From: Cristatella mucedo
Taxonomy: Eukaryota; Bryozoa; Phylactolaemata; Cristatellidae
Reading direction: 5' to 3'
Length of the DNA: 64,000 bases
Assembly (NCBI GenBank): GCA_009760855.2
Contig: WPIO01000001.1
Span: forward strand, 8,153,501-8,217,500
Part shown: positions 1 to 64,000 of the stretch, piece after piece
Position numbering within the stretch: position 1 is the stretch's first letter
Layout: each line of letters starts with the position of its first letter
The notes under the pieces: generated by a model
What the model was told of the DNA's origin: nothing
Database searches by the model: none
The model's input: only the letters and a program-made list of their open reading frames with translations
Position numbers and translations under genes: made by a program

Positions 1-460
1 TGACACAAAGCCAGTCATTTGTTACTGCTTCATACTGATTTAATACCACTTTTAACCTCCTCGTGCCCTCGGGTTCTCCGCTTACGACACGTTGGCTGTT
101 CCATTCCTACGCTTAAAAGACTTTACTGACGGGAGCTTTTGCTCTGCTGGTCAGAGACAGCGAAACTCACATCAACCCGTTCTTGGGCAATGACATTTTT
201 CCAGTGTTTGTGGCGTGTTTTCCCCAGCTTTCCTGAGCTGCTTCTTTCATGCCACTTACTTCCTTATCTTTCCTCCTCACCAAGCTTTGCCTCCTTTCTC
301 CTCTTTGGGGTGTGCGAGGAAGTTTGTTGCCTACGATATGCCACCAAAAGCCTCTAAGGCTATGAGTGGGCTACGGAAAACTCTCCGTGCGTAACACCAA
401 TTTAGTCTTCGTGGCTTTGTACAGTTAAATATCGAAATAAATTAAAGTAAATTGCATCAT
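1..460 (+). mobile_element. LINE family A, 3' end fragment
   Basis: This is the 5'-truncated 3' end of LINE family A. From about position 60 it aligns with 15260-15650 of the fullest copy. Shared landmarks are the C-terminal reverse-transcriptase-ORF words around 'gtgccctc', the 'aaaagcc' and 'gcgtaacacc' blocks, and the closing 'tttgtacagtta' followed by an AT-rich 'aaattaaagtaaattg' tail. The 72-codon frame at 139-357 lies inside this fragment and is not a host gene. Confidence 0.7.
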
Positions 461-479
461 ATCAACATGTAGGTTTTAG

Positions 480-1225
480 AGATCAAGTAGAACTACAGCT
501 CAATCTATGGCAATAAAACCTGTTACAAGATAATAAATAGCAATTAGTTATTTAAGTGGACGGTAGGGAACAGAAAGAACCGTGTTATGTAAGGTCCAGG
601 GTCCACTAATTGTGGGACCAGTTGGTCAGTATAAATTGGAAGCTGAGAAGAAAGCTTTGTTTTTGGCAGTCAGTGGCGACATTGCAGTCAGTGACGCTTG
701 ACCTATCTTTCAACGTGCCAGTACTTTGCGAGCCATACTTCGAGATAGAGACGTCTAACGGAAAATAAAGACTTATTTCCTGCAGGCGAAGTGAAAGGCA
801 CCAAGGCCCTTCAGCCGCTACTAACGAACCTACAACTAAGCCTAACATAACTTTACTTTTATTAGCAATATTTGTAGTCCCGGGCTCCTACCACTTCAAC
901 ATGTATCATCGTGAGCCACTAAAACACTATAATTTTGATTATATGAGTGATCTAAGATGATTAATTGATGAGTTGTCAACTTACTTTTGATGGCTTAGAA
1001 ACGAAGCCCTGTTGTCATAGTTCCCCAGTATGCGCCAAGTACAAGTGAAATGAACTCGGTGCCACATGGTAATGAGCGGCTGCCATATGGAGCAATCAGG
1101 TGGTAGTCATGTTCGCAAGAGGTGGTTCTACATATGCATGATGAGCTGTAGCATTTTTTACGAGTGTATTCGTTGGTGGTTGTTAACAAAGCATAATCAG
1201 AGTGTGACTATTTGTTTAGCCACCT
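480..1225. other. no gene seen
   Basis: AT-rich sequence. The two minus-strand frames here (606-848 and 995-1189) have no recognisable domain. I see no coding or repeat signal that I can name. Confidence 0.5.
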
Positions 1226-1228
1226 TAT

Positions 1229-1472
<244 letters not shown>

Positions 1473-2224
1473 AGGTTCGATCAGTTAAATCGGCAGGTAG
1501 AGAAGTATATGTCAGCTTAGCCCAAGTGGTGCGAGGGAAGTGGCCTTTGTCTGCCACCTCAAGATGTCTCTGGGTTCAGAATGACTCACCCCTAGAGGGG
1601 ATTGGCCTCACAGCAGTCAAAGCGATTGGTTAGCTAGGGGCTGCAACAACATTAATGCTTAGTCCAGAAATATACTATTCTGAAATTAAATATGGCTACT
1701 CTGAAAGTTGGTTACCTAAGGGCTATGCCCGATCGAATAGTGGTGAGACTGAGACTAACAAGAAGAAACGGGATAAGATTCTGCTTCAACAGATGAAACC
1801 ACGACCGTGCCATCGTTTGGATTAACTTTTTTATTTCCAGAATTAAAATTAAATATCTGATCGTGCCTCTATAGTTGCCTTTCGATAGCAGTTATATATG
1901 AATGAGAAGTTGTTATTATTCTCAGGCTTGCATGGTACTTGATTAAAACATCGTAAGTGACTTTACAATGAACATCACGTTTGAGGTGATGTAAGTATGC
2001 AAAAGAGTAATGCAAGGGGAAAGCATGCAAAGTGAAACCATTTTCCAATAGGTTCAGTTGATTTAGTAAGATTGTATCGGAGAACATTACTCTATGTTTT
2101 AATTATAATTTAAGGACATATTGTATACAATAATACAGTTAAATTAAGTTTTCTTTGTATGATTAAAAGTTAAAGTCGCCCGAAAAGCCACAATTACACT
2201 TACACAGGTCAGAGGAAAGACTCG

Positions 2225-2400
2225 ATGAAGGCTGATTCAATAGCTCCTTCTTTGTCACAGCAGAAGAGCCTTAAAGGCCATCACCACCACTTGCAGTAGT
2301 AATACAGGATGATAGCAGCAGGATTGAAAAGCACGACCTTGGTAGTGAGGTCGTCAAAATCGTCCGACTTATCTATCGTGCCATCGCGACTCATTAATGA
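2225..2400 (-). mobile_element. SINE family 2 (tRNA-derived), diverged
   Basis: Aligns with 59020-59170 on the same strand. Shared blocks are 'cagaagagcc...gccatcaccac', a central 'caggatt..aa' B-box region, 'gacctt/gacttc', and 'gtgcc.tc.cg.ct' at the far end. The reverse strand therefore reads as a tRNA-like head followed by a tail ending 'ggct..cttctg'. The B box is decayed here. The rest of 1560-3180 shows no gene. Confidence 0.5.
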
Positions 2401-3179
2401 AAATCGACAGACAAAGTAGGGCCTTAATTAAGAACGATTGCAATGTCCTTAAATCCTTAAAGTATAAAGTGCTCTCCTTGATTTCTAAATACTTTAAAAA
2501 AATTTGATCTTCTTCAAGTAAAGTAGCATTTACCACACGGGTCTAGGTGCTTGACAGCTTTTACCTTTCTTTGATATGATTCTCGAAAAAACTTAAGCAA
2601 ACGATAATTCGGATCTTTCGCTTGGTTTTTAGCCTTGAGCAGATTTTACTTTAGGCAGCATAATTTTGTAATGGTCTTATTATAAGCATACCAAGCGATA
2701 AGAAATTGACACAGCTAAAGTTGTATCTGCGTTGACATGACATCTAGAAGTTTTTCGGATCCATTTAGTGTTCGCCCCGAGTGGTAAGTAAGACAAATAG
2801 CTTAAGATAACCCAGCAGCTTTATTGCTTAAATTCACAAACCCGGTCAATGAGGTAAAAATGAAATCCTAATATGGCGGATTTAAGCATGTTCGGAAAAA
2901 GCAAGCAGGGTTCATGGCATTGATCATCGTCTTCCCTATCATTGCAGCACAATCAAGTATAGAAGCTGTCTGAGAATCTAGCTCACCAGGTCCACATGCA
3001 GACCCTGCTGCCAAAAATACTGCATCGTCATTTTTTAGTACTCCCCTTTCTCATTTTCAGACGCATTTTGATGGTTAGCGTTAATGAAATTGGTTATTTT
3101 ATGTTATCGAAGTTCCAAAGGCTTAGTGTGATAAGACAACCGCTCTAATAAATATTATACAGGCACAAATAATAGTATC

Positions 3180-3690
3180 GTAATTAAATCGCATTTGAAG
3201 AGAGCCATCGAAGGACTCACATCTCTTTCTGTTTTAAATCTTACATGCTGTTTTAGCCACATGCATGGTCTTAACATGCATTATACGTTAAGAGGTATTA
3301 TACACAGCATGAGCAGGCAAAATTTTACAGGAGAAATTAAGCCGACTTGGCAATTTCTGTCAGAAACAGGTGTGCATTTAGCTACTTTTTAAGTGTCATC
3401 AAGTCAGAAGATTTCATTATGTCAGTCGGAATTGAAGTCACAAGCTGTGGGAGCATAATAAAAACAGACGCGGACTAGTAGGGACAGAGGATTTTTCAAT
3501 GAACTGCTAGACGGCTGGAGTCAGAACAGCATAGAGGTTTGATGCTTAGCCTGATTGGGGATTAGCTTGGATAATAACGCTAGGTAAGAGAATGAATGGA
3601 CCTGCTGAAAGTGAGGTAAAACTCATGAGGGCTTCAAGGAACATCAGGGATGCCGTTGCCCTGAGAGGCTGTTCTGTAGTAAAAACTGCG
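3180..3690 (-). mobile_element. ancient LINE family B-like 3' fragment
   Basis: From 3385 to 3680 the order of words matches the 3' half of LINE B copies on the minus strand (compare 50600-50850): 'gtcaagtcag', 'gagcat', 'gatgcttagcctgattgggg', 'gctaggtaagagaatgaatgg', 'aaagtgag'. It is heavily mutated and has no open frame. The left part is a weaker match to the LINE 3' UTR. The short plus frame at 3195-3392 is not coding. Confidence 0.5.
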
Positions 3691-4900
3691 GTAGAACACA
3701 AGCCTGGGTAGTGCGAGCGAGCTAACCACTCCCCACCACCAGCCTTTGGACTATGCCCAAAAGGAGCATTCGTGGCACTAAGTGTGTTCTTTCGTCTTCT
3801 GTCTAGTCCGAACCAGAGAAAATGAGGATTTTTTGAAAAAAAATGGCTCTACTTCTTTACACGACTCATAACTTTCTCTCTTTTGTACAGTTAGATACAT
3901 AAATTCATACATATTGGAAATGAACAGAGATTTAGGTGTGATCATTCTACAGAGATAACCCAGACCATCTCGGCTTGTAAAATGCCCGTAAGGGATGCGA
4001 AGAGTGGGTAATTACGCTTTATTTCTGCATCTAAATATAGATGAGGAGTATTACAGCAATAGACATTTTTAGCGCTTTGTAAAATTGAAAACGTTCAAGT
4101 AATTAGCCCAATATGGAAAAAAGTCGTGCCAAAGCGCTTGAGTACTTTACCTCTCCATAGTCTTGGTCGTACCAGGTGACCCATGGCGGGGTAAATGATT
4201 TTGAAGAGCTCAAATACTGCTGAGATCTCATGTGCAATGCATTTTCCCTTCTAACATCCAACGTTTCAGCTGCAATCCTCCGCTCCTGTCGATGTGGTTG
4301 ATGGCTGTGCTGGTAGTTCGTCATATACTGTTCCTCAAGGCATTGGCTACCAAATTTGTTAACGGGCTTCATCTAGTAAAATTTGATCACTTCTATTCAA
4401 GCCAGGACATAATAATTTAATTATGTTAGTAGGTGGATATTACATTGGCCATGTTCTAGCACAGTTTTTAATGAAAGCATGCTGGGCACATGGGTTAAAG
4501 GAAAAATAGTTTGCTCACATTGGAACGTGCTTCCAACTGTGCCAATTATTGAGTCGGAAAAAACTCAATTAAGATAATAGCTGGAGAATTGACTCGGAGT
4601 TATTCAGCTGGGTATGTCCGCTTTTTCATATGGATGACCAATACAATTATGCACTCGCATACCGGAAGCAGTGAGAGTATTTAACTCAATATCGTTTTCT
4701 CCGGAAAACCAGAATCCTGTTGTAAAACTCGAATCTTGATACCCAATCTATATATCCCTGGTCACAATTCATTCAAATAAATCCTCGATAACTGTTGTTA
4801 TTCACGGGGCACCAACATGTGTCCGTAGGATTTTGTGCTTGGCGAAACTGACATACCAACGTAATCTGCAAGACCCTTAGGGCTACGTCTTTTTTAGAAA
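3690..4900. other. no gene seen
   Basis: Unique-looking AT-rich DNA. The opposite-strand frames at 4103-4420 overlap each other and show no domain, signal peptide or splice context. Confidence 0.45.
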
Positions 4901-5136
4901 GTCAATTAAACGGGAAGCCTGGGTCTGCAGAGAGGTGGGTATGAACTCCACACTGAGCTGTGTAAACGCATGCTCCTTTCACACTCATTGCAGCATTTTT
5001 CCTTGAGAACATAGCTCCTCGGACGTCTGCTAAAAATGGCAACCGTCTACGTTCAAGACTAAGTAAGATACTACTACCTTTTCCTACCCTAACGTGCCGA
5101 GCTAATGGTGACGCCGGCAGGGTTGACTCCCTAGAA

Positions 5137-5285
<149 letters not shown>

Positions 5286-5529
5286 TGCGTTGGTTCTCAT
5301 ACCTTTCGTCCATTCAGCTTTCACGCTGAATGCAGGGTAAACCAACGACCATTTGTTGCAGTGAGGTGGTAGCGCCGACGAAATGGAAGGATTGCATTGA
5401 CCATTAGTGAAATCTTGAGCGAAACCCACTTTAACTATAGGTAAGTATAATTAAGGAACAACTAATTATACAGGCTCTTAAGTACTATAGTCTGAAGAGC
5501 ATTGCCGACATTCATCTGTACTAGCAGCG

Positions 5530-5625
5530 GGTGATAGAGAAGGGCCTACTTAAGGATTTGAACCTACGCTTCATCTCGCCAATTTAAGGATCTGTACACC
5601 TCCACTATGACCCAGTGGCAAGTGA
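5530..5625 (-). mobile_element. tRNA-like SINE head
   Basis: The reverse strand contains an A-box-like 'gggtcatagtgg' (about 5611) and, roughly 50 bases on, a B box 'ggttcaaatcc' (5554-5564). Spacing and order fit a pol III internal promoter. I cannot fold it into a complete tRNA, so a SINE head is more likely than a tRNA gene. Confidence 0.4.
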
Positions 5626-6245
5626 GAGACAAAGTGAGAGACAAAAAGAAGAGCGAAGCACACGCACTCGCCCCGCGCGAATACTACCGCTGCGTGACAA
5701 GTCGCATCCGCATCAGGAAGGCAGAAAGTGACTCTGGATTTCTCTCGCGTCCACTGTAAAAATGCTTCCGCATTCACCGCACGCCGCACAATTAGTTTTG
5801 ACGTTGCGGGTCGGCGAAACGCGGAAAACACTGATTCAATACGACCGCTTCAGCAGGAACAAGCTGCCGCCAATTGGCATTTCAGCGTGCTACGTGCACC
5901 GAAATTCTGTGCGTGTAATCTTTTCCTTGCAGCTCTCATACGTGGCAAAAGTTACTCGACTAGACTTCGGACCCTCTAACACAACTGCAAAATTTGCCAT
6001 AATTGTATAGAGACGTGGAGACGCCAGCCTTTGACGACCCCCTTTTTCTAATGCCGGCGCTTGCACGGGCTGACGATGTTAAAACCCTTTCTAGTAATAA
6101 CCTTTGACCTAGCCTGGTAAGCCGGGCTGGGATTTTCCAAATAAGAGGCCTTGAGACCACCGAGAAACAGCTGCTCTGTGTAATGGCAGCACCCAGGTAC
6201 TGCCTGCCGGGTGCTTAACGCGACTTAGGTGAACGCATCAACACC
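5570..6245. other. CpG-rich segment, no clear gene
   Basis: This stretch has visibly more CG dinucleotides than its AT-rich surroundings (for example 'cgccgc', 'gcgggtcggcgaaacgcgg'). Frames on both strands (5571-5831 minus, 5762-6010 plus) are short and unrecognised. It could be a decayed GC-rich transposon or a CpG-rich regulatory segment; I cannot tell which. Confidence 0.3.
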
Positions 6246-6949
6246 GTGTCGTTCAATGCCTTACCAACTAACGTCTAACAGCTAAATCGTATCTAAAATG
6301 CACTAATATATTTATAGTTTTTTGTTAGGCTAATTTACTAGTAAATAGCTTAGGCTATGCATTCACTTGAAATTGAAGTTCTTTACATATTCTGCAATAT
6401 CTCAGGTAAATTTTGAAACATTTTGACTCAATGCAGCATCAACGAAATCGGACGTTAAATGAATGACTTAAAATATTTAAATCACCACAAAATTTTGGCT
6501 AACTAGTTTTAGGTGTTGTTGACATAACTACACTCGATTGTAGAATTGGATTTTAATTCTAGCCCCGTCCTGAAAAGGTTGAAGGTATATTTATCGATTA
6601 GCATTCATTGCTCTAGTTCAAGCCTCCGGGCGATCTGCGTGGAAGTGCGCTTAAGGTAAACAATGTGACATATCTTCAATTTTGACTGGGGATGCTTGCT
6701 GTATGAACCGCCACACTATCAGCCAGTCATTGCTTAGTACCAGAGACAGGACGACTCACCCTTGAATGCAGGGTCCTTTTCTACGTAGTACCGCAGGATA
6801 TATAGGTTCATGTGATTGGAAGTGGTTTATTTAACGTAAATCAAGATTAAACTGCAACTTTGCAGCACCAAAGTTTTGCTAATAAGGTAATTTCTGGACC
6901 AGTTGCTCGTTCACCTCCTGTGCAGAGAGGCAGACGCGAAAGAGCTGTG

Positions 6950-7465
6950 ATGTGTAACTCAGTCAGATAGGGTTACGATCCGAAGAAGCTAGCAAGCGTG
7001 CTATAAAGCAATAGAGCCAGAAGTTTAAAATGTAAGAAACTCATTTAAGATACAAAACCACGAACCTGAACAACCCATTGGCAGCGACGGCCAGACGATG
7101 CTCCACTTTGACGTTGTAGATGACTAACGAGAGTCCTCACCCAGCCATCGATATCTCATCTGCTACAAAGTCATGTCGATTTACTACTCAAAATGAGAGC
7201 TGTGGAACTCTGTCACTTTTTGAAAGCCAGTTCAGCTAAATAAAATAGAAAATGCATATCGCAATCGCCAAAACGTGAACAAATAGCAATTCCAAATGAC
7301 GCTGGATTTTCAAGGCAAGCTATTGTGGAGCGATCGTAATTAAATTAAAAACCCGCGAAAAGCAAAGGAGTAAATTTAAAGTTTATGTATTTTAAAGCGT
7401 TTCAGACATTAATTATCTTCTCAGAAGTAATAATTTTCAGCTGAAACAATGAAGAACTAGCCTTT
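6950..7465. repeat. duplicon D, copy 1 (uninterrupted)
   Basis: Aligns collinearly with 23960-25165. Shared words are 'aatagag', 'cgacggcc', 'tgactaa', 'gtgaacaaat', 'aaaacccg', 'agtaata', and 'attttcagctgaa' close to the right edge. This copy lacks the LINE family A insertion that occupies 24330-25040 of the other. No gene is seen within it or in 6245-6950. Confidence 0.6.
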
Positions 7466-7671
7466 TCGTCGTAATGGACTTTTTGAACACCGCGTTAAAT
7501 GTACTACTAAAACCGCATGCTCTCAGTAGATTCACCTTTGGTGTAATCATTGCATCACCATGCACTGGTACTTTTTGCACCGTTGTTTCAAAAACTATTT
7601 ATTCTAAAACTGCAAAATTTCCCACAAGTCACCAAAGTCCAAGTTCAGATACATGCATACTGGTATATATG

Positions 7672-7672
7672 C

Positions 7673-7729
<57 letters not shown>

Positions 7730-7808
7730 GATATATGTGCATAGATATATATAAAAGGATTGTATTATGCAAATGAGATGCAAAACGTAGAAGCAAGTGG
7801 TTCTTTCT

Positions 7809-7869
<61 letters not shown>
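7672..7869. repeat. (AT)n-(GT)n and (CT)n microsatellites
   Basis: (AT)n at 7672-7696 runs into (GT)n at 7696-7727. After about 90 bases of ordinary sequence a pure (CT)n array fills 7815-7869. The overlapping frames at 7474-8179 owe their length to these arrays. Confidence 0.95.
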
Positions 7870-7874
<5 letters not shown>

Positions 7875-8179
7875 AGTGATGAAGCTGCTAGGTGTTGCCT
7901 CGGCATTACCCGAGCAGGAAGAGAGACTACAACGCATGCGGCCAAGGGATGGCTTGAAGAGGAATGCTACCGAAAGACCGATCTCTGTGCAAGCGGGATG
8001 CACAAGTCCTCCAAGCAGGCTTCTTTCCAACAACCAGCCACAAGAGTATAATGCGGTGGCCGCCAATAACCTCGCTGATGCCGATTGGGAATAGGAAACC
8101 GAAAGGGCACCGTCAGTCTCCGGGTATTTTTCGACATACTACGAGAGCATTTGGTACGTCAACTATAACAGCTGGCTAA

Positions 8180-11015
8180 TCCCCCGTATATCGGTACGCT
8201 ACATTCCAGTAACAAGCAAAACGTTAAAAGAGACACGTCTCCGATAAGCAGTGGGACCTGATGAACCCGGGATCCCGATTTGCATCGAGGAAACTTAAAA
8301 CAAGCCAAACCAGGCCAGCTTTTTGAACGGCTCAGAATGCCGAGCTAATAATACGACTAGTTGAAGGTCTTTTTGGCTTATGTAATTGCGATTTCATGTG
8401 AGCAAAGCATGCGATCTTAAAGTGAATCAGTGAGGACGGTTTACAAATGAAAAGCCAGGTAATAGCAATTTGGTAGTTACCCTTGACACAATTAGGTTAA
8501 TTGCCACCAGCATTGAAACAAAACGTCCAGAGCACTTAACAGAGAGTAGTCCATTAAAGACTCACTCGCAGTGTGCGCCTACCACCGTGCGGGTGCTTGC
8601 TTACCTCGAGTTACTGAAAAGGCTTCTCTAATCGTGACTGGCCGTCTTTGGGCAAGCGGCCCACAGCTGGCGAGAATGGCTAATGGAAGCCACAAATATT
8701 AAAGTCCCCTGGAGTACAGAGCCTGAGGGCACTCATTGGCAGTTTAAAGTTTGGGAGTGCCTTCACTACAGATGGATATTCGAGTGCTTTACTTTGAGGC
8801 AGAAATTACCCACAAAATAAGCTGACACTGACGCCGAATATCTACTAATTTAAGCGAGAAAGTCCGTTACGCCTCAAGAAGGCACAATTGCGTCGCGTGG
8901 CAAGATGGCACACTTTTATCTGCACTAATATGACTCATTGGAGCAAGTTCTCAGGCATTGAAGTGCCATTATTTATTAAGTAAATATTGATTATTGTTAA
9001 TTGAATGATTGTGTTCAAAGATTGTGCCATTGCCATGCATAGCAAGGCCATCCGTAGCCGCCAGCCTATACCAGCATTTGTCTGCAGCAAGAGTAAGTAA
9101 GAACACTCGCAGGCTTATACGCAGGCAGCCAGTTTAGACAAACACGTTACGCAGGGTGCCACTTTTAATTCTGAATTCCCGGTCTAATATAAGTGCTTAC
9201 CAATGCCTGGCCTTTTTGTGGGCTATATCAAAATTGTCATGGCTTAGCATGTGGGTTCTTTCGCATTCAGCCTAATCATAACACGCTGGCTGTGATGCGT
9301 ACAGTGCCTAGAAAGAGATTAATTTTTCTGAGAGTTTTATCTAAATGCGTGCTTACCTAAAGCCACTTAAGCTCTGAGTGAGCAATATAAAATAATACTC
9401 TCATCAATGATCCGCCCCGGGTACAGTTTCTCTTGCAGCTAATTGCAGCAACAGTTAGATGTCATGTTCCTGGAACATATGGTGCCGGATGTCTCCAGTA
9501 TAGTCTGACTTCAAAAGATAGTTTTAATGTCTCTCGCAGACTCCACGTGAAATCTGGACATCATGTCCTGAAATGACCTTTCACTACAAGGCCAGAACCA
9601 TCACAAATTCAAATATGCCTCTCTGAATAGCATTAAATCCCTTTATGCAGCCTGAATTGATTGAAGGAATCAGCCATCAGCCACTGACATTTCGCCCATA
9701 CTATCTTGATACAGCTTCACTGTATGAAACAATTCCTAAGAAGCTTAGCAATACAATTACTCGCACTTTTGACTGAAGACGGTTTACCGTATATTTGACC
9801 TATCTTAAATACTTTTCACAATCTTCTCTCAGTTTCTATGTTCGCAAGGCATTGGTCTCAAAAAATGACATCACTAAATCTCCTGACAAGATGCTTTCAA
9901 GCAGTGATTAGTTGCCTTTCCTAGTACCATTAGCTTTGTCAGTGTACATTATTATCTTTAGAGCATATTTGTGCCGACGTATGTGTGACGCCGCTGAGCG
10001 ATTGACGCAAGTTATAAATACCACGAAGATGTATATGTATAGCTCAATATTGAGATACTTGTAGTCACTTATTTAAATGTTCAACATAACGCATGGGATA
10101 CCATTGCACTTTTAAATAATTTTTTTCGCTCTTACGGTGACAGAACTCTGTCCTATGGGGTCCCGTCAAAATAAAAATTGCTATCCATTGCCTAGCTATA
10201 TTCTTATTAATGGAAGGGTTTGCCACGTAGCTTTCAAAATAAATTAAAAATTTAAGATATCAATTCGCAGTATCAGACAGTGAAGTGAGGTTTGCGACAT
10301 TTCTACGCGGCAAAAGACATAGCAACCGTGATGGAATGGCGGGATGAAAAATGATTGTGATTAATGTGGTGTTGTCGAAAAGTGCCTGCTTGATTGTGAT
10401 TAATGTGGTGTTGTAGAAAAGTGCCTGCAAGAATTGCTTTGCAGGTGTAGTGTAGACCTATACCTACACCGTCTTAAAAGGTAGAGATCCGAGTTTTCAA
10501 GGCTTAGTATTACATAATAATCTTTGGGTTCATTTTATTGATTAAAATTTCAAGATTAAGTGTTTATTACAGAAGGTCGCATTTTTGTCTATTTTCTTCT
10601 GCCCGCTTTCGTGTCATATTGATTTAATATGTAAACTAAACGAAGAGTAATCGCAATGATAAGCAAACGTCTTTCTTACTTGAATAATTCATCTCTCTAT
10701 TATTTGCTGGCCTGAGAATTATATTCTCAACGACTTCAAGTTATTGGTTAAGCTAAGCCCTGACGCCCAACAATTTCAGAGGTTTTGAGCTAAATAGTTC
10801 GGTCACTGTTTTTGTATAGACCTGTGAACTGCTCGAGCCAACAGATGCTGCAACACAGAAATAATTAATTTATGAATACACTCTAAGAAATATAAACAAC
10901 TGCCAAATGCCCCTGTTTAGACTTTTGAAAGCCAACAGGGTGTAACTAGATTTAACTGTTTCATTTAACAAAACTGCTTAGTACCTTTGAACATTTTAGA
11001 GCTCTCCTCGATAAT
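8180..11015. other. no gene seen
   Basis: About 2.8 kb with no open frame of note on either strand and no recognised transposon. The only local structure is the 39-bp direct repeat at 10352-10430. Confidence 0.5.
10352..10430. repeat. 39-bp tandem duplication
   Basis: The block starting 'tgattgtgattaatgtggtg' occurs at 10352 and again at 10391, with one c/a difference in its second half. This is a simple recent local duplication in non-coding DNA. Confidence 0.9.
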
Positions 11016-11019
11016 ATTT

Positions 11020-11945
11020 ATAATAATAATGCACTTGATAAAGCGCCCTCAGAGAACTCAATCTCTGTCTGGGCGCTTTACATTGGCTGCAAAGGGAAAT
11101 GCAATTGAATGGTGAGTAATATCATGCTTGATAAACGGACAAAATAAATAACATGGTTAGGGGTGACATGCTCAGGGTCAGCATGCAAATGTGGTTAGTG
11201 GCAGCATATACAGTGTCAGCACGCATAAGCACATGAATGACGAATCACAGGGATCCACTAAATGCTATGCTAAATAGGTGCGTTTTTAAGTTCTTTTTAA
11301 ATGTGGTCAGGTCAGGGGACGTTCTTACGCAAGTCGGGGGGGGGGTTGAAGTTCCAGGCTTTGGGAGCATACGAACTAAAAGGACGGTCTCCAAAGGATT
11401 TGAGGTTTCTACAAGGTATTTGTAGACTGTTGGATTCCGAAAAGCGGGTGGTACGATGCTTGGCCTGGTTGGGGGAGACCTAAGAGATAGGGTGGAGCCA
11501 AAGAATGAAGCGACCTAAAAGTGAGCGACAAAATCTTGAAGTCAATCCGTTGCTTGACTGGTAGCCAGTGCAGGTCGGCGAGAAGTGGTGTAATTTAGCA
11601 ACTGTGACGCTTACGACAGACAAGCCTAGCTGAGGAGTTTTGCATCAGCTGCAATCGCCTAATCGCACATGCTGGTAGGCCAGTAAGCAGTGAGTTGCAG
11701 AAGTCAAGACGGAATGTCACAAATGCATGGACCTACTTGGACTTGGTATCCTTGTCTAAACAAGCCCGAATTTTAGCAATGCTGTGAAGCCGAAAATAGG
11801 CAATTTGACTGTGGCGCTGATATGGTCGTCTAACGAGAGGTCGCTTTGAAACATGACAGCTAGATTTTGAGCTGATTCAACTGGAGATATGCTGGCAGAA
11901 GCAATTTTGAGCCTCAGCCTTTCCAATTTGTGAATCAATTCTCGA
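11020..11945 (-). mobile_element. LINE family B, 5'-truncated copy
   Basis: The minus-strand copy begins (3' end) with a TAA/ATT tail and the hairpin-like terminal block 'agcgccctcagagaactcaa...tgggcgcttta'. The 3' UTR follows, then degraded reverse-transcriptase C-terminal sequence up to 11945. The minus frame at 11756-11938 corresponds to the segment containing 'ASISPVESAQNLAVMFQSDL', also found in the copies at 35.1 kb and 37.4 kb. Frameshifts make it non-functional. Confidence 0.85.
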
Positions 11946-12359
11946 TGCCCTCAGATAATGTGAATCGAACAGAAATACTGATAAAGTAATTTCAACTTCC
12001 TAACTAATTTAAACAAAGCTGTGGATTCCAGTGCATTTAATGGAAGGCAAATTTAAAGGTAATTTATTATGAACAAAAAATCATGCCATGAAACGAGCAA
12101 GACGATGAGGTGTAACCAATATTCACAAAGACAGGTTCAGCTTCAGATTATCTAGACTTTAAATAATGCCACGATTTTCCTCCCAGAGCTAGAGAGCGGC
12201 CTCGGGTGACTCTTAGCATGGTGTGGACCTTTACGTGATTTCTCCGTAATACTTTCAGGTATTCTGCTGCCATCTTCGCTGTGAGTATTTATCAGCTGTC
12301 CTCGGATATGGTACACAAAACAAGGCCTGCTTAGCTTAAGGTGCGATGTCACCATTAGT

Positions 12360-15300
12360 CGATACCTACCGGAGGGCCTTATCCGGAGGGGCAGTTAGAG
12401 TCTTCCTGCATCCTGCGTTCGCCCTATCAACAGCTCGGCTATCAAACCTACGACTCGTAAGTTTAAAGCCCAGAAGGTTTGCGGTTGTATCTCATCCGCC
12501 GTAGCCCAGCACGTCGAGATACCTTGCCTGACGGCCGTTACCAAGGTCCAATCCAAATTCAAAGAGCCAGCGTCCGCCGGGCCCGATGCAAGCTGAGGAG
12601 AATACAAGCCACTTCATTGCCGTCGCCCAGTTGTTAGACAGCCTATTACATTCAGCCTACTAAATATCCGCTCGCTAAAAACCAAGGGGTTACTTATCCA
12701 CGCTCAGGTGGTCCAGGAGAAGATAGATGCATCTCTGCTTACCGAACTTGGATGAGGCCTTGTTCCAGTAGCTGTATTTCTGAGACCACTCCACCCGGGT
12801 TCTCATTCTATCAGTCCATGCGTCCTGACAAGGTTCGTGGCGGGGTTGCAATTGTTGTACGAGAATCGTTTGGCTATAAAATGTGCAGTTTCTCGCATGA
12901 GCCATCGTTTGGATCGGTTGCAATCAGGTCTTCATCAAAGACCTCCCCTCTCACTGTTGTGATATACCGGCCTTATTCTGGCTGTCTAAACTGGTTTATA
13001 GATGAGTTTTCAGAGTTCCTCGCTAAAATATTAGAATGTGACAGGCCCTTACTGATTTTAGGAGACTTCAATATTCACGTTGACAACCCTAGCAACAGCC
13101 AGGTCCGCTCATTTCTTGACTATCTGGAGAATTTTGGTTTGGGCCAATATGTTAATAATAGCACCCACGTCGGTGTCCACATTCTAGATCTTGAAATCAC
13201 TAAGGATGTCTTCCCCACGGACCTTGAGGTGTGCCCACTGACCCTCTCAGATCATTGTTTGGTCTCATTTACTGTTTCTTCTCCCTCAAACGTAGAGGGC
13301 AGTGTCGAATTTATCAAACGACGTAACTTACATAGCATTGACATGGACAAGTTTTGTAAATCTGTTTGTGATGCAGGTATTCTTGATCTGCATTCAGACC
13401 CGACCGACAGCCTCAATACCCTCACTGATGCTATGAACATAACACTCAGGAGTGCTCTTGACAAGCATCCTCCCGTTCACTCTATCCGTGTTCGAAGTCG
13501 TGGAGATTCCTTTCAATTTACAAAAAAACTCCTAAAGATGCGCCGGATTAAGCGCAGGCTTGAACGTCGTTTCCAGAAATCGGGGGTCTGGTGCAGATCT
13601 AGTTAATTACACTGACTTCCTTCGAGTTTACACCAGAAAGCCTAAACAAACCAGGGCTTTTTTTTCATTAGAAAGCTGAATTCCTGCCAGTCGGACACTA
13701 AACAGGTTTATAAGACAGTAAACCATTTACTGGCCTATGCTGAGAGGTCTGACTCTCCAGATATTAAGGACTCAGCCAAAATATTTTCAGCCTTCTTTAC
13801 TGAAAAAATTGTGTACATTCGTGCCTCTATAAGGCCCCATCTGACTAAAGCAATCGCGGTTCCACAACTTGTGACCTTCCTTACAAGGTTAGCTGAGGTT
13901 TCTGCATGCGATGTGGCTACTCTAATAAGGTCAAGCAAAAAGAGCTCGTCTCCTGAAGACCCTATACCTTCATCTCTGCGGTCTTCACTGGCAGACCAAC
14001 TTAGCCCTGCCATAACCAAGATTTGTAATGCTTCTTGTGGGAAAGGGGTTGTCCCCAAGTCCTTCAAATCGGCAATCGTTAGACCCATTTTTAAAAAGCT
14101 TGGATTAGACACACTGGTCCTAGCAAACTATCGCCAAGTTTCCCTTGTTCCTTTCTTCTCAAAAGTTCTTGAAAAAGTTTTTGCTAAGCAGCTGGTTGAA
14201 CATATTGAAAAGAATGAAGTGGCAGAAAAATTTCAATTAGGCTTCAAGAGGCAGCACTCCACTGAAACTGCTCTCCTCCGTGTTAACAATGACATTCTTC
14301 GTGGCAACGACGACGGGAATGTTACTGCTCTAGCTCTACTAGATTTGCCTGCTGCCTTCGACACCATTGATCATAAAGTTCTGCTTGAACGATTGAGAAC
14401 AACGATCGGTCTGGCAGACAAAGCACTGGTGTGGTTTAAGTCATACTTGTCTGACCGTGTTCAATCCGTGTCGTGTGGGGGTCAGGTCTCACACACGAGA
14501 AGGGTCATTTGTGAAGTCCCTTAAGGGTCTGTACTCGGTCCCTTGCTGTTCTCCATTTATACGCAACCTCTGGGAAAAGTGATTTAGGCCTATGGAATAG
14601 GATATCACTTCTATGCTGATGATACTCAGTTGTATTTGTCATTCAAACCGTCGGAATCTGCTGGCGCAACTGAGAAACAGAATGCTTGCCTTGCCGATAT
14701 TCAATCCTGGATTGCGGAAAACTTCCTGAAATTAAATGATGATAAAACCGAACTGCAGCTCACAGGACACTCTAAGCGTGTGGCTGGATTAAAAGGTTTT
14801 GCTATTCTAATAGGTGATGCTATTGTGCGACCATCACCACCTGCTCAAAATTCAGGTGTCGTTTTCGACCGCTGTCTTAATTTAAAAAGCCTCATTCAGA
14901 AGTCTGCTTCCATGGCTAACCATCACATCTGATCCCTATCCAAGATTAGGAGCTCTCCCACAGTGGCTTGTAAAATATTTAACTAGCTCTTTAGTTTTGT
15001 CTCGGCTTGATTATTGTAATTCTCTTCTGGCTGGGCTGCCAAAGAAAGCTATTAGGCCGCTGCTGCGACTTTGAACATGGCTGCAAGGCTAGTCTTCCAG
15101 TCCCAGCGGTTTGAGCACGTGTCTCCTTTGCTGAAAGAGCTAGGATGGTTGCCGGTTGAGCAACGGATACAGAGCAAAGTTCTTACGCTGACCCACAAGG
15201 CCCTCCACGGCTTGCCTCCTTCGTACCTAGCTGAACTGCTGCATCAGTTTCAGCCTGTTCGTGCCCTCAGGTCCTCTGTAAACAATAATTTAGCTGTCCA

Positions 15301-15665
15301 ATTCGTCCTCTTAAAGACCGTTGGCAATAGAAGCTTTAGCTCTGCAGGCTTGACTGTGGAACTTGCTTCCGCAATTCTTACGCAACGACAACTACTCTGC
15401 TACTGGCAACTATGGCACATCCTTTTCAGCGGTCCTGAGCTGCTACTTCTATGCTACTCACTACCTCAACTGCTCTCCTGACTCTGCTATGCTTCCCACT
15501 TTTTCCTTGTTACGTTAGACGAATTCTGTTGGCTACCGAATGCGTACCAAAAGCCGCTTAGGCTGAGTGTGATATACAAAACTCTATTGCGTAACACCCA
15601 CATGGTCTTTATGACTTTGTGTAGTTACAGACGGAGATACATTACAGTACATTACATGACATTAC
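12360..15665 (+). mobile_element. LINE family A, near-complete CR1/L2-type element
   Basis: This is the fullest family A copy. A coding frame can be followed from about 12447. The endonuclease starts near 12640 ('LLNIRSLKTKG', then 'LLTEL'), with a one-base loss near 12745 shifting the frame. It continues in the 12752-13606 frame with the motifs GGVAIVV, LLILGDFN and SDH expected of an apurinic-endonuclease-like domain. The reverse transcriptase follows at 13811-14932: [33 protein letters not shown] and YADDTQLY (near 14610-14640). The C-terminal region carries 'ELGWLPVEQRIQSKVLTLTH' (about 15140-15200). The 3' UTR ends in an imperfect 'acattac' repeat at 15640-15665. The copy is dead: there is a stop near 12593, frameshifts near 12745 and 13580, a stop replacing Q in the 'VPQGSVLGP' motif (14521), and a further stop near 14585. 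Assignment to CR1/L2 rather than Jockey rests on motif wording alone. Confidence 0.9.
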
Positions 15666-15669
15666 GTTG

Positions 15670-16140
15670 CTTAGCCAGCTCACTGTTTTACTGAATCGGC
15701 AATTCACCTGATCAGTTACTGACCACAGATTTTAACACGTATATGAAAAGACGGAGGCCATGAATTCCTGAAATATTGTCAATAAAATATTCAGTTCCGT
15801 TAGAATATTTGTGGGATAAGCAAGGTTATTCAAAATGCGGCTGACTGGCGTTCCTTTTAATTACCTGTACTGAGCTGAAGGTGTAAATACTACCAGTCAT
15901 ATACCAATGCAGAAGAAGTAAAATCAAGTGCATAACTTGAAACTTTACCTTAGCCATGGTCAAAGAAGAAAAGTGCTCAATGTGAGATTGCTTTAGGCAG
16001 CAACAGAAAAGGTAGGTGGGGATAAGACAGCTTAGGAAATTGAAAACTAACGAATAGATCTTCATAATGCATCAGCAATACTAAAAAAAGCATATGAACG
16101 CACCTTTCAATACTTATTTTACTTAACATAAAATATTATA
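15670..16140. other. no gene seen
   Basis: The minus frame at 15826-16065 encodes a hydrophobic N-terminus (MKIYSLVFNFLSCLIP) that could resemble a signal peptide, but the sequence is AT-rich and I find no splice context or homologue. I do not call a gene. Confidence 0.35.
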
Positions 16141-16200
16141 CTCCTAGCTAGATTGGCCCACTGGTTAGGGTGCTCGCCTCAACCAAGGTCGTGGTCTCTA
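16140..16200 (+). mobile_element. SINE family 1 head fragment
   Basis: 'ggcccactggttagggtgct' followed by 'cgcctcaaccaaggtcgtgg' matches the tRNA-like head of the SINE at 17455-17602 (read on its minus strand). There is no tail, so this is a truncated copy. Confidence 0.5.
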
Positions 16201-16394
16201 GCAACGTGGCATACGTGATGATGAAAGATGCGTTCAAATCAAATTTCTAAATCGCATCATGGTTTTCAGACTTTTCTAATATTGCTGTATGGTGTGAGTT
16301 AACATGTATTTGACATTTTTAGATCAGAATTCATTCTTCTTGTTATATTCAAGTAGTACCTCTCACTAGACAGTTACATCATGCAAACAGCAAA

Positions 16395-16790
16395 GTCAGC
16401 CTACTTTAAGCTATGTATAATGCTACTACTCTAGCCTGCAGAGATATTGATGCCGCATTTAAGTCAACCCGTTCATTTCTGACACTCCACCTTGACCTCT
16501 GCAACTCAAATACTTGAACGTTTTCCGGCCTGTGTAAAAAGGCACTTACACTTGGTTCATTACTTGGCTGTTAGGCTTATCGGTCAGTGAAGTTGCAAGT
16601 TGCCACGTCACACTACTTCATACCAACCTGCGAATTTTCCCATTAATCATCGTATGGACTACATGGTTTAGTCACTCTCGTTTAGCGCCCTATATCCTCT
16701 AGCTACCGGCTACCCATACAAACTACTTCAGATCAGGCCTGGGATCTGGCCGACTGCTCTTCCAACTGTGGTTGTTCAGTTGTGCCTCTG
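16395..16790 (+). mobile_element. ancient LINE B-related fragment inside the duplication
   Basis: Resembles the LINE B stretch encoding 'HITPLLADLHWLPVKQRIDF' at nucleotide level ('cactacttcataccaacctgc...gactacatggtttagtcactc'). The matching fragment at 48880-49130 occupies the equivalent place in the other duplication copy, so this insertion predates the duplication. Confidence 0.55.
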
Positions 16791-17289
16791 ACCTACTTCA
16801 AAGGCTTGAAAGACTGTATCTTTAATTTTTATTATCTAAAGTCGGGTTACTAGCTCCCACAAAACCTTAAGACATCCCCTAACTTGACCTTTAAGAAAAA
16901 TTATAAATCCACCTGTTATTTACAGCATCGATTGGTCGGAATGAATCGGCTTTGGTAAGCTTAGGCAAATAGACACTCGGGATGCTATTACTAAACGGTC
17001 AACGATTCTTGCTGTAATGCTTATTTGAGTACCTACACATAGATGACTTACAGGATTAGCCAAAGGATTTAGGTGCTGGTTAAAAAAGCAGGTAGGGGTG
17101 GATACAATTTTTTGACAGGTCACGGGCTTGAGCGACACTTTCAATGCAAAGTGCTTAGGTAGAGAATATGTTGTCCTAGTTATCCTTACCAATGAATTAC
17201 ACAGTATTATTTATAAATAAATTATTAAATATATATATGAATTTGTCCAATAAATATGGTGTCAAAAGTAATAGCGAGTAAAGAAGAAC

Positions 17290-17440
17290 TGTTAGCAACC
17301 ACATTTATGTGCAACCAAAAAGTGTAATGGGCACATCCTCCTGTAGTTAGCAATGTAGGTTCGTTCACTTCAGGATTCAAACCACGAACTTTGTCATGAG
17401 CAAGGAATACCCTTATTACTCCTGATTTAGCATGGCCATC
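17290..17440 (-). mobile_element. SINE family 2, decayed
   Basis: Counterpart of 49375-49510 in the other duplication copy. The retained B-box region reads 'ggattcaaaccacgaactttgtcat' on the plus strand. The head is largely lost. Confidence 0.4.
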
Positions 17441-17454
17441 TAAAAAAATATAAA

Positions 17455-17602
17455 AATATAATTCATTTATATAGCGCCCCAAGATAACTTAATCTCTATT
17501 CAGGCGCTTCACATATGCCTCGGGGCTCGAGCCCACGACCTAAGTCTGACCTTGGTCGGGGCGAGCACCTTAACCGCTAGACCAAACCAGCTCGTCATTC
17601 GT
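17455..17602 (-). mobile_element. SINE family 1 (tRNA-derived, LINE B tail)
   Basis: Read on the minus strand, the head carries an A box 'tggtctagcgg' (about 17588) and a B box 'ggctcgagccc' (about 17528), so it is a tRNA-derived pol III promoter. The 3' part, 'gcgcctgaatagagattaag' then 'ttatcttggggcgctatataaatg', matches the terminal block of LINE family B ('gcgcctagagagagattaag' then 'ttctctgatggcgctttatcaagtg'). It is absent from the equivalent site in the other duplication copy, so it inserted after the duplication. Confidence 0.8.
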
Positions 17603-17639
17603 TAAGTGCGAATCTTTGAAAGGCAAGGTCCACAAAATA

Positions 17640-18810
17640 TTAACCTGGCGGTGGATAGAGCCCCCCAAGATTGATCATGCAGGAGACGAGCTTGATCACA
17701 CTCACAGCCCTACAAAGAAACATGTGAGTATCAACTGATCCTCATTCTAACACAGAGCCCAGCAGAAAGCTTATGTACAACGTTCACTCTGTGGGCTGCA
17801 TAGAATGTGAGCTCGTCGTTCGTCGCTGAAAAGAACGAACCTACAATGGCTGAAATAACAGGTTTCAGGGTGATAGGGTGACCGATCGATTAAATTTAAA
17901 AACCACGGTTTAAGTTTAATCTGACGATATATGTAAATTTAAAAATAAACCTGATAAACAAGACTTTATTGTTTGTATATGAGATTTTAGAACTTAGTGC
18001 TGCTGCGATTGCTTTGGGTGCTTACGGTGAAATGAGAATAGCTCAAATTAATGTCAGGGAAGTTTCTAAATTTCCTTGGCGTAAATTTGTGTTAAAGCTT
18101 GAGAAAATAGCGACGCCGAAAGGTACCACTTGTTTTTTAGTTATACAATAATTGCTACCCGATTCTTGCGCATAATTCACTCGATTGTTAGTGTAGGCAG
18201 CTAAATTTCAGGTTGCTAAATAAGCCATGCCGTGGTAGTTTATCAAGATCATTATCAGTTTTTGAGTTATAATCACTTGAAGCAAGACATGACGTAAACC
18301 CCGCCAAAAAAGATAACATGCTATATAAAGGGATATCTATTCGGTTGTATTGTATGCCTCCTACTGGTCATGTGTGGTCCTCTTCGGCTACACAATAAAG
18401 AGCTATACCTGATCCAATACGGGGTAGCTACTGATGATATTAGGATTATTGATGGCTCCCGACAGTAAGCGTACCTTGTCGAATGTACGTTTTGCTACCT
18501 CAGCTTCAAGACTCTGGCTTGAAATGGCTCAGTCGTGCGTCTGCAAGCTCTAGCATGCATTACAAATCCAGCTAACTTCATTGGAATAACGTAGGTTTAA
18601 AGCGGCTGATGATTATTCGAGACTATAATGAATGCATGTACCATACATATCATGCACTGTGCAGTGATGGATCTACATCTAGCGACGAACCCAACTAACA
18701 TCCGTGCTAGTGACATACTTTCAGGATCACTCGGCGTAAAATAAATACCTGTAGAAGAATATTAATGGACTTAAGGGCTAAACTGATTGCTGCTCGCAGA
18801 GATACAATTG
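17640..18810. other. duplicated non-coding DNA upstream of WAP gene 1
   Basis: I see no gene. The stretch aligns with 49530-50330 and 51890-52130 of the paralogous copy. The block at 18816-19050 just before the start codon is well conserved in both copies and holds a 'ccaat' motif at 18998; its right half is also seen before the pseudogene copy (30700-30780). It is a plausible 5' UTR and promoter region. Confidence 0.4.
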
Positions 18811-19053
18811 CCTTATGCTAAAAGCGCCCCCAGATGTCGGGCGTCAGTCGATAGGGGCAAAGCGGCTGTGTTCCATTTAGGCCGACCATTAGATACTCCC
18901 TGGTGCCGGTAGAAAAGGGTAATCAGACTTCCCCCGCTGGCACCAGCATTGTTCTTTATTTCCTTAAAGGCTTGGTAATCAAGCCGTCCGGTGTAGAACC
19001 AATTGCTGCTCAATCGCATAGGAAGTGAGTCCACAGCTCGTCAACTGAGTGGC

Positions 19054-21364
19054 ATGGCGTTGAAGGTAAATACAGTTGCTAGTTTCATCATTCGGGTTAA
19101 GCTGTTTAAGTTAAAATTGTAGTCTGTCGACAATTTAGTGAGAGAAGTGGAGTCATCATGATGATGTAAACGTTAAAGGTCAAGTAAGTACAGAAGCTGA
19201 CGATTTGACACAGCGTAGGGTGTGTGTTTTTTGTTGCAGCAACTTCTACTGCTTCTTTCGACTGCCGAACTGGTCCTTAACATAGCCCAAGTAAGACTTA
19301 GTTTTTGGAGTCAATGGCCTTGCATGCAAAGAGGTCTTCATGCAGATTCTTGATAAAGACTCTTCTTTGTGCATACAGGCTGGCTACCTGCAGTGCCCAA
19401 AATTTACCTGTGGGCTTTGTGAGTTTGAATCGATGAGCTCTAAGATAGCCGCACTTGGCCGTCCATGTAACACCAAGAGCGACTGTGGTCTGTACGAAGT
19501 GTGCTGCTACAAGGCTCCTCATGGATCGTTTTGCACCAAAGGTGTTGACCCGTATCCACGTGATGGTAAGACATTTATTTGTTAAAGTTCAGTTTTGTGC
19601 CTTCCACTAGTTAGGCTAATCATTCGTTGGTCAACAATATGGGGACCATGCATGTGACCAATTGAGTATACCTCAAACTGGTGTGTCAGTTTGTTTTTGG
19701 ATGGTGGTTATTGTCACCTAATAATGGCAATAATAATAGAACATTTTACATAGCAACCTAAGAGACCTCGATCTCTTTCTGGGCTCTTTACAATTTTTGA
19801 CCTGAGTTTACCTATATTTGATGTCCTAAAACAGGCTGATTGATGTGAGAAGTGGCGAATATAGGAAAGAAAAACTCAGTCCTGGTTATAATGTAGTATG
19901 TAAGCATTACCAAGGTCTGTTTCTAGAGTATTGCACCTAAATTCCCCAAATCAAAGACAAGCTATATATACTTTATTATTTGCTAAGATATTTTAGTAAC
20001 ATCTAGAAGTAGCATTGAATACCGTGCAACTCCTTATAAATCATAGCTGTGGTTAGTATCATAGGGCTCTGTACCTCAAAGTCAATATGGGAATTGTAAA
20101 AAGTCTCTCTGAAACTAAGGTTAACTTTAACAGCTTAATTTACCCTGCTCCTGCGAGGGTTCATTCACACTTACTCGTTCACTAATAAATATAATTAGAT
20201 ATGATTGGCATAAAATTAATAAAACACACTGATTACTGAAATTTTAAAGTACACTCGTTTAATTTGAAGATGGATTAGAGAAGACTAAGCATTAATAGCA
20301 GCAGTATCATGAGAAAATCATAAGGTAACAGCGTCAATTGAGGAATACTTAAAGTGGTCCGCCAAAATGGTTAGATCAGATAAGCAAGGTGTGAAGGGGG
20401 ATGAATAAGCAGGCCGACAGCTTGATCAGTAGATCTAGGAATGGTTTTTCTTGCAACTGTCTGCACGTTTGCTGTATTACTGCTGCAAACTCCAGAAACA
20501 CATGATTTTGTAGACTCTCTTGAAAAGAGCTTGTGCCACCACATGTCTTGCTGGGATCTTACTCGTACTAATACTTTCATTTATGTTTACCTTGAAAGGC
20601 TCATTTCCTCAACAATCTCATTGAATGGACGCTTGTTCAAACTATCAGAATTTATATTGAAATCCGAATACTGTAAAGGGTATTTTATTAATAAACTATT
20701 TATTTTCTCATTCAGCACTAAACTTTTAAGTCGTCATTGGTTTATTCCAAGCCAAATAATTTTTTTAGTGCTTCAAGCAATACACGAAATGAGTTGGTAC
20801 TCACTAAACTTAGTTAAATTTTTTATTCTCTTTTCAGGATAAAGAAGAATAGATTTTTGTATTCAATTAAAAGATAACAAATGTATAATTGGTATAATTA
20901 CATACACACACATATAAAAATATATTTGTATATAGGTAAGAATTTTAATACAATATATATTATATAAAAAAGCTCACATATATTAAACTGCATGCCGTTT
21001 TATTTAGTCTTGCTCAGCTGCAGCCACACTTAATTGCTTAACTAACTTGGATTTCGACCAGCAACATAAATTCACTGTTTTAAATTTGCATGCAGGAAAA
21101 GGACAAATGAGCATTAAATTGCAAGTTCCCTCTTACATTTACTAGTTAATAAATGGTACTGAAAGTATTTATACTTATATATTTGCTAAAATTGTAATAT
21201 GTTTCTCTTAAGGTGTCTGCCCAGCTATACAAGAACTCTCTCTAGAAGAGTACTTTCTTCAATGCCCAGCTGACTACGGCGGCGAATGCATATACGATGA
21301 AGAATGTACCGGAAAGCAGAAGTGTTGTAAACAGCCATGTGGATACCAATGTATCAATGTATAG
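19054..21364 (+). CDS. secreted WAP-type (four-disulfide-core) protein, gene copy 1
   Basis: The four exons are 19054-19065, 19240-19290, 19379-19565 and 21213-21364, encoding 133 residues. All introns are GT-AG (AAG|gtaaat, ttgttgcag|C, CAA|gtaaga, catacag|G, GATG|gtaag, ctcttaag|G), with phases 0, 0 and 1. Exon 1 gives MALK; exon 2 gives 17 residues with a hydrophobic core (QLLLLLSTAELVL), so together they make a signal peptide. Exon 3 encodes eight cysteines, including a C-x5-C-x5-CC core (RPC..SDC..VCC), a variant WAP domain. Exon 4 is a full WAP pattern: C-x14-C-x7-C-x5-C-x5-CC-x3-C-x3-C, ending CINV and a stop. WAP proteins are secreted protease inhibitors or antimicrobial proteins; which applies here is unknown. 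The start was chosen because the ATG, its donor and every exon length recur in copy 2. Gene prediction by single open frames would miss exons 1 and 2 and wrongly start exon 3 at 19340. Confidence 0.8.
19735..19800 (-). mobile_element. LINE B / SINE 1 tail fragment in WAP gene 1 intron 3
   Basis: 'taagagacctcgatctcttt' followed by 'ctgggctctttaca' after an ATA-rich lead matches the inverted terminal block shared by LINE B and SINE family 1. It is only the last 60 bases. Confidence 0.5.
20441..20842 (+). other. 133-codon open frame in intron 3, status unknown
   Basis: Lies inside the third intron of WAP gene 1, in a stretch with no counterpart in the paralogous intron. It begins with a hydrophobic, signal-peptide-like segment (MVFLATVCTFAVLLL) and ends with further hydrophobic stretches. 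I recognise no domain. AT-rich DNA yields such frames by chance, so I do not call it a gene. Confidence 0.15.
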
Positions 21365-21445
21365 ATTCCTCTTGCAGAAATCTCATAAGGAGTTATACAG
21401 CAATCTGATCGGAATGATTTACGTATACAAGAATGTCGGGCTTTA

Positions 21446-21451
21446 AATAAA
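21446..21451 (+). promoter_or_regulatory. polyadenylation signal AATAAA of WAP gene 1
   Basis: Canonical AATAAA 82 bases after the stop codon, in a conserved 3' UTR. The aligned position in copy 2 reads 'aattgtaaa', where the hexamer is lost; the nearest alternative there is ATTAAA at 54155-54160. Confidence 0.55.
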
Positions 21452-22309
21452 AATTTGGGCTTCCCAACTCGTGTTGCAGTCTCAGAAAAGGATTTTTCCA
21501 CTATTACAGCGAATTATAAAATGACTATTATATCGGTAAGATAGCACGTCTGCTTTTTCAGTTTGTTTTTATTGGTGAACTCACATTTTCAAGGGCGTAT
21601 CTAGGTCGATGAGGCTGAAGTACGGCAGCTGTCGCGACAATTACGCAACTATACTTAAGCATCTTTACAACATCGCAGGCAAAAAATGATTTTGGGGGCT
21701 TCTCTACGACAGTGCATTAGCGGAGAAATTTTGGCTAAATGTTTGGTGCAAGCATTTTAGGGTAGTCGGTCAAGGTACTGCAAGCCGTTTAGCCTAAATG
21801 TGTCACGCTACTGTTTATCGCGATAGCTACGCGTTCTCTACCTTATTGCTCCATGGAAAGTGTTTATTTCTTAAAGGTTGCCTACAAAAGCTTAGCGAGC
21901 GTATCCGAAAGGAGCATCATCCAAGGACCAATACCAGCATGTGTAGTTACTGAATATTTTTAAAGAATCGAGCCTTCCAATATTTTACTTCTAGTTTTAA
22001 TGTCAGTCACTTGGAAGTTTTGCTTGTTCATAACCACATGGCCACGAAGTAAAACATTCGTCTCTATGCCATGTGCAAGAGAATATTTTTTTTTTAAATT
22101 GCGAACAATCATCATATTCACTAGGCAGTCTGTGACACCTTATACCTCAAGCAGATAACTGATACACTGTTATAAGAAATTTAGCTAGGAAAGGCTAGCA
22201 ATTTATCTCCTGTAGCTTCGTAAAGCCAAGCGGTGTTACGCAAGATAACTGTATCCAGCGGCGGAGCCAGGATTGTTTTATGAGTGGGAAAAGCCAGCAG
22301 TAAAAATGA

Positions 22310-22395
22310 AAACGCTAAAAATGATAAATTTGTTCTAGCTCACTCAGAGAATTCAATCTATTTCAATGCACTTTACGTAAGCTGCAAGTGCACAT
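22310..22395 (-). mobile_element. LINE B 3' tail fragment
   Basis: 'ctcactcagagaattcaatct' then 'gcactttacgtaagctgcaa' matches the inverted 3' terminal block of LINE B (compare 44180-44240). The copy is very short. Confidence 0.5.
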
Positions 22396-22439
22396 AGAAC
22401 AAACCACCAAAAAATAGCTTAGCTTTTCAGAAACGGGTA

Positions 22440-23800
22440 CTTGCTTTGGTACTCGGTGGTCTGGCGCGTGTCACAGAGAGCGGGCTCTCGCAAAACGAAC
22501 AGCCTCGGTCTCGGCCTTGTGTCAATATGCGGAAACTTCATGATTCCGGTCGTGGGTTCAGATCTCCTAGCAAAGGGCGTCCTTTACTACTCGCTGCCAG
22601 CGTAAGCGGTTGCAGCCGGGCATGCCCTGCCGCTATATAAAAGAGGCCGTTTAATCGGCTAGACTCCCTTTACTTTAGCGACCGAGATGGCAGCTACCTA
22701 GTCCGAGGCCGAAAAAGTGCACAACCCTACGGAAGTCACTCGTCGCTCTGGCGAGCTACATTAGTGCTACCACCGAAAAAGCTGCTGGGTCATGGAGCGG
22801 ATAACTTTGGCGTACCAGTGTTTACGGAGCGGTGCGCCTATTTGACCCCCGAATGAAAGCTCTCGGGCACGACTTGCAAAAGCGCGAAACCAGTCGGTTA
22901 GACCGACCCAGATAGACTTCGTATAGAAACCGCCGCCATCTGTTTCTGTGGACATTGCGAGGCCGTGCACAGCTTGTGCTGCGAGCCTGTCCTCACTTAG
23001 CCCTCTGACGTCGCCTGCTATATCGTCATGCCGTCACACCGCCTTCCATCCAAAGTCCACCGCTATCTACACCTGGCTTTGTTCAAGCACGTTTTAGTCA
23101 TTATTAGGCGGAAAGTTTGGTCCAGATCCGAACCGTCTATTCGCCGTAGAAGGGAAGGGTGAAGCAGTCCAATCAGGCCCTTCAGAGAGCAGAGAGCTGA
23201 TTGTCCGCTCTGACCTAGTTGCGGGCTGAGACTCTGTCCTTCGTTGCCTCTACCGAGATTGGCGTGGGGTCGGACGTGGCTGCTAATCGGTACCAGCTAC
23301 GCCTAGCAGATCGGCAAGCCTTTTAGTTGGATGGCCGGCAAGTGCAGCTTGGTCTGACATCATCGCTAATTATCGAGCAACTGACTCGGATAGCCGGCGC
23401 TTGCCGAAGTTTTCGGTGCAGCTTTTTAGTTCTACAGCTGTCTGCTCGCTCGGTCACCAGCGGTGGCTTCGAGCTGCGGGTGGGCCACGGCTCGGGTCTG
23501 CTACTTCGCTAGCTTCGCGACACACCTGAACATACCAGAAGCCTGCGGACTGAAAGCCAGAGGCGGCCAGTGTGCGATTGCAGCGGACCCTGTGAAGTAC
23601 CGGCATGAGCGATGCCGCCGCCTCCACCATCTGCTCCAGCTCAAGTGAGCTGCACAAAGGCAGCGAGCGGAAGTGCGAGCAATGCAGCAGTAGGTCACGT
23701 ATCGTGCGAGGAAATTGCTGTCACGAGGGACGGCTGAGAATCGTTGAGGATCGGACTTCAACCCTTGATACTGTTGTCCAAATAATGTGACGGTATAGAT
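22440..23800 (+). mobile_element. GC-rich degenerate region, probable LTR-retrotransposon promoter and gag relic
   Basis: Sharply more GC-rich than its flanks. A strong TATA box (TATATAAAAG, 22634-22643) is followed by many short frames on the plus strand broken by stops and frameshifts. Near 23540-23648 one frame reads EACGLKARGGQCAIA then KYRHERCRRLHHLLQL, which resembles the CxxC...GH/LHH.F zinc-knuckle region of Ty3/gypsy-type gag proteins with some ligands lost. No protease, reverse transcriptase or integrase was found, and no paired LTR. Identification is an inference; an unrelated GC-rich transposon or decayed host gene remains possible. Confidence 0.35.
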
Positions 23801-23959
23801 TTAATAGCGTGACTTATGATAGTGCTGAACAGGCAGATGACTGTAGTTAGTGCCTATTCACAGCAAATATAGCAATTTGTGAATGCCTTGAGCGTGCCGC
23901 TCAAGAAGACCTGTTGTCGTATACCGAAGCGATGATCAGGATCTAGCAACTAACACTCT

Positions 23960-25165
23960 AATTCTGAATCGCGATCCTAAGAAATTAGCAATCCTGCTCT
24001 CAAGTAATAGAGTCAATCACTTCAAATGTACGAAATCGGGTAATCGGGTTAGATGCAAATCCCTTCCCATTAAAAAATCGTCGACGGCCGGAAAACGCCC
24101 TATTTTGGAGCTGTATGTGACTAATACGAGTTCTCCAACAGCTAATGATTTCGCAGCTTCTAAAAAGACACCTTGATTTAGCACCCACGATTAGGTCTCA
24201 AGAACACAATCGCTTTTAGCAAGCAAGTTCTACCAAACGAAATAAAAAAAGAACAAACTATGATTACCCATAAGTGAACAAATATCAATCCCAACTAACA
24301 TTGACTTTTAAAGGATAGCCATTGTATCTCCGTCTGTAACTCCACAAAGTCATAAAGACCATGCGGGTGTTATGCAGGAGAGTTTTGTATAGCACACTTA
24401 CAGCCTAGGCGGCCTTCAGTACGCCTTCCGTAGTCACCAGACTTCGTCTCATGCAACAATGAGAAAGTGGGAAGCATAGCAGAGCCAGGAGAGCAGTTGA
24501 GGTAGTGAGTGTCATGAAAGTAGAAGCTCAGGATCACTGAAAAGGATGTGCCATAGTCGGCAGTAGGAGAGTAGTTGTCGCTGCGTAAGAATTGTGGAAG
24601 CGAATTCCACACTCTAGGACCTGCAGAGCTAAAGCTTCTATCGCCAACTGTCTTTAAGCGGAGGAATGGCACAGCTAATTTATTGTCCACACAGGACCTG
24701 AGGGCACGAACAGGCTGAAACTGATGCAGCAGGTCAGCTAGGTACGAAAGAGCCAAGCCATGGCGGGCCCTGTGGGTCAGCGTAAGAACTTTGCTCTGTA
24801 TCCTTTGCTGAACCGGCAACCATCCTAGCTCTTCCAGCAAAGGTGACACGTGCTCAAACCGCTGGGACTTGAAGACCAGCCTTGCAGCCATATTCATAAT
24901 CCGCTGTAGTGGCATAATAGTTTTCTTTGGCAGCCCAGCCAAAAGGGAATTGCAATAATCAAGCCAAGACAGAACTAAAGAGCTAGTTAAGTTTTTTACA
25001 AGCCACTGTGGGAGACAGCTCCTAATCTTGTGGAACATTACCGTGTAAAAGAAAAAACCCGTGTGAAAGAAATGAGTAAATTAAAAAAATATAGATTTTA
25101 AGGCATTCCAGAAATTAAGTATTGCAAATATATTCTCTCACTAGTAATAATTTTCAGCTGAACGG
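23960..25165. repeat. duplicon D, copy 2 (interrupted by LINE A)
   Basis: Collinear with 6950-7465. Homology stops near 24328 ('agccattgt') and resumes near 25040 ('aaaacccgtg'). The intervening sequence is a LINE A copy, which gives a natural empty-site comparison. Confidence 0.6.
24330..25040 (-). mobile_element. LINE family A, 5'-truncated copy
   Basis: The minus-strand frame 24370-25038 encodes the C-terminal part of the family A polyprotein. It includes 'SLVLSWLDYCNSLLAGLPKK', 'AARLVFKSQRFEHVSPLLEE', 'LGWLPVQQRIQSKVLTLTHR' and 'RSFSSAGPRVWNSLPQFL'. It is open over 222 codons, better preserved than the 12-15 kb copy in this part, and truncated at 25040. Confidence 0.9.
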
Positions 25166-25237
25166 ATGAAGAATGAGAGAGAGATAGAGGCAGCGGGAAA
25201 GAGGAATAGAGAGAAAGGAAGAGAATGAATGGGAGAT

Positions 25238-25538
<301 letters not shown>

Positions 25539-25734
25539 AGAAAGGCTGGAGGCGGATATTTACAAACAGCCACCCAAATCAACGGCTATAACTCAGGTGC
25601 AATCCTACAAGCAGACATTAAAGAGTCTTTAATATAGTGAGAAGATACACTTAAAGCCAAAACGAGGTTTTCATGACTTCAGAGGAGCCCAAAGGGAAAA
25701 TGCTTAACCCCCTCTTCTACCGAGCAGTTCTTAT

Positions 25735-26455
25735 CCGAACTTGGACAGCCTGACGCAGCTCTGTGCATTTCTGACATCCCATCTCGACTTCTGTAACGCA
25801 CTGCTTGCTGGCTTACCGGCATGTGTAATCAGGCGCTTACAGCTGACAAAAAACTCTGCAGCTAGGCGTGTCTATCGTGAGCTTAACAGTTGGCACATCA
25901 CACTACTTCTCGCCGACCTACGCTGGCTACCAGTCAAGCAACGGATCGACTTCAAGTTTTTGTTGCTCACTTTTAGGTCACTTCATTTTTTGGCTCCAGC
26001 CTATCTTTCAGATCTACTTCCCCACCAGAGCAAGCATCTTACAACTAACTTTTTGGAATCCAACAGTTTAACAATACCTCGTACAAATCTCAAATCCTTT
26101 GCAGACCGTTCATTTAGTTTGTATGATCCCAAAGCCTGGAACTAAATCCAAAATCACCTGAATTACCCAAATCGGAAAAGAACTTAAAAACCTATTTTGG
26201 ACAGCATTTAGTGGGTCCCTGTGATTCGTCCTTCATGTGCTTTTGCGTGCTTACACCGTGCATGCTGCCACTAACCACACTTTCATGCTGACCTTGTGCA
26301 TGTCACCCTTAACGATGTTATTCATGTTGTTTATCAAGCATGATATTACTCACCATTCAATCGCATTTCCCTTGGCAACAAATGTAAAGCACCATAAAGG
26401 ACATTGAGTTCTCAGAGGGCACTTTATCTAATGCATTATTAATATTAGCTCACTG
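25735..26455 (+). mobile_element. LINE family B, 5'-truncated copy
   Basis: The frame 25741-26145 encodes 'FLTSHLDFCNALLAGLPACV', 'LLLADLRWLPVKQRIDFKFL' and 'SFADRSFSLYDPKAWN', the C-terminal part of the LINE B reverse-transcriptase ORF. The 3' UTR follows ('catgctgcca', 'aaatgtaaagcacc') and ends in the terminal block and 'attattaatatta' tail near 26455. Confidence 0.88.
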
Positions 26456-26459
26456 ACTG

Positions 26460-27520
26460 CGTGCCGACCAGTTGCTCTATCGTCCGGTTAAAACGAATTA
26501 TCTGTCTTAAATATCAATTGAAGCAAGATTCACTTTGTAAACCCGCTTGAATCCAAATTTATACGACGAGTCATGCCTCCTACGTACTTCTGTCCTACTA
26601 GCTTCTCAGTTGCTCCACCTCTTGCGATCGTGAGAAAATTTTTTTTGCATTGGAGGTAGGATGTGTACCTTCGCAATTCGGCTCCTGGTGCATGTTTACT
26701 TTCAACAATTGCTTCATCGTCCGTTGCCTCGTTATCTCATTATTGCACGAAGAGCTAAAGGTTTCCCACAAACAGGGACACTCGTGCAACGCTTCAATTA
26801 TCATACCGGTCGGGTCTTCCGCCATACTTCAGAGCAAGTAAGAAGGCTAGCACTTGAAGGCGCCTCAGATTAGTCGTCCCTTTAGTCGTCCCTAGTCTTA
26901 GGCCGCTTCCAGTTTTCGTGGCACGAACGCCTAAGACTCAAGTCGCACCGAAGATAGTGGGAAAAAAGACTCACCATGCAAACCCAGCTTACAGGTTTGA
27001 TCGCACAATACAATTTCATCCTTTCAAACGTCAAATTTTCTCGTCGTTTGGTTATTTACACGATCGATTCAGGAAAATTCGAAGGCTGACTCAGTCCCAC
27101 CTACATCATCCTGCTTCTAAGCATCCGGCTGGTAGGAAATAGGATTTCCATAGATAGCCATCCAGACATTACCCATCCATGAAATTTTAGTTCGCCGTTG
27201 CAGTCATTGTTGCTGAGTATTTTGAGAAGAATATGAAAAAAGCAAAATAAGCTTATAAAAGATCGCTTTGGTTAAACTGTAGAGTGCCAAGTGATGTGGG
27301 CCATCCATTACAAGTATGTTGGTGGATTTAATAAACAGACGTCTCTATAAAAGTGCTGAGAAGTTTCTACAACGCATAAGCCACCCGTGCTTAAGGACTT
27401 GATCCGAACTCTAACTGGAGCCAACATGAGTCAGCAATTTTTATTACACTGCGGAGCGAGCATGACTGCTCCAGATTGGCTTTAGGTTGGCTTGTCCAGC
27501 TAGTAGCTGAACTAATGATT
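26460..27520. other. no gene recognised
   Basis: Plus frames at 26661-26873 and 26918-27142 are basic and unrecognised. They lie close together, in different frames, in slightly GC-richer DNA and could be remnants of one decayed coding sequence. I cannot assign them. Confidence 0.3.
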
Positions 27521-27524
27521 AATT

Positions 27525-27735
27525 AGAAAAGTGCCCTAGCATAACTTAATCTCTTTCAGGCCCTTAGCATATGACACGGGATAAGAGCCAGCAAACTTCA
27601 ATTGCCGACTCCATTCACCTTGACCTTGGCCGGAATGAGTAACGTAAGGGGCGCCCCAAGCTGGGCGGCAACGCTGGTTTCCAACAGCCGACCAATTAGC
27701 CCCGTAGCTCGTAATTTCATTAAGTGTGGGGACGT
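27525..27735 (-). mobile_element. SINE family 1 copy
   Basis: Plus-strand words 'agtgccctagcataacttaa', 'tctctttcaggccctt', 'agcatatgacacggg' and 'ccttgaccttggccgg' follow the order of the SINE at 17455-17602. The tRNA-like head is mutated. Confidence 0.6.
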
Positions 27736-28389
27736 GATACTCAAAACGGAAGGCAATCTAATCAAAATCGGTGTCGAAATTTGAGGAAATTCAATAGTAT
27801 AAACGCTGGATAAGAGAGAAGCGAGAGATCAAGGAGCTAGCTCTAGTTAAACAGCTGTATGCATGTCTGCAGAAAAAAACGGTAGCCTCATCAGGTAGAT
27901 CAGACTCTTGAGCCCTGGGGCCCATTGCTTAGCCTCCGGCTAAACCTTCACACCCGCTGTCTCAAGCCACACAGATCCTCATTGCAAGATACCGGAGAGG
28001 GGTTCCTACCTTTGGAAAGAGGCTGGAAGCTAAATATTCATTGCACATTTGCTGGTGGAAGGATACCGGGCTAGAGGAAATACACGGCCAAAATTTGATA
28101 TCCTCGAGCGTCTTGTTGTGATACAAATCCGAGGATAGTTTTATATTAGCAGCTTATAAACCTGCAATTACTTGGCAGCTAATCATTATTTTTAGTTAGC
28201 CGATAGCGGTGGGAAAGATTTTAGCCTTCACAAAAAAGAGGCTGACTCTGAAGTAGAGCTTTTAAGAGGCAATACAAGAAGCTTCTTCAATTGCAACCCA
28301 CCTTTTCCAGCGACATTCTGTGAAGAAACGGTAAGGCAGGAAAGGTAGGCTGCCAAGGACGCTGCTTTGGCTAATCTGCCATAGGCATG

Positions 28390-29265
28390 AGTAATTTTGT
28401 AGTCGCACTACCTGGGCCGCTCCTCATTGGGGGAGGGGGAGAAACTGGCCCTTGAGGTTGCATTCTTGTGGGCTGTGCCCCTCAACGTGACAGTGGCTCG
28501 GCGGTAGCCTACGGAATGTAGGGGAGGAGTGTGCGGTAACAAACAAAAAGAATGAACAAAAATGAACAAAAAGAGTCTTCCTTCCAGCCGGCTCAGTACA
28601 TAATTTAGTACACTGGTCTTTTTGGCAGCTGCTAGACGTTCGGTGCTGCTTCCGATAGCGGTATGCGACGACTCCTTGTAAAATTTCGGTAGCAGTCCAA
28701 CCAGCTTTTACCCTATTAGTGTGCAACAGCTGCGCAATACCGCTTTCCGCCTCCGGCAGCTCATGTCATTCGTCTGCTCACTTCTGTTACTCTGCAAGTC
28801 CGACCGCCGAAGCCTCTCCTCACCTGCCGGGCTTGCAAACACCTTCACAGGCATTTCGCGCAGCTAGGCTTAGTCTTTCGGCATCTCTATAGGAAGACTC
28901 CAAGCGAACGTGAATGCGCCGCTTTTAAGGAATACGAATACGCATACGTGCCGAGTTGCTCGGTCGACGCATCTCGTGGCAAGCCTGCACTCCGAGTCTT
29001 AGCAGCCAGTTTACAAAGTCATTCGCGATATGATAGTACTCCAGCAGCATCTTCTTAAACAGGCCACACCGCCATATCATACCAAATAAGTGTGTATTTT
29101 GGTAGTCTCAAAACCGCAAGTACGCTAGACCACCACTCAGAAGACGAGAACATTCTCAAAGAGACATTTCTTCAAAGGGATGCCGCAGCGAACCAGTCCG
29201 CAACCACCCTGCCCGGCGTCTTTGTCCTAACTCCTGGCCTCTGCAGCCGGTTAATTAATTAACAC
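28390..29265 (+). pseudogene. GC-rich degenerate coding-like segment, unknown
   Basis: The plus frame starting near 28744 stays open for about 104 codons and, after a single stop near 29057, for nearly 70 more to about 29262. It includes 'LTCRACKHLHRHFAQLGL' then 'VFRHLYRKTPSE', in which C-x2-C followed by F, L and H spacing faintly recalls a C2H2 finger, as found in some LINE ORF1 products. There is no initiating ATG, no recognised family and no splice evidence. A minus frame at 28424-28726 is also unrecognised. Probably a transposon relic. Confidence 0.25.
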
Positions 29266-29269
29266 ACAC

Positions 29270-30670
29270 CGCAAGAAACCACAAAGGCTCATAAACCAAC
29301 AGCAGAGCCTTAATCTCTACTTAGCCACGAAGGCCGCTAAGCCATAAACTGGCAGTAGTGGTTGCACAGTTGTAATCGCTGCTATATGAAGCTATAGAAA
29401 GTATTTCAGTTGTGGACTGATTATCACCACAGGAAGACCCATCTCTTCATTTGATCATTAGCAGTCTAGATTAAACTAAAGGTAAGCTATTTTGCTGACA
29501 ATTCCCAAAATCTAAAGAGCAGGATTCAGAAAAAACAAATATGCAAGCTCGTGGGATAACTGTCCTCATCAGCAGTGATTTAAATTATTTCTCTAAAAAA
29601 TACTTTCCATGAGATGCTAAATCATGTTACCAAACTTGGGTTATGGTCTGACGACTGATGACGATTTTACAGCTCAAATTACTTATCTACTAACATGTAT
29701 ATCAGTCCTTCCATGAATAAATTCGAATAAGTAGTAGTTTGGTTAATGAAAATGATAATCGTGTAAAAGTATATAATTCTTGAGCAAGGATTAGATAATA
29801 GCTACTGCACCACCTAAGTTGACTCAAAAAGGAATGGGTTAAGGTAAACCGGGTGCCTTGATCATTTCTGAAACTACTTTCACCAGGATGAGAAACTATA
29901 CCTTGCTTGGGAGTTGCCAATGTAAGGTAAACTAAAAATATGAGAGAGTAGATATGCATTCTACAAGCTAAATTGGGAATAAACCGGTCCACAGCAGGTT
30001 AAGGGAAAATGGCCACTTCAAGAACCAGGCAAGGTGATAGGATTGGAATCGAAAACATTGAATAATTTTGCTGAATCTTGAACAGAAAAACCGACCAGTT
30101 AGCCAGCAACATCGACTTCTTAGTGGTTACGGAAACCAGGTAAGCCGCATCCATAGAAGTACTACTCTCACTGATTAGAATAAAAAGCATTGACGTGTAC
30201 TTAATTTATAAATTAAGGGATACGACTCAGACTAGGTACATTATTGTTGTCATGTGGGTGAAATTTATTGGATTAATTGGTGATGCTAGGATGATAGTGG
30301 CATTTCGTACAAGTATCGGCTGATTAAAAAAGCACGATACGTACTAAATACTTTTTTAGAGTTTTCTGAGTCAACTTTGGTAAGAAGTAACAACCTTTTG
30401 GGATTTAGTTGACAAAAATTTAAGTTGCATGCTTGCTCCATAATCATTTTTTCTTAAATTTCCTGAGCTAGCTCTCACCTACATTGGGTAGGTTTCGTTC
30501 AGTAAGATAGAAAACTGGTTACATGACATTATGACTCCGAAATACATAAAATATCTCTAAGCCTGTAATACCGGTTCACACTCAACAACATTGACGACAC
30601 ATTTCGGCAAAAGGGACTTAAGCAGCACAGATTGCATTATATCGCCTAAATTTATTACCGATTTATTCAT
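29270..30670. other. no gene seen
   Basis: AT-rich sequence. The minus frames at 29702-29992 and 29999-30190 begin with hydrophobic segments but lack splice-site or homology support. Confidence 0.4.
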
Positions 30671-30789
30671 GATGCTGAAATATTGTCATTTTGCGCCTTA
30701 AAGGCTGATCAGTAAAGCCATCCGGCATAGCACCAATTGCTAATCAACCGTGCATTAGGTCAAAGTGTGCAGGTTCTCAACTGAATGGG

Positions 30790-31213
30790 ATGATTGCAAA
30801 GTTAAATGCCGTTGCCAGCTTCAGGTTATTAGGAACGGTTCTACCTAAAATCATAGGCTTTGGCAGCATGCTTGTGTTGTAGCTACTTTTACTGCTTAAA
30901 TTGACTGCTGATTTGGTCCTTGACGTAACCTAAGTATGGCAAGCATTTGCTGATGGAGTCTACCACATCGCATGCGAAGCGGTCTTTATTCAGATGCCCG
31001 ATAAAGACTCTTGCTTTTCATTGCTCATACCGGCCGGCGACCTGCAGCGCCTGAACTTTTCTTCAGGAGTGTGCCATTTTGAAGCGGAGAGTGATTTGAT
31101 AGCAGCACTTGGCCGTCAGTGCAATGCCAGATGCGACTGCGATCCTTATGAATTATGCTGCTACAGAGTCCCTCGTGGATAGTTTGGCACTAAAGGCATG
31201 AATCCACGTGATG
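30790..31213 (+). pseudogene. WAP-type gene, third copy (dead)
   Basis: Exons 1-3 of the WAP gene are recognisable at 30790-30801, 30883-30933 and 31033-31213. Lesions compared with the two intact copies: exon 1 donor GT to TT; exon 2 last codon CAA to TAA; exon 3 acceptor AG to CG; at least three cysteine codons lost; TCG to TAG in the 'HGSFC' equivalent (stop ending at 31182); a two-codon deletion; and exon 3 donor GT to TT. Exon 4 is not found downstream. Flanking homology runs from about 30670 to about 31900. Confidence 0.8.
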
Positions 31214-32139
31214 TTGTGACGAATTCAAAACATAGCCAAGGTTGTCTTCATCAGTTGGTCACCAATAGGGTGACCAAGCATATGAATGTTTGAGTTTAAC
31301 TCATACAGACGTATTAGTTCGTCTGCTGAGATTTTTTTGTTGTCGCCAATAGTTGACATGCTGAAAAGATGAAGCAATTTTAGTAATAGTTGTTACTGTC
31401 CTCAGTTTGGTAGGAAAATCAGCCAGATCTAAGTAGGTAGCACTTTGGTACTACCAACGTCTATTTTCAGAATATCAAGTCTAAGTGCACACCTATCACA
31501 AAGACAAGGTCCATTAAATTTCTTTCTTACAAAGTATATGTTGTCCCAAAGAAATGTTGGTTAATAGCGTACTATTTCCCTTGAGTTAAAGCGGAGATTT
31601 GTGTTGGGTGGCTCAGTAACTTAAAGAAAGTATCTTATAGGTAAAGTAAAAAGTATTTTTGAAAATAGAGGTAATTTTAATTTTAATGTACACTGCTCAA
31701 GCAAAGTTTCACGTGTAATTACTCCTGCAGTGGGTTATACACTCCGACAGAGTACTATCTTGAAACCATTTGAAACTCACTTTATGAGCTTATCTTCTAC
31801 TTTAACGAAATCACTCAGTACTTTTCGTTCAAACCACTTAAGAGTGTCGTGGTACACTTAACACCTGGTTGAAAAGAGTTGATATCGGAAGTTGACAAAC
31901 TTCAGATTAATTTATCAAGTAGTACAACTTTTAACAATCTCGTATTAAACTCGAATTCGCTTATGGAATTAACCGCCTTAAATGTTTTTATTTAAGTAAC
32001 CAAACTTATTATATAGACTATTTTCTGAAAAAAATCCACGTTCGCAATTAATGCTCGGAAAAAACTCTAATCAGCCATCAAGTTAGATCCCCTTTCAAGG
32101 TTTGAAAATACCTAGTGGAGAATATCTCATTCTTTGCTG

Positions 32140-32395
32140 CTGTCTGTGGCACATCCTGCTCCGCCGTCTGGATCTACTACTTCCGGCTACTCGCTACGTC
32201 GGCTGCACTCCAAATTCAGCTACGCTTTGTACCTTCTCTTTGTTGTGAGAGATAACAATCTGCCGTCTGCAGAATAAGTACTGAAAGCTACTCAGACTGT
32301 GAGTGGGCTACGGAAAAAAACTTTCCTGAATAACGACCAAGAAGTCGTTCTGGCCAATGGAGTTACAGTCGGATGTACTGCATTACACTGCTTAA
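32140..32395 (+). mobile_element. LINE family A 3' UTR fragment
   Basis: 'tggcacatcctgctccg', 'ctactcgctac', 'gtgagtgggctacgg' and the closing 'gttacag...actgcattacactg' follow the 3' end of the 12-15 kb element and of the fragment at 1-460. Confidence 0.65.
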
Positions 32396-32399
32396 GATC

Positions 32400-33600
32400 A
32401 AAAGCTATCTGTTTTTTTACAGCAGAAAATAACAAATATGTGCAGATTCAACTAGCTAGCGGTTAATGCTCGACACAAGACACTATTTGATACTGTTAGA
32501 TGTTCTTCAAATGCAAGGTATTAGGTCACACATCACATAGCTGAATGGAAACATTTGTAGCTCCTAGTTGACAACACGAGTATAAGCAAACCCTAGTCTG
32601 AACAAAACTAATTCTCAAGAATTGCCTGCAGGAACTACGGCGTGACAGGAGGTGTATTTCTGGTTACAAACCAGGACTTTGGCCTATTTTTCCTGCATAT
32701 ATTATGAGTGTTTTTGTTCATTCACGTGTGTTTGTGTATTTATGTGTGCGTTCCCGTGTGTCGGCCTCTGAGCGGGATTGCGACTGTTGTATATTATAGG
32801 TAATTATCCCACTTATCTGCGTGCACTTCTGCACTGATTTAATAGCTTTCATATAATCTCTGTGTGAACTCTAATAGACAGAAGAGTCGCGATATTCATA
32901 AGCGAGTGATGAACGACTACTAATCTTAAGCATAGCTCGAAAGGAAAATACTGTGTGATCTCAAGGCACATATGTCTAAAATGACGATAGCCGAATCGAT
33001 GGACGAAGCTCGGCCGAGATGGTTTTTAGTTCCCTACGCTTTTTAGAAAGGAACATGCTGATTAAAAAGGTTGCAAGAGTGTTAGCAGCTCTGGAGCTAT
33101 ATTTATTACTAACTAAATGGAGAATCTTTTAGTGTAGATCTTAAAAAGAGCTCTCTGAAGTTGTAGCCCGTACAAGCTTTTATTTTTCGTATTAGCTATG
33201 CCTTGCCTTTTCGACAGTGAAATATGCAATCACGCGGAGACCGCGTCAACTTGTTAACATAATGCTGTCGCTCGTGGTTGCAGTCACTCTCTGCTGTTGT
33301 CATTACGACTGTGTATTTGGCGTGTATTAGTATTCTCTGCTTGACTTGGAGGTACTAGCGTAATCGGCATCCGTCACCCATCAGTAAGAAATAATAGTAG
33401 CTATACGGGCTGTTCTATTGCATGCATTAGGTGCGAACAGCCATAATGAGCAGATTTAACCAGAAAACATTGGCTATTACCTTTCGCAGCGAACTTAACG
33501 TGCCACGTATAGTTGCTGTTAGTTCTTTACTCGTGGCTATCATTCCTTACATGCTAATCACGTGCATTTTACGCAATTTTAGATGGTATTTGAGTGCTCC
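32400..33600. other. no gene seen
   Basis: Unannotated AT-rich DNA. Remnants of downstream WAP-gene intron homology stop before 32000, and exon 4 is not present here. Confidence 0.4.
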
Positions 33601-33604
33601 GAAG

Positions 33605-33905
33605 AATGCTCACACAAAGAGAGGGAGACAGAAAGGGAGACAGAGGGAGGAAGAGAGAGAGAGAAAGACGGAGTCAAGAGAGGAATAGAGGCCGAGAGAG
33701 CTGAGGGATAGGGAAAGAAACGGAAAGAGGGAGAGAGAAAGCGAGAAAGGTGACAGAGACTGACGGACAGACGGACGGAAAGACGAAGTTGCACGGAGAC
33801 GTGCACAGAGATGGTGACGAAGTCGGAGATGGAAAATGAGACGGAGACGGTGACCAAGTTGGAGACGGAGACGGTGACAGATACGGAGACGGTAACGGGG
33901 AGTCA
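33605..33905. repeat. imperfect purine-rich (GAGACGG-like) repeat
   Basis: About 300 bases are almost entirely A/G plus C on one strand. GAGAGA-type units grade into 'gagacggagacggtgac' hexamer-like units. Long frames on the minus strand (33579-34084) are caused by it. Confidence 0.8.
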
Positions 33906-34504
33906 AATAAAAAAGTCAGCAGCAATCGTAAGATTCGTTCGCACGAAGAGAGAATCATATGGAAATATTCAACTTTGCTAAGCTTGCGTTTAAGAGTTTC
34001 AGCCAGAAGGACCAAAAAGCTGCAAATTGCTGTAGCGAAAATGGTTAGATAAAATATCTTCCCTGGCATAACCAAGACCTTCATTAGAGGAAGAAACTTT
34101 AATGCTTCATTTAGCTAGGGAATATAGGATTAAAAGTAGATTTGCTGAACGCTTGATTATTTAATGTCACGATCCTTCGTGATCCTTTGTCTGTATATAG
34201 ACCGCTTCCTTCGCTGGCAAAGGCCTACGAATCTGATGTCTTTGCTCCTCGAATGTACTCTAGCACTTTCTGCCCCTTGGCATCTATTCGCCTTTCCGTC
34301 TTGAGGACTGGATACAAACCATTTAGTATGATTTCCTTCAATACGCATGCATGTAAAGTCTGAGAGTCTGCACTTATTTGATTAATTTCCAGCATTAGCT
34401 TTTTGTCGTTTTAAGCTAAACTATAACCGCTTCTGTTTTGTTACTGCTTCGTGACCCCAGTGAACTTGTCTAGTTGTTGATGTGTGCTAAAAGTGTTTAG
34501 TGTG

Positions 34505-35990
34505 CCACAGTCTGGCTTTAGAGCCAATCACTCCACAGAGTCAGCATTGCTTCGGGTATACAACGACCTACTTAGGAATGCAGACATGGGTAGAGTGTCT
34601 CTGCTTGTTTTGCTTGATCTTTCGGCAGCTTTTGATACCATCGATCACAAAGTTCTTCTAGAGCGCCTCTCATCTCGCCTGGGCATCACTGGCACTGCTC
34701 TACAGTGGTTCAGGTCCTATCTCAGTGGGAGACTCCAGAGTATTGACGTGAATGGACAAAGATCATCTGAAGTACCTCTGAAATATGGAGTACCTCAGGG
34801 CTCAGTGCTAGGTCCGGTTCTTTTCACGGTTTATACTCCGCCTCTTGCTGATGTGATTGCCAAGCACAATCTAGGCTTTCACTTCGATGCGGATGACACT
34901 CAGCTGTACCTTTGCTTTGATCCCTCCCAGCCTTCTAGCACCTCAAATCCTCTCAACTCACTTGCTGCATGCATTGATGACATCCGCACATGGATGGCAG
35001 CAAATTTTCTAAAACTTAACGATGATAAAACTAACTTACTAGTTATGGGCAAACCCAGTGTGATCCAGGTTGGAAAGGCTGACTCTCAAAATTGGCTCTG
35101 CCAGCATATCTCCAGTTGAATCAGCTCAAAATCTAGGTGTCATATTCCAAAGCGACCTCTCGTTAGACGAACACATCAGCTCCAGAGTCAAATCCACCTA
35201 TTTTCAGCTTCATAACATTGCTAAAATTCGGGCCTGTTTAGATAAAAATACCACGTCCAAGTTGGTCCATGCATTCGTGACATCTCGTCTCGACTTCTGC
35301 AACTCACTGCTCACTGGCCTACCAGCATGCGCGATCAGGCGATTGCAGCTGGTGCAAAACTCGGCAGCTAGGCTTGTCTGTCGTGAGCGTCGCACTTGCC
35401 ACATTACTCCACTTCTCGCCGACCTGCACTGGCTACCAGTCAAGCAACGGATTGACTTCAGGTTTTGTCGCTCACTTTTAGGTCCCTTCATTATATGGCT
35501 CCAGCCTATCTGTCAGATATACTACCCCATCAGGCTAAGCATCGTACCACCTGCTTTTCGGAATCCAACAGTCTAGAAATACCTCATACAAACCTTAAAT
35601 CCTTTGGAGACCGTGCATTTAGTTCGTATGCTCCCAAAGCCTGGAACTCCCTCCCGACCTGCGTCAGAACATCCCCCGACCTGACCACATTTAAAAGGAA
35701 CCTAAAAACACACCTATTTAGGACAGCATTTAGTGGGTCCCTGTGATTCGTCCTTCATGTGCTTATGCGTGCTGACACTGTGCATGCTGCCACTAACCAC
35801 ATTTGCATGCTGACCCTGTGCATGTCACCCCTAACCATATTATTCATTTCGTTTGTTTTTTTCAAGCATGATTTTACTTACCATTCAATTGCAGTTCACT
35901 TTACAGCAAATGTAAAGCGCCTAGAGAGAGATTAAGTTCTCTGATGGCGCTTTATCAAGTGAATTATTATTATTATAATTACTATTCCCA
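34505..35990 (+). mobile_element. LINE family B, best reverse-transcriptase copy
   Basis: The frame 34484-35119 carries '[20 protein letters not shown]', '[20 protein letters not shown]', 'YGVPQGSVLGPVLFTVY' and 'FDADDTQLYL'. The last is the catalytic box, with D replacing the aromatic/Y of (Y/F)ADD. A frameshift near 35065 moves to the frame 35070-35576 and a second shift to 35465-35746. The C-terminal 'AFSSYAPKAWNSLPTCVR' and 'LKTHLFRTAFSGSL' end the ORF. The 3' UTR closes with 'gcgcctagagagagattaag', 'ttctctgatggcgctttatc' and an ATT repeat. It is 5'-truncated, with no endonuclease. Confidence 0.92.
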
Positions 35991-36510
35991 GGCTGCAGTA
36001 ACCGGCCCTGATTCTCTGATGTATATCTTAGCCCAAGGGTGTGATCAGTGCTCTCTGGTATCTAGGTCTTGTGTTTGAGTACTGTAGTGGGCGACACCTT
36101 ATTGCTAAGTATAATCGACGTTGACAGCCTCTAAGGATCTCTTGCCGCTGCAGAATTTTAGCTTTTGAGTTGGTCAAGATTGTACACTGTGTGCTTTAGC
36201 ATGCACCTATCAGGTTGCATATAAATGCATACATTTACATGCTTGAATAAGAATGAACCAGGCCTATAGTAAATTCCATTAACCCTTAGTTAATATTTTC
36301 TTGAAACGAGTTGCATGGCACCTTAGTGCCTTCAAGAAACATGTCAGGCAAAGTTAAAATAGCAGCTGAAATTAAGCAAATTCGCCCTCAATAGTGTCCT
36401 GTCAATATATTACTGTTCGCTTTTAAATGAGTGATACGATCGGTAGAGATATGTTGGTCAATATCAAGCAGATTCCTTCTTTGAGAATAGATTCACTGGG
36501 GGATATGCAG

Positions 36511-36531
36511 TATATATATATATATATTTAT
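36511..36531. repeat. (TA)n then (TATT)n microsatellite
   Basis: A short TA run passes into TTTA/TATT units beside the tail of the next LINE copy. Confidence 0.8.
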
Positions 36532-36554
36532 TTATTTATCTATTTACTTATATA

Positions 36555-37960
36555 TAATAATAATAATAGCATAAATATTAAAATTGCACTTGATAAAGCA
36601 GCCTCAGAGAACGCAATCTCTTTCTAGGCATTTTACATTTACTGCAAAGGAAAACGCGATTGAATGGTGAGTAATATCATTCTTCATACAAACATGAATA
36701 AAATCGTTAGGGGTGACATGCATAGGGTCAGCATGCAAGTGTAGTTAGTGGCAGTATGCACAGTGTCAGCACCCACAAGCACACAAAGGACGAATCAAAG
36801 GGACCAACTAAATGCTGTCCTAAATAGGTGTTTTTAATTTCTTTTTTAAATGTGGTCAAGTCAGGGTATGTTCTGACTCATGTCGGGATTGAGTTCCAGG
36901 CTTTTGCAGCATGCGAACTAAATGCATGTTCTTCAAAGGATTTGAGGTGTGTACGAGGTATTGGTTAACAGTTGGATTCCGAAAAAGTGGGTGGTACGAT
37001 GCTTGGCCTGGTAGGGGAGAAGATCTGATATATAGGCTGGAGCCAAAAAATGAAGTGACCTCAAATTGAGCGACAAAACCTCGAACTCGATCCGTTGCTT
37101 GACTGGTAGCCAGTGCAGGTCGGCGAGAATTGGTGTGATGTGGCAACTGAGACCCTAACGAATGATAAGTTTAGCTACACAGTTTTGCACAAGCTGTAAT
37201 CTCCTGATAGCACATGCCGGTTGGCAAGAAAGCAGTGAGTTAAAGAAGTCAAGACGGGATGGCACAAATGCATGGACCAACTTAGATGTGGTATCCCTGT
37301 CTAAAAAGCTTGAATTTTAGAAATGTTATGTAGCTGAAAGTTGGCAGACTTGATTGTGGAGCTGCTGTGGTCGTCTAACCAGAGGTCACTTTGGAACATG
37401 AAACCTAGATTTTGAGCTGATTCAACTGGAGATATGCTGGCAGAGCCAATTTTGAGCTTCAGCCTTTCCAATTTCTGAATCACACTGGGTTCGCCCATCA
37501 CTAGTAAGTCAGTTTCATCATGGTTTAGTTTTAGAAAACATACTGCCATCCATGTGCGGATGTCATCAATACATGCAGCAAGTGAGTTGAGAGAATTTTA
37601 TGTACCTGAAGGCTGGAAGGTATCAAAGCAAAGGTACAACTGAGTGTCATCCACATAGAAGTGAAAGCCTAGATTTTTTCTGGCAATCACATCAGCAAGA
37701 AGGAGAGTATAAACCGTGAAAAGAACCTGACTTAGCATGGAGCCCTGAGATATCCCACATTTCAGAGGTACTTCGGATGTTCTTTGTCCATTCACGTCAG
37801 TACTGTGCAGTCTCCCACTGAGATTCGACCTGAACCCTTGCAGAGCAGTGCCGGTAATGCCTAGGCGAGATGAGAGGCGCTCTAGAAGAACTGTGTGATC
37901 GGAAGTATCAAAAGGTGCCTAAAAATCTAGCAAAACAAGCAGAGACACTAACTTTGTCTG
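36555..37960 (-). mobile_element. LINE family B, 5'-truncated copy
   Basis: The tail and terminal block lie at 36555-36640. The minus-strand ORF pieces are at 37301-37549 ('SASISPVESAQNLGFMFQSD') and 37598-37795 ('LSQVLFTVYTLLLADVIARK', 'FHFYVDDTQLYLCF'). The catalytic box reads YVDD here. Multiple stops. Ends near 37960. Confidence 0.9.
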
Positions 37961-38475
37961 CATTTATTCATCAGCAAAGAAAGTGCGCAACTGTTTGACC
38001 TGAAGTGATATCAGGGTAGTAACTCAGCTAAGTGTTGCAAAGAAATTGATTCACTGTTTGTGATTGTATTTGGTCTTACAGGCATAATTTTACTTTTCCA
38101 GCCAGAAAAAGAAAGCTAGCTTTTTTAAGGTTCCGGATATATCAAAGACAAAAGTCAGCAAAACTGGCTAGATCTTGTTTGGACCAGACTTCTTAAAGTG
38201 GTGCTCAAGCTTGCGTTTTTCTTAGCTTGTATGAGCTCCATGACTAACACTTTAGACAATACCGTAGTCGTTCACATATTCATAAAGAGAGCGCCTAACT
38301 TATGCTACAGTCATCAACTTTTTTGTTTAAGTCTCAGGTAATTTATAGTTACAGCCATAAAGAAGTAGACTCAGATGGTGGTATAAGGTATGCAGCAACC
38401 AGAGAAGGACGTCATCGATTAATTGGTCAGAAGAATTGCATCGTTTCTCCACGACCAACTGATTATTTTTAGCAG

Positions 38476-38585
38476 GCCCGATTGGAGTCTAGTGAATGAA
38501 TATAAGCGAGTGAATTTCAGGAGGCTGTCTCAACGCCGATCAGAGGGGCTGTATTTATTTACTGATGGTGACATCACACCTAAAG
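38476..38585 (+). CDS. candidate internal exon of an unknown gene
   Basis: A pyrimidine-rich run and 'ttatttttagcag|GCCCG' give an acceptor, and 'CCTAAAG|gtaagg' a strong donor. The 110 bases between are open in the frame reading PDWSLVNEYKRVNFRRLSQR then RSEGLYLFTDGDITPK. The composition (charged, aromatic, little low complexity) looks more protein-like than neighbouring frames, and the segment is outside any recognised repeat. I recognise no domain, and no partner exon was identified. It may be a chance combination of splice motifs. Confidence 0.28.
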
Positions 38586-38789
38586 GTAAGGAAATCAGCA
38601 GTATTTGTCAATTTAATCTAGTGATGATACGTGCAACGGAATTTTCAAAGCTATGCTTTCCCTAGGCTGATAGACAAAAAACCTGAAATCCTTCTATTAG
38701 ACCCACCAAGTCTACCATGAACTAAATGAATTTGATTAATTAGTAGATCATGCTGCTGTTCACCTATCACCACATGCTCGGAATCCTGC

Positions 38790-39330
38790 TGTCGTCTTTG
38801 ACAACTGCCGACATTTTGAAAGTTTCCTCAAGATGACAACCTAAGCAGCTAAACATCGCACCAATCCCTATCTAAGACTATTAACTGTCTCCTGCCGTAG
38901 CATGAAAAAATTACCAGCTCCCTGATTTTGTCCAGGTTTGACTATTGGAATTCCGATTTAGTTGGGCTACCGAAACATAAGCCAGCAGGAGAGTATTGCT
39001 GGCGAAGAATGTGGCTTGAAGGCTAGTAAACCGATTCCCGAGGCTCATCAATGTGTCTCCTTGATGTGGAAGCTTCCAGACGGCATCCAGACGATCAGCA
39101 ATGACAGCTTTTTTTAAGCTGACCCACGAGGCAAACCACGGCCTAACTCCTTCGTACCAAGATAAACTGTAGAACCGGTTTCCACATCCCGGTACTAACA
39201 GGTCCTATAAAGACAATGTATTAGTGTCTTTCCCTCGGCTTGGAAGTTAGAATGTCGGCAACAGGAGCTGTTACTCTGACAGTCCCAGACTTATAACTCA
39301 CGCTAATCACTCTTATGTTAAAACACCTAC
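38790..39330 (+). mobile_element. LINE family A, degraded fragment
   Basis: Aligns with 14860-15300: 'gtcgtctttgacaactg', 'accaatccctatctaaga', 'gactattggaattccg', 'gggctaccgaaa', 'ctgacccacgaggca', 'tccttcgtacc'. No frame remains open. Confidence 0.65.
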
Positions 39331-39339
39331 CTTCCAGAT

Positions 39340-40430
39340 GTTAAGGTGTGCTCAACCTTACCAGCCACCGTGAACGTCTAGTTTGAGTCTATTCAGCACC
39401 ACATCTTTCGTGCTTTATTTAACCGCCGATACCTTTACATAATGGTAATCATTTCCTATTACTGCCGGCTACTTCAAGAAAAGTCATCCGGTTGAAAACC
39501 AAGTTACTGTGGCTTCGTGGGCCCTCTACTAGAGATCTTCAAAGTTATTTGATATATAATACCTCTGGTAGCATTGCTCAATTAACTCATTGGCTGGCAA
39601 CCTTACGTCCGATCTGTCTATACTGAAAACTCAGATTTGTGCTTCCATACCTATGTTTTACCACTTTCTTATTACCACCTCGAAGTCATGTTTGGTGGCT
39701 ATCAGATTAATCTATTCTTAAAGCACTTTAAGTGATTCCTAAAATGGCCATATTTCACTAGCATTTCGTCTACCAGTTTGCTCCTAATTGAGCTCTCACG
39801 GTGCACGTCTTGCTCTCCCTTTATTTCTGACCTACCTTGTATCGGCCACTCTTGATCGAGGTAAAATGCCTATTAGTGAAACATATTTCTGCATTGATGG
39901 AGGTACCTGAATTTCTTAAACACCAGTCTCTGAATCCTGTGAGCTGATACTTAACTGTAATCCAACTCCTGCCAAAAAGTTACAAAATCTTACATGACTA
40001 TCTTTCATAAGTCAAAATTCTATTACACTAAATTTATGATAGGAATTAATGCTGAAAATGTTACCATATACACCATTTAGACTCGTACATTGTGATCAGT
40101 CTTCAAGCCATATCCCAAGTGTTGTAACATGACTTATCGGCGTTAAGAAAGTACTGTTTGGAGACACCATCTATGTCGCTGCTTACGAAGCGAGTCTTTG
40201 CATGGGCTGGCAACTCATCTTAGATCTGTATCGTGGTCTTGAGATTTTGTGGATTTTTAAAGAGACTGCTTACCTTTTTTTATTAAGACTGGCGATCTTC
40301 AAAGGCAGAGATCCATTCATTGTTGTTAGAACTCAGTCCCTTGTTAAAATACCGTCAGCAGCTCCATGCAGTCTCAGCTAATGTTTGTGTTGGTGGGGGA
40401 ACATTCATACGAACTCAAAAGCCTTAGTAG
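39340..40430. other. no gene seen
   Basis: AT-rich sequence with no open frame of note. Some words recall LINE 3' UTRs, but I cannot align them reliably. Confidence 0.4.
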
Positions 40431-40992
40431 CCTTTAGCCATTTTGGCCTCTCTAAATTTGTCCATGCATTTGTGACATCCGTCCTGACATATGTAATTCA
40501 CTGCTCGCTGGTCAGCCAGCATTTGCTATCAGGCACTCACAGCTGGTGCACAACTCTGCAGCTAAGCTTGTCTGTCGGGAGCTTCGCAGTTGCAGCATCT
40601 CACCACTTCTTACCGACCTGTACGGGCTTCCGATCAAGCAAGGCATCGACTTCAAATTTTCCTACTCAATTTTAGGTCCCTTCTTTCTCTGAGTAGACTT
40701 CCTATCAGATCTACTCTCCCACTTGACTACGTATTGTACCACCAGCTTTTCGGAATCTTAACTGTTTACAGACACCTCATATAAATCTCACATTAAGTGG
40801 AGACCTTGCCTTAGTTTCTATGTGCCCAAAGTCTGGAACTCACTCCCGAATTGCATCACGACATCTCCTGCCTTGAGCACTTTAAAAAAAAAACTAAAAA
40901 CGCACCTACTATTTCACAGCATTTAGAGGGTTCTTGTGATACACTCTTTATGTGCACAGAGTGCTGACAACGTGCATGGTAACCCTAACTAT
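40430..40992 (+). mobile_element. LINE family B, left half of a split copy
   Basis: Shares 'ccatgcatttgtgacatcc', 'accgacctgtacgggcttcc' and 'agtctggaactcactcccg' with the copy at 35.2-35.7 kb, then the 3' UTR to 'gtgcatggtaaccctaactat'. The 3' UTR continues 4.85 kb away at 45844. The last four bases, CTAT (40989-40992), are the target-site duplication. Confidence 0.85.
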
Positions 40993-41247
40993 TGTAACTC
41001 CGAATTCGCGGCGGAGTAGGCGTAACTTGCTGCCAACCGGGGTAGCCGATGAAAAATGTTAAGAATTGCTAATTTATTTGAAGTGTGTACATTAAAATAT
41101 AAACTAATTATAAATGCTATCACAAATTTTGGTGGTTGTCAGATGACTGGAACATGGTCAATAAAAATGTTATCAAAAACCTGTATAAACTAGAAGTATC
41201 ATCGAGCTCAACTAAATAATTTTCTTTGAAAATAACTATAAAAAAAT

Positions 41248-41380
41248 AATAATAATGCACTTGATAAAGCGCCCTCAGACAACTCAATCTCTTTGTAGGC
41301 GCTTTAAATTTGCTGTAAAGGGAAATGCAATTGAATGGTAAGTAAAATCATGCTTGAAAAACAAACAAAATGAATAACTG
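41248..41380 (-). mobile_element. LINE B 3' tail insertion
   Basis: 'aataataatgcacttgataa' and 'agcgccctcagacaactcaa', followed by 'gctgtaaagggaaatgcaat', is the inverted 3' end of LINE B. Truncated after about 130 bases. Confidence 0.75.
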
Positions 41381-41533
41381 AGCCGAAACTGAGGTTTTCT
41401 AGTGAACTCAGCGAATATAAGTTACTCAGCCCTAAACGGACCCTCAGTAAATAACTTGATGAAAATGACAAAACGTAAAAATTTCCCGGAAATGACACGC
41501 CCCTTGAGATCAAACGTCCGACTGGTAGTATAA

Positions 41534-43050
41534 TGTAACGCCGAAGGCTCGGCGGGGTAGGCTTGACCAGCCGCTTACCTTGCGGCGTAGCCTATCGCCT
41601 AATGCCGTTCGGTGCGCGCCTACACGCAATAAGCTGGCCGCCACGAAACGAGCGTTTCTGGCGCTGACCTGCCTACCGTTACTAAAGGGGGTCGTGAGTC
41701 CGCGGCGTGAATTGGAAGCGAGACACACAGATTGGGGATTTTACTGAACTTTATTCGCAAGCGCACAAAGTCGTTGCGCGTCTAGTTCAGCTTTATCTCC
41801 ACACTCCTCGCACGTTCTCAACTGCACCAACGCTCTTGCGGAGGGAATACTCCTCCACACTAAGCACGACCCGGACCCTAAACCCTAACCGGTGAACTAG
41901 GAATCCGTTCCCACCTGTGCCGAGGGAATACCCCAAACACGCCAACTTATACACTCTTGTGGAGGGAATACTCCTCCGCACTGAAGCGCATACCGGAGTC
42001 TAAACCCTGACCGGTGAACTAGAACTCGGTTTCCAACAGTGTGGCAGGAATACTTCACACACGCCACCTCGAGCACTCTTGCGGAGGGAATACTTCTCCA
42101 CACTGGGGCTGCTTACGAGTATAATGGGAAACGACCCAAATAGATGGAGCCCGAACCAGAGTCTAAACCCTGACCGGGAACTAGAACTCGGTTTCCACCA
42201 GTGCGGCAGGAATACTCAACACACGCCAACTCAAGCACTCCTGTGGAGGAAATACTTCTCCACACTGAAGCGCGAACCGGAGCCCAAACCCTACCCGGAG
42301 AACTAGGGCTCCACAGACGCCAACTACGCCTAGCTCGCACCGGCAAAACTCTATGCCGAGACCACGTGCTAGCGCGAACACACAAAGCACGAAAGAACAC
42401 AAAATGCCAGCCCGGGCGCGATACGACCGTTTTCGGTGGAGTTCCACCGAATCCTCTTAGAGCTGTCTCGTCCTGTTCCGTCCATCGTCGGCGGACAGCC
42501 CGCCCTCCTCCCTCGCTTTCAGAGAAACGAGTGCCCGACGGCGCCGAGGCGCAGAGCCGGACCAAAGACAAAAGACACCAGGCAAAAGACCCAGAGCGAG
42601 CGTCGCTCGACTCTTAAATACTTGGCTGAGACACAATGGGGCAAGAGCCCAGTGGTATTGGGCCCGACACCATGGCCCATTACGGTGAGGAATTAATACC
42701 GGCACTAGGCCACTGGAATGTCCCCTCTGTCCAGCTTGAATGGCGAATGGGTTCCACACGATTCTTTCTGGACAGAGTGATAGCGAAGGTTGACAGGACA
42801 GTCAACATCAATCAGCCGCTCCCGCTGGTATCGGACCAATTCTAAAGGCCGACTCGCCACCGCTGGTCAGGGAGCTTCCTGGCTTGCTCTTAAGCGCTTC
42901 CTCTCTAACTGCACTGACGCTCCTCTCTGCTCACTGCAACCGCACTGACGCTCCTCTCTGGCTCACTGCTCCAGGACAAAGTGGCTCTAGCCCGGCGCCG
43001 AACAGCTCTTGTTCGCGCTAAAATTCAGCCAAGGCCAGCAGGGCGCTACA
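41534..43050 (+). mobile_element. LTR-like unit 1 (1517 bp, TGTAACGCC...GGGCGCTACA)
   Basis: Termini form a short inverted repeat (TGTAACGCC against the complement of GGGCGCTACA). It aligns over its length with 44651-45843 in the same orientation; anchors are 'gccacgaaacgagcgtttct', 'ttggggattttact', 'tatgccgagaccacgtgc', 'cagcccgccctc' and 'actcttaaatac'. It is GC-rich compared with the surroundings. 'tcttaaata' near 42612 could serve as a TATA-like element. The long minus frame 42113-42571 has no recognised domain and I treat it as non-coding. Flanks show no obvious target duplication. Confidence 0.6.
41831..42315 (+). repeat. 121-bp minisatellite inside the LTR-like unit
   Basis: The motif 'ctcttgyggagggaatac' followed by 'tyctccacact' starts near 41831, 41952, 42073 and 42237. 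The first two steps are 121 bases; the last is 164 because about 43 bases are inserted ('gcttacgagtataatggg...'). The rest of each unit contains 'ccggagtctaaaccctgacc' and 'tagaactcggtttcca'. The paralogous unit at 44651-45843 has fewer, more diverged units, which explains most of the length difference. Confidence 0.75.
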
Positions 43051-43714
43051 ACAACAAGATCATGAAAGAGTAAACCCCTTATCGGCTGGGGCCTAATCTC
43101 CCCTCAGCTTCCCCGCCCCGCCCACAGCAACCAGCTGCAGACGGCATTCCAAGGCCCACTCCTTATTTATTTGGCAGAAACATGCTTAGATTGGTATGTT
43201 AGCATCAGATCAAAAACCGGAAGTTACTGTCGTTTGGCCAGTAGACGAACATTAGGGATAATATATTGAGAATTTACTGCTTAAGGGGCCGCCGTAACTA
43301 AGGAGTCCATTGTCACAGCACCGCATGAATTCTGGGACAGCTGATGCAGTTCCGGTAGCCCACATAACGCACGAGGCTTCGGCCGCGGGTGAGACTTTGT
43401 ACGGCGGTCGGTCAGCGTGGTGGAACTAGCGCGTCGTTTACTGGAAGCCAGTCGGAAAATGTTGATTCATTTCTATTCAAGGAAATTTAGGTGATTTCAA
43501 GTTCTCATTTATGTCGTTAATAGTTAGATATTTGTATTGGCGAATGCTGGTGAGCCGCCCTGCTGTAGCACGGATTGACAGCCTGTGGTATGAGACCCAT
43601 CGCGGATATGTTCTGCTTAGGCTGTATACGGATCTTGTTAGGTTGACCTATTCCTAAGATCCATGTTGATCTATTTATTGAATGATGTCTTGGTCCTCGT
43701 CTAAACGTGGTGCA

Positions 43715-43900
43715 GCATGAAAATGTGGTTAGTGGCAGCATGCTGTCACTTATGAATCTATATCTGTCCTAAATAGGTATGTTTTTTAAGTTTCTTTTAA
43801 ATGTGGTCAATGATGCAGGTCGGGAGGGAGTTCCAGGCGATACGAACTAAATGCACCTTAAGGTTTGTAAACTAGACTGTTTAAATACGATGCTTTGCCT
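43715..43900 (-). mobile_element. LINE B fragment
   Basis: 'aaaatgtggttagtggcagcat', 'gtcctaaataggt' and 'ttttaaatgtggtcaa', then 'cgggagggagttccaggc', follow the minus-strand LINE B order with deletions. No intact frame. Confidence 0.65.
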
Positions 43901-44149
43901 GATGTCCCACCAGTGATACTTGGTACCTCATCAATTGTGCAACTTGGTCGATACTGGGCCGATCTGTCTGAAATTTGGAATGTAGTTCGTGCTCACCTGT
44001 TTCCACGTTCCCCCATGTGCATCTAGGCATAAAGGGTGTGCATGCATATCATGTTCCTGTCACAAAATGTTCCCGGGCTATGGTTCCTGGGCTATGCCAG
44101 TCAACAGTTTTAGTTGTCGAATTTTTTATATTTTTGTGTGCGGTGGGGT

Positions 44150-44345
44150 TAATAATAATAATAATAATAATAGTGCACTTGATAAAGTTCCCTCAGAGAA
44201 CTCAATCTCTCTCTAGGTGCTATACATTTGCTGCAAAGGGAAATCATTTAATAATAATAATGCACTTTATAAAACTCCCTCAGAGAACTCAATCTCTCTC
44301 TAGGTGCTTTACATTTGCTGCAAAGGGAAATGCATTTGAACGGTT
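44150..44345 (-). mobile_element. tandem pair of LINE B 3' tails
   Basis: Two units of the inverted LINE B end, at 44173 and 44260 (period 87), each comprise an AAT run, 'tgcactt.ataaa', 'ctcagagaactcaatctctc' and 'ctgcaaagggaaat'. This is either a tandem duplication or two insertions into the same AAT tail. Confidence 0.8.
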
Positions 44346-44650
44346 AGTTAGCTTGGAGTCGACTGTCATGCATCTTTTGAGCGGTTTGCCCTATTTCTAC
44401 AATGACTGGTAGTAAATCTGGGCGATTTGGTGGTAAAGCCATATATGTCTGAGCTGCAGTGTTATACGTTACCTTGGACTTGTACAGGTCATCAGAAGGT
44501 CAAGACGGCAGCTATATCACATCAAACGATAGCTTATTTTACCAGTGTTCTCTGTGCCAATTTGTATGCCATTCATTTTATTGGTCTTTAGACGATATAA
44601 ATAAATGTTCTTTAGTGGACAACTCACACTATTTGTGGCCATTTTGTGGG

Positions 44651-45843
44651 GATAACTCCCACTACTGGCCGCCCTACCCCCTTACCTAGCTGAGTAGCCT
44701 ACGGTCGAATGCGATTCCGTATGTGCCTAAGCGCAAAAGCAGGCCGCCACGAAACGAGCGTTTCTGGTGCTGACCTACTTACCGTTACTAAAACGGGTCG
44801 TGAGTCTGCGGCGTGAATTTGAAAGAGACACAAATTGGGGATTTTACTAAGCTTTTTTCGCAAGCACACAATGTCGCTGGGCGTCTAGCTCAGTTTCATT
44901 ATCACAATCCTCACAAGCTCTTAACAGCACAAGCACTCTTGCTGAGGAAATACGTCCCAGCACTTGGGCTACTGATGTCTATAGTGAGGGAACGAACCAA
45001 ATAAGTCGAGGAGCCCGAGTAGGAGCCTAGACCCTAGACTGGAGAACAAGGGTTCAGCTTCCACCGGAAAGGTTGGAATACCTCACACGGTACACCAAGC
45101 GGTAGTGCGGAATGACCTGAATAGACGAAGGAGCCCGAACCAACGGAATATCTCACACACCACACCAACTACGTCTAGTTCGCACCGGCAACTCTTTATG
45201 CCGAGACCACGTGCGAGCGCCCACACAAAAAATAAACACAAAATGCTAGCTTGGGCGCGATACGACCGCATTTGGTGGCGTCCATTGAATCCTAGCAATG
45301 TCTCGTCCATCGCCGGCGAACAGCCCGCCCTCTTCCCTCGCTTTCAAAGAAACGAGTCTGACGGCGTGAAAGCGAAGCCGAAGAGAGAAAGAAAGAGAGC
45401 AAGAGCTTGAACAAAAGACCCGAAGCGAGCATTGCTCTACTCTTAAATACCTTGCTGAGACAATGGGCAAGAGTTTAGTGGTGACAGGCCGGGCACCACG
45501 GGCTGTTGCGGTAAAGAATTAATACCGTCGCTCGGCCACCGAATGGGCAACCCCGTCCAGCTTGGATGCCAAAGAGGCTTCGAGCGATTCTTTCTGGACA
45601 GAGTTATGGCCAAGTTTGACAGGCAAGGCATCATCAATCAGCCGCTCCTGCGGGTTGCAGACCGATTCTAAAGGTCACATTGCTACCGCTGGTCCTGGAG
45701 CTTAGTGGCTCGCTCTTAAGCTCTTGCTCTCTAGCCACACTGGTGCTCCTCACTGGCTTTCTACTCCAGGACAGAGGATTTTTTGCCAGCCGAAAATTGC
45801 TTGTTTACGCAAAAAATTAAGCCAAGGCCAGTGCGGCGCTCCA
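44651..45843 (+). mobile_element. LTR-like unit 2 (3' end of the insertion)
   Basis: Diverged paralogue of 41534-43050. It is preceded by 'tgtgggga', a short purine-rich stretch where a 3' LTR's polypurine tract would lie. The start is mutated (gataactcc). It ends GCGCTCCA directly before CTAT. The minisatellite is contracted. Confidence 0.55.
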
Positions 45844-46025
45844 CTATATTTGCATGCTGACCCTGCCCACCATGTCTACCCTAACCAAGCTACTCTTGTC
45901 GTTTATTGAGTATGCTACCACTGACAATTCAATTATTCTTCCTTTGAAGCGAAAGCAACGTGCATGTATAGACACTGAGTTCTTTGAGGATGCTATATCT
46001 AATGTATTATTATTATCATCTATAT
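45844..46025 (+). mobile_element. LINE family B, right half of the split copy
   Basis: Begins CTAT and continues 'atttgcatgctgaccctg', exactly where the left half stopped (compare 35800-35950), then 'caattcaattatt', the terminal block 'tagacactgagttcttt' and a 'tattattatta' tail. Confidence 0.85.
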
Positions 46026-46029
46026 GTTA

Positions 46030-46345
46030 GGGACATTAAACACCCGTAGTGTTAATAAAACCATTGTTATTGTCGCACTGGTTCCACCTAAGCTTAATTA
46101 TTGGAATTCCTTCTTTGGGCTTCCTAAAAAAAAGCCAGCAGGCCATTTGAGCTGGGAAACAGCTGCTGGAAGGCTTGTTATCAACTACCAGAGGTTCGGT
46201 CAATGTCTCCTCGATAAAACAGCTTGCACGGCTTTCGGATGATCAGTGACAACAGTGTTTCTTTTACCGATCCACGAAGCGTACCAAGGCTTGGATTCGA
46301 TATACCTAGCTGAACTGGTGCACTTGTTTTCGCCTCCTGGTGCCC
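46030..46345 (+). mobile_element. LINE family A, degraded fragment
   Basis: Aligns with 15000-15280: 'attggaattccttctttggg', 'ggaaggcttgttatc', 'ccagaggttcggtcaatgtc', 'acctagctgaactggtgca'. Closely related in order to the degraded copy at 38.9-39.2 kb. Confidence 0.6.
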
Positions 46346-46359
46346 TCTGGCCTTTCATG

Positions 46360-46575
46360 ACTAGTGATGGGCAAACTAAGTGTGCTTCAGAAATTGAACA
46401 CGCCAACTCGAAATCGGCTCTACCAGCATATCTGCTGTTGAATCTGCACGAAATCTAGGTGTCATGTTCCGAAGAGATTGGGTTTCCCTTTGCAGTGAAT
46501 GTAAAGTGCTTACAAAGAGATTGAGTTCTTTGAGGGCTCTTTATCAAGTGTATTATTATTTTTATTATTATTGAA
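46360..46575 (+). mobile_element. LINE family B, internally deleted fragment
   Basis: The 'gatgggcaaactaagtgtg...gaaatctaggtgtcatgttcc' segment (compare 35045-35150) jumps directly to the 3' terminal block, 'gtaaagtgcttacaaagaga' then 'ttgagttct', and an ATT tail. The middle of the ORF is missing. Confidence 0.7.
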
Positions 46576-46599
46576 TTGCATATTCTCCGGCATCCCTAT

Positions 46600-47173
46600 A
46601 GTCAGCTGCAGCTAAAGCAAGTATTAAGTCGAAACCTGCGACATTACTTAAGACATTGTCCGAGGTTTCGGCATTTTAATAGGTTAATAAAGTCTGTTAA
46701 AAGGAGCTTGTCTCGTGAAGACTCGATTACAACGCCTCGAAGTTTTCTAACAGCCTTCACAATTGTTGCATCGGTCAATTAGATTTTAAACTTCTCTCTG
46801 GATAAACTAATTGGCCTAGAGCCGCTCAAATCAATCATGGTTCGGCCCAAACCTGAAAAGCTTATATCACTTTCCTAGGTCAGAGAAACTATTATTATAC
46901 TTCACATCTTAATTTGCATCCAAGGTCTTTAAAAAATGCTACTAAGCAGCTTGCTGAAGAACTTCGGAAAATGACTGTCGAAAACTTACTACCACGATTA
47001 AAGAGTCACAACTCACCTGAAACTACACTGCTAAGATGATTAACAAGATCCTAAATGCAGGAACAATAATATTGCTGGTAATTATCGTTGCTTCAGCTGA
47101 GTTCAAAATTTCTCATCTGGACATCCTACTAGAACAATTGAGTACAACTGCAAGCCTTAATAACAAGCACTGA

Positions 47174-47175
<2 letters not shown>
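46600..47175 (+). mobile_element. LINE family A, degraded reverse-transcriptase fragment
   Basis: Follows 13890-14430 of the fullest copy: 'aggagcttgtctcgtgaaga', 'tggttcggccc', 'cagcttgctgaaga', 'cacaactcacctgaaactac', 'gaacaattgagtacaactgc'. All frames are broken. Confidence 0.6.

Positions 47176-47242
<67 letters not shown>
47175..47242. repeat. (TA)n microsatellite
   Basis: Pure TA for nearly 70 bases at the end of the degraded LINE A fragment. Confidence 0.97.
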
Positions 47243-47245
<3 letters not shown>

Positions 47246-47537
47246 CCGAATATTCAGCTTAATATTCAACTTTTAGCGGTTTCTTGCTTCTGCGTTTATT
47301 ACCTTATCGCTTATTAAAGTCTTTACTTTGCTTCCTTTCTCTAACTAGCCTGCTTATGGAACTCCTGCATGGTCTGCCTGCAATCTGACCATAATAATGA
47401 TACGGACTATGCACACGCAGAATCGAAGTAGGTTGCCAGGGCTGGCGTCTTACATTGAACCTTACAGCGAACTCTCAGCCTAATACTACTAGCTTTAAAA
47501 AATGAGTAGACTAGCCTAACTCTGATTAAATCCTACT

Positions 47538-48557
47538 GCAGGTCTCTTCTACAGAGTCCGAGTAATTTCTGATTTTCATCACCAATAATCAGCAAAGTAA
47601 AAATAATTCGTACTGTAATTTAGAAAGTTTATGGTACTGAACAAAGCTCGCAGCTCGGCCGGCCATTTTACAACTCTTTTAAGAACTTCTTTTAAGCAAC
47701 TCAAAAGGTAGACTCCTTTATAAAATATTGCTGCTATGAAACCTCAAACCGATCACTTGCGTCTATCTTGCAACTTTAGTAGCTCCATTAAAGAAAAAAC
47801 ATGGCTGGCTTCCCGAAGAAAAACCTCGGAGTAGCAACAACTGCTATCTTCTAGAACAACTTATTAGTATTGTATATGCAGGTCTCTTCTACAGAGTCCG
47901 AGTAATTTCTGGTTTGTATCACCAATAATCAGCAAAGTAAAAATAATTCGTACTGTAATTTAGAGAGATTACGGTACTGTACAAAGCTCGCAGCTCGGCC
48001 GGCCTTTTTACAACTCTTTTAAGAACTTCTTTTAAGCAACTCAAAAGGTAGACTCCTTTATAAAATATTGCTGCTATGAAACCTCAAACCGATCACTTGC
48101 GTCTATCTTGCAACTTTAGTAGCTCCATTAAAGAAAAAACATGGCTGGCTTCCCGAAGAAAAACCTCGGAGTAGCAACAACTGCTATCTTCTAGAACAAC
48201 TTATTAGTATTGTATATGCAGGTCTCTTCTACAGAGTCTGAGTAATTTCTGGTTTGTATCACCAATAATAAACAAAGTAAAAATAATTCGTACTGTAATT
48301 TAGAGAGATTACGGTACTGTACAAAGCTCGCAGCTCGGCCGGCCTTTTTACAACTCTTTTAAGAACTTATTTTAAGCAACTCAAAAGGTACACTCCCTTA
48401 CAAAATAATGCTGCTCTGAAACCTCAAACCGATCACGTGCGTCTCTCTCGCAACTTTAATAGCTCCATTGAAGACAAAACATGGCTGGCTTCCCGGAGAA
48501 AAACCTCGGAGTAACAACAACTGCTATCTTCTAGAACCGCTTATTGGTATTGCATGT
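47538..48557. repeat. three tandem 340-bp units
   Basis: Units are 47538-47877, 47878-48217 and 48218-48557, each beginning 'gcaggtctcttctacagagt'. No open frame and no terminal repeats. Unit 2 equals unit 3 at most informative sites of its first third and is identical to unit 1 over its last 207 bases. Single copies are not seen elsewhere in the window. Confidence 0.93.
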
Positions 48558-48879
48558 TCAATTATTGTATCTACTAAACTTGTAATAACAGATAAAATTT
48601 ACGGGATATTGTATTTGACTACCTGAAGCTGAAAGCTTAGAACTTGTCTTTTTGCTCCGTATAGCTGTTCGTCTTCTCTGGGGTTCGAGGTTGTTGCACC
48701 TAATGAAAGACGCTTACTTTGAATTGCTAAAGCGATTCCTCACTTTCCGACTTCTCTCACGTTGCTACCTAGTGTGGGTGCACATATAGTTGACGCTTTT
48801 AGATCAGAATTCATTGTTTATTTTGTTCGGTTCAAATAGTACCTCTCACTAGACGGTAACATCATCCCAACAGCCAAGT

Positions 48880-49130
48880 CAGCCTACTTTCAGCTACGTA
48901 TAATGCTACTATTCTGGCCTGCAGAGATAGTGATGCTGTCGGTCAGTGATGTCACAATTGCCACTTCGCACCACTACCAACCTGCCCTGGCTCCCATTAA
49001 ACCGCGCATCGACTACATGGTTTTGTCACTAACGTTTTGTGCCCTATATTCTCTTGCAGCAGCCTACGCAATTAAACTACTCCAAATCAGGCTGGTAATC
49101 TTACTATCGTTCTTTTGACTCAGGTCCTCA
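48880..49130 (+). mobile_element. ancient LINE B-related fragment (paralogue of 16395-16790)
   Basis: The frame 48903-49118 retains the sense of the LINE B C-terminal region at nucleotide level ('ccattaaaccgcgcatcgac', 'ttgtcactaacgttttgtgc'). It is shared by both duplication copies and therefore older than the duplication. Confidence 0.55.
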
Positions 49131-49188
49131 AGTCTAGCTTCGTACCTACTTTAAACTTTCGGTGATTGCATCTTTAATACATACGATC

Positions 49189-49292
<104 letters not shown>

Positions 49293-49374
49293 TCATATAT
49301 AGGACTTTCTCCAGTAAATATGGTGTCAAAAGCATTAGCAAGTAACACCGAAACTTTAACGGCATCATTTTTTT

Positions 49375-49510
49375 GAGCGGCGGAAGAGCCTAATGACGAT
49401 CACCACCTCTTTCACCTCTTTCAGTTAGCAACTAACTATCATCCACTGTAATATTTGAACCCACGAAATTGGTCATAAAGAGCGAGCGCCAAATCACCTA
49501 TTCAAGTGCA
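49375..49510 (-). mobile_element. SINE family 2 copy
   Basis: 'gaagagcctaatgacgatca' then 'ccacctcttt' and 'atttgaacccacgaaattgg' then 'tcataaagagcgagcgcc' match 59026-59140. The central 'atttgaaccc' is the complement of a B box. Confidence 0.55.
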
Positions 49511-50331
49511 GCCCCGTTGATCCTCATCCGGTCACTGACCCAGCCGACAGCTGGCGTACGACGTTTATACCGTGGGGTGGACAGAAAGTGACCTCGTCGT
49601 TTGTCACCGTGAGTAATAACAAATGGCTGAAAAAGGCAGGTTTCAGGGCGATGGGATGACCAACTGAGTAAAGTGTAGGGCCACGGTTGAAGTTGGGCAT
49701 CATGGTATGTGGAAATATAAAACGAAACCTGATAAGCGAGAACAACGAGAGTTTAGTTCTGGCAAGCTGCTCTGCTTGCGTTGGGTGCTAACGAGAAAAC
49801 GAGATTAGCTTATAATAATGTTAGGACGTTTCTAAGTTTCCTTGGTATACATTCATGTGGAAATGGGTAGGCCGAATAGCTGCGACTATTATTAAACTGT
49901 TAGGCTAGCTTTCTTGCACAATCCTGTCCAGAATGACATGGATTATGGGAGCATGCAGCGAAACCTTTACTTTCTCGATGAGTAATGCATTGATATTTTG
50001 GCAAGATTATTATCAGTTACTTGGTGATATTAACCTGAAGCCTGAGATGAAATAACTGCGGCCAAAAATCACAATATATAGAGGCCGAAGTGATCGATAG
50101 TCAGTGGTATTTTATGCCTCCTAGCGGTCGCATGTGGTCCTCTTCGGCTATACCATATAGTGTTATGCTTCACTTAACTTGAGCTAATTACTAAATATCG
50201 GGCTTCTTGACGGCTGCTGACAGTGAGCGTAACTCACAAAAGCGTAATCCATTATACGTTTAGCTACCTCAGCTTCAAGACTATAGCTAAAAAAAGGTTT
50301 ATTCGAGTGTCGGCAATCTCTAGAATGTATA

Positions 50332-51895
50332 ATATTAAACATAATAATGTACTTGATAAAGACCGATCAGAGAACTCAATCTCTATCTAGGTGCTTTTCC
50401 ATTGCTGCAAATGGAAACGCGATTTAATGGTGAGTCAAATCCTGCTTGATAAATAATATGAATAACATGGTTAGGGGTGACATGCACATGGTCAGCATGG
50501 AAATGTTATTAATGGCAGCATGCACAATGACAGAACTCATAAGCACATGCAGGACGAATAACAGGGACTCACTAACTGCTGTCCTAAATAGGTGTGTTTT
50601 AAGTTCTTTTTAAACGTGCTATAGTCAGGGGATGTTCTGACCCAAGTCGGGAGTGAGTTCCAGGCTTTGGGAACATACGAACTAAATGCTCGTTCTTCAA
50701 AGGATTTGAGGTTTGTACGAAGGAGTGGCTAACTCTTGGATTCCGAAAAGCTGATGGTACGATGCTTGCTTGGCCTGGTGGGGGAGTAGATCTGAGAGAT
50801 AGGCTGAAGCTAAAGAATGAGGCGACCTAAAAGTGAGCGACAAAACCTTGAAGTCGATCCATTGCTCAACTGGTAGGCAGTTGCAAGTCGGCGAGAAGTG
50901 GTGTGATAAGGTAAATGAGACCCTCACGACAGACAAGCCTTGCTGCAGAGTTTTGCACTAGCTGTAATCGCTTGATAGCACATGCCTGTAGGCCAGCAAG
51001 CCGTAAGTTACACAAGTCAAGAAGGGATGGCACAAATGAATAGACCAACTTAGGCGTGGTATATTCATCTAAACAGGCCCGAATGCTAGCAATGTTATGT
51101 AGCTGAAAGTAGGCAGACTTGACTGTGGAGCTGATGTGTTCGTCTAACGAGAGGTCACTTTGAAACATGGCAATTATATTTCGAGCTGGTTCAACAGGAG
51201 ATATGCTGGTTTAGGTAGCCGATTTTGAGCTTCAGCATTTCAAATTTCTGAATCACACTCGGTTTTCCGATTACTAGTTAGTTAGTTTTATCATCCTTTA
51301 GTTTTTGAGAAAATTTGCTCACATCCATTCGCGGATGCCATCGATGCATGCAGCAAGTGAGTCGAGAGAATTCGAGGTGCTCGAAGGCTGGGAGGGAGCA
51401 AAGCCAAGGGACAACTGAGTGTCATCCGCATTTAAGTGTAAGTATCGATTGGTGCTGGCAATCCGATCAGCAAGAGAGGGAGTATAAACAATGAAAAGAA
51501 CCGGACCTAGCACAAAGCCCTGAGGTACGCCGTATTTCAGAGGTACTTTGGATGAACTTTGTCCATTCACGTCAGTACTCAGCGGTCTCCCTCTGAGATT
51601 CGACCCGAATCATTGCAGAGCAGTGGCAGTGACGCCCAGGCGAGATGAGAGGCGCTCTAGAAGAACTTTGTGATCAATAGTATCAAAAGCTGCAGAAAGA
51701 TCGAGCAAAACAGCAGAGACATTATACCTATGTCTGCATTCCTTGGTAGGTCATTGTAAACCCTAAGCAATACTGACTCTGTGGAGTGATTACCTCTAAA
51801 GCCAGACTTGAACTTACTAGCAAGGAGTGAAGTTTGAATGTATGATTTCAGCCGGTCCGCCACGACCTGTTCCGGTGTCTTCACAAATTATGCCA
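50332..51895 (-). mobile_element. LINE family B, 5'-truncated, inserted in the duplication
   Basis: The 3' tail lies at 50332-50345. Reverse-transcriptase pieces are on the minus strand at 50697-51168, 51319-51570 ('VPLKYGVPQGFVLGPVLFIV') and 51657-51884 ('ADRLKSYIQTSLLASKFKSG', '[20 protein letters not shown]'). It reaches slightly further 5' than the 34.5 kb copy. The paralogous segment is uninterrupted near 18565, giving the empty site. Confidence 0.92.
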
Positions 51896-52383
51896 ATTTT
51901 ATTTCAATAACCTTGGTCTGAAGCAGCTAATATGCACTCCAGGCTAAAAATCAATTCATCTAACATGCTTAACTTAAACTGTACTGCGATGGGTCGACGG
52001 TGAGTGACAAACACGAGTAATACGTGAAACCATGACGAATACTGTCAGGCACACTTGGCTTGCAATAAAAAATAGTAGATGATAATTCTTGAATAAGAGG
52101 GCTTCAATGGCAGCTGCGCGTAGTGATTCCAAAGTCCTATGCTAAAAGCATCACCAGAGGTGCAGCCTCAGACGATCGGGACGTATTGGCTGGGTTCCAT
52201 TCTAGCGGGCCATAAAATGCTCACTAGTACCGGGTAAAAAAGCTGAGTCAGACGTCCCGTGCTGGCACCATCATATTTTCCTCTTACGCCTCAAACGCAG
52301 GGCAGTCGAGCCATCCCCCATAGCACCAATTGCTAATCAATCGCATACGAAGTGAGAAGTGTACAGTTCCTCAACTGACTGGT

Positions 52384-54106
52384 ATGGCGCTGAAGGTGAA
52401 AACGTTGGCAGTTTTCAGCAGCTTTGTGACGCTGTGCAAGTTAAATGTGTGGTGTTTGACAGATAAGTGAAAGCTCAGTCGTGGTTGGAATGCAAACGTT
52501 GTGGGTAAAGTAAATACAGCAGCTGATTGTTTGACGCACTGTAGACTGTGTTTTTCTTCGTTGCAGCAACTTATATTGCTTCTTACGACTGCCGAACTGG
52601 TACTTGACGTATCAGAAGTAAGCTCTTTAAGCTTGTGCTGTTTCTAGTTTCCAGAGTATCGCATGCGACACGTTTTCAGGCAGATGTTCGATGAAGAGAC
52701 ACACTAACCTCTTTGTGCAAACAGGCTGGCTACCTGCAGTGCCCAATATATACCTGTGGGCTATGCGATTTTGAAACGGAAACTGATAAGATAGCCGCAC
52801 TTGGCCGTCCCTGCCATGCCGAAAGCGACTGCGGTCTGAATGAAGTGTGCTGCTACAAGGCGCCACATGGATCGTTTTGCACCAAAGGTGTGGACCCCAA
52901 TCCACGTGACGGTAAGAATTGTAATGGAAAAATGAAGATTTTTTGTCTACCGTATGTTAGACTCAATAACCGTTGGTCGAAAATAGGGTGACCAAGCATA
53001 GGCATCTTGGAGCATAACTAATACAACAATCTAAGCTTTTCCTTGGACGTTGCTTATTGTCACCTACAGTTGACGTTCTGAAAAAAGACTCAATAATGGG
53101 AGCAGTAAAGAATATGGGCTTAAATTTGGTAGGAAAAGTTCAGTACAGTGTATGTAGGTAGCCCTTAAGCATTCCCTACATCTGTTTCTCGAGTATTGAG
53201 CCTAAATTCCCTCATCGTAGAAACGGGATATATATAGTTTCTTCTGTGCTAATTGCTTGTAGTCCCGGCTGTAAGTATTAGTTAAGATCGTGCGATTCGA
53301 TATGAGTCATAGCTGAGGTTGGTATCATGTGGCTCTGTAACTTAAATAAAGTCCCCTATAGGAATTTTAAGCAGACATTCGGATGCTACGATTAATGTCA
53401 ACAACTAAATGTACTCAGCTCGAGTTAAGTTTCAATTGCACTTATTCAAGCAATGCATGATAAACTTTGATATTGAACCACTAAAATGAATAAAACGCTC
53501 ACCTTAGTAGCTGCTCAATGTAAATGCGTTCAATGAGAGGACGGATTAACAGCCAGGAAGAAAAACGAGTACCTCAATACTTAGCAAATAAATAGCTGCG
53601 GTGTTGTTTTAGAAATTGTTTAAATCTATTAAACAAAACATCATTCACTTGTATAGCACTCATAGAGAACGCAAACTCTATTCAGGTTGTTCACATATGC
53701 CGTGCTGATCTAGAGCCCACGATCTCGACTGTCATATGCATTTACCTTGACTTGGTCGGAGCGAGCACCTTGATCGCTTAAACTGCACTTAATTGCTTAA
53801 CTTTGTTACATACCAGCAAAAGAATTTGCTGTTTTAAATTCATATGCAATAAATTACAAAAGACCATTGCATTTTAAGTTGGTTACGTTTGCTAGCTATG
53901 GAATGCATTTGCATTCTAATTTCTCGTTGAAAATCTTGATATGTTCTTCTGTAGGTTCATGCCCAGCTGCACAAGAACTTTCAACAGACGAATATTTTAC
54001 ACAATGTGCAGCTGACTACGGTGGAGAATGCATATACGATGATGAATGCGCCGGAAAGCAGAAGTGCTGTAAACAGCCATGCGGATACCAATGCATAAAC
54101 TTGTAG
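52384..54106 (+). CDS. secreted WAP-type (four-disulfide-core) protein, gene copy 2
   Basis: The exons are 52384-52395, 52567-52617, 52725-52911 and 53955-54106, encoding 133 residues. All splice junctions are GT-AG (AAG|gtgaaa, cgttgcag|C, GAA|gtaagc, caaacag|G, GACG|gtaaga, ctgtag|G) with phases 0, 0, 1. The signal peptide is MALK plus QLILLLTTAELVL. Exon 3 carries eight cysteines and differs from copy 1 at 12 of 62 residues. Exon 4 is a canonical eight-cysteine WAP domain ending CINL and differs at 9 of 50. No cysteine differs between copies. The likely role is a secreted protease inhibitor or defence protein, inferred from the family only. Intron 3 contains a SINE. Conserved reading frames and splice sites amid diverged introns argue that both copies are under selection. 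Confidence 0.82.
53640..53790 (-). mobile_element. SINE family 1 copy in WAP gene 2 intron 3
   Basis: Plus-strand order 'tatagcactcatagagaacg', 'ctctattcaggttgttcaca', 'gagcccacgatctcg', 'gacttggtcggagcgagcac' and 'cttgatcgctta' parallels 17455-17602. There is no counterpart in intron 3 of copy 1, where flanking homology is continuous near 21045. Confidence 0.75.
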
Positions 54107-54909
54107 GTTTCTTTTGCAGCGACCTCATGAGGTAGTGTTATAAAGGGATCTGATATTAAAGAGTTATAAACACATTTGTGCTTTAATTGTAAATTTGGGT
54201 TTTTACTTTACATGGCAGCGTGAGATAAGCATTTCTCCTCAGTCACCATTACACCACATTATAATTTGAATATGATACGGGTAGCATACCACATTAGACG
54301 TATTAGTTTTTTATATCTACTTAAATAGCTATAAAATAACTTTAAAGGTAGTTTCAAGTTTGAAGATGATAAAGTACAGCAGCCATTACGACAATCACGC
54401 AACTAAGCTAAGGCTTCAGCATACATTTACAGCCAAAAATAACATTTAAGGTTGCTTCTCCATGATCTTGCATTAGCAAATATATCTGAGCTGAATGTTT
54501 GGTACATGCAATTTTCAGGTGTCAGTCAAGGGACTGCAAGCCATTAAGTAGCATTTCACCATATTACTGATTTTAGATGTAGCTAGTTGTCCTCCACTTT
54601 TTTTGCTCCACGAGTAATGTTATTTTTTAATTTGCCAACGATAGCTTAGCGGGTGTGTTCAAAAGAAGCATCATCCAAGGACCAATACCCGAATGCATAG
54701 TAACTGCATACTGTTAAAGAGATAAATCTACCACTCTTTTAGTAACTTAAGCCTCTCGGAAGCTTTTATTCTTTTAGGTAGCATAGCCACAAAGCAAAAC
54801 TTTCGTCGCCATGTCATGTGCTGAATATGTTTCGAAAACTTTTAAAAAGTGCCATCGATGAGGTAATCTGTAGAAGCATCTGTCGCTGGCGGTTACCATA
54901 TACTCTGTT

Positions 54910-55990
<1,081 letters not shown>

Positions 55991-56214
55991 TTAACAATCT
56001 TTGTCTCAATAAAATCATATATATTTATATGTATTTATATACTGGCCAAATAATGGCCGATAACAAGATTTTTTTTAAATAAGCTATTAATACTGTGAAT
56101 GATTAAGTACCCCATTCAAAGCTGGGCTAGGTTTTTTGCCAGTAAACTTCACAGAGGAGACTATGCAGGTTGTGAAGGTGATAGGCTCTTTTTACCTATA
56201 TTGGCTATGTTGTC

Positions 56215-56395
56215 ACTGTGGTTTGACTTGATGGTAAAGGTGCTAACCTCCAACTAAGGTTAAGATAAATTTATTCGTTGACCGAGGTCAAGGGCTGGAG
56301 CCCATAGCATATTCGAAGTACCTGAATAGAGATCGAGTTCTTTTTGGCGCTTTGTAAATACTCGATTTATATAATATTTATTTCTAATAAGCCGG
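56215..56395 (+). mobile_element. SINE family 1 copy, diverged
   Basis: The head is 'ggtttgacttgatggtaaag' then 'gtgctaacctccaactaagg'; the B-box region is 'gggctggagccca'; the tail is 'acctgaatagagatcgagtt' then 'ctttttggcgctttgtaaat', again the LINE B terminal block. A 25-30 base expansion separates the head and B-box regions. Confidence 0.65.
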
Positions 56396-56639
56396 TTATC
56401 TGCATTGATAGTGGGAAATACCTTTTCAAAACTTTAGTGCTCAAGATCAAAGTTGGGTAGCACAAGTTGAATCCCGAGCTATAATAAACTTCCGGCAGAA
56501 GCAGGGATGCAGGCTCATCCATGTTTTTTCAAAGTACCATGGTATATCGAGGTGTCATCATTTACCTGAATTGTCACCTGAGAAAGCTGAAGCTGTCTGT
56601 ACGTGAAACAACTTCTGCTGTAGTAGTAAAACCTTTGAG

Positions 56640-56720
56640 CCCGTGTCTCCTTCACTAAAAGAGCTAGGAGGGATGCCGGTTGAGCAACTGATACAGAGCT
56701 AAGCTATCTTTAGGCCTAAG
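56640..56720 (+). mobile_element. LINE family A, short fragment
   Basis: 'cgtgtctccttcactaaaag' and 'agctaggagggatgccggtt', then 'gagcaactgatacagagcta', match 15118-15178. Nothing more of the element is visible. Confidence 0.7.
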
Positions 56721-56729
56721 ATCTAGGCA

Positions 56730-59015
56730 ACAAAGTCATTTTTCAATGGCTTAAGCTGGGAGGGCCTGTCTGCCTAATCCTGTCAGGCTGTTTAGATAAT
56801 ATGCATTTGGGTGCTACGAGTCATACAACCCAAATCAATGTAACTTTTAACTGACAACACAAGCTATTCGTTGGTAAATTCTTACCAATAAACCAATTTT
56901 CTCATTGATCCTATACATCGGTATTAAAGATGGTTCTCTGTGTAACTTTGAAGTCACTTCAGGGTGTATGAATCTGTTCTTTTTTCTCAAGCCCACTCGT
57001 TGTTGTTCCAGCTTCATCAGGATCGGTTAATCATTCCGAAAACTGGCACCCACATATTTTGTCCTCTAGTCGCCCAATATAATACACAGTGCCTAATTAG
57101 GCTGCACCACAGAAGAATCTCTCGTTATTGCACGATTGTTGTGAGTTTTGTCTTAATGAGTAACAAATCTGGAAACACAAAAAAGTTCGCTTTCAAATCT
57201 ATGGAGCCCACGTGAACCTTTGTTTTCGTTGCATGCGTTGGACATCTTTACTTGAAATACTTACATTTACAAATCTTACTGCATATTGTGGGTTACTCGT
57301 GTTTCTTAGATGAGTCGATTTACAAACTTAGGTACTTACACACAGCAGCCAACTAAATTGCTAGTCCCAATTACAGTTTCACCCCCAAATTTCTGACGAC
57401 GATGTTTAAAAAAAAATTCTGTACTTTTTATTTAATGCTAGCAGAACAAAATCTCATGAACATATTGACCTCTGCATCTGCTGGACTTCACCTTCAAAAA
57501 AATTGGAATTTTTTAATTCATACAGTTGTGAAAACCATTCACGTTAATGTATCTGCCGTTGCAGATAAAAAATTTCTGAACTTGGATTTGAATGGCAGCA
57601 GTAGCTGTAATCCAAGAGAAAAGTGTTGAAATTGTAACAATGTATATAATTTATTGACTAAATTGAACAATTCTTGATTCGGGAAGTAACTCATTAACCT
57701 TGAAAATAAACTTTCATTTATAACTACTCATTTGTGACCCACATTTCATACTTTAAATGAAAAAATTATGAGGTGCCGAAGACATTCATAAATTGTATAT
57801 ACTGAACAATGCTAAATACTGCCAGGTACCGTCGCGCTTTTTAGCATTCGCTGAAGCAAAGAAGATTCGTTCCTCAGCATTTTTTGAAGTCTTCCAGTCT
57901 CTGCAATCTGAAAATCGAATAAAATTGCTCAAGCGGCCATTTTTTGATCTCGTGATAATTTTTATTATTTATAAAGTCAGATTATTTGAGATAGGCAGAT
58001 TCTATTGTGTGCAGTTTAAAAGCTTTTATGCCCTGTCTATAAAGAAATGTGGGGTTCGAGACTTCATCGACAAAAAAATTATATTATCAAGTTAAACTGA
58101 AAGAACGTCACTGGAAAATTCCAATCAAGAGTATATTCAGACTTGATGAATAGTGTCTCTACTCATTATCTCTGTGCTTATAATCTGGATGTATACTTGT
58201 AGTTTCTTAAGCAAATTACTTTCTATTGACTTGACACTCAATCAGTTCTCTCGTGTTGCTGCATTGTCATTTAAGAATAGGGTTTATACCTGTATACAAC
58301 TTGAGGATTCCAGGAAAGAAATCTAGTTGCAGAACTATATTAACTTACTTTTAAATTATGCATGAGTTTTAGCTGGTCTTGGATAACTAAATCGTGCCTC
58401 TGATTTTTAGAATTACAGTCAGATAAAACCAAAATATTATTAGGTCAAAACAAGTGAAACAACAAAGCAGAAGCAATGTAATGTACTACCGTTAATGGGG
58501 GGGGGGTTAAATCCTTACCCAATTTTAGTTTTCCGCCAGACATACTAATGCGACTAGAATTGTAGGACCTGGTAGTGCACTAGAACAATGGAGGTGAAAT
58601 AAGTTGCGATTGTTAAGAAATTCAAGCAAATGAAGGTAACCCCAAACTCTGTAGAAAATTCAAAATTAATTACCCAGTTAGCAGTAATTCGTCGAGGCTC
58701 TGACTGAAGGGTAGTGATGCTGCACCTATGCTACTGACGACAGCTGCAGCAAACCCCATAATTGTTGGCTCTTTTTTAATGTTTATACCAGTGAAACTCA
58801 GCTAAATTAATCTGATTGTCGGACTCTACTACGTCTTTCTCGCAGTTGGAATATAATCTCATGAATAATTTAATTCCTTTGTAGCCTAAAGCGAAGTCCT
58901 TGCAATCTGGGGGGCCACAACCTTCCCGAATATATAGTTGCTAAGGTGAGAGTCAAGCATTTTTTACTACTAATTTGAAAATACATAAATAATTATCCTA
59001 GCTGATTTATCTGTC
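56730..59015. other. no gene recognised
   Basis: Plus frames at 56964-57215, 57402-57629 and 57793-58095 have no recognised domain, are AT-rich, and lack consistent splice signals. A ten-G run lies at 58497-58506. Confidence 0.4.
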
Positions 59016-59019
59016 TCTT

Positions 59020-59170
59020 TTGTACAGCAACAGAAGAACCTGTATAGCCATCACCATCTCAGCGGTGATAAAGGATCACCAACCACAGGATTTGAACCCA
59101 TGACTTCGGGACGGAGGTGATAAAAAGCAACAACCTTACCTAGTGTGCCTTCACGGCTGACTTGTTGACC
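59020..59170 (-). mobile_element. SINE family 2, best copy
   Basis: On the minus strand the head starts 'gtcagccgtgaaggcacact', with an A-box-like 'tagg.aagg', and reaches a near-perfect B box GGTTCAAATCC (about 59090-59100). The tail is 'ggtgatggctatacaggttc' then 'ttctgttgct'. It differs from SINE family 1 in head and tail and has no LINE B terminal block. Confidence 0.65.
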
Positions 59171-60049
59171 TCATTTTCGAGATAGATTTATTTAGCACCA
59201 TTCGAGAAGCATATGTCTTTAACATTGGCAAGCAATGCAGCAGCTTTCAGTAATTGGATGAGCCAAGCCTGAATGCAGAAATCGTCCAAATTTTAGTATT
59301 AGAACGTCGCCTAAATCAGGGCCTTCTAAGATTAGTAAAAATTTATACAGCCAAAATACACGGTTTCGTGATGTCAAGTAATAATAGCGACCTCTCATGG
59401 TATTCATGACTAATAACCAATGTCCTTAGTCTTCGGCAAGTAGTGCAAAGCTTTTTTACTCTACAGGCCTTTGTTGATTGTTTATCAGCTTCACTAGTTT
59501 GCTAAACTGGTGCTCCAGGCGTCTGCAGTGTGACCATCTGAAAACATAACGAACCCTCACCGTGTGCTCGGCTGGGAACAGTAATTTTCAAGTACTACTT
59601 CAATGAACGACCTAATTTTTAAATACCGAAATGTTCTGTTTACTTACAATATTTATTGGTTCTACCATGAGTTCTAAAATTGAGCTGTACTCTTAGTTGA
59701 TGTCAGGACTGTTTGAACCTATTTTTTTCTATAATTCCGATATTATCTGGCTGATTCTATGACTGTCAGAACGCCATATTAGCAACGTGAAATATGTGCA
59801 CTGAAACTCTTTACTTTTCTGAAATCCAGAATACTTCACGATTTCACGTTAGGCATTTTCAAATGGGTTCCCCTTTTTGTTTTTGTTGCTAATAACGCGT
59901 TTTTTCTGATTTTTTAAAGTTGTCTACTGAGTAAATGAGCATCCAGGTATCACCTGGGTACTTTCCTTTATTTGCTTATGACTTTTTTGTTTGATGCAGG
60001 CTGAGATGAAAGGAATGATGAAATTATGAAAGGATTGAGCATGCAATTT

Positions 60050-61150
60050 CACTGTCACAATAACAACAATAAAATACAATTATAAAGCAGCATATACAGC
60101 GTAATATTGTTTTAGGCACTTGATATATGCTGCAACGAAGTATTGTTTTGTTTTTAGAGGGAGCATTCAGAGGTCAACGTAACAAAAAGGGGGTATGTCA
60201 CACACACACACAATTTCCACATGCAAGGAATTTGGCAACTAATAACATGCACCGTGTCACTTCACATAATAAGAGAAAGTAAAGCTCAAACAATAGAGCT
60301 AATGCAATGAGAAAAAGGTTCGTGCTCGCTTCTTTTTAAATGTTGGTAATTCAGAGGAATGTCATGACTTAATTCAGGAGTGCGTTTCAGGCTTTGTTTC
60401 ATTTTAGGATTTGTGAGCAGAATGACTTCAGGCACAAACTCCAAGGAATTCGCGGTTGGGTCGAGGCACAGTAAAAAAATTGACAGAGAAAAGCAGTTCC
60501 TACGATGCCAAGGCTCGTTTGGGAGTGCTTATAATATTTTTAATTGATCAAGTAAATGAAGGGAACTCAAAGTGAGCGAACTATTTCGGATGTCGATACT
60601 GCGTTAGCTTAAGAGCTCTTGCGGGTAGGCACATGGCATGGTGTGGTAACTAAAACGCTAACGTCAGTAGATTCAAGCTAAACTTTCTTTCCCCGGAGAT
60701 TAGCACCTAGTCGCATTGGCTGGTAGACGTAGGAGTACAAAATTATAGACGTTCAGATAAAATAGTCAAACATCCATTACTTAACTTGGATTTGTTTTAC
60801 CTGTCAAAGCGGGCCTAGATTTTAGAAACGTTAAATAGCAGACAAACGGTCTTAAATGAGTATCGGATGTAGTAAACTAGTGACTCACATGGAAGAGCAC
60901 CCTTGAATTTCATGGAAATGCTACATAAGATATGCACCGTAAGCCAAATTAAGCCCACTAAGCTTTCCAAATTATAAGTAATTCCTGCTTTGCTCGTTAC
61001 TAGTTTGATGTTAATTCAATTTGAGAAAGTGATCTCTCATCCGAGTGAGAATATAAGTAAGACATTGATCCTGATCGTCGAGAGAGTCTTGACTCGCTGG
61101 CAGGCTGTCAAAGCTTAGGTTTAGTATTTTGAGTAATTGAGTGCACATAT
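60050..61150 (-). mobile_element. ancient LINE related to family B
   Basis: 'cttctttttaaatgttgg', 'ttcaggagtgcgtttcaggc', 'tcctacgatgcc', 'aactcaaagtgagcgaac' and the 'tcctgatcgtcgagagagtc' region follow the minus-strand order of LINE B at low identity. No open frame remains. Probably a separate older subfamily. Confidence 0.5.
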
Positions 61151-61559
61151 TTCCATCTTGTAATTTGCACTTTAAGGGAATTTTCTCTTTTAAGAATATT
61201 TACTTAGGCAGAGCTGAGACTAGAGGCTTTTGCATGAATCCAGCCAAGCAAAGTTTCGATTGACGGAATGTGTGGAAAACCGAGGAATAAGGAGATGCAC
61301 ACTAGACCACAATCATGCAATGACCTCTGTATGTGATAACCATTAAGTCGAGACGGCTAAAATTGCAGTTACTAAATGAATTGTGATGAGGAATTTTCAT
61401 GTAGTAATCCATCTTAGAGAATGCCGAGACGGAAATCCCTAAGCACAGAGATGTTCCCATTCACAATGTGGACATATACAGTAACGTTGATGGTAGGCGG
61501 TTTAAATAGTTTATAAGAATATCAACAATATCATGTAATATGACTGCCTTAGGGTAAAG

Positions 61560-61690
61560 GGGGTGGAGTAAAAAAGTTGAACCCCTGACTCAGTCACGTT
61601 CTAGTGCTGCAAGATAACTGTATGCATCCTCATTGCAATGATTTCGAACCCGGGTACATCGCCATCAATGGTTAAGATGGTAAGGACATC
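61560..61690 (-). mobile_element. possible tRNA-like SINE fragment
   Basis: The reverse strand has 'accattgatgg...cccgggttcgaaatca', a B-box-like element with an upstream A-box-like stretch at plausible spacing. No tail matching either SINE family is visible. 59170-60050 and 61150-62590 otherwise show no gene that I recognise. Confidence 0.3.
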
Positions 61691-62599
61691 TAGTTATAAA
61701 TAAAAGCTCCACATTTTCACTCTTAATTGATTTTTTTTTATTAGTGCCTTGGCTGCTGCCTCACAATCACTCCTCCATGCATGTGTGACATTAAATTTTT
61801 ATAATAACCAGATGCACTGGTTATAGTAAAGCAAGGTTTCTCTTGCTTAATGCCGTGAAATTCCGGCATAAGAATAACCTGCTTTAGTAGTTAAGCAACT
61901 ATCACCGTTTAACATATTCAAGGTTCCAGCTCGACAAGAATTTTGACAAATCTATGAGGAACGGTGTGTGCCGTCGGTCGGCTTCGGCCTCCCGAGAGTC
62001 TGCTGCCCCGTTAAGCACACCTATCACATATGAGCCAGCTATAGCTATAGCTATAGCCTTTATGAATCTCAGTAACCCGGCCATAACAATAGTGCAATAT
62101 TTCTACAGACTAATATTCTTCTTATTACCATACTGGATAGAAACCCAAATGTGCTATCCACGAGGCTTTGCTCTACTTAACTCATTTTAAAAACGTATGG
62201 GAAAATATGCTGCTGTATAAATTTATGGGATGGTGAGGCTTTCAGACCAGAGCAAAACTAGGTTCAATAGATGTTGAACCACCTCCTCGTTTTACCTGAC
62301 TTGAATAGAAAATACATGCGTTCCGTCATGTAGTAAAAGTGTCGAAACAGCCGTAGAGGAGGCTATTTTATAGAACTAATATGTCAACTGGCTAAACCAT
62401 GTTTTCAAGAGTATTAGTCCCACTACTATATTTTGAAATTGGTTTTGGAAATGTCCCCTTTTTTTACAAGGCTTGTCGACTTATCAACATTTGTTGTAGT
62501 CACTGTACATACTTAGATCCACTGGCTCCGCTGGTGACGAAAAACTACTTCCCGATATGCAATTAACATCAACATAAATGCAAAAAGCTGTTACGTTAC

Positions 62600-62878
62600 C
62601 TCGGCATTGTCCAAGATTACGATGCGATCACGCTGAAGTACTGTGTCGAGTCTGTGGGCGATGATTAGGACAGTACAGTCTGCGAAAGCTTCTCTGATTG
62701 TGTCCATCAAAAGTCTATCCGTGGCAGAGTCCATCGCAGCTGTTGCTTCATCCGTCATAAGAATCTTGCTACGTCTCAATAGTGCCCTTGCCATGCAGAC
62801 GAGTTGCCTCTCACCGAGCGAAATATTTGCCGCTCCTTCTAGGATGTGGGTATCAAGTCCTTTGGAGAATCGACCATG
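62600..62878 (-). CDS. ABC transporter subfamily C (MRP5-like), NBD2 internal exon
   Basis: One 279-bp exon with acceptor 'aaatccag|C' at 62879 and donor 'CGAG|gtaacg' at 62599; it ends on a codon boundary. It encodes 93 residues of a nucleotide-binding domain: [12 protein letters not shown], then the ABC signature region [17 protein letters not shown] (a variant of LSGGQ), Walker B plus D-loop [12 protein letters not shown], '[19 protein letters not shown]' with the switch histidine, and [10 protein letters not shown]. The wording ([23 protein letters not shown]) is closest to the second NBD of ABCC5/MRP5 among the ABCC proteins I know. ABCC proteins are plasma- or organelle-membrane exporters of organic anions and nucleotides powered by ATP. 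The Walker A exon must lie upstream, beyond 62880 on the minus strand, and the C-terminal exon downstream; neither was identified. The frame continues a few codons past the donor to a stop, which is intronic. Confidence 0.88.
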
Positions 62879-62889
62879 CTGGATTTAAG

Positions 62890-63835
62890 ATAACAAAATC
62901 TTAGCCATGGAAGCTTTTTTAATCACTTCAAACATGTAGCTTATTAGTTTTCCAGAGCAATTTCTGAACTTCAACGATAGTTTTAACTTTATAGTTTTGC
63001 ATATTTTTTGGCCATTCTTTTTATTTTATTATACACAATTTCTGCCTCAACGCTATGCGGACGGCTGTTTGACTAAAACAGCTGTCATGATTATGTTGGA
63101 CGACTGAAAATATGTTACGAAGATGCTGAGCTGTATAAAACTAAATTTCTTTCTATATACTATAAATATGTTGGAGACGAAACATTTCAGTCAATTAACT
63201 AAAGAATTAAAAATTTTACGATATCAGCAATCAAATGAACTAACAGAACAATGCACGAAAACAGAGCTACTATTGTAATGATTATGGATTATCTTCACTT
63301 CTTGTTATAGAGACAGTCAAGTGAGATATTTTTGTGATTTGTTTGCATACTTACTTGACCAAATTAGGAGCGTAGGCACTGACAGCAGGTTTTTGCAATA
63401 TGTAAGGTTTAAAAGAGGCAGTTTCAAACTATTTAATTCATTCGAGTGCATAATACGATGTCAATCCTATCTGGCATGTACTTGAGCTGGAGGGATGAAG
63501 TTAAATAATCTAATGGCTAGTGAAATAACTATGAAAGTCAGTACACAGCTGGACAGACAGCCCGGGCATGGTGACGAGAAGGCAAATTTTGACACTTACG
63601 ACGTTTACGAACCCAGAAGGAGTTCTACAGTATGATACGAACTAGAATCTTTCTATTCTACACAAGCGAGGATACACGAGCAATGAATTATTCAAGTATT
63701 GACAGGATATCCATAACCACGGACTATATTAACTACAACAAACTGAACAGACAGCTGAAACTGCGACAGAACCGCTGCTAAGTGTCTCAAACGTGCCGAC
63801 TTGAAGAGGCCGAGAGATAAAGTGCTGAAACTTGA
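62890..63835. other. probable intron of the ABCC gene
   Basis: AT-rich sequence upstream of the ABCC exon on its strand. No further ABC motif is visible, so the preceding exon is likely outside the window. Confidence 0.4.
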
Positions 63836-63837
63836 GA

Positions 63838-63886
63838 AGGAGACTGAGAGAGTGAGAGAGATAGAGAGAGAGAGAGAGGGAGAGAT

Positions 63887-63960
<74 letters not shown>

Positions 63961-64000
63961 TCAGAGTGAGAGAGACAGAAAGAGAGACAGAAAGAGAGAC
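63838..64000. repeat. (AG)n-dominated purine array
   Basis: Imperfect AG units with scattered T and C, a pure core at 63893-63943, and 'gagacagaaa' units at the right edge. The array runs off the window. Confidence 0.95.

Follow-up and report, generated by a model that had tools for sequence, protein, structure and literature searches.

A probable tandem cluster of small two-domain WAP genes with an unusual first domain in the bryozoan Cristatella mucedo

Gene models and duplicated units

The window, a 64,000-nucleotide stretch of a Cristatella mucedo contig, contains two four-exon genes (copies 1 and 2) spaced ~33 kb apart, with a third, dead copy in between. This arrangement is probably best explained as a small two-domain WAP (four-disulfide-core) gene that stands in a tandem cluster, with two copies working and the one between them dead. 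The features, all on the forward strand, are as follows.

16242..22090, +, duplicated unit 1, matching 48722-54832 in several blocks (self-comparison)
19054..19065, +, copy 1 exon 1, 12 bp, MALK, putative signal peptide start, intron phase 0
19240..19290, +, copy 1 exon 2, 51 bp, phase 0, hydrophobic core of the putative signal peptide
19379..19565, +, copy 1 exon 3, 187 bp, phase 1 out, variant WAP-like domain 1
21213..21364, +, copy 1 exon 4, 152 bp, WAP domain 2 with its eight cysteines, then the stop
30790..31213, +, copy 3, decayed to a pseudogene, relics of exons 1 (30790-30801), 2 (30883-30933) and 3 (31033-31213)
48722..54832, +, duplicated unit 2, its upstream part containing a LINE fragment at about 50330-51882 (self-comparison)
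52384..52395, +, copy 2 exon 1, 12 bp, MALK
52567..52617, +, copy 2 exon 2, 51 bp, core of the putative signal peptide
52725..52911, +, copy 2 exon 3, 187 bp, variant WAP-like domain 1
53955..54106, +, copy 2 exon 4, 152 bp, WAP domain 2 and stop

Checked by coordinates, the exon lengths of 12, 51, 187 and 152 bp are exact in both copies, with intron phases of 0, 0 and 1 and GT-AG junctions at all six introns, and each copy encodes a single open frame of 133 residues terminated by a stop. The initial annotation, which held that the genes were recoverable only by cross-comparison, was right for exons 1 and 2, where comparison is required, but not for exon 4, which in both copies passes a plain genome-wide Pfam WAP search. 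Its reading of the locus as two paralogous, diverging, secreted WAP genes stood as regards two intact paralogues, their constraint, probable secretion and an odd domain 1; it had overlooked the decayed copy 3, which brings the copy number to three. Copy 3 is a pseudogene: its frame contains two stops, the donors that follow exons 1 and 3 are altered, and three of the eight domain 1 cysteines are lost. Its intron-3 homology extends to about 31790, and no exon 4 of copy 3 was found. The LINE fragment in unit 2 has no counterpart in unit 1, where the flanking blocks abut at 18560/18562, corresponding to 50330/51883 in unit 2.

Comparison of copies 1 and 2 revealed an identity of 81-92% in exons (82% in exon 2) versus 55-69% in introns, 68-73% in the 5' flank and 67-71% in the 3' flank. 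The two proteins differ at 27 of 133 residues, six of them within the first 21; the earlier count of 21 differences over the 112 residues that exons 3 and 4 encode was reproduced. None of the 16 cysteines differs between the copies, and the chance of sparing every one would be ~0.03 if the 21 changes fell randomly over the 112 residues. The dN/dS ratio is 0.206 (dN 0.12, dS 0.56; bootstrap 95% 0.112-0.351, with 0 of 1000 replicates at or above 1), in agreement with two working genes. Since the exons are more alike than the introns and dN/dS is 0.21, both copies look constrained, and they are almost certainly real, constrained secreted genes. That one of them is a recent or silent pseudogene is very improbable: duplicate decay has a local precedent in copy 3, and pairwise dN/dS is blind to which branch was constrained, but neither copy has a frame or junction lesion, every cysteine is retained, and at a dS of 0.56 a long unconstrained branch should push dN above the observed 0.12.

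An ordinary WAP domain behind a probable WAP variant

Judged from its sequence, domain 2 has the ordinary fold of a WAP domain. Exon 4 scores 34.7 and 33.2 bits in the two copies in the genome-wide search with Pfam WAP (PF00095), above the curated cut-off of 20.8 bits, and domain 2 of copy 1 alone passes at 35.8 bits. Its eight cysteines, at residues 86, 101, 109, 115, 121, 122, 126 and 130 in both copies, follow the WAP order C..C..C-x5-C-x5-CC-x3-C-x3-C. The gap between cysteines 1 and 2 is 14 residues, and the strict shrimp WAP formula, which allows 5-9 there in the part of the source used, is unmatched. A profile of five WAP sequences from this genome matched anosmin-1 (E 4.5e-5) and elafin (E 0.001) in the PDB.

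By contrast, domain 1 falls below the Pfam WAP cut-off, with 11.0 bits in copy 1 and 10.7 in copy 2. In copy 1 it has the pattern C-x4-C-x2-C-x15-C-x5-C-x5-CC-x8-C. The suggestion that it might be an unusual WAP variant, with a C-x5-C-x5-CC core and a non-standard end, proved sound as to the unusual domain and the missing WAP cysteine 7; the end, however, is half the anomaly, the other half being an overlooked extra cysteine near cysteine 2 that forms a CxxC.

Two further genes with the same domain order, P4 and P5, lie on contig C659 of the same genome, with identities of 33% and 32% to copy 1. P4 is firmly a distant relative; its domain 1 was found at E 5.8e-5, in an exon with phase 0 at its acceptor and phase 1 at its donor, AAG|GTGGGA. 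The intron between its domains is 2479 bp, every reading that joins the domains directly contains stops, and the start of its WAP exon completes a glycine codon like those of the window copies. P5, the weaker of the two, has AG and GT at equivalent places and phases and is a probable distant relative. C659 is most likely no contaminant, because it shares with the window a LINE that is 95.7% identical over 1483 bp.

In all four intact genes found, the eight domain 1 cysteines are invariant and the domain ends in CC-x8-C, not in the CC-x3-C-x3-C of WAP, with an overall formula of CP-x3-C-x2-C-x15/17-C-x5/6-C-x5/7-CC-x8-CT. The domain sits in its own exon, bounded by phases 0 and 1, ahead of the ordinary WAP domain. 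The same cysteine pattern in two distant genes therefore marks a conserved module rather than drift within the copy pair.

Domain 1 is quite likely derived from WAP. Alignment of its profile against WAP by hhalign matched the C3-C8 core (E 8.9e-5, probability 59.6) with a score of 24.5, which none of 200 cysteine-preserving column shuffles reached, by a narrow margin (best 23.3), and which also exceeded all 200 full column shuffles. Alternatively, domain 1 might be another small cysteine-rich fold, prokineticin- or colipase-like or new, that came to C-x5-C-x5-CC by convergence. It lies under the Pfam WAP cut-off in all four genes and lacks WAP cysteine 7, and its profile retrieved no WAP chain from the PDB, where the matches were weak and unrelated; no Pfam family was reported for domain 1 of P4 and P5. 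Against convergence, which we regard as unlikely, the core alignment beats all 400 shuffles, and a Pfam search reported up to E 10 named a single family for domain 1 in copies 1 and 2, WAP below its cut-off, and no colipase or prokineticin family.

Given a WAP origin, the usual bond between cysteines 2 and 7 would be replaced by one within the new CxxC (C32-C35 in copy 1), with the other three WAP bonds retained. We put this rewired arrangement forward tentatively; three shrimp crustins described in part of PMC7401287, in which cysteines 2 and 7 have changed together, offer a precedent. A broader proposal, more doubtful, is that domain 1 represents a separate unnamed WAP-derived family, with the second WAP disulfide moved into the CxxC, that is widespread in the phylum and invisible at the cut-offs of domain libraries.

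Probable secretion and putative activity

Exons 1 and 2 would encode a signal peptide, cleaved immediately before domain 1. The best nine-residue Kyte-Doolittle mean in the N-terminal hydrophobic stretch is 1.91 and 1.99 in the two copies, small residues occupy -3 and -1 if cleavage precedes GYLQC, and both proteins are probably secreted. Exon 1 is the weakest and least certain part of both models. A search for phase-0 stretches open from ATG to GT and no longer than 150 bp gave 12 candidates for copy 1 (18562-19239) and nine for copy 2 (51884-52566), three of which lie at a matching aligned place in both copies. Among these three, the 12-bp exon has the best donors (AAG|GTAAAT and AAG|GTGAAA); a 42-bp alternative, common to both copies, uses the same ATG with weak donors. 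A wider scan revealed an unshared copy 2 candidate whose donor is no weaker, at 51348-51356 within the LINE fragment. Among mammalian WFDC proteins, the SLPI and elafin signal peptide is encoded by a single exon, whereas here it would be spread over two tiny ones.

Domain 2 would inhibit a protease via the loop that joins its cysteines 2 and 3, which reads CPADYGGEC in copy 1 and CAADYGGEC in copy 2. The residue that would be the inhibitor P1, going by its place in elafin and SLPI, is Pro in copy 1 and Ala in copy 2; because this putative P1 differs, the two copies may differ in target. Protease inhibition is a plausible, though not assured, main activity. Two other roles appear unlikely, to a similar degree. 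The proteins could be secreted antimicrobial effectors of the crustin or double-WAP (DWD) type rather than mainly inhibitors: crab Es-DWD1, reported in part of PMC3742519 as both antimicrobial and protease-inhibiting, is alike in size and layout, but the mature chains of the two copies are acidic (charges near -4 and -9 to -10), crustins are described as cationic in part of PMC7401287, and no glycine-rich or crustin-type cysteine-rich region was seen by eye. They could instead be extracellular-matrix or mineral-matrix proteins with the WAP fold as scaffold only. Acidic, cysteine-rich and probably secreted proteins would suit such a role, and parts of two sources mention WAP domains for octocoral skeletal proteins (PMC11959691) and abalone shell matrix (PMC6003135); against it, inspection by eye showed neither repeats nor acidic runs nor a matrix domain.

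Comparison with known WAP systems

Double-WAP proteins and WAP paralogues in tandem are already known, and since animals commonly carry WAP genes in such arrays, the gene pair itself changes little. These are genes of an ordinary kind, and the novelty is at most the domain 1 variant, whose possible importance lies in eight cysteines held in a non-WAP pattern at about one-third identity. If the disulfides are as proposed, the four-disulfide core would be able to shift one bond with its fold retained, and the locus would point to small genes for secreted proteins that may escape domain searches, with tiny first exons that gene finders may miss.

The DWD proteins (type IV crustins) are likewise ~135 residues long, with a signal peptide, putative in the copies here, and two WAP-type domains, the second nearer the consensus; crab Es-DWD1 has 136 residues, a signal peptide of 22 and a better conserved domain II, as described in part of PMC3742519. 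The copies here differ in their acidic proteins and in a domain 1 that has no WAP cysteine 7 plus an extra cysteine. A DWD protein is defined by a signal peptide and two WAP domains, and only a single WAP domain exceeds the Pfam cut-off here, domain 1 lying below it. As the layout matches, the proteins may nonetheless act in the manner of DWD proteins. Altered cysteines like those of domain 1 occur in the atypical Litopenaeus vannamei crustins Ia-1, Ia-9, III-1 and VII, in which part of PMC7401287 gives cysteines 2 and 7 as mutated, or two extra cysteines as present. Those crustins lose both partners of one bond, whereas domain 1 keeps eight cysteines, with cysteine 7 lost and one gained near cysteine 2. 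In the mammalian WFDC cluster, too, paralogous genes for small WAP proteins stand in tandem, and 14 of the 18 human genes are clustered on chromosome 20 in the part of PMC11408880 used here; the Cristatella genes differ from it in their non-canonical domain 1.

Structure and constraint of the two intact genes

The window carries two intact WAP genes, each encoding a variant WAP-like domain 1 in exon 3 and an eight-cysteine WAP domain 2 in exon 4:

19054-21364: copy 1; coding exons of 12, 51, 187 and 152 bp, 133-residue open frame
52384-54106: copy 2; coding exons of 12, 51, 187 and 152 bp, 133-residue open frame

The exon sizes, intron phases (0, 0, 1) and GT-AG junctions described in the initial annotation are present exactly in both copies. 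Of the 133 positions, 27 differ between the two proteins; six of these precede the second intron and 21 follow it, the latter matching the 21 differences already counted. All 16 cysteines are spared as claimed. Exons share 81-92% identity, compared to 55-69% for introns, and the coding differences comprise 34.5 synonymous and 33.5 nonsynonymous changes. The proposed dN/dS comparison, once run, gave a dS of 0.563, a dN of 0.116 and a ratio of 0.206 (bootstrap interval 0.112-0.351), with 0.50 for the signal-peptide codons, 0.22 for domain 1 and 0.12 for domain 2. Given the higher identity of exons than introns and the low dN/dS, copies 1 and 2 behave, as judged from sequence, as constrained coding genes.

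As exon 2 has no ATG, the start must lie upstream of it. Candidate first exons were all open phase-0 ATG...GT stretches no longer than 150 bp in the region that runs from where the duplicated block begins to exon 2. Copy 1 has 12 and copy 2 nine, and three of them sit at the same aligned place in both copies. Among these three, the 12-bp candidate has the best donors; thus the comparison of shared candidates supports, rather than proves, the 12-bp model. A 42-bp alternative starting at the same ATG is possible, with weak donors, and a wider scan added an unshared candidate in copy 2, within a LINE fragment. At the 3' end, AATAAA lies at 21446, 82 bases past the copy 1 stop, whereas for copy 2 (within ~1.1 kb) ATTAAA occurs at 54155 and the only AATAAA is that at 55017, so that 3' processing may differ.

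A decayed copy and the surrounding repeats

Between the intact genes lies a decayed relative, in a window with the following further features:

30790-31213: copy 3; remains of exons 1-3, ordered as in the intact genes
16242-22090 versus 48722-54832: minimum extent of the duplicated unit (unit 1 and unit 2, holding copies 1 and 2), matching in blocks
11011-15660, 24060-26450, 34480-37970, 40450-41000 and ~50329-51883: LINE fragments of one or more families, from self-comparison and Pfam
41571-45755: repeat family, a 122-bp tandem array and related blocks (41830-42306, 42072-42929 versus 44932-45755)
47537-48552: three tandem copies, 95% alike, of a 340-bp unit in the spacer ahead of copy 2
62594-62884 (minus strand): ORF similar to the last part of an ABC transporter ATP-binding domain (PF00005, 32.0 bits, cut-off 25), presumably an ABCC-type exon

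Copy 3 reads as a decayed copy: exon 2 carries an in-frame stop at its end and exon 3 a further one, the donors of exons 1 and 3 are altered, 6 bp are deleted, and of the eight cysteines of domain 1 three are lost. Its intron 1 is shorter than in the intact genes. Measured on the same set of codons, dN between copy 3 and the intact copies is 0.26 and 0.25, compared to 0.12 for the intact pair. Homology to intron 3 extends to ~31790; an exon 4 belonging to copy 3 was not found in the window or among the scored genome candidates, where a badly decayed one could escape.

The LINE fragment at ~50329-51883 lies in unit 2 and is missing from unit 1. Some fragments carry endonuclease (PF03372) and reverse transcriptase (PF00078) domains, and their mutual identity is roughly 70-89%. 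A LINE copy on another contig, C659, matches one window fragment at 95.7% over 1483 bp, and therefore the family was mobile fairly recently. Further copies of the 41571-45755 repeat family also occur on C659.

Relatives elsewhere in the genome

Genome searches took in the 572-Mb assembly, in which the window is C111:8153501-8217500, with only the best candidates scored; the four intact genes described here are therefore a lower bound. Pfam revealed at least five WAP exons; besides those of the two window genes, C659 has one and C518 has two. With copy 1 domain 1 as query, at least six matches were obtained, including the three window copies and one chance match; two lie on C659, at 1214592-1214783 (E 5.8e-5) and 1180252-1180437 (E 0.64). 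We read these loci, from their sequence, as two further genes, firmly for the first (P4) and probably for the second (P5).

The intron before the domain-1 exon of P4 is in phase 0 and the one after it in phase 1 (donor AAG|GTGGGA); the latter is 2479 bp long and full of stops. The domain-2 exon of P4 first completes a glycine codon, as in the window genes, reads G-R-C-P and is called WAP by Pfam (32.5 bits). This exon lies in a long open frame with an Ala/Pro-rich C-terminal extension, which the window genes lack. P5 has AG and GT at equivalent places and phases; it is only probable, since a single open frame spans both domains and nothing compels the 105-bp intron, whose donor (CGG|GTTCGA) is weak. 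Pfam made no WAP call on P5 domain 2; nevertheless, in a local match of 23 residues to copy 1, this domain outscored all 1000 cysteine-preserving shuffles. By the same measure, P4 domain 1 exceeded 1000 of 1000 shuffles against each window copy, and P5 domain 1 exceeded 1000 against copy 1 and 999 against copy 2. Counting against a single family, P5 domain 1 as genome query recovered neither the window genes nor P4, and P4 domain 1 did not recover P5. Queries with either of these or with copy 1 domain 2 gave no additional member among the scored candidates.

Since C659 and the window have repeats in common (up to the 95.7% match over 1483 bp), C659 is most likely no contaminant. The two C518 exons (29.6 and 29.5 bits), separated by 3.6 kb, constitute by sequence another WAP gene or gene pair; no variant domain 1 signature was seen in C518:1395500-1405400. 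In cox1 of the 21-kb contig C688, taken as mitochondrial, TGA stands at expected tryptophan, AGA/AGG at serine, ATA at methionine and AAA (two codons) at lysine; given the residues expected there, the pattern is the invertebrate mitochondrial code, which points most probably to a protostome as the source animal rather than to a vertebrate, tunicate, cnidarian or sponge.

Predicted proteins and their putative role

The initial annotation proved correct and careful. The gene family is of an ordinary kind; its sole modestly unusual part is the conserved variant WAP-like domain 1. Exons 1 and 2 encode a predicted signal peptide that would direct secretion, with putative cleavage before GYLQC, where small residues at -3 and -1 would suit in both copies. 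Domain 2 has an ordinary WAP fold. Elafin and SLPI have the P1 residue of their inhibitory bond just past cysteine 2; at the equivalent position of domain 2, copy 1 has Pro and copy 2 has Ala. We tentatively prefer putative protease inhibition, ahead of a part in a matrix and of antimicrobial activity, both of which seem improbable. The mature proteins would be acidic (pI 4.9 for copy 1 and 4.4 for copy 2), whereas crustins are described as cationic (PMC7401287).
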